DNA from: Microglena sp. YARC
Lineage: Eukaryota > Chlorophyta > Chlorophyceae > Chlamydomonadales > Chlamydomonadaceae
Direction: 5' to 3'
DNA: 64,000 nt
Assembly: GCA_022414725.1 (NCBI GenBank)
Contig: CM039464.1
Coordinates: 51,068,921 to 51,132,920, forward strand
Numbering within the stretch: the stretch's first letter is position 1; each line of letters starts with the position of its first letter. The notes below the pieces were generated by a model. It was given only the letters and a program-made list of their open reading frames with translations. It searched no databases and was not told the DNA's origin. Shown piece after piece: positions 1-64,000 of this stretch. The position numbers and the translations under genes were made by a program.

Positions 1-112
1 CACAACATATAATTAGGGACAAGTGCCGAGGGCAGGGGAATTGAATCAATGGGAATAGACGTCATGTCTTGTTACAAGGTGTAGCATTGCATCAGGTTAA
101 ACCCTCAAGCAT

Positions 113-277
113 TTACTTCTTTCCCTTGGAGGGCTTGGCCTCCTCCTTCTCGTACAAGAAGGTGGTGGTGCACTTGCCACAGACACGCGCTCCTGGTGGG
201 TTGGCCATGAACGTACCGGGGTTCCACAGTTGGGGGCACTGCTTCCTGAGGCGCTGGACCTTGCCAGCATCATCCAC
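113..277 (-). CDS. RPS27A: Ribosomal protein eS31 (S27a), C-terminal exon
   Basis: This is the last coding exon of the ubiquitin-like/eS31 fusion, a protein of the small cytosolic ribosomal subunit. It encodes 54 residues starting VDDAGKVQRLRKQCP and ending KGKK before TAA. An AG acceptor precedes it and it joins the next exon upstream in phase 0 (FYK|VDD). The FMAN and CGKC blocks match the eS31 zinc ribbon. The first metal-binding pair is odd: after CPQ the reading frame gives LWNPG where the family has a second Cys. A neighbouring frame reads CGTP at that spot, between a G5 run (232-236) and a G4 run (218-221) on the plus strand. Two compensating indels would explain this, either real or from assembly. 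The family call is secure; whether the zinc site is intact is not. Confidence 0.9.
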   Translation of the reverse strand: MDDAGKVQRLRKQCPQLWNPGTFMANPPGARVCGKCTTTFLYEKEEAKPSKGKK

Positions 278-689
278 CTGAGAGAATCATACAAAAGTTG
301 GTTTTAGTTGGGAGTTAATCTGATAATGATAAGTGAAATGTGGGGATGACTGGGCATTCTGTGGAGTTAATTCCAGATCGATTTTATGACGCACATCGCT
401 AAATGACAGCAATTATTACACAATCAGTGTTTTTATTTCACGTTAACAAGCTGCAGCTTTCAAGGCAGTCCGACTGGCTACTAAAGCCGAAGCTAATGCA
501 ACCTGTTGTGTCTGGAAGCTTAGCAGAACTGCTGTCCAGAAACTGTCACATTATTCGGGCCAGCTCAGGGAGCTGCCAAGGAGCTGCTGCTCATAGCTGA
601 AAAGGATAATTATTGCAACTGTCTGGGGCAGGTCTGTCAGCCATCCTGAGAACTTGCTGTTTTGCGCGGAAATCATTTACTCTAGACAA

Positions 690-890
690 CTGAGGAGTCC
701 AAGGCATCGCAAGCGATACAGACATTTGGCATCTCTAAATCAACCGTCAAGTCCCAGACATCACAAACGATACAGAAAAAAGCATTACTCTAGATCAACT
801 GACAAGTCCTAGGCGTCACGGGCGATACAGTAAATTGGCAGAGAGTGTGGGCTACTGGAGCAGCAGGTGGCAGCTGACCGAAGCCAGGGT
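690..890 (+). repeat. Degenerate copy of dispersed ACAAGTCCTATGC element, in eS31 intron
   Basis: Three tandem partial starts (caagtcc or gagtcc, then a GCATCGCAAGCGATACAG-like block) precede one longer stretch with GGCAGAGAGTG and GCAGGTGGCAGCTGACCGAAGCCAG. The same order of blocks occurs in the copies near 33.8, 41.9, 46.9 and 58.4 kb. It lies in the 278-1116 intron. I see no other feature in that intron, nor in the 1335-2036 intron apart from GGTTGG/GGTTTGG-rich sequence. Confidence 0.5.
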
Positions 891-1116
891 TTCCGTGACA
901 GTTAGGGCTAGAGTAACTTGTTTCTTGTGGACACAGACAATGCGGCGACCCTGAAGACTCCGACAAAAAATCCTCCTCTGCTGCCCACTCACTCCACAGT
1001 CCATGCTCATAGGCTGCTGGGCATGTCCATACAGCCAATTTTACTAACAATCCTCTCTAATTTACCGTCACACACGCATGCAGACTTCAGAAACATGTGT
1101 CCATCTAGGCACCTAC

Positions 1117-1334
1117 CTTGTAGAACTTCAGCACTCGGAGCTTGATCTTCTTGTGCTTGTGCTTGATCTTCTTGGGCTTGGTGAAGACCTTCTTCTTCCT
1201 CTTCTTGGCACCACCGGCCAGGCATCCCAGCACGTACATGGTGGACTCGTCCTCCACACCAGCCAGGCTCAGGAGATCACAGTCGCCCAGCTGCTTGCCG
1301 TTGAAGACAAGGCGGGACTCCTGCATGTTGACTC
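1117..1334 (-). CDS. RPS27A: eS31 gene, exon joining ubiquitin-like C-terminus to basic eS31 N-terminus
   Basis: The exon encodes the second half of the ubiquitin-like domain (GVNMQESRLVFNGKQL onward), ending CLAGG, followed directly by AKKRKKKVFTKPKK and KHKHKKIKLRVLKFYK, which is the classic eS31 start. It begins after a TTAG acceptor with split codon G|GA and ends at a GTAGGT donor. Residue by residue, GVNMQESRLVFNGKQL matches ubiquitin GIPPDQQRLIFAGKQL in register. Beyond that the domain is heavily diverged, and the processing site is LAGG rather than LRGG. The GVEDESTMYVLG stretch resembles the FAU-type ubiquitin-like domain (FUBI) more than ubiquitin. ATG inside this exon (NMQE) is not the true start, because homologous coding sequence continues in the next exon upstream. 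Confidence 0.9.
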
Positions 1335-2036
1335 CTAAGGTGGTTTGGTTTTGGGTAAGGTAAGTTACATGAGGTTGGCTAGGTAAACTAGGTTGGGTTG
1401 ATTTGGCTACAATATGTTGATTTGGTTAGGCTGGTATGGGTGGAGTTGGTTTGGTCTGATTCAGCGCTCTGAAGTAAACAAGACTTTGTTTGTTTTAATA
1501 TGTGAGATTGAGATTGAGGTTGGGTTGTTTTGGTGCTGTGCAGTTCCCTCAGTGGAGTCTCTCGACTCAAGACGGCTGCGGGGGATAGGAGGGATTCTGC
1601 GAGGCAGGCAGTATGAGTAGTGCTATGGCATGGAGAAGGTAGCAAAGACAAAAGATTGATCCAGATGAGAGCAGTTTGAAAACTGACAAGCTCTTGAGCA
1701 CCTCCACCCCTCACTTGTCGCATATGTGACCAGACTGCGAAATTCGTAGTAAGACCTCGTAGAAGTGCGCAGAAACTGTTAAACTGTTAGGGTGCAACAG
1801 CACTACATTCGGCCTCCTGGGACCGCAAGGCACACGATGAGGTAAACGCAACATGCAAATCGGGGCATTCGAGAGCAACCCCAGGAGTTGGTGCAAACGC
1901 AGTATTACCATTAGCGTTTCCTGCTGTGCCAACGGATTCTAGGCACAAGGCCAACATCCACTTCTCCAATATTTGTTAGATTCCCGGCTCGTACCAAATT
2001 GCAGACACTCGCATCAAAAATAGGTAGCATACTCAC

Positions 2037-2110
2037 CCTCCGGGAGGGACACGGCGGCCAGCACATCAGAGCGGTCTGGTTGCCCGACACCTCAAGGGTG
2101 TGGGTCTTGT
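2037..2110 (-). CDS. RPS27A: eS31 gene, ubiquitin-like N-terminal exon with apparent frameshift
   Basis: One frame gives DKTHTLEVSGNQT, aligning with ubiquitin GKTITLEVEPSDT. A second frame gives SDVLAAVSLPEG and runs into a GTGAGT donor in the right phase to join G|GA of the next exon. The two frames are offset by one missing base near 2069-2075. With that single base the spacing to ubiquitin would be exact, 17 residues between LEV and the G of GIP. The upstream boundary is uncertain: an AAAAG acceptor at 2111-2112 is possible, and the exon carrying the initiator Met was not found. This is either a sequencing or assembly deletion in a working gene or an inactivating mutation. Confidence 0.65.
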
Positions 2111-2119
2111 CTTTTGCAA

Positions 2120-3290
2120 GCAGTGCAAGAAAGATAACTATCAGCATCTGCCGCCAAGGAAGGGGGTTCGAGCGCAAGAGGAACTGCACCCGAGGTGCTA
2201 GAGCAGTAGTGAAGCTGCAGAAGCAATAGGCGGCCCGCACCAGTTCTAACAAAAAATCTGCAATAGTTCTCGGCAAATGCGATGGCGTGCCTTCCTCAAA
2301 CTTGGAGAGAGAGAGATAAGGGCGTCGGCTTCTTATTATCTGCAGCAGCCTTGGTCCCCAGGCCCCCTATCCTCTGGCCCCGAATTTCTGAAGTACAGTC
2401 CCAAATGAAATTATTATGATGTACGAGCAAATCTATCTAACCCCGCCCCCGTGCCCATGGCATGAACAACCACGCAACCCAAATCGACTCACCTCTTCAG
2501 TCGTTGATACCCCCACCGTGTCGCATATTCCACCCAATCACGCATGGTGCTAGAAGACTTTGACCACTTACAGTTAGGATCTAGACGCCCCCCAACGCAA
2601 TGGGTAGTCTTCGAGTCCAGTGCCAAAGTCACGAAAGAGGCTCGGTTCAAAAGGTAAATCGATACATCACAAAATATCGTGCCATTTATGTCGCATGCGC
2701 ATGCAGTCTCCACTCAACCAAGCCACTCACACCCAAGCGTAAGCCCCACGATCGCCTGTCGTGGGAGGACGACAGATGGTCATCTCGAGGTTGCACATCT
2801 GTCCTTTCAATCGATGGTCCAACCGAAATCGTACCCACACTGCCCAACCGAAGAAAACAACGCCCCGCTACGTTTCGAGTCAAGCAATCACAGAAGCCCA
2901 TACATAGCTTTTCTTTTAGGCTACGAGCGCCAGCTTCTGGGCAGCTCCCTGACTCATCCACTATGCCATGCACTCAGATTTCAACATGTTTAGAATACTG
3001 AAGACATCAGCGTCCAGGAGAACTAGACTGCATAATGTTTGGCTGGATAGGGAGGCAGGGGAGCTGCCTAGTAGCTGCTACTCGTAGCTGAAAAATAAGC
3101 TGAGAGCCCAACCAAACAAAAACTGAAGACCCACTCCTCACATGGAACTTTCCATGAGACAGTCCAGTTTTGATTTAAAAAAAGTAACAATAATGCCTGA
3201 TAGGGCGTGGTATTAAGGGAGCCCTGTCCAACGGTGGTCATGGGCTGCTACTTAACCTAGACAAAGCTACCATGGTGGTTGACAGCGAAC
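2120..3290. other. Intergenic, no gene recognised
   Basis: No exon with a recognisable product is seen. Two partial copies of a dispersed element with the core AGCTTCTGGGCAGCTCCCT (or its complement) lie at about 2925-2960 and 3055-3105. Related copies occur near 540-600, 50265, 50740, 51415 and 52490-52830. The eS31 first exon should lie here or further upstream, but I could not identify it. Confidence 0.4.
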
Positions 3291-3305
3291 GCGAACACTA
3301 AAGCT

Positions 3306-3373
3306 CACCAGTAGGGATTTGAACCCCGCACCTTCATCGATTCAGCAAGCTCTACCATTGAGCTATTCGTCCA
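3306..3373 (-). repeat. tRNA-like sequence with A and B boxes
   Basis: Read on the minus strand there is TAGCTCAATGGTAGAGC, a D-arm with a perfect 4-bp stem and A-box, then GGTTCAAATCC, a canonical B-box. The anticodon stem and acceptor stem do not pair, so it is not a convincing functional tRNA. A tRNA pseudogene or SINE head is likelier. Confidence 0.45.
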
Positions 3374-3413
3374 GACAGTCCAGGGTTGATAAAGAATACT
3401 GTCAAATCTACGT

Positions 3414-4500
3414 GTCACTCATGCGTCACTCATGTGTCACTCATGTTTCACTCATTAGTCATTAATGTTTCACTCATGTGTCATTCATGTGTCACTCATG
3501 TGTCACTCATGTGTCACTCATGTGTCACTCATGTTTCAATTATGTGTCACTCATCAGTCACTCATGTTTCACTCATGTGTCACTCATGTATGACTCATGT
3601 GTCACTCATGTGTCTCTCATGTCTCACTCATGTGTCACTCATGTTTCACTCATGTGTCACTCAAGTGTCACTCATGTTTCACTCATGTGTCACTCATGTG
3701 TCACTCATGTGTCACTCATGTTTCACTCATGTGTCACTCATATGCCACTCATGTGTCACTCATGTGTCACTCATATGTCACTCATGTTTCACTCATGTGT
3801 CACTCATGTGTCACTCATGTGTCACTCGTGTGTCACTTATGTGTCACTCATGTGTCACTCATGTGTCACTCATGTGTCACTCATGTGTCACTCATGTGTC
3901 ACTCGGTTGTCACTCTGTGTCAACTCATCATGTGTCACTCATGTGTCACTCCATGTGTCACTCATGTGTCACTCATGTGTCACTCATGTTTTCACTCATG
4001 TGTCACTCATGTGTCAACTCATGTGTCACTCATGTGTCCAACTCATGTGTGTCACTCATGTGTCACTCATGTCGTCACTCGTGTGTCAACTCATGTGTCA
4101 CTCATGTGTCACTCATGTGTCACTCATGTGTCACTCATGTGTCACTCATGTGTCACTCATGTGTCACTCACTCATGTGTCATAATGTTCACTCATGTGTC
4201 ACTCGTGTGTCACTCAACTCATGGTGTCACTCATGTGTCACTCATGTGTCACTCATGTGTCACTCATGTGTCACTCATGTGTCACTCTCATGTGTCAACT
4301 CACTTGTGTGTCAACTTCATGTGATGTCACTCAGGTGTCACTTATGTCACGTGTCAATGTGTCACTCATGTGTCACTCATGTGTCACTCATGTGTCACTC
4401 ATGTGTCACTCATGTGTCACTCATATGTCACTCATGTGTCACTCATGTGTCATGTGTCACTCATGTGTCACTCATGTGTCACTCATGTGTCACTCATGTT
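3414..4500 (+). repeat. 11-bp satellite, unit GTGTCACTCAT
   Basis: About 95 tandem units of GTGTCACTCAT with scattered substitutions (TTT for GTG, for example). Because 11 is not a multiple of 3, all frames stay open and give spurious HVSLMCHSC-type frames. From about 3905 to 4345 single-base insertions become frequent, while the flanks are nearly clean. This points to a local patch of lower assembly quality. Confidence 0.95.
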
Positions 4501-4639
4501 TGACGAGCCTACATGTACATTTCATGAACCTCAATCTGCACTTCATGAGCCTCAACATATATGTCTCCCTTGCCACAGTCGAGCAGCGGGCACATTTGTC
4601 CAATCTAAAGTCCACTCTAGGGCACCAGGATAATGTAAC

Positions 4640-4717
<78 letters not shown>

Positions 4718-4722
4718 CATCA
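4640..4722 (+). repeat. (ATC)n microsatellite
   Basis: Near-pure trinucleotide run with two interruptions (ACC). It immediately follows the 11-bp satellite and a short unique spacer. Confidence 0.95.
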
Positions 4723-4989
4723 CCATCAATATTATATCATGTTCCTGCGGAAGTAAATTTTCACCCCAGGACCACTCCCAAGGGTATTGGGGTAATGGGG
4801 TAGCCCGAGTATTACATCGTTATTATTTTAGTGTCAACAGGTAGTCTGGGTGACCCGTATTGGCTTGGGGGGGGTCGTTCAGCATTTCTGACTAGTTTAG
4901 CCGGACCATCGCGTCGATGCAGCGATAGAATGGGGATGTGTCGCAGAAAAAACAGTTCTAAGCACCAGTGATTTTTTTTTCAAATCTGC

Positions 4990-5150
4990 AAGTGGGTTTC
5001 TCCTACCTATATGGTTGTAGGCCTCCTCCAGGGACACCGTTGTAGTGCTTTCTACAGCTTTTTGTAGTATTCTGTAGCTTTTTGGGGCCATTTAAGGCAA
5101 CACATAAGAAAACGGGGTCAAAAACTAGCAAATCGCTATATGTTAGCAGG
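4990..5150 (+). repeat. Dispersed element, first of two long copies
   Basis: The blocks GGCCTCCTCCAGGGACA, TAGTGCTTTCTACAGC, TAGCTTTTTGGGGCCATT and AACGGGGTCAAAA recur in the same order at about 55285-55450. A shorter inverted relative is near 57930. It looks like a short interspersed repeat; no coding capacity is visible. Confidence 0.6.
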
Positions 5151-5284
5151 AAAAAGAGTGCTAAGCACTTATCCCCGTCACCAAATACAAGGCAAACTAG
5201 TCCCTCTGGGCCACCCATATTTGCTCCCCCTGAGGGGGGCCGCATAGCTTTATCTATACAGACAACTATGTTGATAGCGTGGGG

Positions 5285-5480
5285 CCGCGAGGAAGTTTTT
5301 TGGCGGAGCCCCCAGTGTTATCCATTTGTCCGATTGACCGACCGTCTGACCATGATGAAGCCAGACACGTCAGCCTACGGTCTCGTAACTAACTCGCTTC
5401 CCTCGCCACCTGTTGCTCCGTCGCGATCACTCTCCGCCATTTTTTAGCGTCGCAGGCGACGCTGCATCGAACTTGTTTCA
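5285..5480 (-). mobile_element. ACAAGTTCTATGC-type short repeat, inverted copy
   Basis: The reverse complement begins GAACAAGT-like and contains GCGTCGC...GCGACGC, GGCGGAGAGTG, CGGAGCGACAGGTGGC, GCGAGTTAGTTACGAGACCG and the CAGACGGTCGGTC/GGGGGCTCC blocks shared with at least six other copies in the window. It is about 200 bp with no coding capacity and is probably a non-autonomous DNA element. Confidence 0.6.
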
Positions 5481-5514
5481 CATACCATTGTCGGATGTTT
5501 TTGTAATCTGCCTT

Positions 5515-5515
<1 letters not shown>

Positions 5516-5553
<38 letters not shown>

Positions 5554-5559
5554 CCCCCC
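5516..5559 (+). repeat. Poly-C tract
   Basis: Thirty-five consecutive C, one T, then eight more C. Similar long C or G runs recur at 7589, 12287, 14640-14745, 15353, 22631, 33538, 34110, 36079 and 47107. True lengths are probably unreliable. Confidence 0.9.
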
Positions 5560-5689
5560 ACCCACACACAACCGATTTAGCCCTGCCAGAGTGCCAGCCA
5601 GACCCCTTGCACAACCTTTGTGGCAAGCCTGGATCCGGCTGGTAAATGCACAACTGACATACAAAAACCGCCACGTTATAGAGATTCAG

Positions 5690-6110
5690 CACATGATTTG
5701 GAATAGCGGTTAATTTGGAATAGCGGTTGTTTTGGATTCAGTGCATAATTTGGAATAACGTGCAATTTAGATTCAGCACTTAATTTGGAATGACGATTAA
5801 TTTGGAATAGTTGTTAATTTTGAATAGTTGTTAATTTGTAATAATGTTTAATTTACAACCATCACCACATTATAGCGATTCAGCTCATAATTTTGAATGA
5901 CGGTTAATTCGGAATAGCGCATAATTTGGAATACAAGTTAATTAAAAATGGCCGCCACATTATAGCGATTCAGCGCATAATTTAGAATAACGTTAAGTTG
6001 GAATGGCGGAAATTTACAATGACAGCCACATTATAGAGATTCAGCAGATAATTTAAAATATCGGCTGATAACGGCCACGTAATAGTGATTCAGCGGATCA
6101 TTTAGCATCA
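5690..6110 (+). repeat. AT-rich tandem repeats (AATTTGGAATAGCGGTTAATT type)
   Basis: Irregular short units of 'taatttggaataacg' type alternate with longer units containing CCACATTATAGCGATTCAGC (five occurrences). It lies just upstream of the first recognisable repeats of the GTPase gene. No exon is seen. Confidence 0.7.
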
Positions 6111-6184
6111 ACAGACGTAGGTCAAATTCGTAACTCGACTTGGCAGTCAAATCTACGACAATTCTCCAGGACATCTTCGAATTC

Positions 6185-6444
6185 TCCCCCTCAGCCAAAC
6201 TGGATTCCAAAGGCGAGGACAGAGGAGAGCAAGGCTGCTGCTGCTGCCCATGCTTCAATAGGGTTTTGACTCATCCGACACTAACATTAACACACACCCA
6301 GCCAGCAATTTGAAGACAGTCCCCATGCACCCAGTTTAGGGGTAGCCCACTTACCCAATACTTCAACCATTCAAACCCAACCCCACAACCTGGACCTCCC
6401 TCAGCCAGAATCGGATTCGCAAGGTGAGGAAGGAGGAGAGCCAG

Positions 6445-6478
<34 letters not shown>

Positions 6479-6997
6479 CTGACTCAGGGGATCCTCTGCC
6501 CTTGCTGCAGCTGCAAATGCTGAAATAAACCACCCTCTCGTTCAAACCCAACCCCACAACTGACAAACCCAATCTTGGACCCCCCCCTCAGCCAGAACTG
6601 GATTCCCAAGGCTAGGAAGGAGGAGAACAAGGCTGCTGCAGCTGCTGCTGCCAATGCTGAAGTATACCACCCTCCCTTTCAAACCCACCCCCACAACTGA
6701 CAAAGCCAGTCTTGGACCAGCCAAAACCGGATTCGCAAGAGGTGAACAACGCTGCTGCCACTGCCCATGCTTGTGCAGTGCAGTGCAGAGCGCAGCTCCC
6801 TCATGGTACATACCATTCTGAAAAGGCAATCCCTCAACCATCCAAATCCAACCCCCTCGACCATCCAAATCCTACCCCTCCACCATCCAAATCCTACCCC
6901 TCCACCATCTAAACTCCTCTACCATCCAAATCCAACCCCCAACAATCCAAACCCAACAACCCCACACCTGACCAACCCAATCTTGGACCCCCCTCAG
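6185..6997 (+). repeat. Array of four partial copies of exon E1's 5' edge
   Basis: Copies begin right after CAG at 6195, 6405, 6592 and 6721, and the E1 copy itself at 6998. Each carries CCARAACTGGATTC-type sequence and an alanine-coding GCTGCTG run of varying length. The spacer CCCAACCCCACAACTGACAAACC is shared. All copies lie upstream of E1 and each keeps an AG acceptor. They vary in length by indels, so alternative use could change the protein. Confidence 0.75.
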
Positions 6998-7151
6998 CCA
7001 GAACTGGATCCGCAAGGCTAGGAAGGAGGAGAACAAGGCTGCTGCTGCCTCAGGGAACCCTCTCTCAACTGATCCATCCAATGCAACTGCCACTCACTTC
7101 TCAACTGGGCGGCCCATGCGCGCACGTCGTCCTCCTACAGAGGCCATGAAG
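6998..7151 (+). CDS. GTPBP1/2-like GTPase, candidate exon E1
   Basis: The exon starts after CCCTCAG and reads QNWIRKARKEENKAAAAS, continues through a Ser/Thr-rich stretch and ends RPPTEAMK at AAG|GTGCTG. The phase is 0 into E2. It would form part of the N-terminal region before the first conserved GTPBP block, a poorly conserved part of the family. It is supported by position, open frame, and the same 5'-edge/3'-edge amplification seen at secure exons. The donor GTGCTG is weak, so the boundary is uncertain. The exon with the start codon was not found upstream. Confidence 0.5.
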
Positions 7152-7959
7152 GTGCTGAATTTGAATTTGAATTTGAATATTAAATGTTCATTGTAGTGGT
7201 CGGCTCATGCGTGCACGTCGTCTTCCTACAGAGGCTATGATTGTGCTGAATTTGAATTTGAATTTGAAGTGTATATTGTAGTGGGCGGCCCATGCGCGTA
7301 CGTCGTCCTCCTGGAGGCCTTGAAGGTGCTGAATTTGAATTTGAATTTCAAATGTATATTGACCTTGCTTTGTATAAAAAAACTGATAAATTCAAACTAT
7401 TCATTTATTTTTGAAGTTTAGGTGCTGAAGAAGGCTCGGGACCCCAACCTAGCCTGTGTGTCTGCTGAATCATTCCAAAATACTCTTTTTCGAAACATAG
7501 GTGCTGAATCATTTAATACAATTCTCACTTGATTTCTCAATATATTATTACATAAATGCACGTATCCAGACTATTTATTTTGATTAAACCCCCCCCCCCC
7601 CCCCCCCCCCCCCCCGGAGTATAGGTGCTGAAGGAGCCTTGGGACCCCAGCCCTTGCTTGTGTGGCTGCTGAATCTTTTTCCAACTTTCTTTTTTTCGGA
7701 AAACAGGTGCTGAATCATTCAATACATTTTATTTTTGAAACGTAGGTGCTGAAGGAGCCTCGGGACCCCAACCTAGCCTGTGTTGCAGCTGAATCTCGTG
7801 ATGGCACTGTTGAGCATAATATATCAAGACATAAATACATATGCATTCAAACTATTCATTTTCCCCAAGTATAGGTGCTGAAGGAGCCTTCAGACCCCAA
7901 CCTAGCCTGTGTGGCTGCTGAATCCCCCCCCCCCCCCCCTCCCCCTCCCCGATGTATAG
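7152..7959 (+). repeat. Intron 1: copies of E1 3' edge, then of E2 5' edge
   Basis: Two further copies of the E1 end (GGCTCATGCG or GGCCCATGCG through GTGCTGAATTTGAATTTG) occupy about 7200-7260 and 7284-7350. Six partial copies of E2's start then follow an AG at 7422, 7501, 7625, 7707, 7746 and 7875. They share GTGCTGAAGGAGCC and GACCCCAACCTAGCC but stop before the conserved exon core. Poly-C runs lie at 7589 and 7926. Confidence 0.85.
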
Positions 7960-8134
7960 GTTCTGAAGGAGCCTCGGGACCCCAACCTTGCTTGTGTGGC
8001 TGCTGAATCTCATGATGGCAATGTTGAGTACAAGCTCCAGATCCAGCCGCCCAATGCCGCTCGTTTCCAGCAGCTCACAACACAGATGAACTTCCGCTTG
8101 TCTGAGGGGAATGGGGAGTGCTACTATGCTGTTG
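7960..8134 (+). CDS. GTPBP1/2-like GTPase, exon E2
   Basis: The exon has 58 codons plus one base, from TATAG|GTTCTGAAG to GTTG|GTGAGT. It encodes VLKEPRDPNLACVAAES and then DGNVEYKLQIQPPN, FQQLTTQMNFRL and SEGNGECYYAV. The block EYKL...P...R...L.TQM.(W/F)RL.EG.GE..Y is diagnostic for the region just N-terminal to the GTPase domain of GTPBP1 and GTPBP2. These are EF-Tu/eEF1A-like translational GTPases linked in animals to mRNA decay and ribosome rescue. The phase-1 end predicts a V/G codon at the next junction, as in the family. Confidence 0.85.
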
Positions 8135-11100
8135 GTGAGTGTGTTGGGGGGGGGGTATGGAGTGGTGGGGGGGGGGGGGGGTAGGTAGTGTGTGTGTGGG
8201 GGGGTAGGGGGCGGTAGGGCAAGGCTGACAACACAGATGAACTTCCGCTTGTCTGAGGGGAATGGGGAGTGCTACTATGCTGTTGGTGAGTGTGTGTGTG
8301 GGGGGGGTAGGGGGCGGTAGGGCAAGGCTGACAACACAGATGAACTTCCGCTTGTCTGAGGGGAATGGGGAGTGCTACTATGCTGTTGGTGAGTGTGTGT
8401 GGGGGGGGGTAGGTAGTGTGTGTGGGGGGGGGGTAGGGGGCGGTAGGGCAAGGCTGACAAACAGATGACTTCCGCTTGTCTGAGGGGAATGGGGGAGTGC
8501 TACTATGCGTTGGTGAGTGTGTGTGTGGGGGGGTAGGTAGTGTGTGTGTGGGGGGGTAGGGGGGCGGTAGGGCAAGGCTGACAACACAGATGAACTTCCG
8601 CTTGTCTGAGGGGAATGGGGAGTGCTACTATGCTGTTGGTGAGTGTGTGTGTGGGGGGGTAGGTAGTGTGTGTGTGGGGGGGTAGGGGGCGGTAGGGCAA
8701 GGCTGACAACACAGATGAACTTCCGCTTGTCTGAGGGGAATGGGGAGTGCTACTACGCTGTCGGTGAGTGGGGGTAGGGGGTGGTATGGAGTAGGTGGTA
8801 AAGGGCTGTAAGGGGTAGGGGGTCGTAGGGGCTAGGGATCTGCAGGCGCATGGTGGTGGTGTCGTTAGGGCAATGCTCACGACACTGATGAACTTCGGCT
8901 TGTCTGAGGTGAAATGGGGAGTGCTACTACGCTGTTGGTGAGTGGGGGCTAGGGGGTATAGGAAGGGGGGGTGGGTAGGGGTAGGGGGGGTTGGGAAAGG
9001 CTGACAACACAGATGAACTTCCGTTTGTCTGAGGGAATGGGGAGGTGCTACTACGCTGTTGGTGAGTGGGGCTGAAATAGGGGGTATAGGAACCGGGGGG
9101 GTGGGTAGGGGGTAGGGGGGTTGGAAAAGGCTGACAACACAGATGAACTTCCGTTTGTCTGAGGGGAATGGGGCAGTGCTACTACGCTGTTGGTGAGTGG
9201 GGCTAGGGGGTATAGGAAGGGGGGTGGGTAGGGGGTAGGGGGGGTTGGGAAAGGCTGACAACACAGATGAACTTCCGTTTGTCTGAGGTGAATGGGGAGT
9301 GCTACTACGTTGTTGGTGAGTGGGGCTAGGGGGTATAGGAAGGGGGGGTGGGTAGGAGGTAGGGGGGGTTGGAAAGGCTGACAACACAGATGAACTTCCG
9401 TTTGTCTGAGGGGAATGGGGAGTGCTACTACGCTGTCAGTGAGTGGGGGTGGGGGGGTAGGTGGCGGTAGGGGGTGGTATGGAGTAGGTGGTAAGGAGTG
9501 GTAGGGGGCCGTATGGGCTACGGTTCTGTAGGCTCATGTCGGTACTGTAGTTAGGGCAATGCTCACGACACAGATGAACTTCCGCTTGTCTAAGGGGAAT
9601 GGGGAGTGCTGCTATGCTGTTGGTGAGTGGGGCTAGGGGGTAGGGGGCGGTAGGGGGTAGGGGGTGGTATGGAGAAGGTGGTAAGGGGCGGTAGGGGGGT
9701 AGGGGGCCGTAGGGGCTAGGGATCTGGCAAGGCACATGGTGTTGTTGTCGTTAAGGCAAGGCTGACAACACAAATGAACTTCTGCTTGTCAGAGGGCAAT
9801 AGGGAGTGCTACTACGCTGTTGGTGAGTGTGGCTAGGGGATAGGGTGGTGGTGGTATGGAGTAGGCGCTAAGGGGCGGTATGGGGTAGGGGTCCGTAGGG
9901 GTAGGGGGCGGTATGGAGTAGCTGGTAAGGGGTCCGAAGGGGCTAGGGGTCTGCAGGCGCATGGTGGTGTTGTAGATAGGGCAATGCTCACGACACAGAT
10001 GAACTTCCGTTTGTCTGAGGAAAATGGGGAGTGCTACTACGCGGGGGGGGGGGGGGGGTAGGTAGTGTGTGTGTGGGGGGGTAGGGGGGGGTACGGGGCA
10101 AGGCTGACAACACAGATGAACTTCGCTTGTCCTGAGGGGATGGGGGAGTGCTACTATGCTGTTGGTGAGGTGGTGTGTGTGGGGGGTAGGGGCGGTAGGG
10201 GCAAGGCTGACAACACAGATGAACTTCCGCTTGTCTGAGGGGAATGGGGAGTGCTACTATGCTGTTGGTGTGAGTGTGTGTGGGGGGGGGGTAGGTAGTG
10301 TGTGTGTGGGGGGGGTAGGGGGCGGTAAGGGCAAGGCTGACAACACAGATGAACTTCCGCTTGTCTGAGGGGAATGGGGAGTGCTACTATGCTGTTGGTG
10401 AGTGTGTGTGTGGGGGGTAGGTAGTGTGTGTGTGGGGGGGTAGGGGGCGGTAGGGCAAGGCTGACAACACAGATGAACTTCCGCTTGTCTGAGGGGAGGG
10501 GAATGGGGAGTGCTACTATCCGCTTGTTGGTGGAGTGTGTGTGTGGGGGGTAGGTAGTGTGTGTGTGGGGGGTAGGGGGCGGTAGGGCAAGGCTGACAAC
10601 ACAGATGAACTTCCGCTTGTCTGAGGGGAAATGGGGAGTGCTACTACGCTGTTGTCGGTGAGTGGGGGTAGGGGTGGTATGGAGTAGGTGGTAAAGGGCT
10701 GTAAGGGGTAGGGGGTCGTAGGGGCTAGGGATCTGCAGGCGCATGGTGGTGGTGTCGTTAGGCGCAATGCTCACTGACACTGATGAACTTCGGCTTTGTC
10801 TGAGGTGAATGGGGAGTGCTACTACGCTGTTGGTGAGTGGGGCTAGGGGGTATAGGAAGGGGGGGTGGGTAGGGGGTGGGGGGGTTTGGGAAAGGCTGAC
10901 AACACAGATGAACCTTCCGTTTGTCTGAGGGGAATGGGGAGTGCTACTACGCTTGTTGGTGAGTGGGGGCTGAGGGGGTATAGGAGGGGGGTGGGTAAGG
11001 GGGTAGGGGGGGTTGGGAAAGGCTGACAAACACAGATGAACTTCCGTTTGTCTGAGGTGAACTGGGGAGTGCTACTCCACGCTGTTGGGTGAGTGGGGCT

Positions 11101-12090
11101 AGGGGGTATAGGAAGGGGGGTGGGTAGGGGGTAGGGGGGGTTGGGAAAGGCTGACAACAACAGATGAACTTCCGTTTGTCTGAGGTGAATGGGGAGTGCT
11201 ACTACGCTGTTGGTGAGTGGGGCTAGGGGGTATATGGAAGGGGGGGTGGGTAGGGGGTAGGGGGGTTGGGAAAGGCTGACAACACAGATGAAACTTCCGT
11301 TTGTCTGAGGGAATGGGGTGTGCTACTACGCTGTCAGTGAGTGGGGGTGGGGGGTAGGTGGGCGGTAGGGGGTGGTATGGAGTAGGTGGTAAGGAGTGGT
11401 AGGGGGGCCGTATGGGCTACGGTTCTGTAGGCTCATGTCGGTACTCCGGTAGTTAGGGGCAATGCTCACGACACAGATGAACTTCCGCTTGTCTAAGGGG
11501 AATGGGGAGTGCTGCTATGCTGTTGGTGAGTGGCGGCTGGGGGTAGGGGGCGGTAGGGGGTAGGGGGTGGTATGGAGAAGGTGGTAAGGGGGCGGTAGGG
11601 GGGTAGGGGGCGTAGGGGCTAGGGATCTGCAGGCACATGGTGTTGTTGTCGTTAAGGCAAGGCTGACAACACAAATGAAACTTCTGCTTGTCAGAGGGCA
11701 AATAGGGAGTGCTACTACGCTGTTGGTGAGTGTGGCTAGGGGATAGGGTGGTGGTGGTATGGAGTAGGCGCGCTAAGGGGCGGTATGGGGTAGGGGTCCG
11801 TAGGGGTAGGGGGCGGTATGGAGTAGCCCCCTGGGTAAGGGGTCCCGAAGGGGCTAGGGGTTCTGCAGGCGCATGGTGGTGTTGTAGATAGGGCAATGCT
11901 CTACGACACAGATGAACTTCCGTTTGTCTGAGGAAAAATGGGAGTGCTACTACGCTGTTTGGTGAGTGGGGCTAAGAGGGTATGGGGTGTGGTGTGTGGG
12001 GGGGTAGGGGGCGGTAGGTCAAGGCTGAAAAACACAGATGAACTTCTGCTTGTCTGAGGGGAATGGGGAGTGCGACTACGCCGATGGTGA
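8135..12090 (+). repeat. Intron 2 array: about 27 copies of E2 3' edge plus donor
   Basis: Units of about 100-190 bp each carry ACAACACAGATGAACTTC, TGTCTGAGGGGAATGG, GTGCTACTA and then GTTGGTGAGTG. Each is therefore the last 60 or so bases of E2 and its GTGAG donor, followed by a G-rich spacer. Every unit also has ACACAG before ATGAAC, a possible acceptor, so each could act as a 40-50-base cassette exon. Spacers fall into subfamilies (GTGTGGGGGGGTAGG; GGCTAGGGGGTATAGG; GGTGGTATGGAGTAGG). Confidence 0.9.
10041..11960 (+). repeat. Second copy of a 1.9-kb block (first copy about 8160-10040)
   Basis: The order of spacer subfamilies in 8160-10040 repeats in 10041-11960 with an offset near 1890 bases. 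For example, the CTGCAGGCGCATGGTGG landmark at about 8841 recurs at about 10733, and GTTCTGTAGGCTCATGTCGG at about 9522 recurs near 11422. The second copy differs mainly by single-base insertions and deletions. That is more like uncorrected long-read sequence than a diverged duplicate. Confidence 0.7.
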
Positions 12091-12292
12091 GTGAGGCTAG
12101 AGTGTGTGTGTGTGTGTGTGGTTCGTGGGGGGGGGGGGGGGGGGGTAGGGGCTAGGCATCTGCAGGCACATGTAGGTATTGTAGTTAGGGCAATGCTAAG
12201 GAATTTCTGCAAACTACACAGATGCATCACGCTGTTACAACACACAGAACAGCGTCTTATCGCCGGGGACCTTCTGCCCTTTGCCCCCCCCC

Positions 12293-12342
<50 letters not shown>

Positions 12343-12343
12343 G

Positions 12344-12450
12344 TGTCGGAAGACGACGGTTACCCGGGGATTGGAGGAGGAGCAGTTAGAGAGATCCTTG
12401 GAAAGTCTCAAGAGCCTCCATGGCACAGCTCTCTCACTGCTCATGTGGGG
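12344..12450 (+). pseudogene. GTPase gene, partial copy A of exon E3
   Basis: After (CA)n and CAG the frame reads VSEDDGYP, then shifts by one base to RGLEEEQLERSLESLKSLHG. This matches the family block following E2 (VEDNG...GL.E.E...SL..L). It then diverges and stops at TAG. It could be a decayed upstream copy of E3's 5' edge or a true exon carrying an assembly indel. Confidence 0.6.
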
Positions 12451-12733
12451 TGTTGTGTAGCTTAGAGCGATGCTGATGAATCTTTCGCTACACAAAAGCA
12501 GATTTATCACACAGGCCAACACACACAGAACACTTACCCCATCCTCCCTGCCCACCCCACCCTACCCTTCTCAGATATTGAAGACGTGGGTGTTTGTAGT
12601 TTCGCGCGGTGCTGAGCAATCTTTGCAACACAAAATCAGATTTATCACACAGCAACAGGACACACAGAACAGTCCTTACCCCCCCCCCCCCCCCACACAC
12701 ACACACAACCACCACCACCACCACCCACCCCAG

Positions 12734-12950
12734 GTGTTTGAATGACGGATCGGTTTACCCGAAGGGATTGGAGGAGCATCAGTTAGAAGAGCTCCTTAAG
12801 AGTCCTCCGCCTCATGGCATCACTCTCTTACCGTCATGTGTACGTGGTGAAAGGACATTGTTGGCGCCAATGGGCGTCGCTGCGTGCTTGCGGCTGTGAC
12901 AGCAGACTGCTTGGAAGATCTTGACTGTAAAGACTCTGAAGAGTGGGCAG
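12734..12950 (+). CDS. GTPase gene, exon E3 candidate (copy B), frame-disrupted
   Basis: It follows CCCCAG. Frames in sequence give V-F-E, then YPKGLEEHQLEELLKS, then VKDIVGANGRRCVLAAV and DCLEDLDCKDSEEWA before GCAG|GTGGGA. At least two single-base shifts separate these blocks. The content corresponds to the helix-rich segment between E2 and the P-loop. A further partial copy of the 3' half lies at 13084-13201 and ends CKDLRVE|GTGGGG, closer to the family's LDLRVAV just before the P-loop. Which copy is spliced in cannot be decided from sequence. Confidence 0.5.
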
Positions 12951-13083
12951 GTGGGATGGGTTTGGTGGGCAGCCGATGGGCAGAATCTGTGTTTGTGTCG
13001 GGTGTGTTACGTGTATGTTGTGTCGGTTGGCTGGATCTGTCCTGATGGGCGGAATCTGTGTTTGTGTCGGTTGTGTGTGTGTT

Positions 13084-13201
13084 CATGTGTATGTGGTGAA
13101 GGACATTGTTGGAGCCTGCACACGGTCGTCGCTGCGTGGCTTGCGGCTGTGAAGCTAGACTGCTTGGAAGACTCTTGACTGCAAAGACTTGAGGGTGGAA
13201 G
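13084..13201 (+). pseudogene. GTPase gene, second copy of E3 3' half
   Basis: Shares VYVVKDIVGA, the CGGCTGTGA...GACTGCTTGGAAGA block and a GTGGG donor with 12835-12950, but has an in-frame TGA. Its end, KDLRVE, fits the strand that leads into the P-loop better than the other copy. Confidence 0.5.
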
Positions 13202-13324
13202 GTGGGGGTGTATTATATTGCTACATGGTTGCCCAGTGTGTGGTGGGGGGTTGGGGGGTGGGGGGGGTGGCCGGGGGGGGCATTCGCATGGGTGTTAATT
13301 GGGATTTTACATGTATTTTGAGCG

Positions 13325-14335
13325 GTTCAGGTGAGGTGGATTGGATTTGACTGTTACATGGGTTTTTATTTTTAGGGTTGCATGCGACGGTGAAATTGGA
13401 TTGGAATGTTACATGTTTTTAGGGTTGCAGGTGAGGTGGATTGGGATTGGATTGTTACATTGGTTAGGGGGGGTTGCAGGTGGACTGGATTGGATTGTTA
13501 CATGGTTTATAGGGTTGCAGGTCATGTGGATTATATTGTTACATGGTTTTTATAGGGTTACCAGGTGAGGTGGATTGGATTGGATTGTTTACATGGGGTT
13601 TATAGGGTTGGCAGTGAGGAATGGATTTATATGTTGCATGGTTTTTATATAGGGTTACAGGTGAGGTGGATTGGGTTCGGATTGGATTGTTACATGGTTT
13701 ATATGGTTGCAGGTGAGGTGGATTTGATTGTATCATGGATTGTTAGGGTTGCAGGTGAGGTGGATTGGATTGGATTCGTTACATGGTTTTGAAGGTGCAG
13801 GTGAGGTGGATTAGATTGGTCACATGGCTTTAAGGGTTGCAGGGGTGTATTGGATTGTTACATGGTTTTTGAAGGTTGCAGGTGAGGTGGATTAGATTGT
13901 TACATGGCTTTTAGGGTGGCAGGGGTGTAATGGATTGTTACATGGTTTTTGAGGGTTGCATGTAAGGTGGATTAGATTGTTACATGGTTTTTAGAGTTGC
14001 AGGGGTGGATTTGGATGGGTTACACTGGTTTTTTAGGGTTGCAGATGAGGTGGATTGGATTGTTACATGGTTTTATAGGGTTGCAGGTGTGGTGGATTAG
14101 ATTGGATTGTTACATGGTTTATAGGGTTGCAGGTGAGGTGGACTGGATTGTTACATGGTTATTGAGGGTTGCAGGTACGGTGGAATTAGATTGTTACATT
14201 GGTTTTTATACCGTTGCAGGCTGAGGTGGGATTGGATTCGGTTCGTTACATTGTTTTTTTGTGTTTGTTCTTAGGTGAGGTGGACTGGATTGGATTGTTA
14301 CAGTGGTTTGTTTGGGTTGCAGGGTGAGGGTGGGG
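13325..14335 (+). repeat. About 22 tandem units around CAG|GTGAGG (intron 3)
   Basis: Period is about 45 bases, with consensus TTACATGGTTTTTAGGG, TTGCAG, GTGAGGTGGATTGGATTG. Each unit has a pyrimidine/T-rich stretch and CAG abutting GTGAGG, so an acceptor and a donor meet with no exon between them. I cannot assign the unit securely to an exon edge, but it fits this gene's general pattern. Confidence 0.85.
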
Positions 14336-14454
14336 GAGGAGGGGGGGGGGGTAAAACCAAGCACACATAGCTCACACCAATCCAACCTGCTCCAATCATA
14401 ACACCCATCATTCCCCACCCCACCTGTCCCCCCCCCCCCCCCTGCCCCTCTCAG

Positions 14455-14925
14455 CGTTGAAAGTGGCACATACAAGTGGCACGCATTCATCCCATCACCC
14501 ACCCACCTCTCCTCCCACTCCCGCCTCCTGCTCCCCACTCCCTCCCCACTCCTCCCCTCCCCCACTGTCTCCCCTAGTTGCGGGCAGCGCTGACCACAGT
14601 GGCCAAGAGCGGGCATTGGTTGCCGTCTCTCTCCCCCCCCCTTCCCCCCCCCCCCCCCCCTTGTGTCCAACTCAGTTCATCCACCCATCCCATCCCCCCA
14701 CCTGCCCCCCCCCCCCTCTCTCCCCCCCCCCCCCCCCCCCCCCAGTTGCGGGCAGCGCTGAAAGTGGCAAGAGCACATTGGTGGCCGTCCCCCCGCCCTC
14801 CCCCCCCCACCGTGATCCACTCAGTTCTATCCCATCCCATTTCATCCCATCCCATCCCCCCCCCTCCCCCCCCCCAGTTGCGGCAGCGCTGAAAGTGGCA
14901 AGAGCACAATTGGTGGCCGTCCTCG
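14455..14925 (+). repeat. Four upstream copies of the P-loop exon's 5' edge
   Basis: Copies follow CAG or TAG at 14455 (degenerate), 14578 (degenerate), 14746 and 14878. The copy at 14746 is intact and, with a leading G, reads VAGSAESGKSTLVAV. This is a perfect G1 motif (GxxxxGKST). Spacers are almost pure C with CATCCCATCC blocks. All are upstream of the longest copy at 15038. Confidence 0.85.
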
Positions 14926-15037
14926 CCCGCCCTCCCCAACCCCCCACCCCCCGTGATCCACTCAGTTCATCCCATCCCAATTTCTCCCATCCCATCCCCC
15001 CCACCTCCCCCCCCCACCCCGACACACCGCCCCCCAG

Positions 15038-15264
15038 TTGCGGGCCAGCGTTGAAAGTGGCCGAAGAAGAGCACATTGGTGGCCGTCCTCTCTCAGGGTT
15101 CTGACGGTCGGGCCCCAGCTGGACTTGTGGTCATGGAGTGCCCGTATGGGCTATCCTGAGGCACAAGCCACATGGAGGTTGAGAGTGGCCGCACCAGTTC
15201 GATATCGCAGCAGGTGTTGGGATACGACAGCGATGGACGAGTGCTGAACTATGCTGGCGTATCA
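15038..15264 (+). CDS. GTPase gene, exon E4: P-loop to switch I, frame-disrupted
   Basis: The exon follows CCCCCAG. It holds the G1 region (AGCGTTGAAAGTGGC...AGCACATTGGTGGCC), a segment corresponding to GELDNGRG.AR...RHKHE scattered over frames, then in one frame EVESGRTSSISQQVLGYDSDGRVLNYAGVS. The SGRTSSIS block is the family's switch I (G2) signature. Several single-base indels (GGGCCAGCG, GGCCGAAGAAGAG) break the frame. A copy of the 3' edge lies at 15385-15467 with donor TCAG|GTAGGG. The protein identity is certain; an intact frame is not visible here. Confidence 0.7.
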
Positions 15265-15384
15265 GTAGGGTCACTAATGCTTTGTACCACACACACACAC
15301 ACACACAATATAAAGTTACCACACAACATACAGTCACCCTCCCACACACACGCCCCCCCCCCCCCCCCCCCCCCCCCCCCTTTT

Positions 15385-15467
15385 GGTGGACACACCAGTT
15401 CGATATCAGAGCAGGGTGTTGGGATACGACAGTGATGGACGAGTGCTGAACTGTGCTGGTGTCTCAG
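15385..15467 (+). repeat. Copy of E4 3' edge with donor
   Basis: CACACCAGTTCGATATC, TGTTGGGATACGAC and GAGTGCTGAACT repeat the end of E4, including GATGGACGAGTG, and finish at GTCTCAG|GTAGGG. It lies downstream of E4, beyond a CA run and a poly-C run. Confidence 0.8.
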
Positions 15468-15589
15468 GTAGGGGCACCATGCTGTGTGCAGCCCCCCCAC
15501 CCACCCACCCACCCCGCCCCTGTGCCTTCTCAGATATCTTCCAAGGCCTAACCGCTCAATGCTCCACCACCCCCACCTAACTACCGCCC

Positions 15590-16192
15590 CCGTGCGCAGC
15601 CCTCCTCCTCCCCCCCTCCACCTCCACCTCACCTCCCCCTCCTCCTCCCCTCCACCCTCCCCTCCCCCTCCACTCCACCCCCCCTCCCCCTCCTCCTGCC
15701 CTCCCCTACCTTAGCACTTGCATCCATCCTGTCCGCAGTCCTCCCCCTCCCCCCCTCCCTCCTTCCCCCCCTCCTCCCCTTTCTCCTCCCCTTTCTCCTC
15801 CCCCTCCCCCTTCACTCCCCCTCCCCCCTCCCCCTCCCCTCCCCTCCACTCCACTCCACTCCACCACCGCACTTGCATCCTCCCGCCTCTGCAGTCCAAC
15901 CACCACCAACCACCACCACCTCACCCCTTGCATCCTCCCGCCTCTGCAGCCCCCACCACCACCACCACCACCACCTAACCCCTTTCATCCTCCCGCTCTC
16001 TGCAGCCCCACCACACCACCACCACCACCTAACCCTTGCATCCTCCGCCTCTGCAGCCCACCACCACCACCACCTAATCCCTTGCATCCTCCCGCCTCTG
16101 CAGCCACCACCACCACCACCTAATCCCTTGCATCCTCCGCCTCTGCAGCCCACCACCACCACCACCTAACCCCTTGCATCCTCCCCCTGCAG
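15590..16192 (+). repeat. C-rich and (CCACCA)n array carrying E5 acceptor copies
   Basis: First comes CCTCCCCCTCC-type sequence. From about 15870 there are units of about 50 bases, TTGCATCCTCCCGCCTCTGCAGCCC followed by a CCA run. The CTGCAGCCC core equals the acceptor and first bases of E5 (CAG|CCCTCATG). Six or seven copies lie upstream of E5. Confidence 0.7.
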
Positions 16193-16420
16193 CCCTTATG
16201 CCCCTCTGAGATATCTTCCAAGGCCTCCAAGCTGGCTCACCTCCATATGCATGGGCACCACACACACACACAAAACACAGACACACTGTTTGTGTTTACA
16301 CCTTGTCCCCCACTCCCCCTCCACCCCACCCCTAATCACCCCACAGCCCTCATGCCCTCTGAGATATCTTCCAAGGCCTCCAAGCTGCTTACCCTCATTG
16401 ACATGCACACCACACACAAG
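16193..16420 (+). repeat. Two upstream copies of exon E5
   Basis: Copies after AG at 16193 and 16347 read, with a leading G, ALMPSEISSKASKLLTLIDM (the second copy is clean). This corresponds to the family block EICESSSKMITFIDL before the G3 motif. Both then run into CACACC sequence rather than the DxxGHE codons. A shorter fragment (ATATCTTCCAAGGCC) lies at 15533. Confidence 0.8.
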
Positions 16421-16478
16421 TCTGCCACCCACCTAACCCTCCCCCCCCCAACCCCCAACACCCCCCCACCTTGTGCAG

Positions 16479-16552
16479 CCCTCATGCCTCTCTGAGATAT
16501 CCTTCACAGGCCTCCAAGCCTGCTTACTTCATTGACATGGGCGGCCCATGAG
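16479..16552 (+). CDS. GTPase gene, exon E5 with G3 motif, indel-bearing
   Basis: This is the only E5 copy that continues to the G3 (switch II) codons. TTCATTGACATGGGCGGCC...CATGAG reads FIDMGG then, past one extra C, HE before GTGGGT. DMGGHE fits the DxxGHE motif of GTPBP1 (DLAGHE), and E6 continues RYLKTT as expected. Relative to the clean copy at 16347 it has four or so single-base indels. A copy of its 3' edge (GGCCATGAGGTGGGTGAGGCAT) lies at 16681-16702. Confidence 0.7.
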
Positions 16553-16852
16553 GTGGGTGAGGCATGGAGGACATCCGGGTGGGGTGGGGGATATTGTGGT
16601 GGGTATGGGCGGGGTGGTGTGGTATAGGGGACGTCGGGGCGGGCGGGCGGGAGGGAGGGGAGGGGAGGGCATGTTTGGTCGGCCATGAGGTGGGTGAGGC
16701 ATAGAGGACATCGTGGGCAGGGGTGGGTGGGTGTGTGTGTGTGGGGGGGGGGGGGGGGCATGATATATCAGCATCCATAAATATTATCATCTGTTGTGCC
16801 GCAGTGGGTAGGACCAATTCCAATCCTTAACCCCCCATGGCCCCGTACAAGG

Positions 16853-17247
16853 TTTTCTTTCTTTTTTCAATTTTATTGTTACATGTTTTTTAGGCAACTC
16901 TGGGCTGCTCACCAGGGTGTGTTACAGCACACACGCAAGACACACACGAGCTTGGCCACCCACACACAGTCACGCACAGTCACGCACAGTCACACACGGT
17001 CACACAGTCACACACAGTCACGCACGGTCACACACAGTCACGCCCTACGGGTCAGGGCGGTACGCGGTCGCACTCAGGGTTGTTCAGTATACTGCAGTGG
17101 GTAGGACCAATTATAATACTTTAGCACCCCATGGCCCCACTGAAGTTTGTCAGCAAAGCAAGACGCAAGCGTTCTGAACAACCCTGGTGAGCAGCCCAGA
17201 GTTGCCTAAAAACATGTAACAATCAAATTGAAAGAAGAAAAAAAACT
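16853..17247. mobile_element. Inverted-repeat element in intron 5
   Basis: The arm 16875-16918 (ATTGTTACATGTTTTTTAGG...CTCACCAGGGT) is repeated inverted at 17181-17224 with almost no mismatch. Weaker T/A-rich inverted homology extends both arms outward. The 260-bp interior has CACACAGTCACGC repeats. The block GCAGTGGGTAGGACCAATT is also directly duplicated (16801 and 17095). It looks like a foldback/MITE-like insertion. Confidence 0.6.
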
Positions 17248-17356
17248 TGAGGAGGATATGTTGTGTCGCAGGCGTGTGTGAAATAAAAAACTCACAAAAA
17301 TTTGATCATTCAATTTTTCAAAAGCTTTAAATTTTCACTGTGTGAACTTCTAACAG

Positions 17357-18050
17357 AGAGACCTGAAGACCACGCTATAAGGCATTCGGCTCTGCTGCCA
17401 ACATTTAAAAATCCTCAAAATTCACTAACTCTCAAAAAAAAAATTTTTTTTTTTTTTTTTTTAGTTTTACAATTTCCTCCGTGTGTCTCCCGTTGTGGTC
17501 TTCTGTGTGTTGCTGAGGTACCTGAAGACCACCCTACATGGCATGACGGCTCTGCTGCCCAACTACACCTTGCTGTGTGTGTGTGCATCGACCGGCTTGG
17601 GGCACATGAGCAGGGAACACCTAGCCGTGGCTGCAACTAAAAAAACAAAAACTTAAAAAAAAAGGGATTTTCAAAAGTTTCACAATTTTCCTTATGTGTC
17701 TTCTCGCAGAGGAACCTGAAGACCACCCTATATGGCATGACAGCTCTGCTGCCCGCATTTTAAATCCTCACAAATTCAAAACTCTCAGAAAATCGAAACT
17801 CTCAAAAATGCTATTTAAAAAAAAAAAAAAAAAAAATCGCTTGTGTACCTTCTCGTTGAGGTACCTGAAGACCACTCTATATGGCATGACGGCTCTGCTG
17901 CCAACATTTAAAATCCTCACAAATTCAAAACTCTACAAAAATCAAAACTCTAAAAAAATAAATTTCCAAATTTTCCTTATGTGTCTTCTCGTAGAGGTAC
18001 CTGAAGACCACCCTATGTGGCATGGCGGCTCTGTTGCCAAAAATTCAATT
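17357..18050 (+). repeat. Five upstream copies of E6 5' edge
   Basis: Copies of AGGTACCTGAAGACCACCCTATATGG-type sequence start at 17357, 17515, 17710, 17859 and 17995. They are 50 bases long, except the second, which runs about 120 bases into CATGAGCAGGGAACACC. Spacers are A/T-rich (TTTAAAATCCTCACAAATTC). Three keep an AG acceptor; those at 17515 and 17859 have TG instead. Confidence 0.85.
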
Positions 18051-18131
18051 TTTCAAAAGTCAAAAACTTGAAGAAAACTATTTTTCAATTTTTAAAAAGT
18101 TTGGAATTTTCACTGTGTTGTCATCTTGCAG

Positions 18132-18740
18132 AGGTACCTGAAGACCACCCTATATGGCATGACGGCTCTGCTGCCCGACTACACCTTGCTGTGTGTGTGT
18201 GCATCGACCGGCTTGGGGCATATGAGCAGGGAACACCTAGCCGTGGCTGTCGCATTAGAGATCCCTGTTGCTATCGTCATTACGAAATGCGACAACGTTG
18301 CTGCAGAGCAGATCGAGTCTGTGGTTCAGCAGGTTCAGGAGCTGATGGCCCTAGCTGTCCAGGGGTACATACATGAGGAGCATGATCAGCTGAAGCAAGA
18401 GCAGCAGGAGCTACAGCAGCAGGAGCAACAGGAACAACAGCAGCAACAGCAGCAACAGCAACAACAACAGCAACAGCAACAACAAGAGAAACAGCAGCAA
18501 CACCTACAGCAGCAGGAGCAGCAGCAACACGAGGAGCAGCAGCAGGGGCAGCAACACCACCAGCAGCAGCGGCAGCGGCAAGGTGCAATACTGATAACAA
18601 CTGAGGAGGAGGCAGCATCTTGTGCAAAGGAGCTGCTCATGTTGGCTGTAGGGGGCGCTGGACTGGGGGCATCCCCACAACAGCCCCAGCAACGTTTTCC
18701 TATATTCTTGACTTCTTCTGTGTCTGGAGAGGGACTACCG
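18132..18740 (+). CDS. GTPBP1/2-like GTPase, exon E6 (G4 and G5, Q-rich insert)
   Basis: The exon has 203 codons, from TTGCAG|AGGTACCTG to CTACCG|GTAAGA, phase 0 at both ends. It starts RYLKTTLYGMTALLPDY, directly continuing DMGGHE, then STGLGHMSREHLAVAVAL and IPVAIVITKCDN. The last holds the G4 motif TKCD, where GTPBP1 has TKID. A Gln-rich insert of about 60 residues with LQQQ/EQQ runs follows (about 18390-18580). The exon ends FPIFLTSSVSGEGLP, matching the family's PIF..SSVSGE.LD (G5 region). This is the most secure exon for naming the protein. The insert lies where GTPBPs have a variable loop and may be tolerated. Confidence 0.95.
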
Positions 18741-18789
18741 GTAAGAGGGGCTTGTGTTTAGGGAACGGCAAGGCAGATTTGACATGATG

Positions 18790-21035
18790 AGGATGATGAT
18801 TGTAATGATAACCGGCAGATATGATATGATGATGATGATGATGATGACCGGCAGATATGTGATGATGATGATGATGACCGGCAGATATGTGATGATGATG
18901 ATGATGATGATGACCGGCAGATATGTGATGATAATGATGATGATGATGATGATGACCGGCAGATCTGATGTGGATGATGAGGGATGATGATTGACCGGCA
19001 GATATGATATGATGATGATGATGATGATGACCGGCAGATATGTGATAATGATGATGATGATGATGATGATGACCGGCAGATATGTGATAATGATGATGAT
19101 GATGATGACCGGCAGATATGTGATGATAATGATGATGATGATGACCGGCAGATATGATTGTGATGATGATTGATGATGACCGGTCAGATATGTGGTGTGA
19201 TGATGATGATGATGACCAGCAGATATGTGATAATGATGATGATGATGATGACCGGCAGATATGATATGATGATGATGATGATGATGATGATGACCGGCAG
19301 ATATGATGTGATGATGATGATGATGATGACCGGCAGATATGATTTGTGAATGATGATGATGATGATGCGGCAGATATGTGAATGATAATTGATGATAATG
19401 ATGACGGCAGATATGATGTCATATGATGATGATGATGACCGGCAATATGTGGTGATGATGAGATGATGATGACAGATATGTGATAAATGATGATGATGAT
19501 GATGACCGGCATGATGATGATGATGAATGCAAGATATGATGTGAATGAGATGATGATGATGATGACATGATGATGACGGCATATGTGATGATGATGATGA
19601 TGATAAATGATGTGATGATGATGATGACCGCAGATATGATGTCATGTGATGATGATGATGATGACAGGCAGATATGTGGGATGATGATGATAGATGACCG
19701 GCAGATATATGTGATGATGATGATGATGACCGGCAGATATGATGTGATGATGATGATGATGACGGCAGATATGATGATGATGATGATGATGACCAGATAT
19801 GATGTGATGATGATGATGATGTCTGGCAGATATGATTGATGATGATGATGATGATGATGATGATGACCGGCAGATATGTGATGATGATGATGATGATGAC
19901 CGGCAGATATGATATGAATGATGATGATGATCCGGCAGATTATGATGTGATGATGATGATGATGATCGATGACGGCAGATATGATTGATGATGATTGAGA
20001 TGATGATGATGATGATGACCGGCAGATATGATGTGATGATGATGATGATGACCGGCAGATATGTGATGATAATGATGATGATGATGACCGGCAGATATGA
20101 TGTGATGATGATGATGATGACCGGGCAGATATGTGTGAATGATGATGATGATGATGACCGGCAGATATGTGATAATGATGATGATGATGATGACCGGCAG
20201 ATATGATATGATGATGATGATGATGATGATGACCGGCAGATATGATGTGATGATGATGATGATGATGACGGCAGATATTGATGATGATGATGATGATGAC
20301 CGGCAGATATGTGATGATAATGATGATGATGATGACCGGCAGATATGATGTGATGATGATGATGATGACAGAATGTGGTGATGATGATGATGATGATGAC
20401 CGGCAGATATGTGATAATGATGATGATGATGATGATCGGCAGATACGATGAATGATGATGATGATGACGCAGATGATGGATGATGATGAACCGGCAGATA
20501 TGATGTGATGATGATGATGATGATGACCGGCAGATATAATGTGATGATGATGATGATGACCGGCAGATATGATGTGATGATGATGATGATGACCGGCAGA
20601 TATGATGTGATGATGATGATGATGATGACCGGCAGATATGATGTGATGATGATGATGATGACAGGCAGATAATGATGGTGATGATGATGATGATGATGAT
20701 CCGCTGGCAGATATGATGTGATGATGATGATGATGACCGGCAGATCTGATGTGATGATGATGATGATGACAGGCAGATATGATGTGATGATGATGATGAT
20801 GATCGGCAGATGAAGATGTGATGATGATGATGATGATGATGATGACCGGCAGATGTGATGATGATGATGTCCGGCAGATATGATATGATGATGATGATGA
20901 CCGGCAGATATGATAAAATGATGATGATAATGATGATGATGATGACCGGCAGATATGATGTGATGATGATGATGATGATGATGACCGGCAGATATGATGT
21001 GATGATGATGATGATGATGACCGGCAGATATGATG

Positions 21036-21083
<48 letters not shown>

Positions 21084-21345
21084 CCGGCAGATATGTGATG
21101 ATGATGATGATGACCGGCAGATATGATTTGATGATGATGATGATGATGATGACCGGCAGATATGATTTGATGATGATGATGATGATGATGATGACCGGCA
21201 GATATGATGTGATGATGATGATGATGATGATGATGACCGGCAGATATGATTTGATGATGACGATGATGATGATGATGATGACCGGCGGATATGATTTGAT
21301 GATGATGATGATGATGATGGCTAGCATATATGATATGATGATGCC
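18790..21345 (+). repeat. GATGAT satellite with CCGGCAGATATGAT core (intron 6)
   Basis: About 75 units of 25-45 bases, each CCGGCAGATATG, an optional ATGTG, then 4-15 GAT triplets. Reverse frames give long spurious His/Ser/Ile tracts. 19360-19990 has clearly more off-unit indels than the rest. Confidence 0.95.
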
Positions 21346-22125
21346 GCAGTCTGGCTAGGTTAAAGTTGCCATATGTATACAATATCATGTGATGCAACTT
21401 GTATGGTATTGTAAGAGAGGGAGGGGGATACCGGTGGGAGGGGCTTGTGCGGAGAGAACGGCAGTATGATATCATACTGGCAGATATGATATGATGATGA
21501 TATTGATGATGATGATGATGATGATGATGATGCCGGCAGCCTGGCTAGGCTAAAGTTACCATCTATATACAATATCATATGATGCAGTTTGTCAATATCA
21601 TAAGAGAGAGGGACTACCGATGAGGGGGGCTTGTGCGGAGAGAATGGCAGTATGATATCATACACACAGAAATGATATGATGATGGTAATGATGCCGGCA
21701 GTCTGGCTAGGCTAAAGTTACCATTTATATACCATATCACATGATCGTGCAGTTTGTATGATATCACTAGAGAGGAAGTGGCTATCAGTGAGAGGGGCTT
21801 ATGTGTAGGGAACGGCAATATGATATCATACCGGGTGATATGATGATGATGATGCCGGCAGTCTGGCTATGCTAAAGTTACCATCTATATACAATATCAT
21901 ATGATGCAGTTTGTACAATGTCATAAGAGAGGAAGGGGCTATTGGTGAGAGGGGCTTATGAGTAAGGAACAGCAATATGATATCATACCGGGTGATATGA
22001 TGATGATGATGATGATGCCGGCAGTCTGGCTATGCTAAAGTTACCATCTATATACAATATCATATGATGCAGTTTGTTCAATATCATAATAGAGGAAGGG
22101 GCTATTGGTGAGAGGGGCTTGTGTA
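21346..22125 (+). repeat. Five units of about 150-190 bp carrying E6 3' edge/donor
   Basis: Each unit has GATGCCGGCAGTCTGGCTAG, TAAAGTTACCAT, CAATATCATATGATGCA, then AGAGAGGGACTACCGRTGAG and GGGGCTTGTG. The last part repeats the end of E6 and its donor region (GAGAGGGACTACCG|GTAAGAGGGGCTTGTG). The ATCATATGATG block is also found near 30.8, 39.4 and 56.3 kb. Confidence 0.75.
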
Positions 22126-22150
22126 TTTGTGTGTGTGTGGCTGTGTGTGA

Positions 22151-22209
<59 letters not shown>

Positions 22210-22246
22210 GTGTGTTGTGTTGTGTGTGTGTGTGTGTGTGTGTGGC

Positions 22247-22279
<33 letters not shown>

Positions 22280-22510
22280 CTGTGTGGTGTGTGTGTGTTC
22301 GTGTGTGTGTGGCTGTGTGTGTGTGTGTGTTCGTGTGTGTGTGTGGGCTGTGTGTGTGTGTTGTGTGTGTGGCTGTGTGTGTGTGTGTGTGTGTGTGTGT
22401 GGCTGTGTGTGTGTGTGTGTGTGTGTGGCTGTGTGTGTGTGTGTGTGTGGCTGTGTGTTCGTGTGTGTGGTTCGTGTGTGTGTGTGTGTGGCTGTGTGTG
22501 TTTGTGTTTT
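22125..22510 (+). repeat. (GT)n with GGCTGTGTGT interruptions
   Basis: Microsatellite inside intron 6. Frames through it give only Cys/Val runs. Confidence 0.95.
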
Positions 22511-22829
22511 CTTTTCTTTTTATCCCTTCCTGCCCCGTCGGGCAAGTCCCTTTACCCTATTTGGCGTACACCTGGATTAAAGCAAACACATATACTTGCA
22601 CAGAGGAAATTTCTGAAAGCTACGTCAGACCCCCCCCCCCCCCCCCCCCCTCTATTTTGAGGGGTCGATATCTACCCCACCCCCGACACATTTTTCGACT
22701 TTTTCGATGGTTTCGGGGCTTCCGACCCCTAAAGGCCCGATTCCGACATGCGGTACACGAGCAACTTCCAGAGGCCCCCGCATATACTTGCACATTTTTG
22801 GGGCGAGGTAGAGTAACTGCACACACTCC

Positions 22830-24610
22830 CTCTCCCTCACCCTCACCCCTCTCCTCAACCCTCACCCTCTCCCTCACACTAACCCTCCTCCCTTGACCCT
22901 CACCCTCTCCCTCACCCTCTCCCCCACCCTCTCCCCCACCCTCTCCGACTCCTCACCCTCTCCCTCACACTAACCCTCTCCTCAACCCTCACCCTCGCCC
23001 TCTCCATCACCCTCTCCCCCACCCTCTCCCCCACTCTCTCCCTCACACTAACCCTCTCCTCAACCCTCACCCTCGCCCTCTCCCCCACCCTCTCCCCCAC
23101 ACTCACCCTTCCCTCACCCCTGTTGTTAACAGGTTCTGCATGCCTTCCTCAGCTCAATACATGATCACCCTCTCCCCCACCCTCACCATCTTCCTCCCAT
23201 CACTCTCACCCTCACCCCCCCTGTGTGTAAACAGATTCTGCATGCCTTCCTCAGCTCGCTACATCCTCACCCTCACTCTCACCCTCTCCCTCACCATCTT
23301 CCTCCCCTCACCATTTTCCTCCCCTCACTCTTACCCTCTCCCCCACCCTCTCCCCCACCCTCACCCTTCCCTCTCCCCTGTTTGTTAACAGGTTCTGCAT
23401 GCCTTCCTCAGCTCGCTACATCCTCACCCTCACTCTCACCCTCTCCCCACCCTCTCCCCCACCCTCACCCTTCCCTCTCCCCTGTTTGTTAACAGGTTCT
23501 GCATGCCTTCCTCAGCTCAATACACCCTCACCCTCTCTCTCACCCTCTTCCTCCCCTCACCCTCACCCTCACTCTCACCCTCACCCTCACCCTCACCCTC
23601 ACCCTTCTCCCCCATCCTCATCCCCCCCCTGTGTGTAAACAGGTTCTGCATGCCTTCCTCAGCTCAATACACCCTCACCTCACTATCACCCTCTCCCTCA
23701 CCCTCACCCTCTCCCCCACCCTCACCATCTTCCTCCCCTCACCATCTTCCTTCCCTCACTCTCACCCTCTCCCCCACTCTCACCCTCACACTTCCCTCTC
23801 CCCTGTTTGTTAACAGGTTCTGCATGCCTTCCTCAGCTCAATACACCCTCACCCTCTCCCTCACTCTCACCCTCACCCACTTCCTCCCCTCACCCTCACT
23901 CTCACCCTCTCCCTCACCCTTCACCCTCGCCCCCCCCCCTCGCCCCCCCCCCCACCACACACACACACCCTGTGTAAACAGGTTCTGCATGCCTTCCTCA
24001 GCTCAATACACCCTCACCCTCACTCCCACCCTCTCCCTCACCCCCACCCTCTTCCTCCCTCACCCTTACAACTCTCACCCTCTCCCTCTCCCTCACCCTC
24101 ACCCTCACCCCCACCCTGTATGTAAACAGGTTCTGCATGCCTTCCTCACCTCAATACACCCTCACCCTCTCCCTCACTCTCACCCTCACCCTCTTCTCCC
24201 CTCACTCTCCCTCTCACCCTCTCCCTCTCCCTCACCCTCACCCTCTCCCCCCCCTCACCCCCCCCCCCCCCCCCCTGTGTGTAAACAGGTTCTGCATGCC
24301 TTCCTCAGCTCAATACACCCTCACCCTCTCCCTCCCCTCACTCTCTCACTCACCCTCTTCCTCCCCTCACCCTTACCCTCTCCCCCACTCTCACCCTCTG
24401 CTTACCCTCTCTCCCACTCCCACCCTCTGCTTACCCTCTTCCCCACTCTCACCCTCATCCTTCCCTCCCCCCTTCGTAAACAGGTTCATGCCTTCCTCAG
24501 CTAGACACACCGTCTCCCTCCCCTCACCCTCTCCCTCACCCTCTCCCCCACTCTCACCTTCTCCCCCACCCTCACCCTCACCCTCACCCCCCTCCCCTGC
24601 GCGTAAACAG
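22830..24610 (+). repeat. (CCCTCA)n with ten upstream copies of E7 5' edge
   Basis: Copies of TAAACAGGTTCTGCATGCC and TTCCTCAGCTCAATACA stand at about 23131, 23232, 23392, 23494, 23642, 23816, 23981, 24130, 24289 and 24481. They are separated by CCCTCACCCTCTCC spacers of 100-180 bases. Each keeps ACAG|GTTCTG except the second (ACAG|ATTCTG). In every copy the exon is truncated after about 25 bases, at CTCAATACACCC in most. The true exon at 24611 continues CTCTATCCAGAC. Confidence 0.9.
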
Positions 24611-25501
24611 GTTCTGCATGCCTTCCTCAGCTCGCTCTATCCAGACAAGCAACGGTCTCCATACCCTCCCTCATCTGACAAAACCGTCAAGACCTCCTCC
24701 TCCCCTCCCCCTGAGGAATCCACTGTTGGCCCTAGCTATCACCCAATCCTACAATCCAGCCAGCAACGGGACTACCCTGTTGGCCCTGGCTATCACCCAG
24801 CCCTTCAAGCCAGCCAGCAACGTGTAGGACCAGAGATGGAGGAATCAACTGCTGGATCAACAGATCCTTGCATTAGCCCAGATCCCAGATCACCAGATCC
24901 TTGCATTAGCCCAGATCTCAGATCACCAGATCCTTGCATTAGCCCAGATATCAGATCACCAGATCCTTGCATTAGCCCAGATCCCAGATCAGCAGATCCT
25001 TGCATTAGCCCAGATCCCAGATCAGCAGATCCTTGCATTAGACCAGATCCCAGATCAGCAGATCCTTGCATTAGCCCACATCCCAGATCTGTAGACCCTT
25101 GCATTAGCCCACATCCCAGATCTGCAGGCATGCCCAGAGCTCAAAGGCCAGGATCGGCAGATCTTTCTAGTGCCTCTGGGCCAGGATCAGCAGATATCGG
25201 TGCCCCCAAGCCAGGATCGGCAGATCTTTCTAGTGCCCCCAGGCTTGGATCAGCAGATATCAGTGCCCCCAAGCCAGGATCGGCAGATCTTTCCAGTGCC
25301 CCCAGGCTTGGATCAGCAGATATCAGTGCCCCCAAGCCAGGATCAGCAGATCTGTCCAGTGACCCTGAACCAGAATCGGAAGACTTGGGCAGGGCGTTGA
25401 GAGTAGGGTCAGCGGGGAGCTTGCAATCGGTGCTGGGGCCGACCTCGGAGATGCAAGGCCACGCCAGAAGGGCCCTGGACACAGCCCCCGTTCATTTTCA
25501 G
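24611..25501 (+). CDS. GTPBP1/2-like GTPase, exon E7 (linker with tandem peptide repeats)
   Basis: The exon has 297 codons, phase 0 at both ends. It begins VLHAFLSSLYPDKQR, continuing the family's SGESLDLLKVFLNILPPL across the E6/E7 junction. A low-complexity insertion follows. About nine 11-residue repeats of the type SPDPCISPDPR (33-bp DNA unit, 24865-25130) come first, then 21-residue repeats with GSADLSSAPRL/GSADISAPKP (25140-25370). It ends TAPVHFQ before GTCAGT, in the place of the family's LTEFQ. So a 250-residue insertion separates the G domain from domain II. Such repeats are usually disordered; I infer no function. Confidence 0.85.
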
Positions 25502-26260
25502 GTCAGTTTCATGGTCAGTTTCAGGTCAGATTCATGTTCAGTTTCAGGTCAGATTCATGGTCAGTTTCAAGTCAGATTCATGGTCAGTTTCAGGTCAGAT
25601 TTGGGGTCAATTTCATGATCAGTTTCAGGTCAGTTTCGGGGTCAGTGTCATGATCAGTTTCAGGTCAGTTTCAGGTCAGGGTCAGGGTCAATTTTAAGGT
25701 CAGTTTCAGGGTCAATTTCATGGTCATGTTCGGGTCAGTTTCAGGTCAGGGTCAGGGTCAATTTTAAGGTCAGTTTCAGGGTCAGTTTCATGGTCAATTT
25801 CATGGTCATGTTCGGGTCAGTTTCAGGTCAATTTTAGGGTCAGTTTCGGGTCAGTTATAAGTTCAGTTTCGGGTCAGTTTCAGGGTCAGTATTTTGTTCA
25901 TTTTCAGGTCATTTTCAGGTCAATTTCAGGTTCAGTTTCAGGGTCTATTTCAGGGCCAGGTTCAGGATCAGGTTCAGGGCCAACCTCAAAATTGCAAGGC
26001 CAGACCAGAAGGGCCCTGGGCACAGCCCCCTTTCATTTTCAGGTCAGTTTCGGGGTCGGTTATGGGGCCAGTTGCAGGTCAGGCCTGGACACAGCCCCGT
26101 TTATTTTCAGGTCGGTTCAGGGTCAGTTTCAGGGTCAGGTCGGTTTTCAGGTTTCGGGTTTCAGGTCAGTTTCAGGGTCAGGTCGGTTTTCAGGTCAGTT
26201 TCAGGGTCAGGTCGGTTTCAGGGTCAGGTCGGTTTCGGGGTCAGTTTCAAGTTAGTTGAC
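25502..26260 (+). repeat. Intron 7: TTTCAG|GTCAGTTTC array from E7 3' edge
   Basis: Units of 12-24 bases repeat the last bases of E7 plus donor. Longer copies of the exon end (GCAAGGCCAGACCAGAAGGG... CATTTTCAG|GTCAG) lie at 25995-26045, with a shorter one at 26085-26115. Each unit again abuts CAG with GTCAG. Confidence 0.9.
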
Positions 26261-26429
26261 AGCCGTTAATGATCCAAACACTTGTATATTATTGACAACG
26301 CGTGTATCTTGTTATACACATATAATATATATATATAATATATAGGTGCACTATGGTATACACCCTGTCCTTCTACAGCTAACCTTCCTACCCATCCTTA
26401 ATCCCTGGACCTAACCACCCACGCATTTA

Positions 26430-26469
26430 CCCACTCTCGTACACCCACACATACACAGGCATGCGCATA

Positions 26470-26508
<39 letters not shown>

Positions 26509-26714
26509 CCTATCTCCCCCACACCCCTTTACACCGACCCCTCACCCCCAGGTGGACCAAACCTATCAACAAACCTATCTTACCACACACATACACACAC
26601 ATACACACTCACACACGCACTCACACACACACAAATCCACATGCACACACATACACACACAAACCCACACACACACATACACACATAAACCCTTACACAA
26701 AACCCTACCCACAG
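26430..26714 (+). repeat. (CA)n and one upstream copy of E8 5' edge
   Basis: CACACA-rich sequence surrounds a copy at 26552 (CAG|GTGGACCAAACCTATCAAC). The true E8 follows at 26715 after a second CA-rich stretch. Confidence 0.85.
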
Positions 26715-26775
26715 GTGGACCAAACTTATCAACTGGAGGGAGTTGGATCTGTTGTGTCGGGTATTGTGGTTCAAG
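26715..26775 (+). CDS. GTPBP1/2-like GTPase, exon E8 (start of domain II)
   Basis: The exon has 20 codons plus one base, CCACAG|GTGGAC to CAAG|GTAGGG. It reads VDQTYQLEGVGSVVSGIVVQ, matching VDEIYTVPEVGTVVGGTLSSG of GTPBP2 and VPGVGTVVSGT of GTPBP1. This is the first strands of the EF-Tu-like domain II. Phase 1 joins correctly to E9. Two downstream copies of its end (GGTATTGTGGTTCAAGGTAG) lie near 26873 and 26983. Confidence 0.95.
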
Positions 26776-27260
26776 GTAGGGATTGTCCGATTGTCCACCT
26801 GCGTGTTGTCATCTGAAAGTTGGGTCAAAGTTTGAATTTGAGTTTGAATTTGAGTTTAAATTTTGTCTGCGGTATTGTGGTTCAAGGTAGGGATTGTCCA
26901 ATTGTCCACCTGCGTGTTGTCATCTAAAAGTTGGGTCAAAGTTTGAATTTGAGTTTGGATTTGAGTTAAAATTTTGTCTGCGGTATTGTGGTTCAAGGTA
27001 GGGATTGTCCAATTGTCAGCCTGCTTGTTGTCATCTGAAAGTTGGGTCAAAGTTTGAATTTGAGTTTGAATTGTCAGCCTGCTTGTTGTCATCTGAAGTT
27101 TATCTGGTTTGAACTTTAGTTTGTGCTGAGTCTGTATTTGAATTTGAAATGCGCGGAAGTTTCATTCCATCGGCCATGCGGTGGAAGGCCTAACTTTGTC
27201 AGCCTGCTTGTTCCCTCCACCACACCCTCCACCACACCCTCCACCACACCCTCATCCCAG
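26776..27260 (+). repeat. Intron 8: about 115-bp units with E8 3' edge/donor
   Basis: TGCGGTATTGTGGTTCAAGG, TAGGGATTGTCCAATTGTC and GTTGTCATCTGAAAGTTGGG repeat about three times, followed by TTTGAATTTGAG runs. CCACCACACCCT repeats precede the E9 acceptor. Confidence 0.85.
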
Positions 27261-27345
27261 GTGTCATCCAGCTTGGCCAGCAACTGGTGGTGGGACCTAC
27301 AGCAGAGGGCGTGTTTACTCCTATTGAGGTCACATGCATTCGAAG
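27261..27345 (+). CDS. GTPBP1/2-like GTPase, exon E9 (domain II)
   Basis: 85 bases, phase 1 in and phase 2 out, CCCAG|GTGTCATCC to CGAAG|GTATGA. It reads GVIQLGQQLVVGPTAEGVF and PIEVTCIR, matching GDQLVVGPTDDGCFLELRVCSIQR of GTPBP2. This secures the frame between E8 and E10. Confidence 0.95.
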
Positions 27346-27404
27346 GTATGACTTGGCTGGTAGAAATCAATGGCTTTTATAAAAGGGACTTGCCCAACCA
27401 CACC

Positions 27405-27762
27405 TGACTTGACTTGACTTGACTTGACTTGACTTGACTTGACTTGACTTGACTTGACTTGACTTGACTTGACTTGACCTGACTCGACTTGACTTGACTT
27501 GACTTGGCTTGACTTGACCTGACTCGACTTGACTTGGCTTGGCTTGACTTGACTAGACTTGACTTGACTTGACTTGACTTGACTTGTACCTGCCAGGTAC
27601 GTACTCTCACAGGTCCCACATTTTCGTACTGCCTCACACCTGCCTCACACGTCTACTCACAGGTCCCACATTTCCGTACTGCCTCACACCTGCCTCACAC
27701 GTCTACTCACAGGTCCCACATTTTCATACTGCCTCACACCTGCCTCACACGTCTACTCACAG
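27405..27762 (+). repeat. (TTGAC)n, then three exact-period copies of E10 5' edge
   Basis: TTGAC pentamers fill 27405-27588. Copies of CACAG|GTCCCACATTTYCGTAC then start at 27613, 27663 and 27713, and E10 itself at 27763. That is exactly a 50-base period, with spacer TGCCTCACACCTGCCTCACA. The duplication is nearly perfect and looks recent. Confidence 0.95.
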
Positions 27763-29331
27763 GTCCCACATTTCCGTACGCCGAGTATTTGCTGGTCACA
27801 CTGCCACCCTGGCGCTTCAACCGGTTGGCCCTGACAGAGCCTTAGGTGCAATGGGAACCTCCATTTCAGCCCCCTCTGTGGCCCCCCTTTTATCCAACGC
27901 CCCCCTTGGCCCCAGGAACCCCCTGCAGCAACAACTGCAGCTGTTCGAGGAGGCTCAAGGCAGAGGGGGGGCTGTGGACAAGGCAGCATGGTCTGCCCCC
28001 TCTCAATCTATGCTCATGTCCGACAAAGCTAAGGGCTACTTCAAGGGAGCAGGCTACACCTGCCCCCTTGGGCCTGGACAAGTGGGGAGCCTGGGGCAAG
28101 AGGGGGAGCCTGGACAAGAGGGGGGCCTGGGAAAAGACGGGGGCCTAGGACAGAGGGGGCCTGCAGGGAGGGCTGTCCATGCTTATTGTGAGCTTAGGGT
28201 AGAACCTAGTGAGCCCCTGGAGGCAACTCAATTGTCCACGCACCTGCCCCCCTTGGGCCTGGGACAAGAGGGGGGCCTGGGACATGAAGGGGGCCTGAAG
28301 GGAGGGCTAGTGGAGGCAACTCACTTGTCTACGCACAGTTCACTGAGGAAGAAAGAAAGGGGGGCCCAAGCCAAGGGGGGCCAACCAGCGAAGGGGGGGG
28401 CTCGCGATGCTTTCGATGGTTTCTTTGGCCTTGGTGACGATGATGAGGAAGAAGCGGGCGCTGGTACTTTCCACCTGGGCGGTTTCGGAGCTTTGGGTGG
28501 TGAGCTCGATGATAAGGACAGCTTATGTGGCTTTGGATCCCTGGGCAGGGGCTCCGGAACCTTGGATGATGCTTTCGGTGGTTTCGGAGCTCTTGATGAG
28601 GATCAGAAGCCCTCACGCTCACTCTTGGGTGGGAGTGACCCGATGGACATGATCGATGGATGCCTGTCTGACTTCGGAGCCAAGTCGGTTCCATCCACCC
28701 ACGTTGGGTTCCCACGGGAACACAGAGCAGCTAGCTCCGTGGATCTGACCAGAGGGGGCGGCGGGGGGGGCCCAGCCCACAGCCTGGACCCTCCTCCCCT
28801 TGTGCAGGCCCTAGCTAGTCCCTGGCTACCCACCATCCACCCTCAGGGCTTCTCTCAAGCCCACCATCCACCCAGCCAGGACAGAGATGAAGATGGAGAC
28901 TGCCCCCACTCCACCTTGTCCACACAACCCTTATCCAAGGCCCCCCCCTTTCCCTCCCTGCCTCCCCCCCGCTCCTCCCCACCCAGCCAGGACGGAGATG
29001 AAGATGGAGACTGTCCCCCTCCACCTTGTCCACACAACCCTTGTCCAAGGCCCCCCCTTTCCCGCCCTCCCTCCCCCCTGCTCCTCCCACCAAGCAGGAC
29101 GGAGATGAAGATGGAGACTGTCCCCCCTCCACCTTGTCTACACAACCCTTGTCTCGCAAACAACGCCGTCAACTTAGAGATCAGGAACAAGAGGAGCTCG
29201 AGCAGGAGCTAGCTGGCTTGGGCATCAAATTGCGGCGGCCTGAGAAGTGCCCGGGGCCACTGGGAACAAAGGCAGAGCGTAAAGATCAGAGGCAGCAGCA
29301 GCAACAGCAGCGCCAGTCTGCTCGCACAAAG
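27763..29331 (+). CDS. GTPBP1/2-like GTPase, exon E10 (domain II end plus long acidic/Gly insert)
   Basis: It starts with the codon split from E9 and reads RSHISVRRVFAGHTATLALQ, matching NRSACRVLRAGQAATLAL. A long insertion follows: Gly/Pro-rich, then FGLGDDDEEEAGAG and two or three GGFGALDE-type repeats. After that come three 97-base tandem copies coding DEDGDCPPSTLSTQPLS. The end is basic and Gln-rich (LSRKQRRQLRDQEQEELEQEL; KAERKDQRQQQQQQR) to AAAG|GTGGGC. The second 97-base copy has five C at 29025-29029 where the third has six. That single missing C is enough to break the frame and explains why the exon length is one base short for phase 0 into E11. It is probably an error. Confidence 0.85.
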
Positions 29332-30465
29332 GTGGGCGATGGGTTGTGTGGGTGTGTAGGGGGGGGGGGGGGGGGTATTTTGTTTTTTGAGTGGCTTGGT
29401 TTGGGTGGCTTGGGAGGTTGGCTTATTCCGGGGACAAGGGGAACAAAGGTAGAGCGTAAAGATCAGAGGCAGCAGCAGCAGCAACAGCGCCATGCTGCTC
29501 CGCACTGAGGTGGGTGATGGGGTTGTGGTGTGTGGGGGGTATTTTGTTTTTTGGGTGCCTTGGGTGGTTGGCTTGGCCCTGGGACAAGGGAACATAGGTA
29601 CAGCGTAAATATCAGAGCAGCAGCAGCAAACAACAGCGCCATGCTGCTCGCACTAAGGTGGTGATTGGGTATGTGTGTGTGTGGGGGGGGGTATTTTATT
29701 TGTGGGGTGGCTTGGTTGGGTGGCTTTGGGTGGTTAACTTGGCCCGGGCTACTGGGAACAAAGGCAGAGCGTAAAGACCAGAGGCAGCAGCAGCAACAAC
29801 AGCGCCATGCTGCTCGCACTATGGTGGGGGAGGGGTGTGTGTAGGTGTGGGTGTGTGAGTGGAGGGAGGGGTATTTTGTTTTTTGGGTGGTTTGTAGGGG
29901 GCGGCAAATATATCTATATTGCCAAAAAATATAGATCTATATAGATCTATATAGATCAAATATATCTATTGTGTATATCTATAACATATGCAGTTATATC
30001 AGATAGACACCGGAAAATCCAGTCGTCGCGCCTGCAATATGCTATGGTGCCCTATGCCATAATTGTAAAACCAGATATTGATTTTTGTAAGGTGCCCTAT
30101 GCCGATTTTCAAAAATCCAGCTTCGCCAATATATATATAATATCTATCTCTATATAGATCGATGCCTCTCCCTAGTGGTTTGGGTGGTTGGCTTGGCCCT
30201 GGGACAAGGGGAACAAAGGCAGAGCGTAAAGATCAGAGGCAGCAGCAAGCAACAACAGCGCCATGCTGCCACCCACTAGGTGGGTGATGGGTTGGGGGTG
30301 TGTGTGTGGGGGGGGGGATGTCGCTTGGATAGCTGTTTGGGTGGTTGGCTTGGCCCTGGAACACGTGGAACAAAGGCAGAGTGTAAAGATCAGAGGCAGC
30401 AGCAGCAACAACAACAACGCCATGCTGCTCGCACTGAGGTGGGTGATGGGGTTGTGTGTGTATGG
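29332..30465 (+). repeat. Intron 10: five copies of E10 3' edge with donor
   Basis: GGAACAAAGGCAGAGCGTAA, AGATCAGAGGCAGCAGCAGC and GCTCGCACTGAGGTGGGTGATG recur at about 29440-29515, 29585-29665, 29755-29835, 30205-30290 and 30368-30450. Each has a GTGGG(T)GATGG donor copy and a following G-run. An AT-rich TATATAGATC patch with no gene interrupts at 29900-30165. Confidence 0.9.
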
Positions 30466-30719
30466 GGGGGGGGGGGGGGGGGGGGGGGGGGGTATATTTT
30501 GTTGGCTTGGTTTTGATGTTTGGGGAGGGGGGAGGGGGGGGGGGGGATTTGTTTTGCTCGATTAGATGGCTTTGGGGGGGGGGGGGTATTTTTTGGCTTC
30601 CGGTTTGATGGTTTTGGGTGGCTTTGGTGATGGGGTTGGGGGGGGGAGGGCGGGGTCAATTTATTTTAGGTGTCTAGGAACACCAGGATTTTAGGTGTCT
30701 GGGGAAAGCAATATGACTA

Positions 30720-31530
30720 TCATTATGAGGCGCGGTTGACTTGGGCTAAAAAAGTTGACCGGTTATATACCATATCATATGATGCAATTTGTATGAAACA
30801 TATATATCACACTAGCCTTTAGTCAACATCATATGATATGCCGTCCTACTTATAAGCTAATTTTGATGTGATTGGAGAAAAGGATGTACCGGAGGTGTGT
30901 TGTGTGTGTGTGTTCGGGGGCTGGGGGGGGATATCATACTCGCCTTTAGTCAACATCATATGATATGGTGGCGTCGCTGTCCTGGCCTACTTCACCATAA
31001 GCCCTAATTTTGATTGATTGGAGAAAGGGATGAGGAGTGGTGTTGTGTGTGGTGGGGGGGTGGGGGGGGTGGGGGGATATCATACTCGCCTTTAGTTCAC
31101 CTATCATATGATATGCCGGTCCCTACTTGTAAGCTAATTTTGATTGATTGGAGAAAAGGATGAGAGGTGTGTGTGTGTGTGCGGCGGCGGGGGGGGGGGG
31201 GGGGGGATATCATATACGATTCGTGCCTTCAGCTAGTCAAGGCTGGCGTGCCGGGGGCCCATCAATATGATATGCCGGTCCTACTTATAAGCTAATTTTG
31301 ATTTGATTGGAAAGGATGAAGAATGGTGTGTGTGTGTGTGGGGGGGGATATATCCATAGCCTCCCATTATAACAACATCATATGAATTGCGTGGCTCTCT
31401 CCCTACTTGTAAGCTAACAACAATATTAATTATATTTGATTTGAGAAAAGGATAAGGAGTTGTGTGGCCGAAGGGCGGGAGGGGAGCGGGGGCGGGGGGG
31501 GGGGATCATACTCGCCTTTATCCATATGAT
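30720..31530 (+). repeat. About 120-130-bp tandem units with ATCATATGATATG
   Basis: Six units each carry ATATCATACTCGCCTTTAGTC, AACATCATATGATATGCC, TACTTATAAGCTAATTTTGA, TTGGAGAAAAGGATGAG, then a GTGTGT/GGGG tract. The palindromic ATCATATGAT core relates them to sequences near 21.4-22.1, 39.4 and 56.3 kb. Confidence 0.85.
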
Positions 31531-31549
31531 GTGAGGCCGGGGTGGCCCC

Positions 31550-32315
31550 TGCGGGTGTCCATCAAGCTTGTGCTTCAGCCAGAATGGCTGGCTACTCCCT
31601 CACCACACCACCACCACCACTCTGCACACACACCACCATCACCACCACATGACTCACCACTCCTCACCTCACCTCACCTCACCACCATCACCTGACCACA
31701 CCACTCCTACCCTCCCTCCCCTCCCCTCTCCTCCCTCCTCTCCCCTCCCCCCCCCCTCCCCTCACCACCACCTCACCACACCACCACCTCACCACAGCCA
31801 CCACCTCACACACACACCACCACCTCACCACCACCACCACCACACCACCACCACCACCACCACCACCTCACCACCACCACCACCACCTCACCACCACCCA
31901 CCACCACCTCACCACCAACCACCACCTCACCACCACCACACCACCACACCACCACCACCACAACCTCACCACCCACAACCTCACCCACCACCACCACAAC
32001 CTCACCACCACAACCTCACCACCACAACCTCACCCACCACCACAACCTCACCACCACCTCACCACCACCTCACCACCACCACCACCTCACCACCACCTCA
32101 CCACCACCACCACCTCACCACCACCACCACCCACCTCACCACCACCACCACCTCACCACCCACCCACCACCACCTCACCACCACCACCACTTCACCGCTT
32201 CACCACCACCACCACCACCACCACTACCACCTCACCACCACCCACCACCTCACCACCACCACCTCACCACCACCACCACCACCTCGCCACCACCTCACCA
32301 CCACCCCGATTGCAG
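31550..32315 (+). repeat. One upstream copy of E11 5' edge and (CAC)n satellite
   Basis: GGGTGTCCATCAAGCTTG and CCAGAATGGCTGGCTACTCCC at 31554-31600 are a diverged copy of E11's start. The CACCAC-rich array from 31605 to 32305 follows and separates it from the real exon. Confidence 0.8.
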
Positions 32316-32406
32316 GTGTCCCACGAGCTTGACTTCATCCAGCTGGCTGGCTCCTCCCCTCCCCTCACTTCCATGATGGTAGGCGCATCACCCAGAGTCA
32401 GGAAAG
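32316..32406 (+). CDS. GTPBP1/2-like GTPase, exon E11
   Basis: 30 codons plus one base, TTGCAG|GTGTCCCAC to AAAG|GTAAGC. It reads VSHELDFIQLAGSSPP and MVGASPRVRK. Its last codons with E12 give RKGAVLLDA, matching the family's LLRKGMVMVSP at the start of domain III. The phase fits E12 exactly. Confidence 0.9.
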
Positions 32407-33030
32407 GTAAGCCACCTGTCAATGTTTTTTACCTTTGCACAAGTACAAATACTAACATACATCCCCACAAGCCACCTGTCAATGCTTTTTACCTGTGCGG
32501 AAGTACAGATACAAACGTACAGCCACGTGCAGATACTCAAACGCACAAACAGGTATGCAGATGTAGCTGAACCGATCCATACAAATAGATACACATGTAG
32601 CTGAACTGATCCATACAAATAGATACACATGTAGCTGAACCGATCCATACAAATAGATACACATGTAGCTGAACCGACCTGTACAAGCACATATACATTT
32701 AGCTGAACCGATCCATACAAACACATACACATGTAGCTGAACCGATCCATACAGACGCATACACATGTAGCTGAACCGATCCATACAAGCACATACACAT
32801 GTAGCTGAACCGATCCATACAAGCACATACACATGTAGCTGAACCGAACCATACAGACACATACACATGTAGCTGAACCGACCTATGTGCATACATGTAG
32901 CTGAACATGTAGCTGAACCAACCCAAACAGACATAGACACATGAGTTCATGTATGCACATATATCTCCATACATAAACACTAATGCACATGCCGGCACAC
33001 ACATGTAACTGAACCGACCCATGCGACCTG
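32407..33030 (+). repeat. Intron 11: donor-proximal duplicate and 33-bp array
   Basis: AAGCCACCTGTCAATG with TTTTTACCT follows the E11 donor and is repeated once 65 bases later. About 13 units of ACATGTAGCTGAACCGATCC plus ATACAAATAGATAC then run from 32560 to 33010. Confidence 0.9.
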
Positions 33031-33046
33031 TTGCACTGCAACACAG

Positions 33047-33495
33047 GTGCTGTACTGCTGGATGCAGCCACCTGCCCTGCAGCGTTCTGGGAGTTTGAAG
33101 CGGCCTTGGTCCTCTTAGGGGGTCACTGGCCAGCTAGAGGGCTCATATCTGGGCGCTGGCCCCCTTGCCAGGACGAGCCACGCAGGCCTCCTACTCCGAA
33201 ACCAGCATCGGAGTCTGTCCACCCTGTCAGCAATGGGTGCAACCAGTCCAGCACTGCAACCGATACTGAGCTGGCGAGCATAGCAACCGATGCTGAGCTG
33301 GCAAGCACCTCTGCTGACACCTCAAGCCTCTCAAGTCTCAGCAGCAGTGAGGGGGTGCCGGAAGAGGAGGGCAGCGTGATGAGGGCGGTGGGTGGAGGCA
33401 AGGGCGTGGTGAGCAAGAAGGCGATGAACCTCGAGTTCAGTGTCGTCATCCATTGTGGTTGTGTGCGACAGCCTGCTAAGGTGGTGTCTATGCAG
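33047..33495 (+). CDS. GTPBP1/2-like GTPase, exon E12 (domain III)
   Basis: 449 bases, phase 1 in and phase 0 out, CACAG|GTGCTGTAC to ATGCAG|GTGGGT. GAVLLDAATCPAAFWEFEA and LVLLGGHWP match the family's VMVSP...P..WEFEAEILVL. A Ser/Thr-rich insert of about 90 residues follows (TATDTELASIATDAELAS). Then comes NLEFSVVIHCGCVRQPAKVV, matching QVTVHVGNVRQTAVV. One downstream copy of its end lies at 33592-33675, with a stop within the copied frame. Confidence 0.95.
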
Positions 33496-33591
33496 GTGGG
33501 TAAAGGCCTTGAGGCCCCCGTCCTTACACACACATACCCCCCCCCCCCCCCCCCCCCTTCCCCCCCCCCCACACACACACACACATCACAA

Positions 33592-33715
33592 AAGAAGGTG
33601 GTGAACCTGGATTTCAGTGACGTCATCCAATGTGGCTGTGTGCGACAGCCTGCTTAGGTGGTGTCTACGCAGGTGGGTTAAGGGCCTTGAGGCCCTCCTC
33701 CTTACACACACACCA
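33592..33715 (+). repeat. Downstream copy of E12 3' edge with donor
   Basis: Repeats AAGAAGGTGGTGAACCTGG (from AAGAAGGCGATGAACCTCG), TGTGTGCGACAGCCTGCT and the GCAGGTGGGT donor with following GGCCTTGAGGCCC. TAAG replaces AAG in the copy, creating an in-frame TAG. Confidence 0.9.
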
Positions 33716-33752
33716 CACACAAACACACACAAGTGATCACTATAGGTAGCGG

Positions 33753-33985
33753 GGACAAGTTCTATGCAGCGTCGCAAGCGACGCTAACATTTGGAGAGTG
33801 TTCGCAACGGAGCGACAGGTGGCAACAGAAGCGAGTTAGTTGCGAGATCGTTGGCTGACGCGTCAGGCTTCGTCTCAGTCAGACGGTCACACGCACGGAC
33901 AACGGGGTAACCCTGCCAGGCTGGAGGCTCCCGCCCCCTTGAAGATTTCCCGCGTCGCTTGCGACCAAGCATAGGACTTGTTCAT
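33753..33985 (+). mobile_element. ACAAGTTCTATGC element with inverted ends, in intron 12
   Basis: It starts ACAAGTTCTATGCAGCGTCG and ends in the near-inverse GCGTCGCTTGCGACC...GCATAGGACTTGT. The interior has the shared CGGAGCGACAGGTGGCAAC and GCGAGTTAGTTGCGAGA blocks. It is the longest and best-bounded member of this dispersed family in the window and has no coding capacity. Confidence 0.65.
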
Positions 33986-34492
33986 TTCAGAATGAGGGTC
34001 TTCTGGTAGCAATTAGGGATTGGCTTTCTTTCGAGGCTGGGCTCCAGGTAGTGATTTTTCGCAGGCGGCCCTTCGGGGCTGGGGGCTGGGCTGGGAGGGT
34101 CGCGCAGGTCGGGGGGGGGGGGGGGGGGGGGGGGCTTCGCGGGCTGGAGGGTTCGGGGGCGGGGCCTATTCGCGACTCAGGGTAGCGGAAGCCAAACTTA
34201 GACGGGGTCCCTGCTAGCTAGTGCGTCTGAAAGCTGGCAGAGCAGGAATTCCTATGCAGCTGCAAGCTTTAGGTCTGTCACATTCCTTGGCTAATGGAGC
34301 TGGATGGATCCTGCTGTTCATGTTTCATGATGTTCTGAAGTCCTCCTTAATTCGGTCTAGCCGTGGTGGTGGTTTCTGTGTGTGTGTGTAAATTTGGAGT
34401 CTAGTTGGGCACCAGGACAAATGTAATCATCATCATCACCATCATCAATTCATCATATCCCCTGTAAGGATACAGGGTAGGTCAAGGGCCTT

Positions 34493-34496
34493 TGTC

Positions 34497-34529
<33 letters not shown>

Positions 34530-35280
34530 TATATTACCAGTATATACTAGTATTATTACATATACAAGGATTATTCCTAGTTATACTAGTATTATTACAA
34601 GTATAATTACAAGGATTCTTATTATTACAAGGATTTATATCCAAGGATTATTCCTAGTTATACTAGTATTAGTACATATACAAGGATTATTACATATACA
34701 AGGATTATTACATATACAAGGATTATTACATATACAAGGATTGTTACATATACAAGGATTATTACATATACAAGGATTATTACATATACTAGGATTATTA
34801 CATATACAAGGATTATTACATATACTAGGATTATTACATATACAAGGATTATTACATATACTAGGATTATTACATATACAAGGATTATTACATATACAAG
34901 GATTATTACATATACAAGGATTATTACATATACTAGTATTATTACATATACAAGGATTATTACATATACTAGTATTATTACATATACAAGGATTATTACA
35001 TATACTAGGATTATTACATATACAAGGATTATTACATATACTAGGATTATTACATGTACAAGGATTATTACATATACTAGGATTATTACATATACTAGTA
35101 TTATTACAGATACAAGGATTATTACATATACTAGGATTATTACATATACAAGGATTATTACATATACTAGTATTATTACATATACAAGGATTATTACATA
35201 TACAAGGATTAGTACATATACAAGGATTATTACATATACAAGGATTAGTACATATACTAGTATTATTACATATACAAGGG
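34493..35280 (+). repeat. 18-bp satellite (TTATTACATATACAAGGA), intron 12
   Basis: About 40 units alternate ATACAAGG and ATACTAGG/ATACTAGT. The period is a multiple of 3, so both strands show long spurious frames. Confidence 0.95.
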
Positions 35281-35664
35281 TCCCTTGGGTCTGTTTGTCT
35301 AGCCATGGACTGTTACAAGATGTACAAACACATGCATCACCCATTTTATTACCCCACCCAACCCCGCACATACACATGCACATGCACATGCACACAGACC
35401 ACACACAGACACCCCCCACCCTATAGCCTCTACCACACACACATCCCCTCCCTGCCCACCCATCAACCAATGAACTCCACCCACATGAAATTAAGTTATG
35501 TGACAGTGCCCCGGTCCCCCTCCTCCAGCTTCCCCTCAGCTCCTCCTCCTACCCTCCCGCCCTCCCCCCCCACACAGACACATCCCCACACACCACCACA
35601 CCACTCACACACCCAGACATACATACAGACACACACACACACATCCCGACCCCCAACATGACAG

Positions 35665-35852
35665 GAGCTTCCAGATGGCGTTTCCATGTCGCGCATCTCC
35701 AGGGCTAACTCAAATGTCGACCCTAGCTGTACTGCTGCTGTTGATGACACCCTGTCATGCAGCATCAGAGCTGCTGCAGCAATCCTTCACTCTGGAGCTG
35801 ATGGGAAGCTGGGGGGGGAGGGCCTGGGCACTGTCGCACAGCTCAAACTGAG
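35665..35852 (+). CDS. GTPBP1/2-like GTPase, exon E13
   Basis: 62 codons plus two bases, GACAG|GAGCTTCC to CTGAG|GTAGGT. It reads ELPDGVSMSRISRANSN, a poorly conserved stretch, then GLGTVAQLKL(R). That corresponds to the family's LRTGEKAVVRFRF in domain III. Two downstream copies of its end (GGGCACTGTCACACAGCTCA, AACTGAGGTGGGTGG) lie near 35915-35960 and 36020-36065. The phase matches E14. Confidence 0.9.
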
Positions 35853-36130
35853 GTAGGTGGAGTGCATTGCTTGAAGGGGGGGCAGGGAGGGGGAGGAGCT
35901 GAGGGCAAGCTGTAGGATGGGGGCCTGGGTACTGTGATGCAGCTCAAATTAAGGTGGGTGGAGTTTCATTGCTTGAAGGGTGGGCGGGAGGAGGAGGAGC
36001 TGAGGGCAAGCTGGAAAGGGGGGAGCTGGGCACTGTCACACAGCTCAAACTGAGGTGGGTGGAGTTCATGGTTTAAAGGGGGGGGGGGGGGGGGGGGGGG
36101 GAGGAGGGAAAATGCCATCCTCATCATCAA
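35853..36130 (+). repeat. Intron 13: two copies of E13 3' edge with donor
   Basis: Units of 110-120 bases repeat from GGGCCTGGG through GCTCAAACTGAG|GTGGGTGGAG and CATTGCTTGAAGGG. A long G-run follows at 36079. 36130-36674 holds a short copy of the GTCCAGGGGTAGGCC element (36205-36265) and GGTGTGGTG-rich sequence. Confidence 0.85.
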
Positions 36131-36674
36131 TATCTGGCTATTGGAGCTGGATGGAAGCTACTATGCATAGCCCAGAAAGGGACAATGCACATGTATGCTA
36201 CAGTCCAGGGGTAGGCCAAATAGGCTCAAGGGACTTGCCCAACCGTGACAGGAGGGGCTTCAAACGAAAAAGCACTTAGGAACTGATCCTCAAACCAGTG
36301 AGTTGTTATTGGATGTAGTGGGTTGTATTTGGATGTCGGCAATGCAAGGGATCACAGAAAACAATGGTTGGGGAGGAGGAGGAGGGGCTGAAGGAGGGTG
36401 GTGGTGCCGTAGGTGTGTGTAGTGGTGTGGTGTTGGTGGGTGGGGGGGCTGGTGGTGGGGTGTGTGTTAGGGTGAGGGTGAGGGTGGCCCAATGCGGATG
36501 CCTTCTACGCACTCTCTGGCAGGAAGGCATCCGCGTTGACTGGGTGGGGAGGAGGAGGAGAGGTTAAATGCATGTTAGGGTGCTTGCGTGTTAGGGTGCT
36601 TGCGTGTAGTCAGAAAACCTGCACTCCACCTTGCTGGCATGCCTTTACTCCCCTGCCACTGACCCCCAATTCAG

Positions 36675-36789
36675 GTTTGTGAGTCGACCTGAGTGGCTGA
36701 AGGAGGGGTCACGTCTCATCGTTAGGGATCTGGCCAACGGACATGTGGCTGGTGCGGGCTTTGTCATGAGCACCGCAGCAAAGCACTAG
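36675..36789 (+). CDS. GTPBP1/2-like GTPase, last exon E14
   Basis: 37 codons and TAG after TTCAG. FVSRPEWLKEGSRLIVRD and NGHVAGAGFVMSTAAKH match the C-terminus FRFLKHPEYLKVGAKLLFREGVTKGIGHV. The protein ends close to where the conserved domain ends, without the C-terminal tail of animal GTPBP1. The stop is followed by tandem copies of the exon end. Confidence 0.95.
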
Positions 36790-36799
36790 CTGTCTTCTG

Positions 36800-37095
36800 G
36801 TCTCATTGTTAGGGATCTAGCCAACGGACATGTGGCTGGTGCGGGCTTTGTCATGAGCACCGCAGCCAAGCACTAGCTGTCTCCTGGTCTCCTCGTTAGG
36901 GATCTGGCCAACGGACATGTGGCTGGTGCGGGCTTTGTCATGAGCACCGCAGCCAAGCACTAGCTGTCTTCTGGTCTCTTTTCAAGGGATCTAGCCAACA
37001 AACGTGTGCCTGGCGCGGGCTTTGTCATGAGCACCGCAGCCAAGCACTAGCTGCCTCTGGTCTCATTTCAAGGGATCTAGCCAACAGACAGTTGT
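36800..37095 (+). repeat. Three and a half 85-bp copies of E14's 3' end
   Basis: Units repeat GTTAGGGATCTAGCCAACGG through GCCAAGCACTAGCTGTC with high identity, at about 36810, 36895 and 36980, plus a fragment at 37070. Each contains the stop codon. An alternative acceptor in a copy would still give a similar C-terminus. Confidence 0.95.
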
Positions 37096-38060
37096 ACTTT
37101 CATCATGTCATGCAGCAGTGTAGTACTAGGCCTTATCATAACACAGTTTTCAAATAAAGTGAAGTAGCATGCAGCAGTGTACTACTAAACCTTATCATTA
37201 TACAGTAATCATTTCATCATACCATGCAACAGTGTAGGTATTATCATTATGCAGTTCTCATTTCAAAGTATCAAGCAACATTGTACTGCTAGTACTTATC
37301 ATTATGTAGTTTTCATTTTAAAGTAGCATGCAGCAGTGTACTGCTAAACCTTATCATTATACAGTCATCATTTCATCATACCATGCAACAGTGTCCAACT
37401 TGGTATTATCATTATACAGTCATTATCATTTCAAAGTATCAAGCAACATTGTACTGCTAGTACTTATCATTATGTAGTTTTCATTTTAAAGTAGCATGCA
37501 GCAGTGTACTGCTAAACCTTATCATTATACAGTCATCATTTCATCATGCCATGCAACAGTATACAACTAGGTATTCTTATTTAACAGTTTTCGTTGTACA
37601 GTTATCATTATACAGTTATCATTTCAAGGTATCATGCAGCAGTGTACTACTAAACCTTATCATTCTACAGATATCACTTCATCATGCCATGCAACAGTGT
37701 ACTACTAGGTCTTATCATTATACAGTTTTCATTTCATCATGCCATGCAACAATGTACTACTGGGTATTATCATTATACAGTTTTCATTTCAAAGTATCAT
37801 GCAGCAGATACTGCTGAGTCTTATCATTATATAGTTATCATTTCATCATGCCATGCGACAGTGTACTGCTAGGTCTTATCACTGTACAGTTATCATTTCA
37901 TCATGCCATGCGACAGTGTACTGCTAGGTCTTACCATTACATAGCTATCAATTCAAAGTATCATGAGGCATTGTACTACTAGGTCTTATCATTATACAAT
38001 TACCATTTCATCATGCCATGCAACAATGTACTGCTAGTTCTTGACTCAGTGCAGTCAGTC
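37095..38060 (+). repeat. Tandem repeats of about 70 bp (CAGCAGTGTACTGCTA...TTATCATTATACAG)
   Basis: About 13 units alternate two flavours, ending TTTCATCATGCCATGCAAC or TTTCAAAGTATCATGCAGC. It lies just downstream of the GTPase gene. No gene is seen. Confidence 0.9.
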
Positions 38061-38157
38061 AATAGTCTTGGCAGTTCACCATCATGTTGAGGTCAGCGTA
38101 AACGACATTCCTCATAATTCCAGAGTCGCCATCACAGTATATAATTTATATATATAT

Positions 38158-38495
38158 TGCAGTCCAGGGGTAGGCCCAACAGGCTAAAGGGACTTGCCCA
38201 ACCGTGACAGGAAGGGATGAAAAAGCTAGTGGTGGTTTATGTATGCATGCATGTTTTAGTCCAGGGGTAGGCCCAATAGGCTAAAGGGACTTGCCCAACC
38301 GTGACAGGAAGGGATGAAAAAGCTAGTGGTGGTTTATGTATGCATGCATGTTTTAGTCCAGGGGTAGGCCCAATAGGCTAAAGGGACTTGCCCAACCCAT
38401 GACAGGAAGGGATGAAAAAGCTAGTGGTGGTTTATGTATGCATGCATGTTGTAGTCCAGGGGTAGGCCCAATAGGCTAAAGGGACTTGCGCAACT
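38158..38495 (+). repeat. 97-bp tandem repeat (TAGTCCAGGGGTAGGCCC)
   Basis: Three and a half units with the block AGGCTAAAGGGACTTGCCC. Single related fragments lie at 36205-36265 and, inverted, at 59375-59430 and about 57730. The array is therefore an amplified copy of a dispersed element. Confidence 0.9.
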
Positions 38496-38606
38496 GTACT
38501 CCTCCATGGAGTTCCAGAAATTGACCACTGATTTTAGACAGTGGTAGTGCACAGGGATCTGGCCCGCTTCTTTCAAAGCAACATATTCAGGGACGAAGCG
38601 TTTCAC
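38492..38606 (-). pseudogene. LINE-type retrotransposon ORF fragment
   Basis: The minus strand reads KRFVPEYVALKEAGQIPVHYH and LKSVVNFWNSMEEYS. The pattern (G.(I/L)P(L/V)..(H/Y)...L....(R/N)FWN.) recurs in the region after reverse transcriptase in many LINE ORF2 proteins. It then runs out into the adjacent 97-bp repeat. It is a short remnant with no reverse transcriptase core, and the assignment rests on a familiar motif only. Confidence 0.5.
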
Positions 38607-38844
38607 AGCAGTGTTGGTCAGGACGCAGCGTCCTCCCTTGTAGACGCAACATTGAAGGGTCTGTTGCGTCGCAGTGGGGAGGGTACGTTAACCAGAAGGA
38701 AGGGTCTGTTGCTCTTTAGGACGCAGGCTATAAAATTGCTTGCGTCTATGGTAGCTGGAGTACCCTGGTTCTCGAGCGACCCGAGTTCGAATCTCGGTGG
38801 CGAAATTTGTAAGCCGCAGGAAAGCAGCAGAGCTGGGGGTCTTC

Positions 38845-39170
38845 CTGAAGTACCCTGTTTCACACCTTCGGAAGTACCCTGTTTCGGAAGTACCCTGTTT
38901 CGGAAGTACCCTGTTTCACACCTTCCTGAAGTACCCTGTTTCACACCTTCGGAAGTACCCTGTTTCACACCTTCCTGAAGTACCCTGTTTCACACCTTCG
39001 GAAGTACCCTGTTTCACACCTTCCTGAAGTACCCTGTTTCACACCTTCGGAAGTACCCTGTTTCACACCTTCCTGAAGTACCCTGTTTCACACCTTCGGA
39101 AGTACCCTGTTTCACACCTTCCTGAAGTACCCTGTTTCACACCTTCCTGAAGTACCCTGTGTCACACCTT
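38845..39170 (+). repeat. 24-25-bp satellite GAAGTACCCTGTTTCACACCTTC
   Basis: About 13 units, alternating TTCCT and TTCG at the junction. The GAAGTACCCTG part is identical to the right terminus of the hAT-like MITEs, the nearest of which begins 46 bases downstream. Confidence 0.95.
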
Positions 39171-39215
39171 GGAATCGCTTCACAAACCCATCATGTCTCA
39201 TATGAATGGGACCAC

Positions 39216-39402
39216 CAGGGTAATTCAAAGCGCGCGCTTTTGAGCGCTGACTTTTTGACCCCCTCTGCGCTTTAAGCGCAGTTTTTTGCAACCCCTTGTG
39301 GGCGCTGCAAGCAATTTTTGCGCTTTTTGCCCTACAAAGCGCAGTTTTCTTGTTTTCAAGTGCGCTAAAGCGCTGGCCAATTTGGCCATTTGAAGTACCC
39401 TG
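39216..39402 (+). mobile_element. hAT-like MITE, copy 1 (187 bp)
   Basis: Terminal inverted repeats CAGGGTAATTCAAA and TTTGAAGTACCCTG, one mismatch. Flanking 8-bp direct repeats GGGACCAC (39208-39215) and GGGACCGC (39403-39410), one mismatch. The interior is rich in GCGC/AAAGCGC blocks and has no coding capacity. An 8-bp target duplication with CAGGG ends is the hallmark of hAT transposons. Confidence 0.9.
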
Positions 39403-39419
39403 GGGACCGCATCATATGA

Positions 39420-39515
39420 TGTTGACAAAAGGCGAGTATGATATCATATGATATCATTTTGATGTCACATGATATCATACAAATTGCATCATATGATATC
39501 ATATTGCCGTTTCCT
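39420..39515. repeat. Palindromic ATCATATGAT-rich element
   Basis: Successive GATATCATATGATATCA-type palindromes, with GTTGACAAAAGGCGAGTATGA, which is the inverse of the CATACTCGCCTTTAGTCAAC block at 30.9-31.5 kb. A related copy lies at 56235-56370. Confidence 0.6.
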
Positions 39516-39930
39516 GCTTATGAATATCAGGGGATGCAGCTTGGTCTGTTCCAGTTAGTATATTCAATAAGTTGTTTTATGTGGCTCGGGCTCCAGATTT
39601 TGGACGCACACATCCATGGAAACATATAGAGAACAATTATAAAAAATAAAATTAAAGAATTAAAATTAAACAATTTTATTTTAATTGGATTGGAAGGATT
39701 ACACGGTTCATCAGCCTAAACCCTAAGGCAGCCAGCGCCCTTTACAGGTTGTTAAACAGGTGTTTAAGGTGTAACAAACCTGTTTATCTGCATCATTAGT
39801 TAAACATGTAGTTGTTGAACAGGTGTTGAACACCTTGAACTCCTATTCAACAACCTGAACAAGTGTAGGCTGCCGAAGGGAGAGGCTGGTCGCCGTCTGC
39901 AGGCGGAGTGATCATGGGTAGTATAGAGAC

Positions 39931-40118
39931 CAGGGTAATTCAAAGCGCGCGCTTTTGAGCGCTGACTTTTTGACCCCCTCTGCGCTTTAAGCGCAGTTTT
40001 TTTGCAACCCCTTCTGGGCGCTGCAAGCAATTTTTGCGCTTTTTGCACTACAAAGCGCAGTTTTTTTGTTTTCAAGTGCGCTAAAGCGCTGGCCTATTTG
40101 GCCATTTGAAGTACCCTG
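39931..40118 (+). mobile_element. hAT-like MITE, copy 2 (188 bp)
   Basis: Over 90% identical to copy 1, with the same ends. It is bounded by perfect 8-bp target duplications ATAGAGAC at 39923-39930 and 40119-40126. Confidence 0.95.
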
Positions 40119-40176
40119 ATAGAGACGCTACAACACCAAACTCCTGAGTACAGGATGTAATCACACGGGTGTAGAG

Positions 40177-40321
40177 CAGGTTAATTTCATTGATCAAATT
40201 GGCCAGCGCTGTAGCGCACTTGAAACAACAAAAACTGCGCTTAGTAGTGCAAAAAACTGTGCGAAACGCGCAGTGGGGCTCAAAAGGCAGCACGTGAAAG
40301 CGTGCGCTTGAAAGTACCCTG
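40177..40321 (-). mobile_element. hAT-like MITE, copy 3 (145 bp, inverted, deleted)
   Basis: Ends CAGGTTAATTTC and CTTGAAAGTACCCTG. Perfect 8-bp target duplications GTGTAGAG at 40169-40176 and 40322-40329. The interior is in reverse orientation relative to copies 1 and 2 and shorter. It lies only 50 bases from copy 2's target duplication. Confidence 0.9.
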
Positions 40322-40699
40322 GTGTAGAGAATTTCATGAGGAAGACAAAAATTGAGGTTCACTTAAATTGGAAACGTAGATGCGGGTTTACATGTTACTT
40401 ACACATACCGGTACTTACGTGGTTGATCATTGAACGTATTTTTGCACATGAAACGTAGATTTTGGCTTAAGGGACTCACATTTCGGACCATTGACCGCAT
40501 TTTATTGCTCATGGAACATACATTTTTAACTTGTTTGCGTCTTCAAACGTACTTCAATTTGAGGATGGTTACATAGCTACAGCCGGCAATTTGGCTGCTC
40601 GCCGTCTTCGGCAGTAAAAACATGTTTCACTTTTTTCTTCCATTTTTCCATTTCAACAAATGGAGCACAGCTGGACTAGAGAGAAAGGGAGGCGGAAAG

Positions 40700-40713
40700 T
40701 AGGAGGGGGGCTA

Positions 40714-40744
<31 letters not shown>

Positions 40745-43700
40745 TACATAAACTCAGCAGAAAGCTGAGAGAGAGAGGGGGGGGGAGGGGGGTCGTTACA
40801 TAAACTCAGCAAATCACTGCCGAGACAGGACAGCAGCACAACCTGCCTACCATCCAATTTTATGACTGGGAGCATGCGGTTTTTTAGGCACCCCCATAAA
40901 CCTGAAAAACAAAAGTAGGAATGGTTTCGAAGGGAAAAAAGGAAATAAACTAGAGGCGGAAAGGGGAGTGATGCCAAGGTGGGCAATCCAGAGCACGAAG
41001 CCCAACAAACACAGTAGAGGGGGGCCGAACCCAAAAGGACAAAAGACCCCCAAGGACCCCAAGGGCATGCGCTACGAGCACCTTACTACCGGTATGCAGC
41101 GATAATGCCCTGAAAGGAAAAAAGCACAAGTCAACCCAGCACAACCACCTTTCAGAAAAGGGCCTGAGTGCCTAGGATAACAACCATAGGCACCCCATGA
41201 AGCAAAGGGGGAGTCCAGACAAAATACAGAGAGTCCAGAAACCAACCTAGCAAGACTCACCAAGCAGGCACACATGACAGGGGCGAGATAATCCACCACA
41301 CAGGACAGACCTGTTTGCTAGAAGCATCTAATAGTTTAAGCAGCAAACACAAAGCCTTGCCCGTACACCAGAAGCCACAAGCAAAAGCTCAAGGTAGATG
41401 AAAAAACAACAAACCAAGCAAAGCTGGACTACAGCGAAAGAGAGGCGGAAAGGACTAAAGGAGGTGGGGGGCGAAAAACGGCAGGAAGCGCAATGCATAA
41501 AACAACAAAAGGGCATACAATGACTAAAGATGAAGGGTGCCCCCTAGAGAGAGGATTCGTTACATAAACTCAGCAAATCATAAAAAAAAAAAAGAGAATA
41601 TTGTTACATACGGTACTCAGCAAAGATCAATGCCGAGACAGAACAGCGCCGGGGCAGCTTAAAACATAAAAAAACAAAATGCCATATGTTAGCTGGATTG
41701 GACGTTGAGAGAAAGGGGGTCGTTACATAAACTCAGCAAATCACTGCCGAGATTGGACAGCAGCACAGCCTGCCGAGTGCTGACCATCCAATCTGACACG
41801 GAAGCACGAGGGTTTTTGAAGGCACCCCCACAAGCCTGAAACAAGTTCTATGCAGCGTCGCCTGCGACGCTAAAAATGGCGGAGAGTGATCGCGACGGAG
41901 CGACAGGTGGCAAGGGAAGCGAGTTAGTTACGATACCGTTGGCTGATGTGTTGGGCTTCATCACGGTCAGACGGATGGACGGACAAATGGGTAACACTGG
42001 GGGCTCCCGCTCCCCAGATGGGGGGGCTTCGCCAAAAATCTAGGTCAAGTCCAAAAAAGGAAACAAACTAGAGGCGGAAAGAGGAGCAGAAAGGGGAGCG
42101 TGAAGGGGAGGGATGCCGAGGTAGTCAATCCAGAACACCAAGCTCAACAAACACAAGAGAAGAGGGATGGGAGAAAAGAGCTAAAGACTAATCAAGGGCA
42201 CGCGCTATGAGCATCCAGGACCGGAGTGTCCAGGATGATAACCACAGACACCCCATGAAGGAAAGGGGGAGGCCAGCCGAAAACAGAGAGGCCAGAAACC
42301 AACCTAGCAAGACTCAGAAGGCAGGCACAGCGCTTTAAGAGAGAGGGTTCGTTACATAAACTCAGAAAATCACTGCCGAGACTGGACAGCAGCACAGCCT
42401 GCCGACCATCCAATTTTATAACACGGAAGCACGAGGGTTTTGAAGGCCCCCCCACAAACCTGAAAACAAACTAGGTCAAGTCCCAAAAAAGGAAACAAAC
42501 TAGTGGCGGGAAGAAGAGCGGAAAGGGGAGCGTGAAGGGGAGGGATGATAAGGCAGGCAATCCAGAGCACCAAGCCCAACAAACACAAGAGAAGAGGGCT
42601 AAGCCAAAAGAGCAAAACTTTAAGAGAGAGGATATAGTTACATACTCAGCAAAAATCAATGCCGAGACTGAACAGCGCCGAGGCAGCTGGACAGTTTTAT
42701 AACAGTGAGGGTTTGGGCAACATACCCCTCAGAACCTGGTCCAGGAGGTGACCTCCAAAAAAGCGTACGAAAGAGCAAAAAAAAGGCTTGACAACAAGCA
42801 ATGCGAACTACCAAGGCATAGAGAAACTAGCGAATTAAGAGTATAATGTAGAAGGGCTGAGAGTTGCCGAGGCCTAAAAAGCGAGATTCTACAAGAAGAC
42901 GTGAAGGACAAAAGGCACAGGAAAATCACCAAACAAACAAGGAGAGAGGCAAAGAGCTCTAAAAAGGCGGCCTTAACACTCCCTATCTAAAGGCAAACCC
43001 AAGGCCAAGCCGTCAGCCAAAACGCCACAAGGAAAAGCACAGCTAAGAAAGGACACTTAACAACCTAAGCAGATCTACTACCACGATAAAAAGCGTGAGG
43101 AAAAGCGAAAGACCAAGACCGGCGGGGAAAAGCTAAGAGAGTCCAAAGTCTAGCTGTCAAGAAACCATCAAGCTTAAGGACGGAGAGAGGGCACAGGAGA
43201 GCAGCCAAACAGGTCAAGAGCCAAACGGAGAGAGAGAGGATATAGTTACATACTCAGCAAAAATCTATGCCGAGACTGAACAGCGCCGAGGCAGCTGGAC
43301 AGTTTTATAACAGTGGGGGTTTGGGCAACATACCCCTCAGAACCTGGTCCAGGAGGTCGGAGACTCGAGAAGTGAGAACAAGAGAGAGAGGGTTCGTTAC
43401 ATAAACTCAGCAAATCACTGCCGAGACTGGACAGCAGCACAGCCTGCCGACCATCCAATTTTATAACACGGAAGCACGAGGGTTTTGAAGGCACCCCCAC
43501 AAACCTGAAAACAAACTAGGTCAAGTCCCCAAAAAGGAAACAAACTAGAGGCGTAAAGGAGAGCGGAAAGGGGAGGGATGCAAAAGTAAGCAATCCAGAA
43601 CACCAAGCCCACCAACCACAAGAGAGGAAGGCCAAACTAAAAGAACTAAATACCACCCAAGGGCATGCGCTATGAGCACCTTAATATGCAGCGATAATGC

Positions 43701-43985
43701 CCTCAATGGAAGAAAAGCACAAGACAACCCGACACAGCCAACTTGCAGAAAAGGACCGGAGTGTCAAGGATGATAACCATAGACACCCCATGAAGGAAAG
43801 GGGAGGCCAGCCGAAAACAGAGAGGCCAGAAACCAATCTAGCAAGACTCAGAAAGCAGGCACACATGTTAGGGGCAAGAGAATCCACCACACTTGGTAAA
43901 CCTGCCCAGCCCGGACACCAGAAGCCACAAACTAGAGCTATTACTAGAGAAACGAAACCAACAATCTAAGCACAGCCAGCGAGAA
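40700..43985 (-). repeat. Repeat complex (GTTACATAAACTCAGCAAATC...), decayed elements
   Basis: Blocks recur in the same order: GAGAGAGGGTTCGTTACATA, CACTGCCGAGACTGGACAGC, ACCATCCAATTTTATAAC, GGCACCCCCACAAACCTG, AACAAACTAGAGGCGGAAAG, GGCAATCCAGAGCACCAAGC. They occur at about 40740-41030, 41550-41850, 42050-42180, 42340-42600 and 43385-43660. An inverted piece is at 46570-46780. Minus-strand frames of 60-100 residues through the blocks are Leu/Phe/Cys-rich and unlike any family I know. Possibly a decayed mobile element in several tandem insertions. Confidence 0.6.
41842..42040 (+). mobile_element. ACAAGTTCTATGC element copy
   Basis: Contains GCAGCGTCGCCTGCGACGCT, GGAGCGACAGGTGGCAAGGG, GCGAGTTAGTTACGATACCG, CGGTCAGACGGATGGACGG and ends GGGGGGCTTCGCCAAAA. 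It is inserted in the repeat complex. Confidence 0.7.
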
Positions 43986-44007
43986 AGGAGGCGAAAAGGA
44001 GAAGGGA

Positions 44008-44070
44008 GGGGTTAGGGTTTAGGGTCCAGGGTGGAAACTGGTAATCCTAAACCCCAAACCCAAACCCGAA
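44008..44070 (+). repeat. Degenerate telomere-like patch
   Basis: GGGTTAGGGTTTAGGGTCC is followed within 15 bases by CCTAAACCCCAAACCCAAACCC, an inverted pair of telomere-like motifs. Confidence 0.55.
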
Positions 44071-44525
44071 AACTGCGGGCATGAAGGGCCAAACCAAAGA
44101 ACCATACAAAAGGGTGTCCTGTGACGTACGGAACCCGAGAGCGAACTAATGCTAGGCACCCAAGAAAGAGGAGCTGAAAAGAGGAGCGGAAAGAGGCAAG
44201 CAAGCAGGCGCGTGCAATGAAAGACTAGCAAAAAGGTATCAGCTAATCGTAAGACCACTCTTCTGGCAAAATCAGTTGGCTACCTAACCGGTGCGTGTGA
44301 GAAGGGGAGGGTACCAGTGGAACCATGGGGAGAACAGGAGTGAAGAGCGGAGATGGTGAAGGTGGGATGGGGGGAGGAGAAAGGGGAGGATCGTGGATGA
44401 GGGAAGCATCTTCATGCGGAAAAGTTTGAGGGGGAGAACCCATATTGACCCTGGCTCCCCATGACTAATGAAGGGGTGAGAAGAGTCCACAGTGTCCTCC
44501 CAATCATCCGGGGGTGCCCCAATGG

Positions 44526-45107
44526 CTACAAAGTCAGCGATGCGGGCCCAAAATCAGTCACAGCAAGGGCCCCAGCCCGGACAGAGATAGGGCGGGATGC
44601 CACCTCGTGAGGATTAGTTAGTCCCCACACCTCATAGAGAGTGCGTTGACCTTGGTTAAGAAGAGCCTGATTAGAGGCTGCATAGTGCAACCTCCACGCT
44701 TGCAGTCGACCATGATCCATGGCTGACAGAGCAGCAAGGCAGACAACACCCCACACCTCCAGATAAATAGTCGAAGAAGGGCGGGGGTAGCACAACCAGA
44801 GGCTGGCCCGTTGGAGGGGGACAGTGGTAGAGGCAAGCAGGGTGGTCTGAATAGCATCTCGAACCGCCACAGCCACGGGACAAGTCCAAAAACTGTGCAT
44901 ACGAGCATCTGAGTCTGGAGGCGCATCAGGGCAACATGGGCAACGAAACTGTAACCTGGATGATGCTCCACGGACCCCATCAGCTGCAAGACGCCACATG
45001 ATTTCCTTCTGTTGGTTTTCCCAAGGAAAGGACCAGAGAGCAGACAAACGCCGAGCAAACATCCGGGTACATCCTGTCACATACCGGGGATTGTGGGGTG
45101 GGCCCAT
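44526..45107 (-). pseudogene. LINE-type retrotransposon ORF, C-terminal zinc-knuckle region
   Basis: About 194 open residues: RMFARRLSALWSFPWENQQKE, then CPCCPDAPPDSDARMHSFW with CPVAVAVRD. The C-x2-C...H...C pattern with FW.CPVA is typical of the cysteine-rich C-terminus of LINE ORF2 proteins and is familiar from green-alga genomes. No reverse transcriptase motif (such as YADD) is seen upstream. The upstream side runs into a tandem repeat at 45.1-45.5 kb, so this is a 5'-truncated remnant. Confidence 0.65.
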
Positions 45108-45515
45108 TGCAGAAGAAGATTACAATGGCCACTTATCCTTTCAGTGGAAACACCACCGCCCCCGAGGGAACGGACTCCGAACACCACTGTCTTCCGGCAG
45201 TGGGGATCGAACTTCTCCCGTTTGGCGTGAGCTTTACCCCACGGGGTCTGGACCATACCGCCCTCCAGACTAGAGAAGAAGATTACAATGGCCATGGCCA
45301 TGGCCATGGCCCTCCAGACTGGGTCCATTGCAGAAGAAAGAAAGAAAGATTACAATGGCCACTTATCCTGGCAGTGGAAACACCACCGCCCCCGAAGGAA
45401 CGGACTCCGAACACCACTGTCTTCCGGCAGTGGGGATCGAACATCTCCCGTTTGGCGTGAGCTCTACCCAACGGGATCTGGACCATACCGCCCTCCAGAC
45501 TGGGCAAAAGTAATG
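45100..45515 (+). repeat. Direct repeat of about 230 bp with GGGATCGAAC block
   Basis: TACAATGGCCACTTATCC, GTGGAAACACCACCGCCCCC, ACACCACTGTCTTCCGGCAG and CATACCGCCCTCCAGACT occur at 45120-45275 and again at 45352-45505. A (CCATGG)-like stretch lies between. The reverse complement has GTTCGATCCCCACTGCC, resembling a Pol III B-box, so it may be SINE-related. Confidence 0.75.
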
Positions 45516-45907
45516 ACAGTCACCCATGTTGGCGTATTGATACCTGAGTCCAACGGTATTTCCATGGGTCCAACGACTGGCTGAAGCAGGGTGTTCCGGA
45601 TAAAGGTGAAGGATCTTTACATCGCCGGGTAGAGACCCGAATCGAGAAGCAGTGTGTTCATCCACGGTGGGTATTAACATTATTTATTGCACCGCGTCCA
45701 CAGTCCACAACTCTGAGATCCGTACGCGATTAAGTGCCCTCCGAGGTAAGGCGATCCAACTCCCGTTAGTGGAATGCGACTCATCCGTTTCGACCCCCTG
45801 CGAGGATCGAACGCGGGTCCCTTAGAAATATTCCATTGCGAGAACAAACCCCCCTGAAAACTTATAAAGTTGATGTATTATATGTTTAACGATTTTGTTC
45901 AGAGAAT

Positions 45908-45979
45908 GGCTTCGTGGCGTAATGGTAGCGCGTCAGATTCCAAATCTCGAGGTTGTGGGTTCGAGCCCCACCGAGGTCA
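45908..45979 (+). tRNA. tRNA-Trp (CCA), possibly SINE-embedded
   Basis: A full cloverleaf can be drawn over 72 bases. Acceptor GGCTTCG pairs with CGAGGTC, D-stem GCGT with GCGC, T-stem GTGGG with CCCAC, loop TTCGAGC, discriminator A. The anticodon loop TTCCAAA gives CCA (45940-45942). The anticodon stem has one C-C mismatch and a T-G wobble. No intron and no encoded CCA. The mismatch, and a second tRNA-like sequence inverted 270 bases away, leave open a SINE or pseudogene origin. A T-run terminator (TTTT) is only weakly present just after the gene (GATTTTG). Confidence 0.65.
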
Positions 45980-46248
45980 GATTTTGAATCTCGGAACATT
46001 TGAAAAGTCATTGAATTTACATTGCTGACATTCAAGTAAGAGTGCTTTTTATTAGCCTCTCCTGATACGGTATTATCGTGGAAGAGCACTTAAGCTATGT
46101 AACCAATTTGACTAACCACAGTCTTCGGCATAGGCTAAAATTACTCAACAATAATACCATTTTAGGAGAGGTTATGGGAAATACCATGTAAAAATTCGAC
46201 ATAATACTCATTCATCATGTTACAACTGTACGCATTCCTTCCAGGAAA

Positions 46249-46319
46249 TGACCTCAGTGGGCTCGAACCCATAATCTCGGGTTTAGGAATCTGACGCGCA
46301 GCCACTACGCCACAAAGCC
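46249..46319 (-). repeat. tRNA-like sequence, anticodon position CCT, degenerate
   Basis: Read on the minus strand it starts GGCTTTGTGGCGTAGTGGC and ends TGAGGTCA, closely paralleling the Trp tRNA at 45908. The loop TTCCTAA would give CCT. The anticodon stem does not pair and the T-stem (ATGGG/CCCAC) is incomplete. It is probably a decayed relative of the same tRNA or SINE, placed inverted to it. Confidence 0.55.
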
Positions 46320-46867
46320 GCAGAGAACTTTTGCAATCGAGTTAGCACCATCGACTTATGTCACACGATAGATGAACCGGACAGTACATTATAAATTATA
46401 AATATAGATGCTTATAGCCATCCATAGTCTGGACTCTCTCTTTCCCCTTATGTTGCCTATGGTCTTTATCCTGGGCACTCTGGTCCTTTTTGCAAGATGG
46501 TTGTGCTGGGTTGACTAGCGCTATTTTTCTTTCAAGGGCTCTACCGCTGCATATCAATGTGCTCATAGGACGTGGCCTTGGGTTCTAGTTTTTTCCCGGC
46601 CCTTCTCTCTTGTGGTTGTTGGGCTTGGTGCTCTGGATTGCCTACCTTGGCATCCCTCTCCTTTCCGCTCTCCTTCCCGCCTGGCAATGAAGGGTATTGT
46701 TACATACTCAGCAAAAATCAATGCGCAGACCGTACAGCGACGGAGCAGCTGGACAGTTTAAAAAAGTGAGGGTTCAGAAAAAAAACTCGGAACCTGGTCC
46801 AGGAGGTAAGCACATAAAAAAGCTTAACACAAAAAAACAGTGCGAAGTACGGTAGACAGGCATGAAG

Positions 46868-46990
46868 AACAAGTCCTGTGCAGTGTCGCAAGCGATGCGG
46901 GAAATTGGCGGAGTGTGTTGGCAATTGAACGACAGGTGGCAACGATGGAACTGACCGAAGCCAGTTAGTTGTGACCAGTGGGTCAATCGC
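46868..46990 (+). mobile_element. ACAAGTCCTGTGC element, 5' part
   Basis: CAGTGTCGCAAGCGATGCGG, ATTGGCGGAGTGTGTTGGCA and ACGACAGGTGGCAACGATGG match the family start. After ACCGAAGCCAGTTAGTTGTGA it diverges. Its closest relative in the window is the copy at 58427. Confidence 0.6.
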
Positions 46991-47134
46991 ACCAACCCCA
47001 CCACTTTCAGCTCTTTCAATTTGCGCAATTGAAAATTCGCTGAAGTGCCTAGTCAACGGAATCCACCTCAAGTACTGCGTTGCTTCGCTGCGGACCCCTT
47101 GCGAGGGGGGGGGGGGGGGGGGGGGGGGGTCCGC

Positions 47135-47740
47135 CCCCCAGCCTTGATGACGTCAACGATATCGGCGTAGTATAATAGCGGTGCCCGAACTAGAATGACC
47201 GCCCCGAGCAGCTGGCTTTGGGTATTTTTGCCTCTGGCGTGGGTCGGTCGGCATTGCGTTGGCCGTTTGATGTGTGCGTTGCCGGCTTGATGAAGATGCA
47301 GGATCGGAGCCAGCCAGTTGCTGGAGATATGTGGCTACCAATTGTGCACCGCCGCTGCGAGTTCAAGTTCAAGCTGCCCCTAGGTAGAAGCTGGGTAGAA
47401 GCACGAAGCTCAAAAAGATGGCAGATTCGGGGGGTCGGAAGAGCACAAGTTATCAATTTCGCAGTTCGAAGGTTAACATCAGTGCAATTCGCACGTCCGC
47501 AGTTAGCTGGCGACGGCAGTTGATGCGGGTAGGAAACGCTCATGAGGCATCGTCAGGTAGCTTAAGACGAGAGCTTCGGACCTACATCGAGGGCTGTAAA
47601 ATGTAAAAAATGAAGAAAAGTGAGAAAATATAAAAAGTGGGGAAAGTGAAAAGGTGTTTACATTCTCCTGGTATTTTTTTTTATGCCGAAGACAGCGAGC
47701 AGCCAAGTTGCTGGCTGAAGCTTTATAACCAAGTTAGAGT
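47135..47740. other. Moderately GC-balanced region, no gene recognised
   Basis: Overlapping open frames of about 100-117 residues exist on both strands (47218-47523 plus, 47190-47543 minus), but neither resembles a known protein. 47560-47680 is an A-rich GTGAAAA tract. Preceded by a G-run at 47107-47129. Confidence 0.3.
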
Positions 47741-47789
47741 CCTCAATCAATCAGGGGCACAACAAAAGCACAGTTCCAACTGGAGCATG

Positions 47790-48215
47790 CTAGTGGGGCG
47801 ACTTGTTTGGAATCGCAACCTCTCTTCCCTAATCATCATCACCACCCCTACCACAACCACCACCACAGCTCCAACCAAACATAATAGTGGGACGACTTGT
47901 TTGGATTCGCAACCTCTCTTCCAATATCATCACCGCCACCCCTACCACCACCACCACCACCACCACCACCACAGCTCCAACCAAACATACTAGTGGGGCG
48001 ACTTCTTTGGATTCGCAACCTCTCTTCCCATATCATCATCACCATCCCTACCACCACCACCACCACCACAACTGCCACCATTCTTGTAGCAAGGCCACAC
48101 CAGGGTGCAGCAAGGCCACACCAGGGTGCAGCAAGGCCGCACCAGGGTGCAGCAAGGCCACACCAGGGTGCAGCAAGGCCACACCAGGGTGCAGCAAGGC
48201 CACACCAGGGTACTA
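47790..48215 (+). repeat. About 100-bp units with (CCACCA)n, then 21-bp (GCAAGGCCACACCAGGGTGCA) array
   Basis: Three units with TAGTGGGGCGACTTGTTTGG and ATTCGCAACCTCTCTTCC are followed by six GCAAGGCCACACCAGGGTGCA units. The last unit passes into CCAGGGTACTACAAAGCGCG, which resembles a left end of the hAT-like MITE. Confidence 0.85.
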
Positions 48216-48559
48216 CAAAGCGCGCGCGTCAGCGCGATTTTGCAAGGTTCGCAATCCAATCCAACCTAGCCCACTTAACTTCTGGGGGGTCTTCCAATTA
48301 TCCTCTCTCAGTCAACAGTAGGTAGAGGTGTCAAAATCACACTATGTAGCTATCACACAATTTAGCCATCACACAACGTAGTTTTTAAGTCTACGTCATC
48401 CATACCAGTACTGGTATACAGTATTGACAAAAGATATGGCCAAATTCGTTTTGAACAACTAAGCTATACATATGTCATTCGAGCAGTAGCAAAGCTAAGT
48501 ACTGAACTTGGGCTTGAAGCCGCCACAATCGGCCCCCGAAGAAAGACTGCTCTGGCTTG

Positions 48560-48800
48560 CGGGGGGAGCTTGCTAGAAGCTAATAGGTGTAGCAACACTG
48601 CTCTAGCTAGCTAGAAGCTAACAGGTGTAGCAACACTGCTCTAGCTAGCTAGAAGCTAATAGGTGTAGCAACACTGCTCTAGCTTGCTAGAAGCTAATAG
48701 GTGTAGCAACACTGCTCTAGCTTGCTAGAAGCTAATAGGTGTAGTAACACTGCTCTAGCTTGCATGGGAAGCTTGCTAGAAGCTATTAGGTGTAGCAACA
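48560..48800 (+). repeat. 41-bp tandem repeat (GCTAATAGGTGTAGCAACAC)
   Basis: Six units with TGCTCTAGCTTGCTAGAA. Directly followed by an AT-repeat tract. Confidence 0.9.
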
Positions 48801-48809
48801 CTGTATCAT

Positions 48810-48996
48810 ATATGATATATATCATACATATAGATATGATATGTATCATATATATCATACATATCATATATATGATATATATGATATATATGACACATAG
48901 ATATCTACATAGATATCTATATAGATATCTATATATATATATCTATACATATATATATATATATGTATAGATCTGTATATAGATATATACAGATCT

Positions 48997-49027
<31 letters not shown>

Positions 49028-49165
49028 TCTATCTATCTATATGTATATATATAGATCTATATCTATATATATATAGATATATATCTACATATATCGATAT
49101 CTATATATCTATATAGATCTATATATCTATATCTATATCTATACATATACATATATATATATAGA
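48810..49165 (+). repeat. (TATATC/GATATA)n AT-rich tract
   Basis: Nearly pure A, T, with C or G every 6-8 bases (ATATAGATCTATATATC). Highly self-complementary. Confidence 0.95.
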
Positions 49166-49424
49166 ACCCTGGCTGGGAGAAGCGCTCCGTGCCCTTCGTT
49201 GCATTTTCGTCCCCTGGCTTGGGCCTGGGCTAGCTACGTGAGCTCATGCAAATGCAAACTCAGGATGTCATGAAACCCTACGTCATGTATGCAAACTCAG
49301 GATGTCATGAACACCTACCCTCACCTTGAAGGTGATCAGCCATAAGGCTCAGAGACCATGACTAGGCCCCATTATGCCCAGAACGACTCTGACATACCCA
49401 AAATATGAAGGTACACAATTGTGC

Positions 49425-49815
49425 ACTTGCTACTAAACCCTAAACCCTAAGCATTCAGGTACACAATTGTGCACTTGCTACTAAACCCTAAACCCTAAGC
49501 ATTAAGGTACATAATTGTGCACTTGCTACTAAACCCTAAACCCTAAGCATTAAGGTACATAATTGTGCACTTGCTACTAAACCCTAAACCCTAAGCATTA
49601 TGGTGCACAGTTGAGCACTTGCTACTTTACCCTAAACCCTAAGCATTCAGGTACATAATTGTGCACTTGCTACTAAACCCTAAACCCTAAGCATTATGGT
49701 GCACAATTAAGCACTTGCTACTAAACCCTAAACCCTAAGCATTATGGTGCACGATTGAGCATTTGCTACTAAACCCTAAACCCCAAGCATTATGGTGTAC
49801 AGTGTTGAGCACTTG
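49425..49815 (+). repeat. 57-bp minisatellite with interstitial telomere-like motifs
   Basis: Seven units of GTACACAATTGTGCACTTGC then TACTAAACCCTAAACCCTAA and GCATT. Each unit holds two AAACCCT motifs, the complement of the plant/green-alga telomere repeat TTTAGGG. The array is internal and mixed with unique sequence, so it is not a chromosome end. Confidence 0.9.
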
Positions 49816-49899
49816 CTACATTCATCACCATAAAGAGTACCCTGCTTTCCAACATCATCCCTCGCCCCCCCCGGCCAGACCACATGTCTGTGCCAGCCT

Positions 49900-50220
49900 T
49901 CTAATGCGATGCTAGTTTAAACTCAACCAGTGGTAGTTCAAACTAGTAATCATATAGTTGAAACTATACAAGTGATAGTTCAAACTATATGATAACTAGC
50001 TTAAACAATATGAGTGAAATAGTTGAAGCTTTTAATGCAGCTTAAACTATACCAGTTGTACATACAATAGATTAACAGTTAAAACTACTCATGTGGTTTA
50101 AACTATTTATCTTATAATAATATAATAATAATTGATCATACAGATGACTAGTTTAAACTACATATTATGAATATATTAAACTGCATCAGCATTATAACCT
50201 GCATGAACACGCATTTATCT
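49900..50220. other. AT-rich, repeated TAGTTTAAACTA-like motifs, no gene
   Basis: Many short repeats of 'agtttaaact', 'gttcaaactat' and 'gcttaaact' in both orientations. No coding or RNA signal is seen. Confidence 0.4.
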
Positions 50221-50301
50221 ATTCATCTGTTCATGGACTAATATGATCAAAACGACATTTAGTAGTTTCTGGGCAGCTCCCCCAGCCTGTAAAGTGTGGA
50301 C

Positions 50302-50457
50302 CAGGGTAGTACGCGGCGCACACACATTTCTCGCACGCTTTTTGAGCCCCACTGCGCGTTTTGCGCAGTTTTTCAAACCCCCTGTGGGCGCAGCGCGCAG
50401 TTTTTGCGTTTTTTGCACTACAAAGCGCTGACCAATTTGACAAAATGTGGTACACTG
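50302..50457 (-). mobile_element. hAT-like MITE, copy 4 (156 bp)
   Basis: Left end CAGGGTAGTACGCGG, right end ACAAAATGTGGTACACTG. Flanked by GTGTGGAC (50294-50301) and GTGTGAAC (50458-50465), an 8-bp target duplication with one mismatch. The interior shares GAGCCCCACTGCGCGTTTTG with copy 3. Confidence 0.8.
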
Positions 50458-51205
50458 GTGTGAACTACTGATGAACTTCCCTGGTAGACTCCCCTGGTAG
50501 TGCGGGAAAAGCTCGCCAAGGAAAACACGAGAGCATCCTACCACCGGCTGATAGTAGGTGCACTTGGCGAATTCCCCACAAAGGTGATGGAAAAACTACT
50601 CCTCACCCTGCACGAGCACCTACAGCCTAACAGGGAACGATGGAGGGAGTAAATCTCAACACTCCCCCTTGTATCACTACCAAAAATGCGTTGACCGTTC
50701 TGGTGCGACTGACAAGGCTAGAATTATCAACTACATTTAGCAGCTTCAGGGTAGCTCCTTCAGCCTGAGAAGAACCGAGGAAATCCAGTACAGGCGTGAT
50801 GCAGGAGGCGAAGCTCAACACTCCCACATCACGACCAAGCACACCAACCCTGCCATTCTGCCATTCCCTAGTAGACCAAGCACACCAACCCTGCAACCTT
50901 GCCACCCTGCAACCCACGACCAAGCACACCAACCTGGCCCACCTGCCATTCCCTAGTAGAATACGCACAAGCTATTATTTCAGCTCGCCAATATTACGAG
51001 ACGTGTCACGTATCGTATCGTCTTGAAAGCCCTGCTACACTGTTTAATTTGGGGGCTATGCATGGCAGCTTACAGCCAGCTCCATTAGCTAGCCACTGGG
51101 GTCAAGCCCAAAGCTTGCAGCAGCATCGGAGTACCTGTCATGTCAGCTTTCAGACGCAATAGCTAGCTTCAGGTTTGACCCAAGGATAGCCCCTTTCAGC
51201 GATTT

Positions 51206-51375
51206 ACAATGGTCTAGTGGTAGACCAGGTCGCGTAAGGATGAAGAGTCGGGGGTTCAACTCCCCCTTCGGTCGCTCTTGGCGTTCCAGGTCGTCGTCAA
51301 CCGCGATGGTAGCTTGTCCAGTTGAGGTAGGAGACCGCCCCCCACCCGCGTACGACGGGCTCCCTTAACACCACG
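51206..51375 (+). mobile_element. SINE-like element with tRNA-like head
   Basis: The head has ATGGTCTAGTGGTAGACC (A-box, D-arm with GGTC/GACC stem) and GGGGGTTCAACTCCCCC (T-arm with B-box). The body GGTCGTCGTCAACCGCGATG through CGTACGACGGGCTCCCTTAA is repeated at 55843-55960, where the head is truncated. A tRNA-like Pol III promoter joined to an unrelated repeated body is the definition of a tRNA-derived SINE. Confidence 0.7.
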
Positions 51376-51399
51376 CCCCACCAGGTGTTATCATTACAT

Positions 51400-52830
51400 G
51401 ACCCAAGGATGCAGGTAAGGAGCTGCCCCGAAGCTGCTACTTGTAGCCCCATAAAGAAACAGTGCCCTACAATGTGCACCAAAACGACTTCATCACATTC
51501 AACTTTGCCAACCTGCTTACCCTCATCATGGAGAATCTACCATATATACCACTACTACACCGTTCAGTAGCTTTTATTTAAGGTCGTCTAGAGTATGAGG
51601 CATGTCTCATATGGGAAGCCCTATACTGCGCACCATGGCATGACAATTTTATCACAGCCAAGCCTGCCAACCTGCTTACCATCTACACGGCTACCCATAT
51701 ATAGCCAACCATCTACATGGCAACCCATATATAGCCAACCATCGAAACAGCTACCCATATACCCATATATACCGCAAATATAAAGTCCAAACGCTTTTGC
51801 TAGAGTACGAGGCTTGTGACATATCGACAAGTTGAATGCTTTGATTAATTTGTCTCCACTATGTGCCGTGCCATGCCCATACTAACCCTCCACTGCGCAC
51901 CATGGCAACTACATCACTGCCAACCTGCTTACCGTTTACACCGCTATTCTACCATATATACCAGAAATATGAAGTCCAAACGCATTTGCTTGAATGCGAG
52001 GCTTGTGCCATATCGACACATGAAGTTGAATGAGTTGATTGATTTGCCTCCACCATGTGCCTTGCATGCCCTTACTAACCCTCGACTGGGCACCATGACA
52101 ACTTCAGCGCAGCCAAGCCTGCCAACCTGCTTACCATCTACACGGCTACCCTACCATATATACCACTACTACACCGTTCAGTAGCTTTTATTTCAGTTTG
52201 TCTGGAGTATGAGGCGTGTCTCATGACAGAATCCCTACACTGTGCACATGACAACTGCATCATAGCCAAGCCTGCCAACCTGCTTACCATCTAAACGACT
52301 ACTTTACCATATATACCGGAAATATAGAGTCCAAACGCTTTTGCTAGAGCACGAGGCTTGTGCCATATCGACACATGAAGTTGAATGAGTTGATTAATTT
52401 GCCTCAACCTTGTGCCGGACCATGCCCTTACTAACCCTCCACTGCGCACCACGACTGCAGCCAAGCGGTGCTTTTCTTCATAGCCTTTCTATTCAGCTAC
52501 GGGCAGCAGCTTCTAGACAGCTCCCCTGCCTTGCTACCCAGCCAAACCATGCCGTGCCAGGCCAATACTAACCCTCCAATGTGCACCACAACGACATCAC
52601 ACCCAACCGGCTTACCGCACCAAGGATACCCTATCATATCTACCGCCAGGATGGCGTTCACAAGCCAGCTAATGTAAGTATGCAAGCTATGAGCATGTGC
52701 TGCAGCCAAGCTGTGCTTTTCTACATAGCCTTTCTATTCAGCTACGGGCAGCAGCTTCTAGGCAGCTACCCTGGCTTGCTACCCAGCCTAACCATGCCAG
52801 GGAAGCTGCCTAGAAGCTGCTGGTTAGAGC
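51400..52830 (+). repeat. Long degenerate tandem units of about 300 bp
   Basis: AGCCAAGCCTGCCAACCTGC, TTACCATCTACACGGCTACC, ATATATACCACTACTACACCG, AGTCCAAACGCTTTTGCT and GCACGAGGCTTGTG(C/A)CATA recur four or five times. From 52455 three copies of GCTACGGGCAGCAGCTTCTA with CAGCTCCCCTGCCTTGCTAC occur. No gene is seen. Confidence 0.75.
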
Positions 52831-53099
52831 CAAAACAAAAAGCAGTGAGAATTCCAATGCGGATGGGGGAACCCACAGCTTGGAAAAACCCACAGCTTTG
52901 GGAAATTGTAAAAACAAACTTTTCCAATGTCCCTAAACCCACAGATAAAGAAACCACAGCTTATTGATATTATAAACAAGGCCATCCAATATCCATTATC
53001 CCACATTTTTTCCAATGCAGCCTGTCCAGGACAGCCCAGGAAAGATGCACCCTGCCCAGCATAGCCCAGGAAAGAAACAGCCCCAGGGATATACGTCAG

Positions 53100-53290
53100 C
53101 TGTACTTCTCGCTCTCTTGCACACTCTATCACACTTCTCGCTTCTCTATCACGCTTCTCGCTTCTCAATCACACTTCTCTATCACGCTTCTCGCTTCTCA
53201 ATCACGCTTCTTGCTTCTCAATCTCGCTTCTCAATCACGCTTCTCTATCACGCGCCTCGCTTCTCTATCAAGCTCTCTTTAACTATCTGT
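53100..53290 (+). repeat. TTCTCGCTTCTCAATCACGC array
   Basis: Short units of about 10-20 bases, pyrimidine-rich. Confidence 0.9.
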
Positions 53291-53309
53291 TAACAAGATC
53301 ACTTGTAAC

Positions 53310-53480
53310 TTCTTTTCTCAATCTCTCTTGTACTTTCTGTTATCAGTCACTGTTGTACTTTCTGTTCTGTCACTGTTGTACTTTCTGTTATCAAATACTG
53401 TTGTGCTTTCTGTTATCAGGCACTGTTGTACTTTCTGTTATCAGGCACTGTTGAACTTTCTGTTATCTGTCACTGTTGAA
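53310..53480 (+). repeat. About 30-bp units TTGTACTTTCTGTTATCAGTCACTG
   Basis: Six units. The first two overlap the 3' end and stop codon of the minus-strand Ser-rich exon, so that protein's last residues (TVTDNRKFNSA) are encoded by satellite sequence. Confidence 0.9.
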
Positions 53481-54670
53481 CTTGCACTCTCTTTCCTGTT
53501 TGATGGCGATGGGGATTCTTCCCATGCACCTTCTCGCGAATCTTCCGTAATCAACTCACAGATTGTCGCCTGGGGGCGAAGATTAGGGAAGGACTCAGCT
53601 TTTGACAGCGAGGCATGAAATCCGAGGGCTTGTTTCAGCAGGGTCACATCAAGGACTCCACTGTGGGGTGGGGTTAAGGGGGCCAGTTGTGGGGAGGGAA
53701 GATATCTCGGAGGGGCTGGTCTCGACGGCATTTTTCCAGACAGTTGCCGAGACATGGACATGCTTTTGGGGGAACTGCCTAGGGGGGAACTGCCTTTAGG
53801 GGATGTGCCTTGGGGGGAGGAATCGTTGGGTACAGAGGCCCTTGCATAGCTAGCTTGATTTTCTGCTGAGGAGAGATGCTCCATGTTGGAGGAGCTCCTG
53901 CTCTTTGTGCGAGTTGCATTGAGTGCTTGGTAGGTAGATGGTGCAGCATTGCTTGTTGTGCTTTGTGCCTGGAGGTTGCCGCCCATGGTACCAGAGAACG
54001 ACTCTCTGGTCGGGATTCCCTTCCGCCTCAGCTTTAGACTCCCGTTGTTAGAGTCATAGGAATAGTGATTTTTTGCAAGCACAGCTAACAGGGAGGCCGT
54101 TTTGGGTGGCAGGCTTCTTTGGGGCATGCTCCACTGGGGAAGGCTCCTTCGCCCAAAAAGATCCGCTCCTTGAGATTCAGGTAGGTAAAGATCTGCACTC
54201 ACGGATGCTCTGCCAAACATGGATACACCTCCAAACTCCACATTTCTCTCTGAGCTGGTGCTCGTTCCACCCACGGCCCCCGAAAACGCTCTGCTCTCGA
54301 GCCCCGATTCTTTCCGCCTCAGACTGCCTCTAGCCGAGGGGAGCTTGTACATGGGATATGGAGTGGCCCCAGGTGTGACTGTAGCTGAGCTTGTAGCTGA
54401 GGGGAACCTGTGCATAGGGGATGAAGCGGGCCCAGCTGTGCCTGTAGTTGAGCCTGTAGCTGAGGGGAACCTTTTCATGGGGGATGAAGCGGCCCCAGGT
54501 GTGCCTGTAGCTATGCTTGTAGCTATGCCTGTAGCTGAGCTAGTAGCTGAGGGGAACCTTTGCATAGGGGATGAAGCGGCCCTGCTGGACGTCATGTGCC
54601 AGGAATATTGGGCAAGGGACTGTCCTGTCTTGGAATTGTATTCTGGACTAGCCTTCTCTCCTTCCAAAGA
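53441..54670 (-). CDS. Ser/Pro-rich protein of unknown function, long last exon (Ec)
   Basis: 409 codons and TGA, after a TTGCAG acceptor, phase 0. It reads SLEGEKASPEYNSKTGQSLAQ, then four imperfect repeats built on SSPMQRFPSATSS (54300-54600). A region with SGAVGGTSTSSERN and NHYSYDSNNGSLKLRRKG follows, then SSPQGTSPKGSSPLGSSPK and finally LDVTLLKQALGFHASLSKAE. The strongly Ser/Pro/Thr-biased composition with basic patches suggests a disordered, possibly phosphorylated protein. I recognise no domain. Codon use is ordinary and the frame is clean over 1.2 kb, so it is probably a real exon. It is phase-compatible with the exon at 58855-59049. An acceptor copy lies upstream (see 54690-54985). 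Confidence 0.7.
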   Translation of the reverse strand, partial: SLEGEKASPEYNSKTGQSLAQYSWHMTSSRAASSPMQRFPSATSSATGIATSIATGTPGAASSPMKRFPSATGSTTGTAGPASSPMHRFPSATSSATVTPGATPYPMYKLPSARGSLRRKESGLESRAFSGAVGGTSTSSERNVEFGGVSMFGRASVSADLYLPESQGADLFGRRSLPQWSMPQRSLPPKTASLLAVLAKNHYSYDSNNGSLKLRRKGIPTRESFSGTMGGNLQAQSTTSNAAPSTYQALNATRTKSRSSSNMEHLSSAENQASYARASVPNDSSPQGTSPKGSSPLGSSPKSMSMSRQLSGKMPSRPAPPRYLPSPQLAPLTPPHSGVLDVTLLKQALGFHASLSKAESFPNLRPQATICELITEDSREGAWEESPSPSNRKESASSTVTDNRKFNSA

Positions 54671-54689
54671 CTGCAAGGATATGGGCAGC

Positions 54690-54985
54690 GTGGGCTTGGG
54701 ATTATTGGAAGGATATGGGCAAGGATGGGCAAGGATGGGCAGCGTGGGTAAGGATATGGGTGAGGATGGGCAAGGATGGGTAAGGATATGGGCAAGGATA
54801 CGGGCAAGGATGGGCAAGGATATGGGCAAGGATGGGCTTGGGGTTCTTAGAAAGATATGGGCAAGGATGGGCAGCGTGGGCTTGGGGTTCTTGGAAGGAT
54901 ATGGGCAAGGATGGGCAGCGTGGGGTTGGGGTTCTTGGAAGGATATGGGCACCACCACCCCACCCACCTTTCAAGGACTGCAAGG
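54690..54985 (-). repeat. CCCATCCTTGCCCATATCC array with Ec acceptor copy
   Basis: Read on the minus strand, CCCATATCCTTGCAG|TCCTTGAAAGG at about 54965-54990 copies the acceptor and start of Ec (CCCATATCCTTGCAG|TCTTTGGAAGG). Between them lie units with CTTCCAAGAACCCCAAGCCC and CCCATCCTTG. The copy is upstream of the exon, as in the GTPase gene. Confidence 0.75.
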
Positions 54986-55009
54986 ATATGGGCAGCGTGG
55001 GGTTGGGGT

Positions 55010-55150
55010 TCAGGTAGATGGCATGAAGTGTTTATAGGGTTCAGGGTTCAGGTAGATGGCATGAAGTGTTGATAGGGTTCAGGGTTCAGGTACATGGCAT
55101 GAAGCGTTGACAGGGTTCAGGGTTCAGGTACATGGCATGAAGTGTTGATA
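55010..55150 (+). repeat. 44-bp tandem repeat (GGTACATGGCATGAAGTGTT)
   Basis: Four units with GATAGGGTTCAGGGTTCAG. Confidence 0.9.
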
Positions 55151-55279
55151 GAATGAGTAAACAATAGTGGATAGTTATTTGGAAGGCTGTGAGGATTCAC
55201 CTCTGTTTACTGTTGATTGTATTGGAGAGATCGGATCAAGTCAGTGAATGTTTTTCAAATCTTGGTGGTTTTCTTCTAG

Positions 55280-55460
55280 CTTGGTGGTCTTAGGCCTCCT
55301 CCAGGGACAGCGTTTTAGTGCTTTCTACAGCTTCTTATAGCTTTTTGTAGCTTTTTAGGGCCATTGAGGGCAAAAAAAAACTTTTTTTTTACTTTTTGTA
55401 TAGTGATCATTTCGCCAAAACGGGGTCAAAACTAGCGATCACTATATATGGCGGAAATAA
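55280..55460 (+). repeat. Second copy of the GGCCTCCTCCAGGGACA element
   Basis: Matches 4990-5150 over TTTTAGTGCTTTCTACAGC, TAGCTTTTTAGGGCCATT and AAAACGGGGTCAAAACTAGC. It ends GATCACTATATATGGCGGA, similar to AGTGATCACTATAGG at 33735. Confidence 0.6.
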
Positions 55461-55842
55461 AAATCACTGGATCAAATATGCATGAAAACATAAGTGTTTT
55501 GCATGTTGATGTTAGAGGAAAAGACGGCGAGCAGTCTTGAAGGCTGGAGCCATGCAACCTACTGCAATCTCAAATTGAAATCATATTTTAAATCAAAACC
55601 TATTTCGATCTCAATTTCAAGTCCTATTTCAAATAAAAACCTATTCCAATCTCAATTACAAATGGACGGTTTTGCAATATGAGGTTCTGGGTTCACTCCA
55701 TACGTTTTGGTTTTCGTTGTATACCCTTTTTATATCATGGTTGGGGAATTCACTGTAGCCTATTTTGCTACCCCTGGACTTTAACAACATACGCAATCAA
55801 GATAACTGCTGACTACCGGGAGGGTGTACAATTACCGCCCCC

Positions 55843-55965
55843 ACTCCCCCTTCGATCGCTCTTGACGTTGCAGGTCGTCGTCAACCGCGATGGTAGCTTG
55901 TCCAGTTGAGGTAGGAAACCGCTCCCCACCCGCGTACGACGGGCTCCCTTAACACACGCCCCATC
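55843..55965 (+). mobile_element. SINE-like element, 5'-truncated copy
   Basis: About 90% identical to 51256-51375 from ACTCCCCCTTCG to CTCCCTTAACACACGCCCC. It begins within the tRNA-like head, just after the T-loop. Confidence 0.75.
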
Positions 55966-56024
55966 ATTACCTATTACCGCCCCCCTCATTCTTACCACTC
56001 TGGAGATCCTTGTTCAAGTCTGTT

Positions 56025-56185
56025 TTGGCCGAGCCCCCCCTTATGGGGGGCGGGAGCCCCCAGGGTTACCCCGTTGTCCGTTCGTGCGACCGACAAAAAA
56101 ATTGAAGCCTGACACGTCAGCCTACTGTCTCATAACTAACTGGCTTCGGTCAGCTCCATTTCCGTTGCCACCTTTCGTTTTCATA
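56025..56185 (-). mobile_element. ACAAGT-family element, truncated inverted copy
   Basis: GGGGGGCGGGAGCCCCCAGG, GTTACCCCGTTGTCCGTTCG, CTGACACGTCAGCCTACTG and AACTAACTGGCTTCGGTCAG match the family. The GCGTCGC end is missing. Confidence 0.6.
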
Positions 56186-56234
56186 CGCAATCAAGATAAC
56201 TGCCAAATTCTGGGAGGTTGTATAACTAGGGAGC

Positions 56235-56375
56235 GGTAATATGATATCATACGATGCCGGCAGTCTGACTAGGCCAAAGTTACCACTTATATGCAATATC
56301 ATATGATGTAATTTGTATGATTTCATCTGATCTCATACTCGCCTTTGGTCAATATCATATGATATGCCAGTCCTT
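56235..56375. repeat. ATCATATGAT-family element, single copy
   Basis: Has GATGCCGGCAGTCTGACTAG and CAATATCATATGATGTAAT as at 21.5-22.1 kb, followed by CATACTCGCCTTTGGTCAAT and ATCATATGATATGCC as at 30.9-31.5 kb. Both intron array types therefore derive from one dispersed element. Confidence 0.65.
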
Positions 56376-56399
56376 ATATACAACTCCCGGCCTTCAATG

Positions 56400-58400
56400 A
56401 GGCCTGAACCTTAGAACGACACCCGTATGAAACTATTTCATTTCAATTTCAAATGGATAGCTAAATACTAATTGAATAAAATGCTTTTTATTTTTGCAGT
56501 GCTGATACTCTGACAACATGTTTGTTTGAATTTGAATTTCAATTTGTTTACACTTTTCAGGGCATGAATCTGTACTGCAGGATGTTTGTTATTGCTGCTC
56601 ACCTTGCATTGTTCTGCAAATTTTTTTCTTTTTAAATCGGGGTTCACCAGTGCATATCTGATATCTCCATAGGTGCCTAAGTCCGAAACGCTCTAAGTCG
56701 ATACAAGAATGTGATACAGAGCCGTACATGACCCAAACTGCTCGGAATCGAATTCTGTCTTTCTCATATTGTTCGCGAAGGTGTCAGCTATGCGCGCAGC
56801 TACTTTTCGTCCGCGTTCGCATCTGGTCGCGAGCAGCCTTGTCCGGCAGGCCGGTGGCAGTACATGAGATGTGCGATAATTAGTGATACAAATCCAGATA
56901 GCGTCAGATTCGAGGCCGCACGAGCTATTCCGAAGAAAGGTGCCTCGAGACGAAAGGCTTATCGAACCCCTACTACAAGGTCGGAGGCTGCGCTTCAGCC
57001 TTGGCCTCGGAATCTACTGAAATGCCTGTTCATCTCAAGATTTCACCTCCCAGTGGCCCACCACACCATGGCTCAGGATTAGGGTGTGTTTTCAATGATG
57101 TACCCCAAATCAAAAACTGAGTTCAGATGTGGATGTTTGAAGACAAATTAAAAAAACAAGTTTGTTTTTGGATTTCATTTTCGAAAAATATTTGAATTTT
57201 GAAATTTCAAATTAAAAAAAAAAAAAAGTTGTTCTCCACGCTATATCTCAGAGACAGAGCAAAACCGAGGCCCAAAATGTTTCAATTAAGGCTGTGCAGC
57301 TCTGACCTAGACTTAGGACACCCACGAAATGTAAATAATCAGTGTTTTTGGGGTCCGTACTCAACTGTACTGCCTGTGTACTGCCTTCCAAGACCTTCTG
57401 TAATAACTAACGGTAGGGAAAGACGTTACACAACATTTGTACTGTTTTCTTTTAAAATGGCTTGTTTCGGTCGCGATAGCCTCCGTATCACTTCCTGCGT
57501 AAAACCCGTATCGACTCAGGGAACCCCATAGTAACAAATTAGCATGTCTCACTTGACCTGGTTCCAACCATTTGAGAAAACCCAAATCCGAGTATTTGTA
57601 TGTTGAACTGATGTGGATGGGCAACTTATTAGCAAAAAATAATTGTTTTGGGACTTGAGGGCATAGGCTCAATCCATCCGTATCACTCAGGGTCTGACTT
57701 AGGCACCTATGGAGATACTGCCTTTCCCAATATTGAGGTTGGGCGAGCCAATTTAGCCTATTTGGCTTTGTCTTAACTGGCTAGACTGTAATGAGCTTGT
57801 TAAAACTCCTTAGCACATATTGTCCTTCCTTCTTCTGTGGACGTAGGAATTGTTTCTGCTATGTATAGCGATCGCTACTATTGACCCTCTTTTAGAGAAA
57901 TTATCTCTGTTAGGTATATAAAGCACTAATACGCTGTCCCTGGAGATAGCCTACAACCACAAAGCTAGGAAAAAAATAGATTTGAAAAAACATCACTGTG
58001 TGGACCCGGTGGGGCTGGTTTTGGTCTTACCTCCTGGGATGCAAATCCTCTCACTCAAAAAGCGCTCACCAGTTCATTAGCACATATTTTCCGTCCTTCC
58101 TTGTGAACCCTCCATGGGGCTGGTATAGGTCCCACCTCCAGGGGGTTAAATTCCCCTCACACAAAAACGTTTCGTGACGGCCAAGGGCCCATTTCGCTCT
58201 AAACTGGCACACCAGAATTTAAAAGCATTTTTGGCCGGAAAATCGCTGCATAAAATAAATGTGGGTCCAAAATCAAAAAAATGTTTTTGACAAAATGTTC
58301 CAAAAAATTATTTTATCTTCTCTAACCATCAGTCCTAGTTAATTTGGGTCCAATCAGAGAAAGTCGATTTTGTCTCTGAACAGCACTACAGAGGGACGCA
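56400..58400. other. No gene recognised
   Basis: Mostly unique AT-rich sequence with open frames under 115 residues and no recognisable product. At about 58040-58070 the minus strand has AACTG|GTGAGCGC, a weak further copy of the donor of exon Eb. CCACCTCCAGGGGGTTAAAT and related blocks echo the Eb-downstream repeat. Confidence 0.35.
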
Positions 58401-58426
58401 CAATTAATGACTGGTTGCATATACAA

Positions 58427-58560
58427 CAAGTCCTATGCAGCGTCGCAAGCCACGCGGAAAATTGGCGGAGTGTGTTGGCAATGGAACGAAAGGTGGCAAC
58501 GATGGAGCTGACCGGAGCGAGTTAGTTACGTGACCGTTGCCTGACGTGTCAGGCTTCAAG
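58427..58560 (+). mobile_element. ACAAGTCCTATGC element, 5' part
   Basis: CAGCGTCGCAAGCCACGCGG, ATTGGCGGAGTGTGTTGGCA, GGAGCGAGTTAGTTACGTGA and CTGACGTGTCAGGCTTCA match the family. It stops before the GGGTAACCC end and runs into the Eb-edge repeat. Confidence 0.7.
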
Positions 58561-58569
58561 TTTTTCTTT

Positions 58570-58850
58570 TTTTTCCAAACCACATAGCTAGAAAAAACCA
58601 CTTTCACATTTAAAATAAAACTGTGTGATTTCGGTGGTGCTGGTTTGGATCCACCTCCTGGGGTAAAAATCCTAACACAAAACGTGCTCACCAATTCATG
58701 TTCAGAAGACAGCAGAGCCATGAAGCCGTCCTCTTGAAACCACATAGCTAGGAAAAACCCACTTTCAGATTTAAAATAAAACTGTGTGAACCCTCGGTGG
58801 GGCTGGTTTGGATCCACCTCCTGGGGTAAAAATCCTAACACAAAACGTGC
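58570..58850 (-). repeat. About 165-bp duplicate of exon Eb 3' edge and donor
   Basis: On the minus strand, CAAGAGGACGGCTTCATGGC and CTCTGCTGTCTTCTGAACATGAATTG|GTGAGCACG (about 58685-58740) copy the end of Eb. CCCCAGGAGGTGGATCCAAA and TTTTATTTTAAATGTGAAAG follow in both. The copy is downstream of the exon in the direction of transcription. Confidence 0.85.
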
Positions 58851-58854
58851 TCAC

Positions 58855-59049
58855 CAATTCATTTTCAGAAGACAGCAGAGCCATAAAGCCGTCCTCTTTT
58901 GAGGCAGTCATCTCTTGCTTAGCTCCATCGTTGGCATGACCAAGCCCAGAGGCCTCACTGGGCTTGGCCTCAACTTCACCCTTGCAGTTCTTGTCGCCAT
59001 CCATCCCCTCAGTCTTGTGGCCATTCTTAATCTTGGTCTGGATATCCTC
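58855..59049 (-). CDS. Exon Eb of an unrecognised minus-strand gene
   Basis: 65 codons, phase 0 at both ends, CACAG|GAGGATATCC to GAATTG|GTGAGC. It reads EDIQTKIKNGHKTEGMDGD, then KGEVEAKPSEASGLGHAND and ASKEDGFMALLSSENEL. Charged and low in hydrophobics, no family recognised. Its reality is supported by consensus splice sites, a clean frame, and amplification of its 3' edge. It could splice directly to the Ser-rich exon Ec 4.2 kb downstream (phase 0 to phase 0); that is inference. Confidence 0.65.
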
Positions 59050-59139
59050 CTGTGCATGCGATGATATAAGTGAAGTTGAATAACCTCTAAAGCACGAACT
59101 CAGGGCCTCTGTCGGTAAAACTATTTGTTGGGTCCCAGT

Positions 59140-59362
59140 TCATCCCACATTGTTTTGGGCAAAGCCCTCTCTTCAAGGGGCGTGATCCCCCAGGGTAACC
59201 CATTTGTCCGTCGGACCGACCGACCATCTGACCCAAACGAAGCCTGACATGTCAGCCAACGGTCTCGTAACTTACTCGCTTTGGTTGCCACCTGTTGCTC
59301 CGTCGCGAACAATCTCCGCCAATTTGTAGCGTCGCTTGCGACGCTGCATAGAACTTGTCATA
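59140..59362 (-). mobile_element. ACAAGTTCTATGC element, near full-length inverted copy
   Basis: The reverse complement runs from GACAAGTTCTATGCAGCGTC to GGGCTTTGCCCAAAA. It has every family block: GCGTCGCAAGCGACGC, GGCGGAGATTGTTCGCGACG, ACAGGTGGCAACC, GTTACGAGACCGTTGGCTG, GATGGTCGGTCGGTCCGACG, GGGTTACCCTGGGGGATC. Confidence 0.75.
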
Positions 59363-59494
59363 GTAGCCCCTCCTGAATCGAGGTTGGGCAGGTCCCTTTT
59401 GCCTATTTGGCTTCCCCTGGACTGTAACATACACATACTAGCTATCCTCCTCAGCAGTGGTCTTCTGGGGTATGGATGGGAGGCTGTGATTACA

Positions 59495-59615
59495 TCAAAA
59501 CAAAACAAAAAGACCAAACAAAACAAAACAAAAAGACAAAACAAAACAAAAAGACAAAACAAACAAAAAGACAAAATAAAACAAACAAAAAGACAAAACA
59601 AAACAAAAAGAAGGA
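59495..59615 (+). repeat. (AAACAAAACAAAAAGAC)n
   Basis: A/C/G-only tract. Frames through it give Lys/Gln/Thr-rich peptides that are not genes. Confidence 0.95.
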
Positions 59616-59894
59616 TGCAGCTGAGACACATACAGGGTGTGTGAGAATGATTGCAAACAAATGTGCTTTCACTCACAGACATACATTTGAGAAGGCAGAA
59701 CAATACACGTTGAGCAGAGCAACATGGGCCAAACAAAGATAAATGCTTCCTGAGGTGTTCCCATTGATAAGACCTGTCCTAGTCGTCTGCTGCCCATGGT
59801 GTACCAGCGCACGCAGAAGACTACAGTCTTATCAACACTGCACAATGGGTCCTCAGCTTGAAATCACAGTGAGCAACACAAGGCATTAGTAGCG

Positions 59895-60985
59895 CAGATA
59901 CCGGGAGGACAACACAGATAAGTCTTGGATTTAAAGCGCAGATACAGGGAGGACAGCTCAGATGTACAGCGCAGATACAGGGAGGACAACACGGATAGGT
60001 CTTGGATGTACAGCGCAGATACAGGGAGGACAACACGGATAGGTCTTTGATGTACAGCGCAGATACAGGGAGGACAACACGGATAGGTCTTGGATGTACA
60101 GGGCAGATACAGGGAGGACAACACGGATAGGTCTTGGATGTACAGCGCAGATACAGGGAGGACAACACGGATAGGTCTTGGATGTACAGCGCAGATACAG
60201 GGAGGACAACTCAGATGTACAGCGCAGATACACGGAGGACAACACGCATAGGTCTTGGATGTACAGGGTAGATACAGGGAGGACAACACGGATAGGTCTT
60301 GGATGTACAGCGCAGATACAGGGAGGACAACACGGATAGGTCTTTGATGTACAGCGCAGATACAGGGAGGACAACACGGATAGGTCTTGGATGTACAGGG
60401 CAGATACAGGGAGGACAACACGGATAGGTCTTGGATGTACAGCGCAGATACAGGGAGGACAACACAGATAGGCCTTGGATTTACAGCACAGATACAGGGA
60501 GGACAACTCAGATGTACAGCGCAGATACAGGGAGGATAACTCAGATGTACAGCGCAGATACAGGGAGGATAACTCAGATGTACAGCGCAGATACAGGGAG
60601 GATAACTCAGATGTACAGCGCAGATACAGGGAGGATAACTCAGATGTACAGCGCACATACAGGGATGACAACACAGATAGGTCTTGGATGTACAGCGCAG
60701 ATACAGGGAGGACAACAAGGATAGGTCTTGTATTTACAGCGCAGATACAGGGAGGACAGCTCAGATACAGGGAGGACAACATGGATAGAACTTGGGTGTA
60801 CAGCGCAGATACAGGGAGGACAACTCAGATGTACAACGCAGATACAGGGAGGACAACACGGATAGGTGTCGGATGTACAGCGCAGATACAGGGAGGACAA
60901 CTCAGATGTACAGCGCAGATACAGGGAGGACAACGCGGATAGGGCTCGGATGTACAGCGCAGATACAGGGAGGAGAGCTCAGATG
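59895..60985 (+). repeat. 45-bp satellite (GATGTACAGCGCAGATACAGGGAGGACAAC type)
   Basis: About 25 units of GTACAGCGCAGATACAGGGA plus GGACAACACGGATAGGTCTTG, with a shorter 32-34-base variant lacking the GGATAGGTCTTG part. The long unit is a multiple of three, leaving frames open on both strands for over 250 residues. No independent coding evidence. Confidence 0.95.
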
Positions 60986-60999
60986 AGTCTCACAGAAGA

Positions 61000-62220
61000 A
61001 TTATCAAAAACGTGGGGTCATACAAGTTGTGAGTGATGTTTCGAGGAGAGGAGCAAGCGTAGCATACAACAGGAAGACAGGTGAAGGTAACAATAACACA
61101 CAGGATGCAAATGCATAGGCAAATACAGAGAAGCAACCCAAGAGGTGCTTGAGTGAGATTAGTGTAGCATATATTTGGGTAGTCAGAATAATACACTGTC
61201 CGCAGGGTGTGGCATACATACATCCATTCAGGCTGGCGGAATCCTCCCATGTTTGCGGAAAGCAGGTGTGCTAAAACAAGTTTTGACAATAAATTAGTGA
61301 TGAACTGGTCCCCGACGATTCGTAAACCTGAAGTGCACGACGAAGGACCTGAGTTCCAGTGAGTGACATTAGGGTTATTTGATTTAGCTTTGTGTTCTGG
61401 GTGGCCCCAATAAGATATACTGTATGCGCAACATGTAATGGCAAGAATAGACATTAGCAAATGTGGTTTTTAACCTTATTTCATGGATCACAAATGTGTG
61501 GCAAAACTAATTTGGCAAAGGGTTTGGGTCTGAGGCTTGCTCGAGGTTTGACTTGGAAACATTTGGTAAAGCTCCAATTTGCTTGTTACATTTCCTTCTT
61601 CCATGTTTAAAAGTAGGTTGCTTGGGAATGCCTTAAAAACAGTTCCTCTTGGACATAGTCTGGAAAATACATGATCCAAATCAGGGCTCTGCCTGGATAA
61701 CGGCTGAGGAAATCTGATAACCTCGTTAGTAATATTCGTGGTGTTTTTTGGGGGGGGTGGAGGGGGGGAATGGTCAGTGCATCAATTTTTTTTTGTGAGA
61801 TTGGTATGGCAGGCCAGAGCCCTCCATATGTTGTAGTCTAGGCTCGGGGCAGATTCTTGCAACGGAACGGTGGTGGGCGAATCACCCTTCAGGTCTAGGA
61901 CATAGAAACGTGGCATCCGGCTAGCGTTCAAACCGCTGCCGTTCAAACCGCTGGCGGTCAAACCAGTCAGTGCGATAGGCGCGACCAGCTTCGACAGGCG
62001 CGACCAGCTTCAATAGGCGCGACCAGCTCATTGTATCTCGAAATCAGTGCATGCAAGGAACGATCAAGGCGCTCCGGACCAGTCGAACTGAGTTTGTTTA
62101 AATCGGCGGTGTTGGGCAAACCTGGCAAACGCCGGTGACCCGGGACGGGCTCACTTACGTGCTGAAACGTCGTTGGCAAATGGTCTTTTGCCAAATCATT
62201 TGCCATTACATGATGCGCAT
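61000..62220. other. No gene recognised
   Basis: A minus-strand open frame of 156 residues (60990-61460) with a hydrophobic LLLCICLCICILCVIVTF stretch could be a membrane segment. It has no recognisable family, partly overlaps the satellite, and has no clear splice or start context. The rest is unique sequence. Confidence 0.3.
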
Positions 62221-62224
62221 ACGG

Positions 62225-62460
62225 TATCTGGAGGTGTAAGGACCCCCCCAATAAGACATATCTGGAGGTGTAAGGACCCCCCCAATAAGACATACCTGGA
62301 GGTGTAAGGACCCCCCCAATAAGACATATCTGGAGGTGTAAGGACCCCCCCAATAAGACATATCTGGAGGTGTAAGGACCCCCCTATAAGACATATCTGG
62401 TGGTGTAAGGACCCCCCCAATAAGACATATCTAGAGGTTTAAGGACCTACCAATAAGTAG
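62225..62460 (-). repeat. 34-bp array with GGTATGTC donor-like motif
   Basis: Seven units of AGATATGTCTTATTGGGGGG, GTCCTTACACCTCC on the minus strand. One reads CTCCAG|GTATGTCTTATTG, like the donor of exon Ea (CCACAG|GTATGTCCTTATAC). It lies 225 bases downstream of Ea in its direction of transcription, so it may be another amplified exon 3' edge, strongly shortened. Confidence 0.7.
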
Positions 62461-62684
62461 GGAACAGCAACTTATATTAGTGTTTGACAAACAAATATTA
62501 ATTCATAATATTAAAGTGTCACAATACTATTAGTTTTGCAAATAAATTCAAAATTCTGGTGAAACGGCGCGGCAGTCTAATATTAACTAACATTCACTCA
62601 TATTAACTCATTATTCATTCACTGATATTAACTAACTGAGCCATTCCCTTCCAATACATCACACCTGAGGGTATAAGGACATAC

Positions 62685-62835
62685 CTGTGGGCGACGCCTG
62701 AGCCAAGGGAGAAGACAGCATCCGGTTGATTCCTTTGTGCTCATCCCCAGTGCATGCACTTTTTGTATTGAAAAGAGTTTCACACCAGGAGGTGGGACCC
62801 CATACACGATCCAACGCTGCCGGAGATGTAGATAT
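62685..62835 (-). CDS. Exon Ea of an unrecognised minus-strand gene
   Basis: 151 bases, CCCCCAG|ATATCTAC to CCACAG|GTATGT. In the open frame it reads ISTSPAALDRVWGPTSWCE, TLFNTKSACTGDEHKGINR and MLSSPLAQASPT. No family recognised. Both splice sites are good and the exon lies between repeats. The phase-1 end does not fit exon Eb directly, so at least one more exon would lie between if they are one gene. Confidence 0.45.
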
Positions 62836-62909
62836 CTGGGGGTAGGATGGGTAGGGAGTGCTGTTTAACACGTCAACGAGCCAAGGGAGGTGCAACCAAC
62901 AGGTGGTTA

Positions 62910-63230
62910 CATGTGGGGTGGGGTGGAGTGGAGTGGGCTGGGATGAGTTGGGCTGAGGTGAGTTGGGCTGGGGTGAGTTGGGGCTGGGGTGGGTGGGGTG
63001 GGGTGGGCTGGGGATGGGGTGGATGGGGTGGAGTGGGGTGGGGTGGAGTGGAGTGGGCTGGGATGAGTTGGGCTGGGGTGAGTTGGGCTGGAGTGAGTTG
63101 GGGCAAGGGTGGGCTGGGGTGGGCTGGGGTGGGGGTGGGGGTGGGCTTGGGGGTGGGGTGGGCTTGGGGGTGGGGTGGAGTGGAGTTGGCTGGGGTGGAG
63201 TGGGCTGGGGTGAGTTGTGGGCGGGACGGA
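62910..63230 (+). repeat. GGGGTGGGCTGGGATGAGTTGG-type minisatellite
   Basis: Units of about 15-20 bases in G/T/A only. A higher-order duplication is visible: GTGGAGTGGAGTGGGCTGGG at 62922 recurs at 63042. Confidence 0.9.
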
Positions 63231-63234
63231 ATTA

Positions 63235-64000
63235 GAAGAATGTCTGAGAAAGACCTTGACAATCCAACATTACACCGTAAGACGCATCGCAACGGCAACT
63301 CGAGATGTTCCGGAACTAATTCGAAAATACTTGTATCGCAGGTATTGCAGGGTTTCGCGATGCGTCTGTAGCGCTGGCACTTATCAACGGCAGCCAAGAT
63401 ACACCAGGTTACAAATCCTGGTGGTTGTAGGGTACCAGGGACTCCGGAAAGTTTCCAAGAATGAGTTCTACCATATACAACCATCGAACAATGTGCCGTC
63501 TTCTCAATCGCAGAAAGGGAACTTATCAGGCTGGGATACCTTAGCGCTGTGGAGCGACGGCAAAGGAGCCCTTGCGGGAAAGGTATAGTTACGCACTCAC
63601 TCTGAGCAGCACGGTCTTGCCAGTGGTAAAGAGGCTGCGTTGTTGCTGGTTTCTGCCGCCGGACTGATGTGGGATTATCTCGGACAGTGCTAGTGACAGA
63701 AGTAGAAGCTTTGAACTACAGAAACGATGAGGGGGACATATCCTGGTGCCCCATTATTGGACTCCAAAAATCCGCGGCGGTAAATGGTTCCAAAAGGAAA
63801 TGATGTGATAGCGTTCGCGTTCGTCTTCCAGAAGCTCGCTCTGACTATCAGCACTCACTGGATACATATTGGAGAATATACTCGAATCGAGAATTCAGGG
63901 TAATAGAGATACCGGGTAGTAGAATATACTCCAGTCGAGAATATCGGGGAATCTAATAGAATTAGGGCAGCGAGCCCCGTCGTACCGACGGCTGCGGCTG
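63235..64000. other. No gene recognised
   Basis: Unique, GC-balanced sequence with short open frames on both strands. None resembles a known product and no RNA gene is seen. The last 120 bases contain GTCGAGAATAT/ATCGAGAAT direct repeats. Confidence 0.3.

Follow-up and report, generated by a model that had tools for sequence, protein, structure and literature searches.

The introns of a GTPBP1/2-like GTPase gene in the green alga Microglena sp. YARC contain tandem copies of the edges of neighbouring exons: 5′ edges are copied upstream and 3′ edges downstream. The question raised by this locus is whether such copies mark a process directed at splice junctions, as was proposed from a reading of the sequence alone, or whether ordinary duplication of genomic DNA suffices. 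We addressed it using the 64,000-nucleotide stretch that carries the gene (hereafter the window) and further loci of the same genome.

The gene lies on the plus strand. Its first coding exon is probably at 2547–2654, upstream of the interval 6185–37095; the model has 14 further exons, named E1–E6 and E8–E15, and this numbering may be offset from that of the sequence-only reading. The best named protein relatives are mostly from chlorophytes. The in-frame stop and shifted stretch in E4, the P-loop exon, mean that the gene is there either decayed or mis-sequenced. Coordinates of exons and arrays are given in Table 1.

Table 1. Exons and exon-edge copies of the GTPase gene (window positions). Copy numbers equal the counts obtained with junction-spanning probes, except at the 3′ edge of E2, where those probes scored 26.
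Feature	Position	Strand	Copies	Remarks
E1 5′-edge copies	6173..6625	+	3	
E1 exon	6998..7151	+		edges inferred; open frame from acceptor to donor
E1 3′ edge and downstream copies	7106..7361	+	2	unit ~91 bp
E2 5′-edge copies	7413..7920	+	4	
E2 exon	7960..8134	+		84% identity to P0004 across 57 residues
E2 3′-edge copies, first block	8248..10045	+	13	
E2 3′-edge copies, further	10046..12090	+	14	13 in indel-rich near-duplicate of first block (to ~11960)
E4 5′-edge copies	14735..14920	+	2	
E4 exon (P-loop)	15038..15265	+		in-frame stop and shifted stretch relative to relatives
E4 3′-edge copy	15429..15470	+	1	
E5 5′-edge copies	16188..16410	+	2	
E5 exon	16479..16552	+		edges inferred (sequence and probes)
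E5 3′-edge copy	16676..16710	+	1	
E6 5′-edge copies	17349..18040	+	5	
E6 exon	18132..18740	+		
E6 3′-edge copies	21420..22130	+	3	
E8 acceptor and 5′-edge copies	23125..24515	+	10	within CCCTCA-rich array
E8 exon	24611..25501	+		edges inferred
E8 3′-edge copies	25536..26125	+	5	3 weak, within TCAG-rich array
E9 5′-edge copy	26539..26580	+	1	
E9 exon	26715..26775	+		edges inferred
E9 3′-edge copies	26863..27015	+	2	unit 111 bp
E11 5′-edge copies	27599..27740	+	3	unit 50 bp
E11 exon	27763..29331	+		edges inferred
E11 3′-edge copies	29470..30455	+	5	
E13 exon	33047..33495	+		
E13 3′-edge copy	33632..33690	+	1	
E14 3′-edge copies	35931..36072	+	2	
E15 exon (last)	36675..36789	+		with stop codon
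E15 end copies	36838..37067	+	3	unit 87 bp; stop codon included; coding edge, not splice junction

The exon-edge copies are real. Junction-spanning probes of 40 bases (24 exonic and 16 intronic, some off the edge by 1–5 bases) were run over the whole window on both strands: 8 of 14 5′ edges proved to have copies upstream, and 11 of 13 3′ edges, the end of E15 with its stop codon among them, to have copies downstream, the 3′ edge of E3 being left out of this set. The polarity is as strict as the sequence-only reading had it, with downstream copies at 0/14 5′ edges and upstream copies at 0/13 3′ edges. A single match (E14, 3′ edge) fell on the minus strand, and reversed probes, used as a null, gave no match anywhere in the window. 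Probes of 40 bases placed just inside the approximate exon edges found upstream copies for 7 of 14 5′ edges (downstream, none) and downstream copies for 8 of 14 3′ edges; the one upstream match belongs to E5, an exon short enough for its two edges to overlap. This set gave one weak minus-strand match, in a CAG run, and no null match. Neither set scored a copy for E3 or E10, E12 gave one weak 5′ match with the inside-edge probes only, and no copies of the 5′ edges of E13–E15 were found by probes over the window. By eye, a diverged E3-like stretch is visible upstream of E3 at ~12345–12440, below the probe threshold. The end of E15, where there is a stop codon and no splice junction, is amplified like the splice edges, with three downstream copies. 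The copies are also local: among 48 listed genome matches to positions 6185–8185, 28 are at the locus itself (query included), three are at a paralogue on another chromosome (C4) and the remaining 17 have E = 3e-7 or weaker.

Apparent copies could be generated by wrongly joined noisy long reads, and the largest array gives grounds for caution. The 3′ array of E2 consists of a block of 13 copies (~8170–10045), a second block of 13 copies (10046–~11960) and one more copy. When the two blocks are aligned there are 16 mismatches and as many as 70 indel runs; the second block has 67 bases that the first lacks, and the first has 27 that the second lacks. Raw long reads differ in just this indel-heavy way, so ~14 copies rather than 27 may be real; the second block is probably a false duplication or a fill of raw reads. 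The copy number of up to ~27 given by the sequence-only reading can thus be counted in the assembly, but about half of that array is probably error. Frame changes in the P-loop exon point the same way. As an explanation of the copies in general, however, assembly error is very unlikely: the same type of array, with the same polarity and near-constant units, is found at independent loci, namely the paralogue and 9 of 15 chaperonin (CCT) loci; the median divergence between copy and exon is ~10% per array, which is not expected from read noise; and P0004, an annotated protein (EukProt model) that seems to come from this species and whose identity to the paralogue's parent exons is 96–100%, has an additional exon made of one edge copy.

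The 15 CCT loci were drawn from 56 of the 64 CCT matches, intronless and unplaced ones being among those left out. Together with the paralogue they show intron-side copies at 37 of 108 edges, wrong-side copies at two, and neither minus-strand nor null matches. Upstream copies accompany 19/56 5′ edges (one edge with a downstream copy) and downstream copies 18/52 3′ edges (one with an upstream copy); for CCT loci alone the figures are 17/50 and 13/46. These counts omit edges without a convincing AG or GT and exons shorter than 60 bp, keep terminal exons and use splice sites called by a simple score; they also count as an exon the stretch at 9662 of L010 that is itself a copy (copy-exon L010 9662), which contributes a right-side match at both its edges and accounts for one wrong-side match of the two. 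Six CCT loci (L015, L018, L019, L020, L023 and L024) have no edge copy. Junction-spanning probes on all CCT edges, with terminal donors dropped and copy-exon L010 9662 kept, gave 18/50 5′ and 14/42 3′ edges (32/92 together), with one wrong-side match each. A check based on profile matches only placed the copy on the expected side in 10 of 10 unambiguous parent–copy pairs, all on the same strand. The list behind it held 64/64 CCT, 114/128 kinesin (the other 14 being intronless) and 21/25 adaptin matches and yielded 14 overlapping pairs, two of which share both ends and two of which were taken as copy against copy, the longer parent adjoining. Taken as parent and copy, these last two pairs would break the polarity rule. 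Six kinesin loci, chosen partly for visible overlapping matches, were used for the anatomy of copies and not for rates; one kinesin locus, L035, has no array.

The anatomy of the copies bears on two further explanations. Of the 5′ copies, 86/106 (at 30/33 edges) match the adjoining intron flank better than all 20 shuffles do; for 3′ copies the figures are 84/97 (22/26 edges). A cruder measure (at least 8 of 12 adjoining intron bases) gives 52/106 and 67/99. Exon depth is constant or takes few values in most of the 60 arrays (205 copies). RNA-mediated copying of exon ends into introns, by cDNA or template switching as the sequence-only reading had suggested, would account for copies being exon ends close to their gene; but most copies carry intron flank and a splice site, they are tandemly spaced, and minus-strand copies occur at 0/108 edges, all of which makes such an origin exceedingly improbable. 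It is also conceivable that the copies function, as alternative exons or as decoy splice sites under selection. AG is kept in 85/106 copies and GT in 82/97, and differences among copies show a small third-position excess (0.114/0.106/0.148 by codon position, P = 0.004, with slight noise added by a wrongly set reading frame for E1 of the window). Retention is nonetheless about neutral, AG and GT being kept as often as any two copy bases (0.802 observed against 0.806 expected, and 0.828 against 0.834). The excess could reflect weak constraint, or copies re-derived from the exon at different times; fixed parent–copy differences are 0.032/0.026/0.109. Nor does any of the 205 clearly reproduce a whole exon together with its two splice sites, the sole flagged case having been measured from copy-exon L010 9662. 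Arrays lie at partly different edges in the paralogue pairs L010/L014 and L016/L017, a difference that would fit array turnover and that also speaks against function. With copies that mostly bring intron flank, diverge near-neutrally and keep AG or GT at about the neutral rate, a function is as improbable as wholesale assembly error.

Is the splice junction itself favoured, for example through repair of R-loops or replication breaks at exon–intron borders? With probes of the same kind, 19/27 borders of the window gene are affected against 32/92 in CCT genes, and edges slightly exceed the one-sided intron rate (37/108 against 75/304, P = 0.06) and the rate at random loci (66/268, P = 0.07). These data leave room for a mild edge excess over one-sided rates (odds ratio ~1.6; 1.25 with junction-spanning probes, P = 0.41). 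There is, however, no clear enrichment relative to intronic sequence at large: copies were found for 37/108 edges and for 108/304 intronic 40-mers (Fisher P = 0.91), and for 27/86 junction-spanning probes against 118/304 intronic ones (P = 0.26), in a small sample of one gene family and one paralogue in which copies of the same array are not independent. Control 40-mers exclude low-complexity ones, and the intronic controls also exclude exon-like ones (47 in the 108/304 control); low-complexity 40-mers had copies in 97/141 intronic and 73/112 random cases, with many null matches. Arrays are widespread besides. By TRF, tandem repeats occupy 34% of the sequence of five random loci (array cover ranging from 8% to 71% among them), 40% of CCT introns and 6% of CCT exons, and at 38.7–64 kb of the window 68 of 235 complex probes, from overlapping tiles, have a copy and 16 of 235 a minus-strand copy. 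In this last control, inverted copies are not rare, which counts against plain tandem duplication. Exon interiors are spared (17/163 with copies; P = 2e-9 against introns). The amplified stop codon of E15 likewise tells against a junction-centred process, as do the ends of CCT genes: of ten, six lack copies, L023 shows them close to a sound stop, L016 yields a single one with the probe set around the stop, and in L020 and L022, which also show copies, the gene ends are doubtful (L014 lacks a stop within 300 bases, and L013 and L018 offer less than 180 bases of room). The junction-centred process put forward by the sequence-only reading is therefore unlikely, if marginally less so than error or function.

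Ordinary tandem duplication of genomic DNA, filtered by selection, very probably explains the arrays. An array would be a minisatellite, begun by a duplication that broke once inside the exon and once in adjoining non-coding DNA, after which the same unit would expand further. The molecular step would be slippage, microhomology-mediated repair or unequal exchange. Such duplications are common throughout the sampled non-coding DNA and would affect exon edges in proportion. Where the unit spans a border, splicing would ignore every copy except the one continuous with the body of the exon, and the rest would become intron or 3′ UTR. Duplications with the reverse result, like those within an exon, would break the protein and be purged. 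Polarity then follows from geometry and purifying selection, because the coding sequence survives a junction duplication only if the added copies lie towards the intron; with the exon-body copy retained and protein-breaking outcomes purged, neither polarity, nor orientation, nor the partial nature of the copies calls for junction-seeking machinery. Introns would thereby ratchet outward. That tandem duplication across exon–intron borders has enlarged introns, at most borders of the window gene, is one part of the sequence-only reading that holds. A bolder version is that introns of this lineage grow mainly by a one-way ratchet of intron-side junction copies fed by tandem duplication across the genome, and that splicing is so tolerant of near-identical decoys, of which an intron may have about a dozen donors or acceptors, that selection neither keeps nor purges them; this we put forward tentatively, at somewhat less than even likelihood.

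If the scale is genome-wide, the alga provides many natural experiments on genuine splice sites that have near-identical decoys next to them, and a concrete, selection-filtered route to longer introns; if the ratchet reading is true, exon definition and intron definition could be tested against each other in nature. There is also a caution for annotation: P0004 shows that a gene model may take an edge copy for an exon, and assemblies of long reads may contain edge-copy arrays twice over.

Intronic minisatellites and VNTRs are head-to-tail arrays of near-constant units with imperfect copies; the algal unit differs from these in general in that it includes coding sequence and a splice site. The sequence-only reading knew of no description of such arrays, but the amphioxus ‘mirage’ minisatellites had already been described, although gene by gene. 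As reported, mirages are minisatellite-like tandem duplications over intron–exon boundaries, at 5′ and 3′ edges, with units of 10–160 bp and AG/GT retained in many but not all copies; they were documented in cephalochordates, in Adh3, the globins BflGb6 and BflGb9, TnC and PGBD5, with haplotype length differences and RT-PCR (PMC3087553, PMC3902484). The algal arrays resemble them in a unit that spans the boundary, in affecting both boundaries and in keeping AG or GT in many, not all, copies. They differ in occurring in an unrelated green-alga genome, at about a third of the sampled CCT and paralogue exon edges and, in one gene, at most edges and the stop codon too, and they are known from DNA sequence alone. 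In the available parts of the open-licence literature (PMC10400597, PMC6330051, PMC11228838 and PMC11247165 included) no description of exon-edge copies in algae was found. What is new here is the lineage and, apparently, the scale.

Boundary-crossing duplication giving intronic exon copies is also shared with AGGT-type intron gain and with the potato RdRp gene, where a tandem duplication over an intron–exon boundary creates a new intron (PMC4974935); in the alga existing introns grow. An intron gained by the AGGT route would have the beginning of the downstream exon copied at its 5′ end and the last part of the upstream exon copied at its 3′ end. In the window gene the order is reversed: copies from the upstream exon occupy the 5′ part of the intron, and the 3′ part has copies from the exon that follows. 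The E5–E6 intron of the window gene is missing in the paralogue; gain, for which the AGGT type was considered, or loss may account for this difference between the two sequences.

By its sequence the gene in the window is a GTPBP1/2-like GTPase, the best named protein relatives of which come mostly from chlorophytes; the window lies at C3:51,068,921-51,132,920 in an assembly that comprises 568 Mb in 2,390 contigs. Tandem arrays (periods of at least 10) make up 39% of the window, and within the gene their share is 52%. The sequence-only reading had claimed that partial copies of exon edges are strictly polarized, and this is upheld: with junction-spanning probes, 8 of 14 5′ edges have upstream copies and 11 of 13 3′ edges have downstream copies; no edge has wrong-side copies, a single match lies on the minus strand and reversed probes gave no match. 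Probes placed inside the edges found copies on the right (intron) side for 7/14 5′ and 8/14 3′ edges, together with one wrong-side match, which comes from an exon of very small length, and a weak match on the minus strand. The final 3′ edge is the stop codon, and since it too is present in three additional copies, borders other than splice junctions can be affected. The large array at exon E2, with 27 copies, is suspect: an indel-rich near-copy of its first half makes up almost half of the array, so the real number may be ~14.

Features in the window and in L009, the paralogous locus on C4
Feature	Locus	Position	Strand	Observation
Near-duplicate block in E2 array	window	10046-11960	+	Indel-rich near-duplicate of preceding 1.9 kb, nearly half of array; 16 mismatches, 70 indel runs; probably an assembly error
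P-loop exon	window	15038-15265	+	Has a frame shift and an in-frame stop when compared with relatives; either gene decay or sequence error
Intron dividing GGHE/R	window	16553-18131	+	Paralogue contiguous at same point (L009 2943-2743, minus)
5′-edge copy	L009	7027-6923		Taken into EukProt protein model P0004 as additional exon; two parts of the model, residues 71-105 and 105-138, match this stretch
11-base repeat	window	3412-4499		~97 copies, upstream of most of the GTPase gene
Open reading frame	window	1105-1425	−	Presumably resembles ubiquitin-ribosomal protein S27a fusion

Edge copies extend beyond this gene. L009 has arrays of its own, at borders partly the same as those of the window gene and with units of different depth. 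Its parent exons match P0004 at 96-100%; since this model contains a copy as an exon, edge copies can mislead annotation. Across 15 chaperonin (CCT) loci and L009, 19/56 5′ edges have upstream copies (one has downstream) and 18/52 3′ edges have downstream copies (one has upstream); no copy lies on the minus strand, and the null gave no hit at all. In the CCT loci alone right-side copies accompany 17/50 5′ and 13/46 3′ edges, nine loci having at least one such edge and six none. A check by profile matches only gave the expected side and strand in 10/10 unambiguous parent-copy pairs (two more were ambiguous and two were treated as copy versus copy). Paralogous CCT genes (L010 and L014; L016 and L017) carry arrays at partly different edges, so arrays are probably gained and lost over time.

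Anatomy was analyzed in 60 arrays (205 copies), including seven window exons and kinesin loci chosen partly for visible copies. Units reach 25-180 bp into the exon, a depth that in most arrays is constant or takes few values. Most copies extend into the intron: flank homology exceeded all 20 shuffles in 86/106 5′ and 84/97 3′ copies (52/106 and 67/99 by a cruder, 12-base measure). AG stands at the exact site in 85/106 5′ copies, GT in 82/97 3′ copies.

A junction-centred process, as earlier proposed, is not borne out. Intronic 40-mers of ordinary complexity, exon-like ones excluded, have a same-strand copy within the locus in 108/304 cases (upstream in 76, downstream in 74), and random-locus probes in 66/268; exon edges (37/108) do not differ from introns (P = 0.91), with P = 0.06 against the one-sided intron rate and 0.07 against random loci. 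Junction-spanning probes agree (edges 27/86; introns 118/304, P = 0.26; one-sided introns 81/304 and random loci 72/268, both P = 0.41). There is thus no clear sign that duplication is aimed at junctions. Exon interiors are depleted (17/163, P = 2e-9 versus introns). Few probes from CCT introns (7/291) or random loci (2/268) have a copy on the opposite strand; in the window's second half such copies are less rare (16/235). Geometry and purifying selection may suffice for polarity, because a tandem duplication that starts in the exon and ends in the intron, or the reverse, would leave a single copy attached to the exon body and all others intron-side; one entirely within the exon would alter the protein. 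This predicts spared interiors and partial copies, both observed, and stop-codon arrays, which are clear in the window; among 10 CCT gene ends they are sound at one and suggested at three, and six lack them.

Fixed exon-versus-copy differences are third-position heavy (0.032, 0.026, 0.109 by codon position), whereas copy-copy differences are nearly even (0.114, 0.106, 0.148; third-position excess P = 0.004), indicating that the exon is constrained and the copies hardly. AG survives at 0.802 (0.806 for any two bases of a copy) and GT at 0.828 (0.834); decoy sites thus seem neither kept nor purged.

Arrays of this kind have been described before. On amphioxus "mirages", minisatellites spanning intron-exon boundaries, PMC3087553 and PMC3902484 report that either boundary, 5′ or 3′, can be affected, that AG/GT is retained in many copies and that RT-PCR suggests regular splicing; the window and CCT arrays share those defining features that could be tested here. 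In potato a new intron arose when one duplication crossed an intron-exon boundary (PMC4974935). As far as the open-licence literature searched shows, the novelty lies in the lineage and the apparent scale.

Elsewhere in the same assembly 14 weak kinesin-profile matches (C505, C1592, C2346, C846, C552 and others), each one unbroken stretch covering roughly the same part of the profile, are perhaps a multicopy element.
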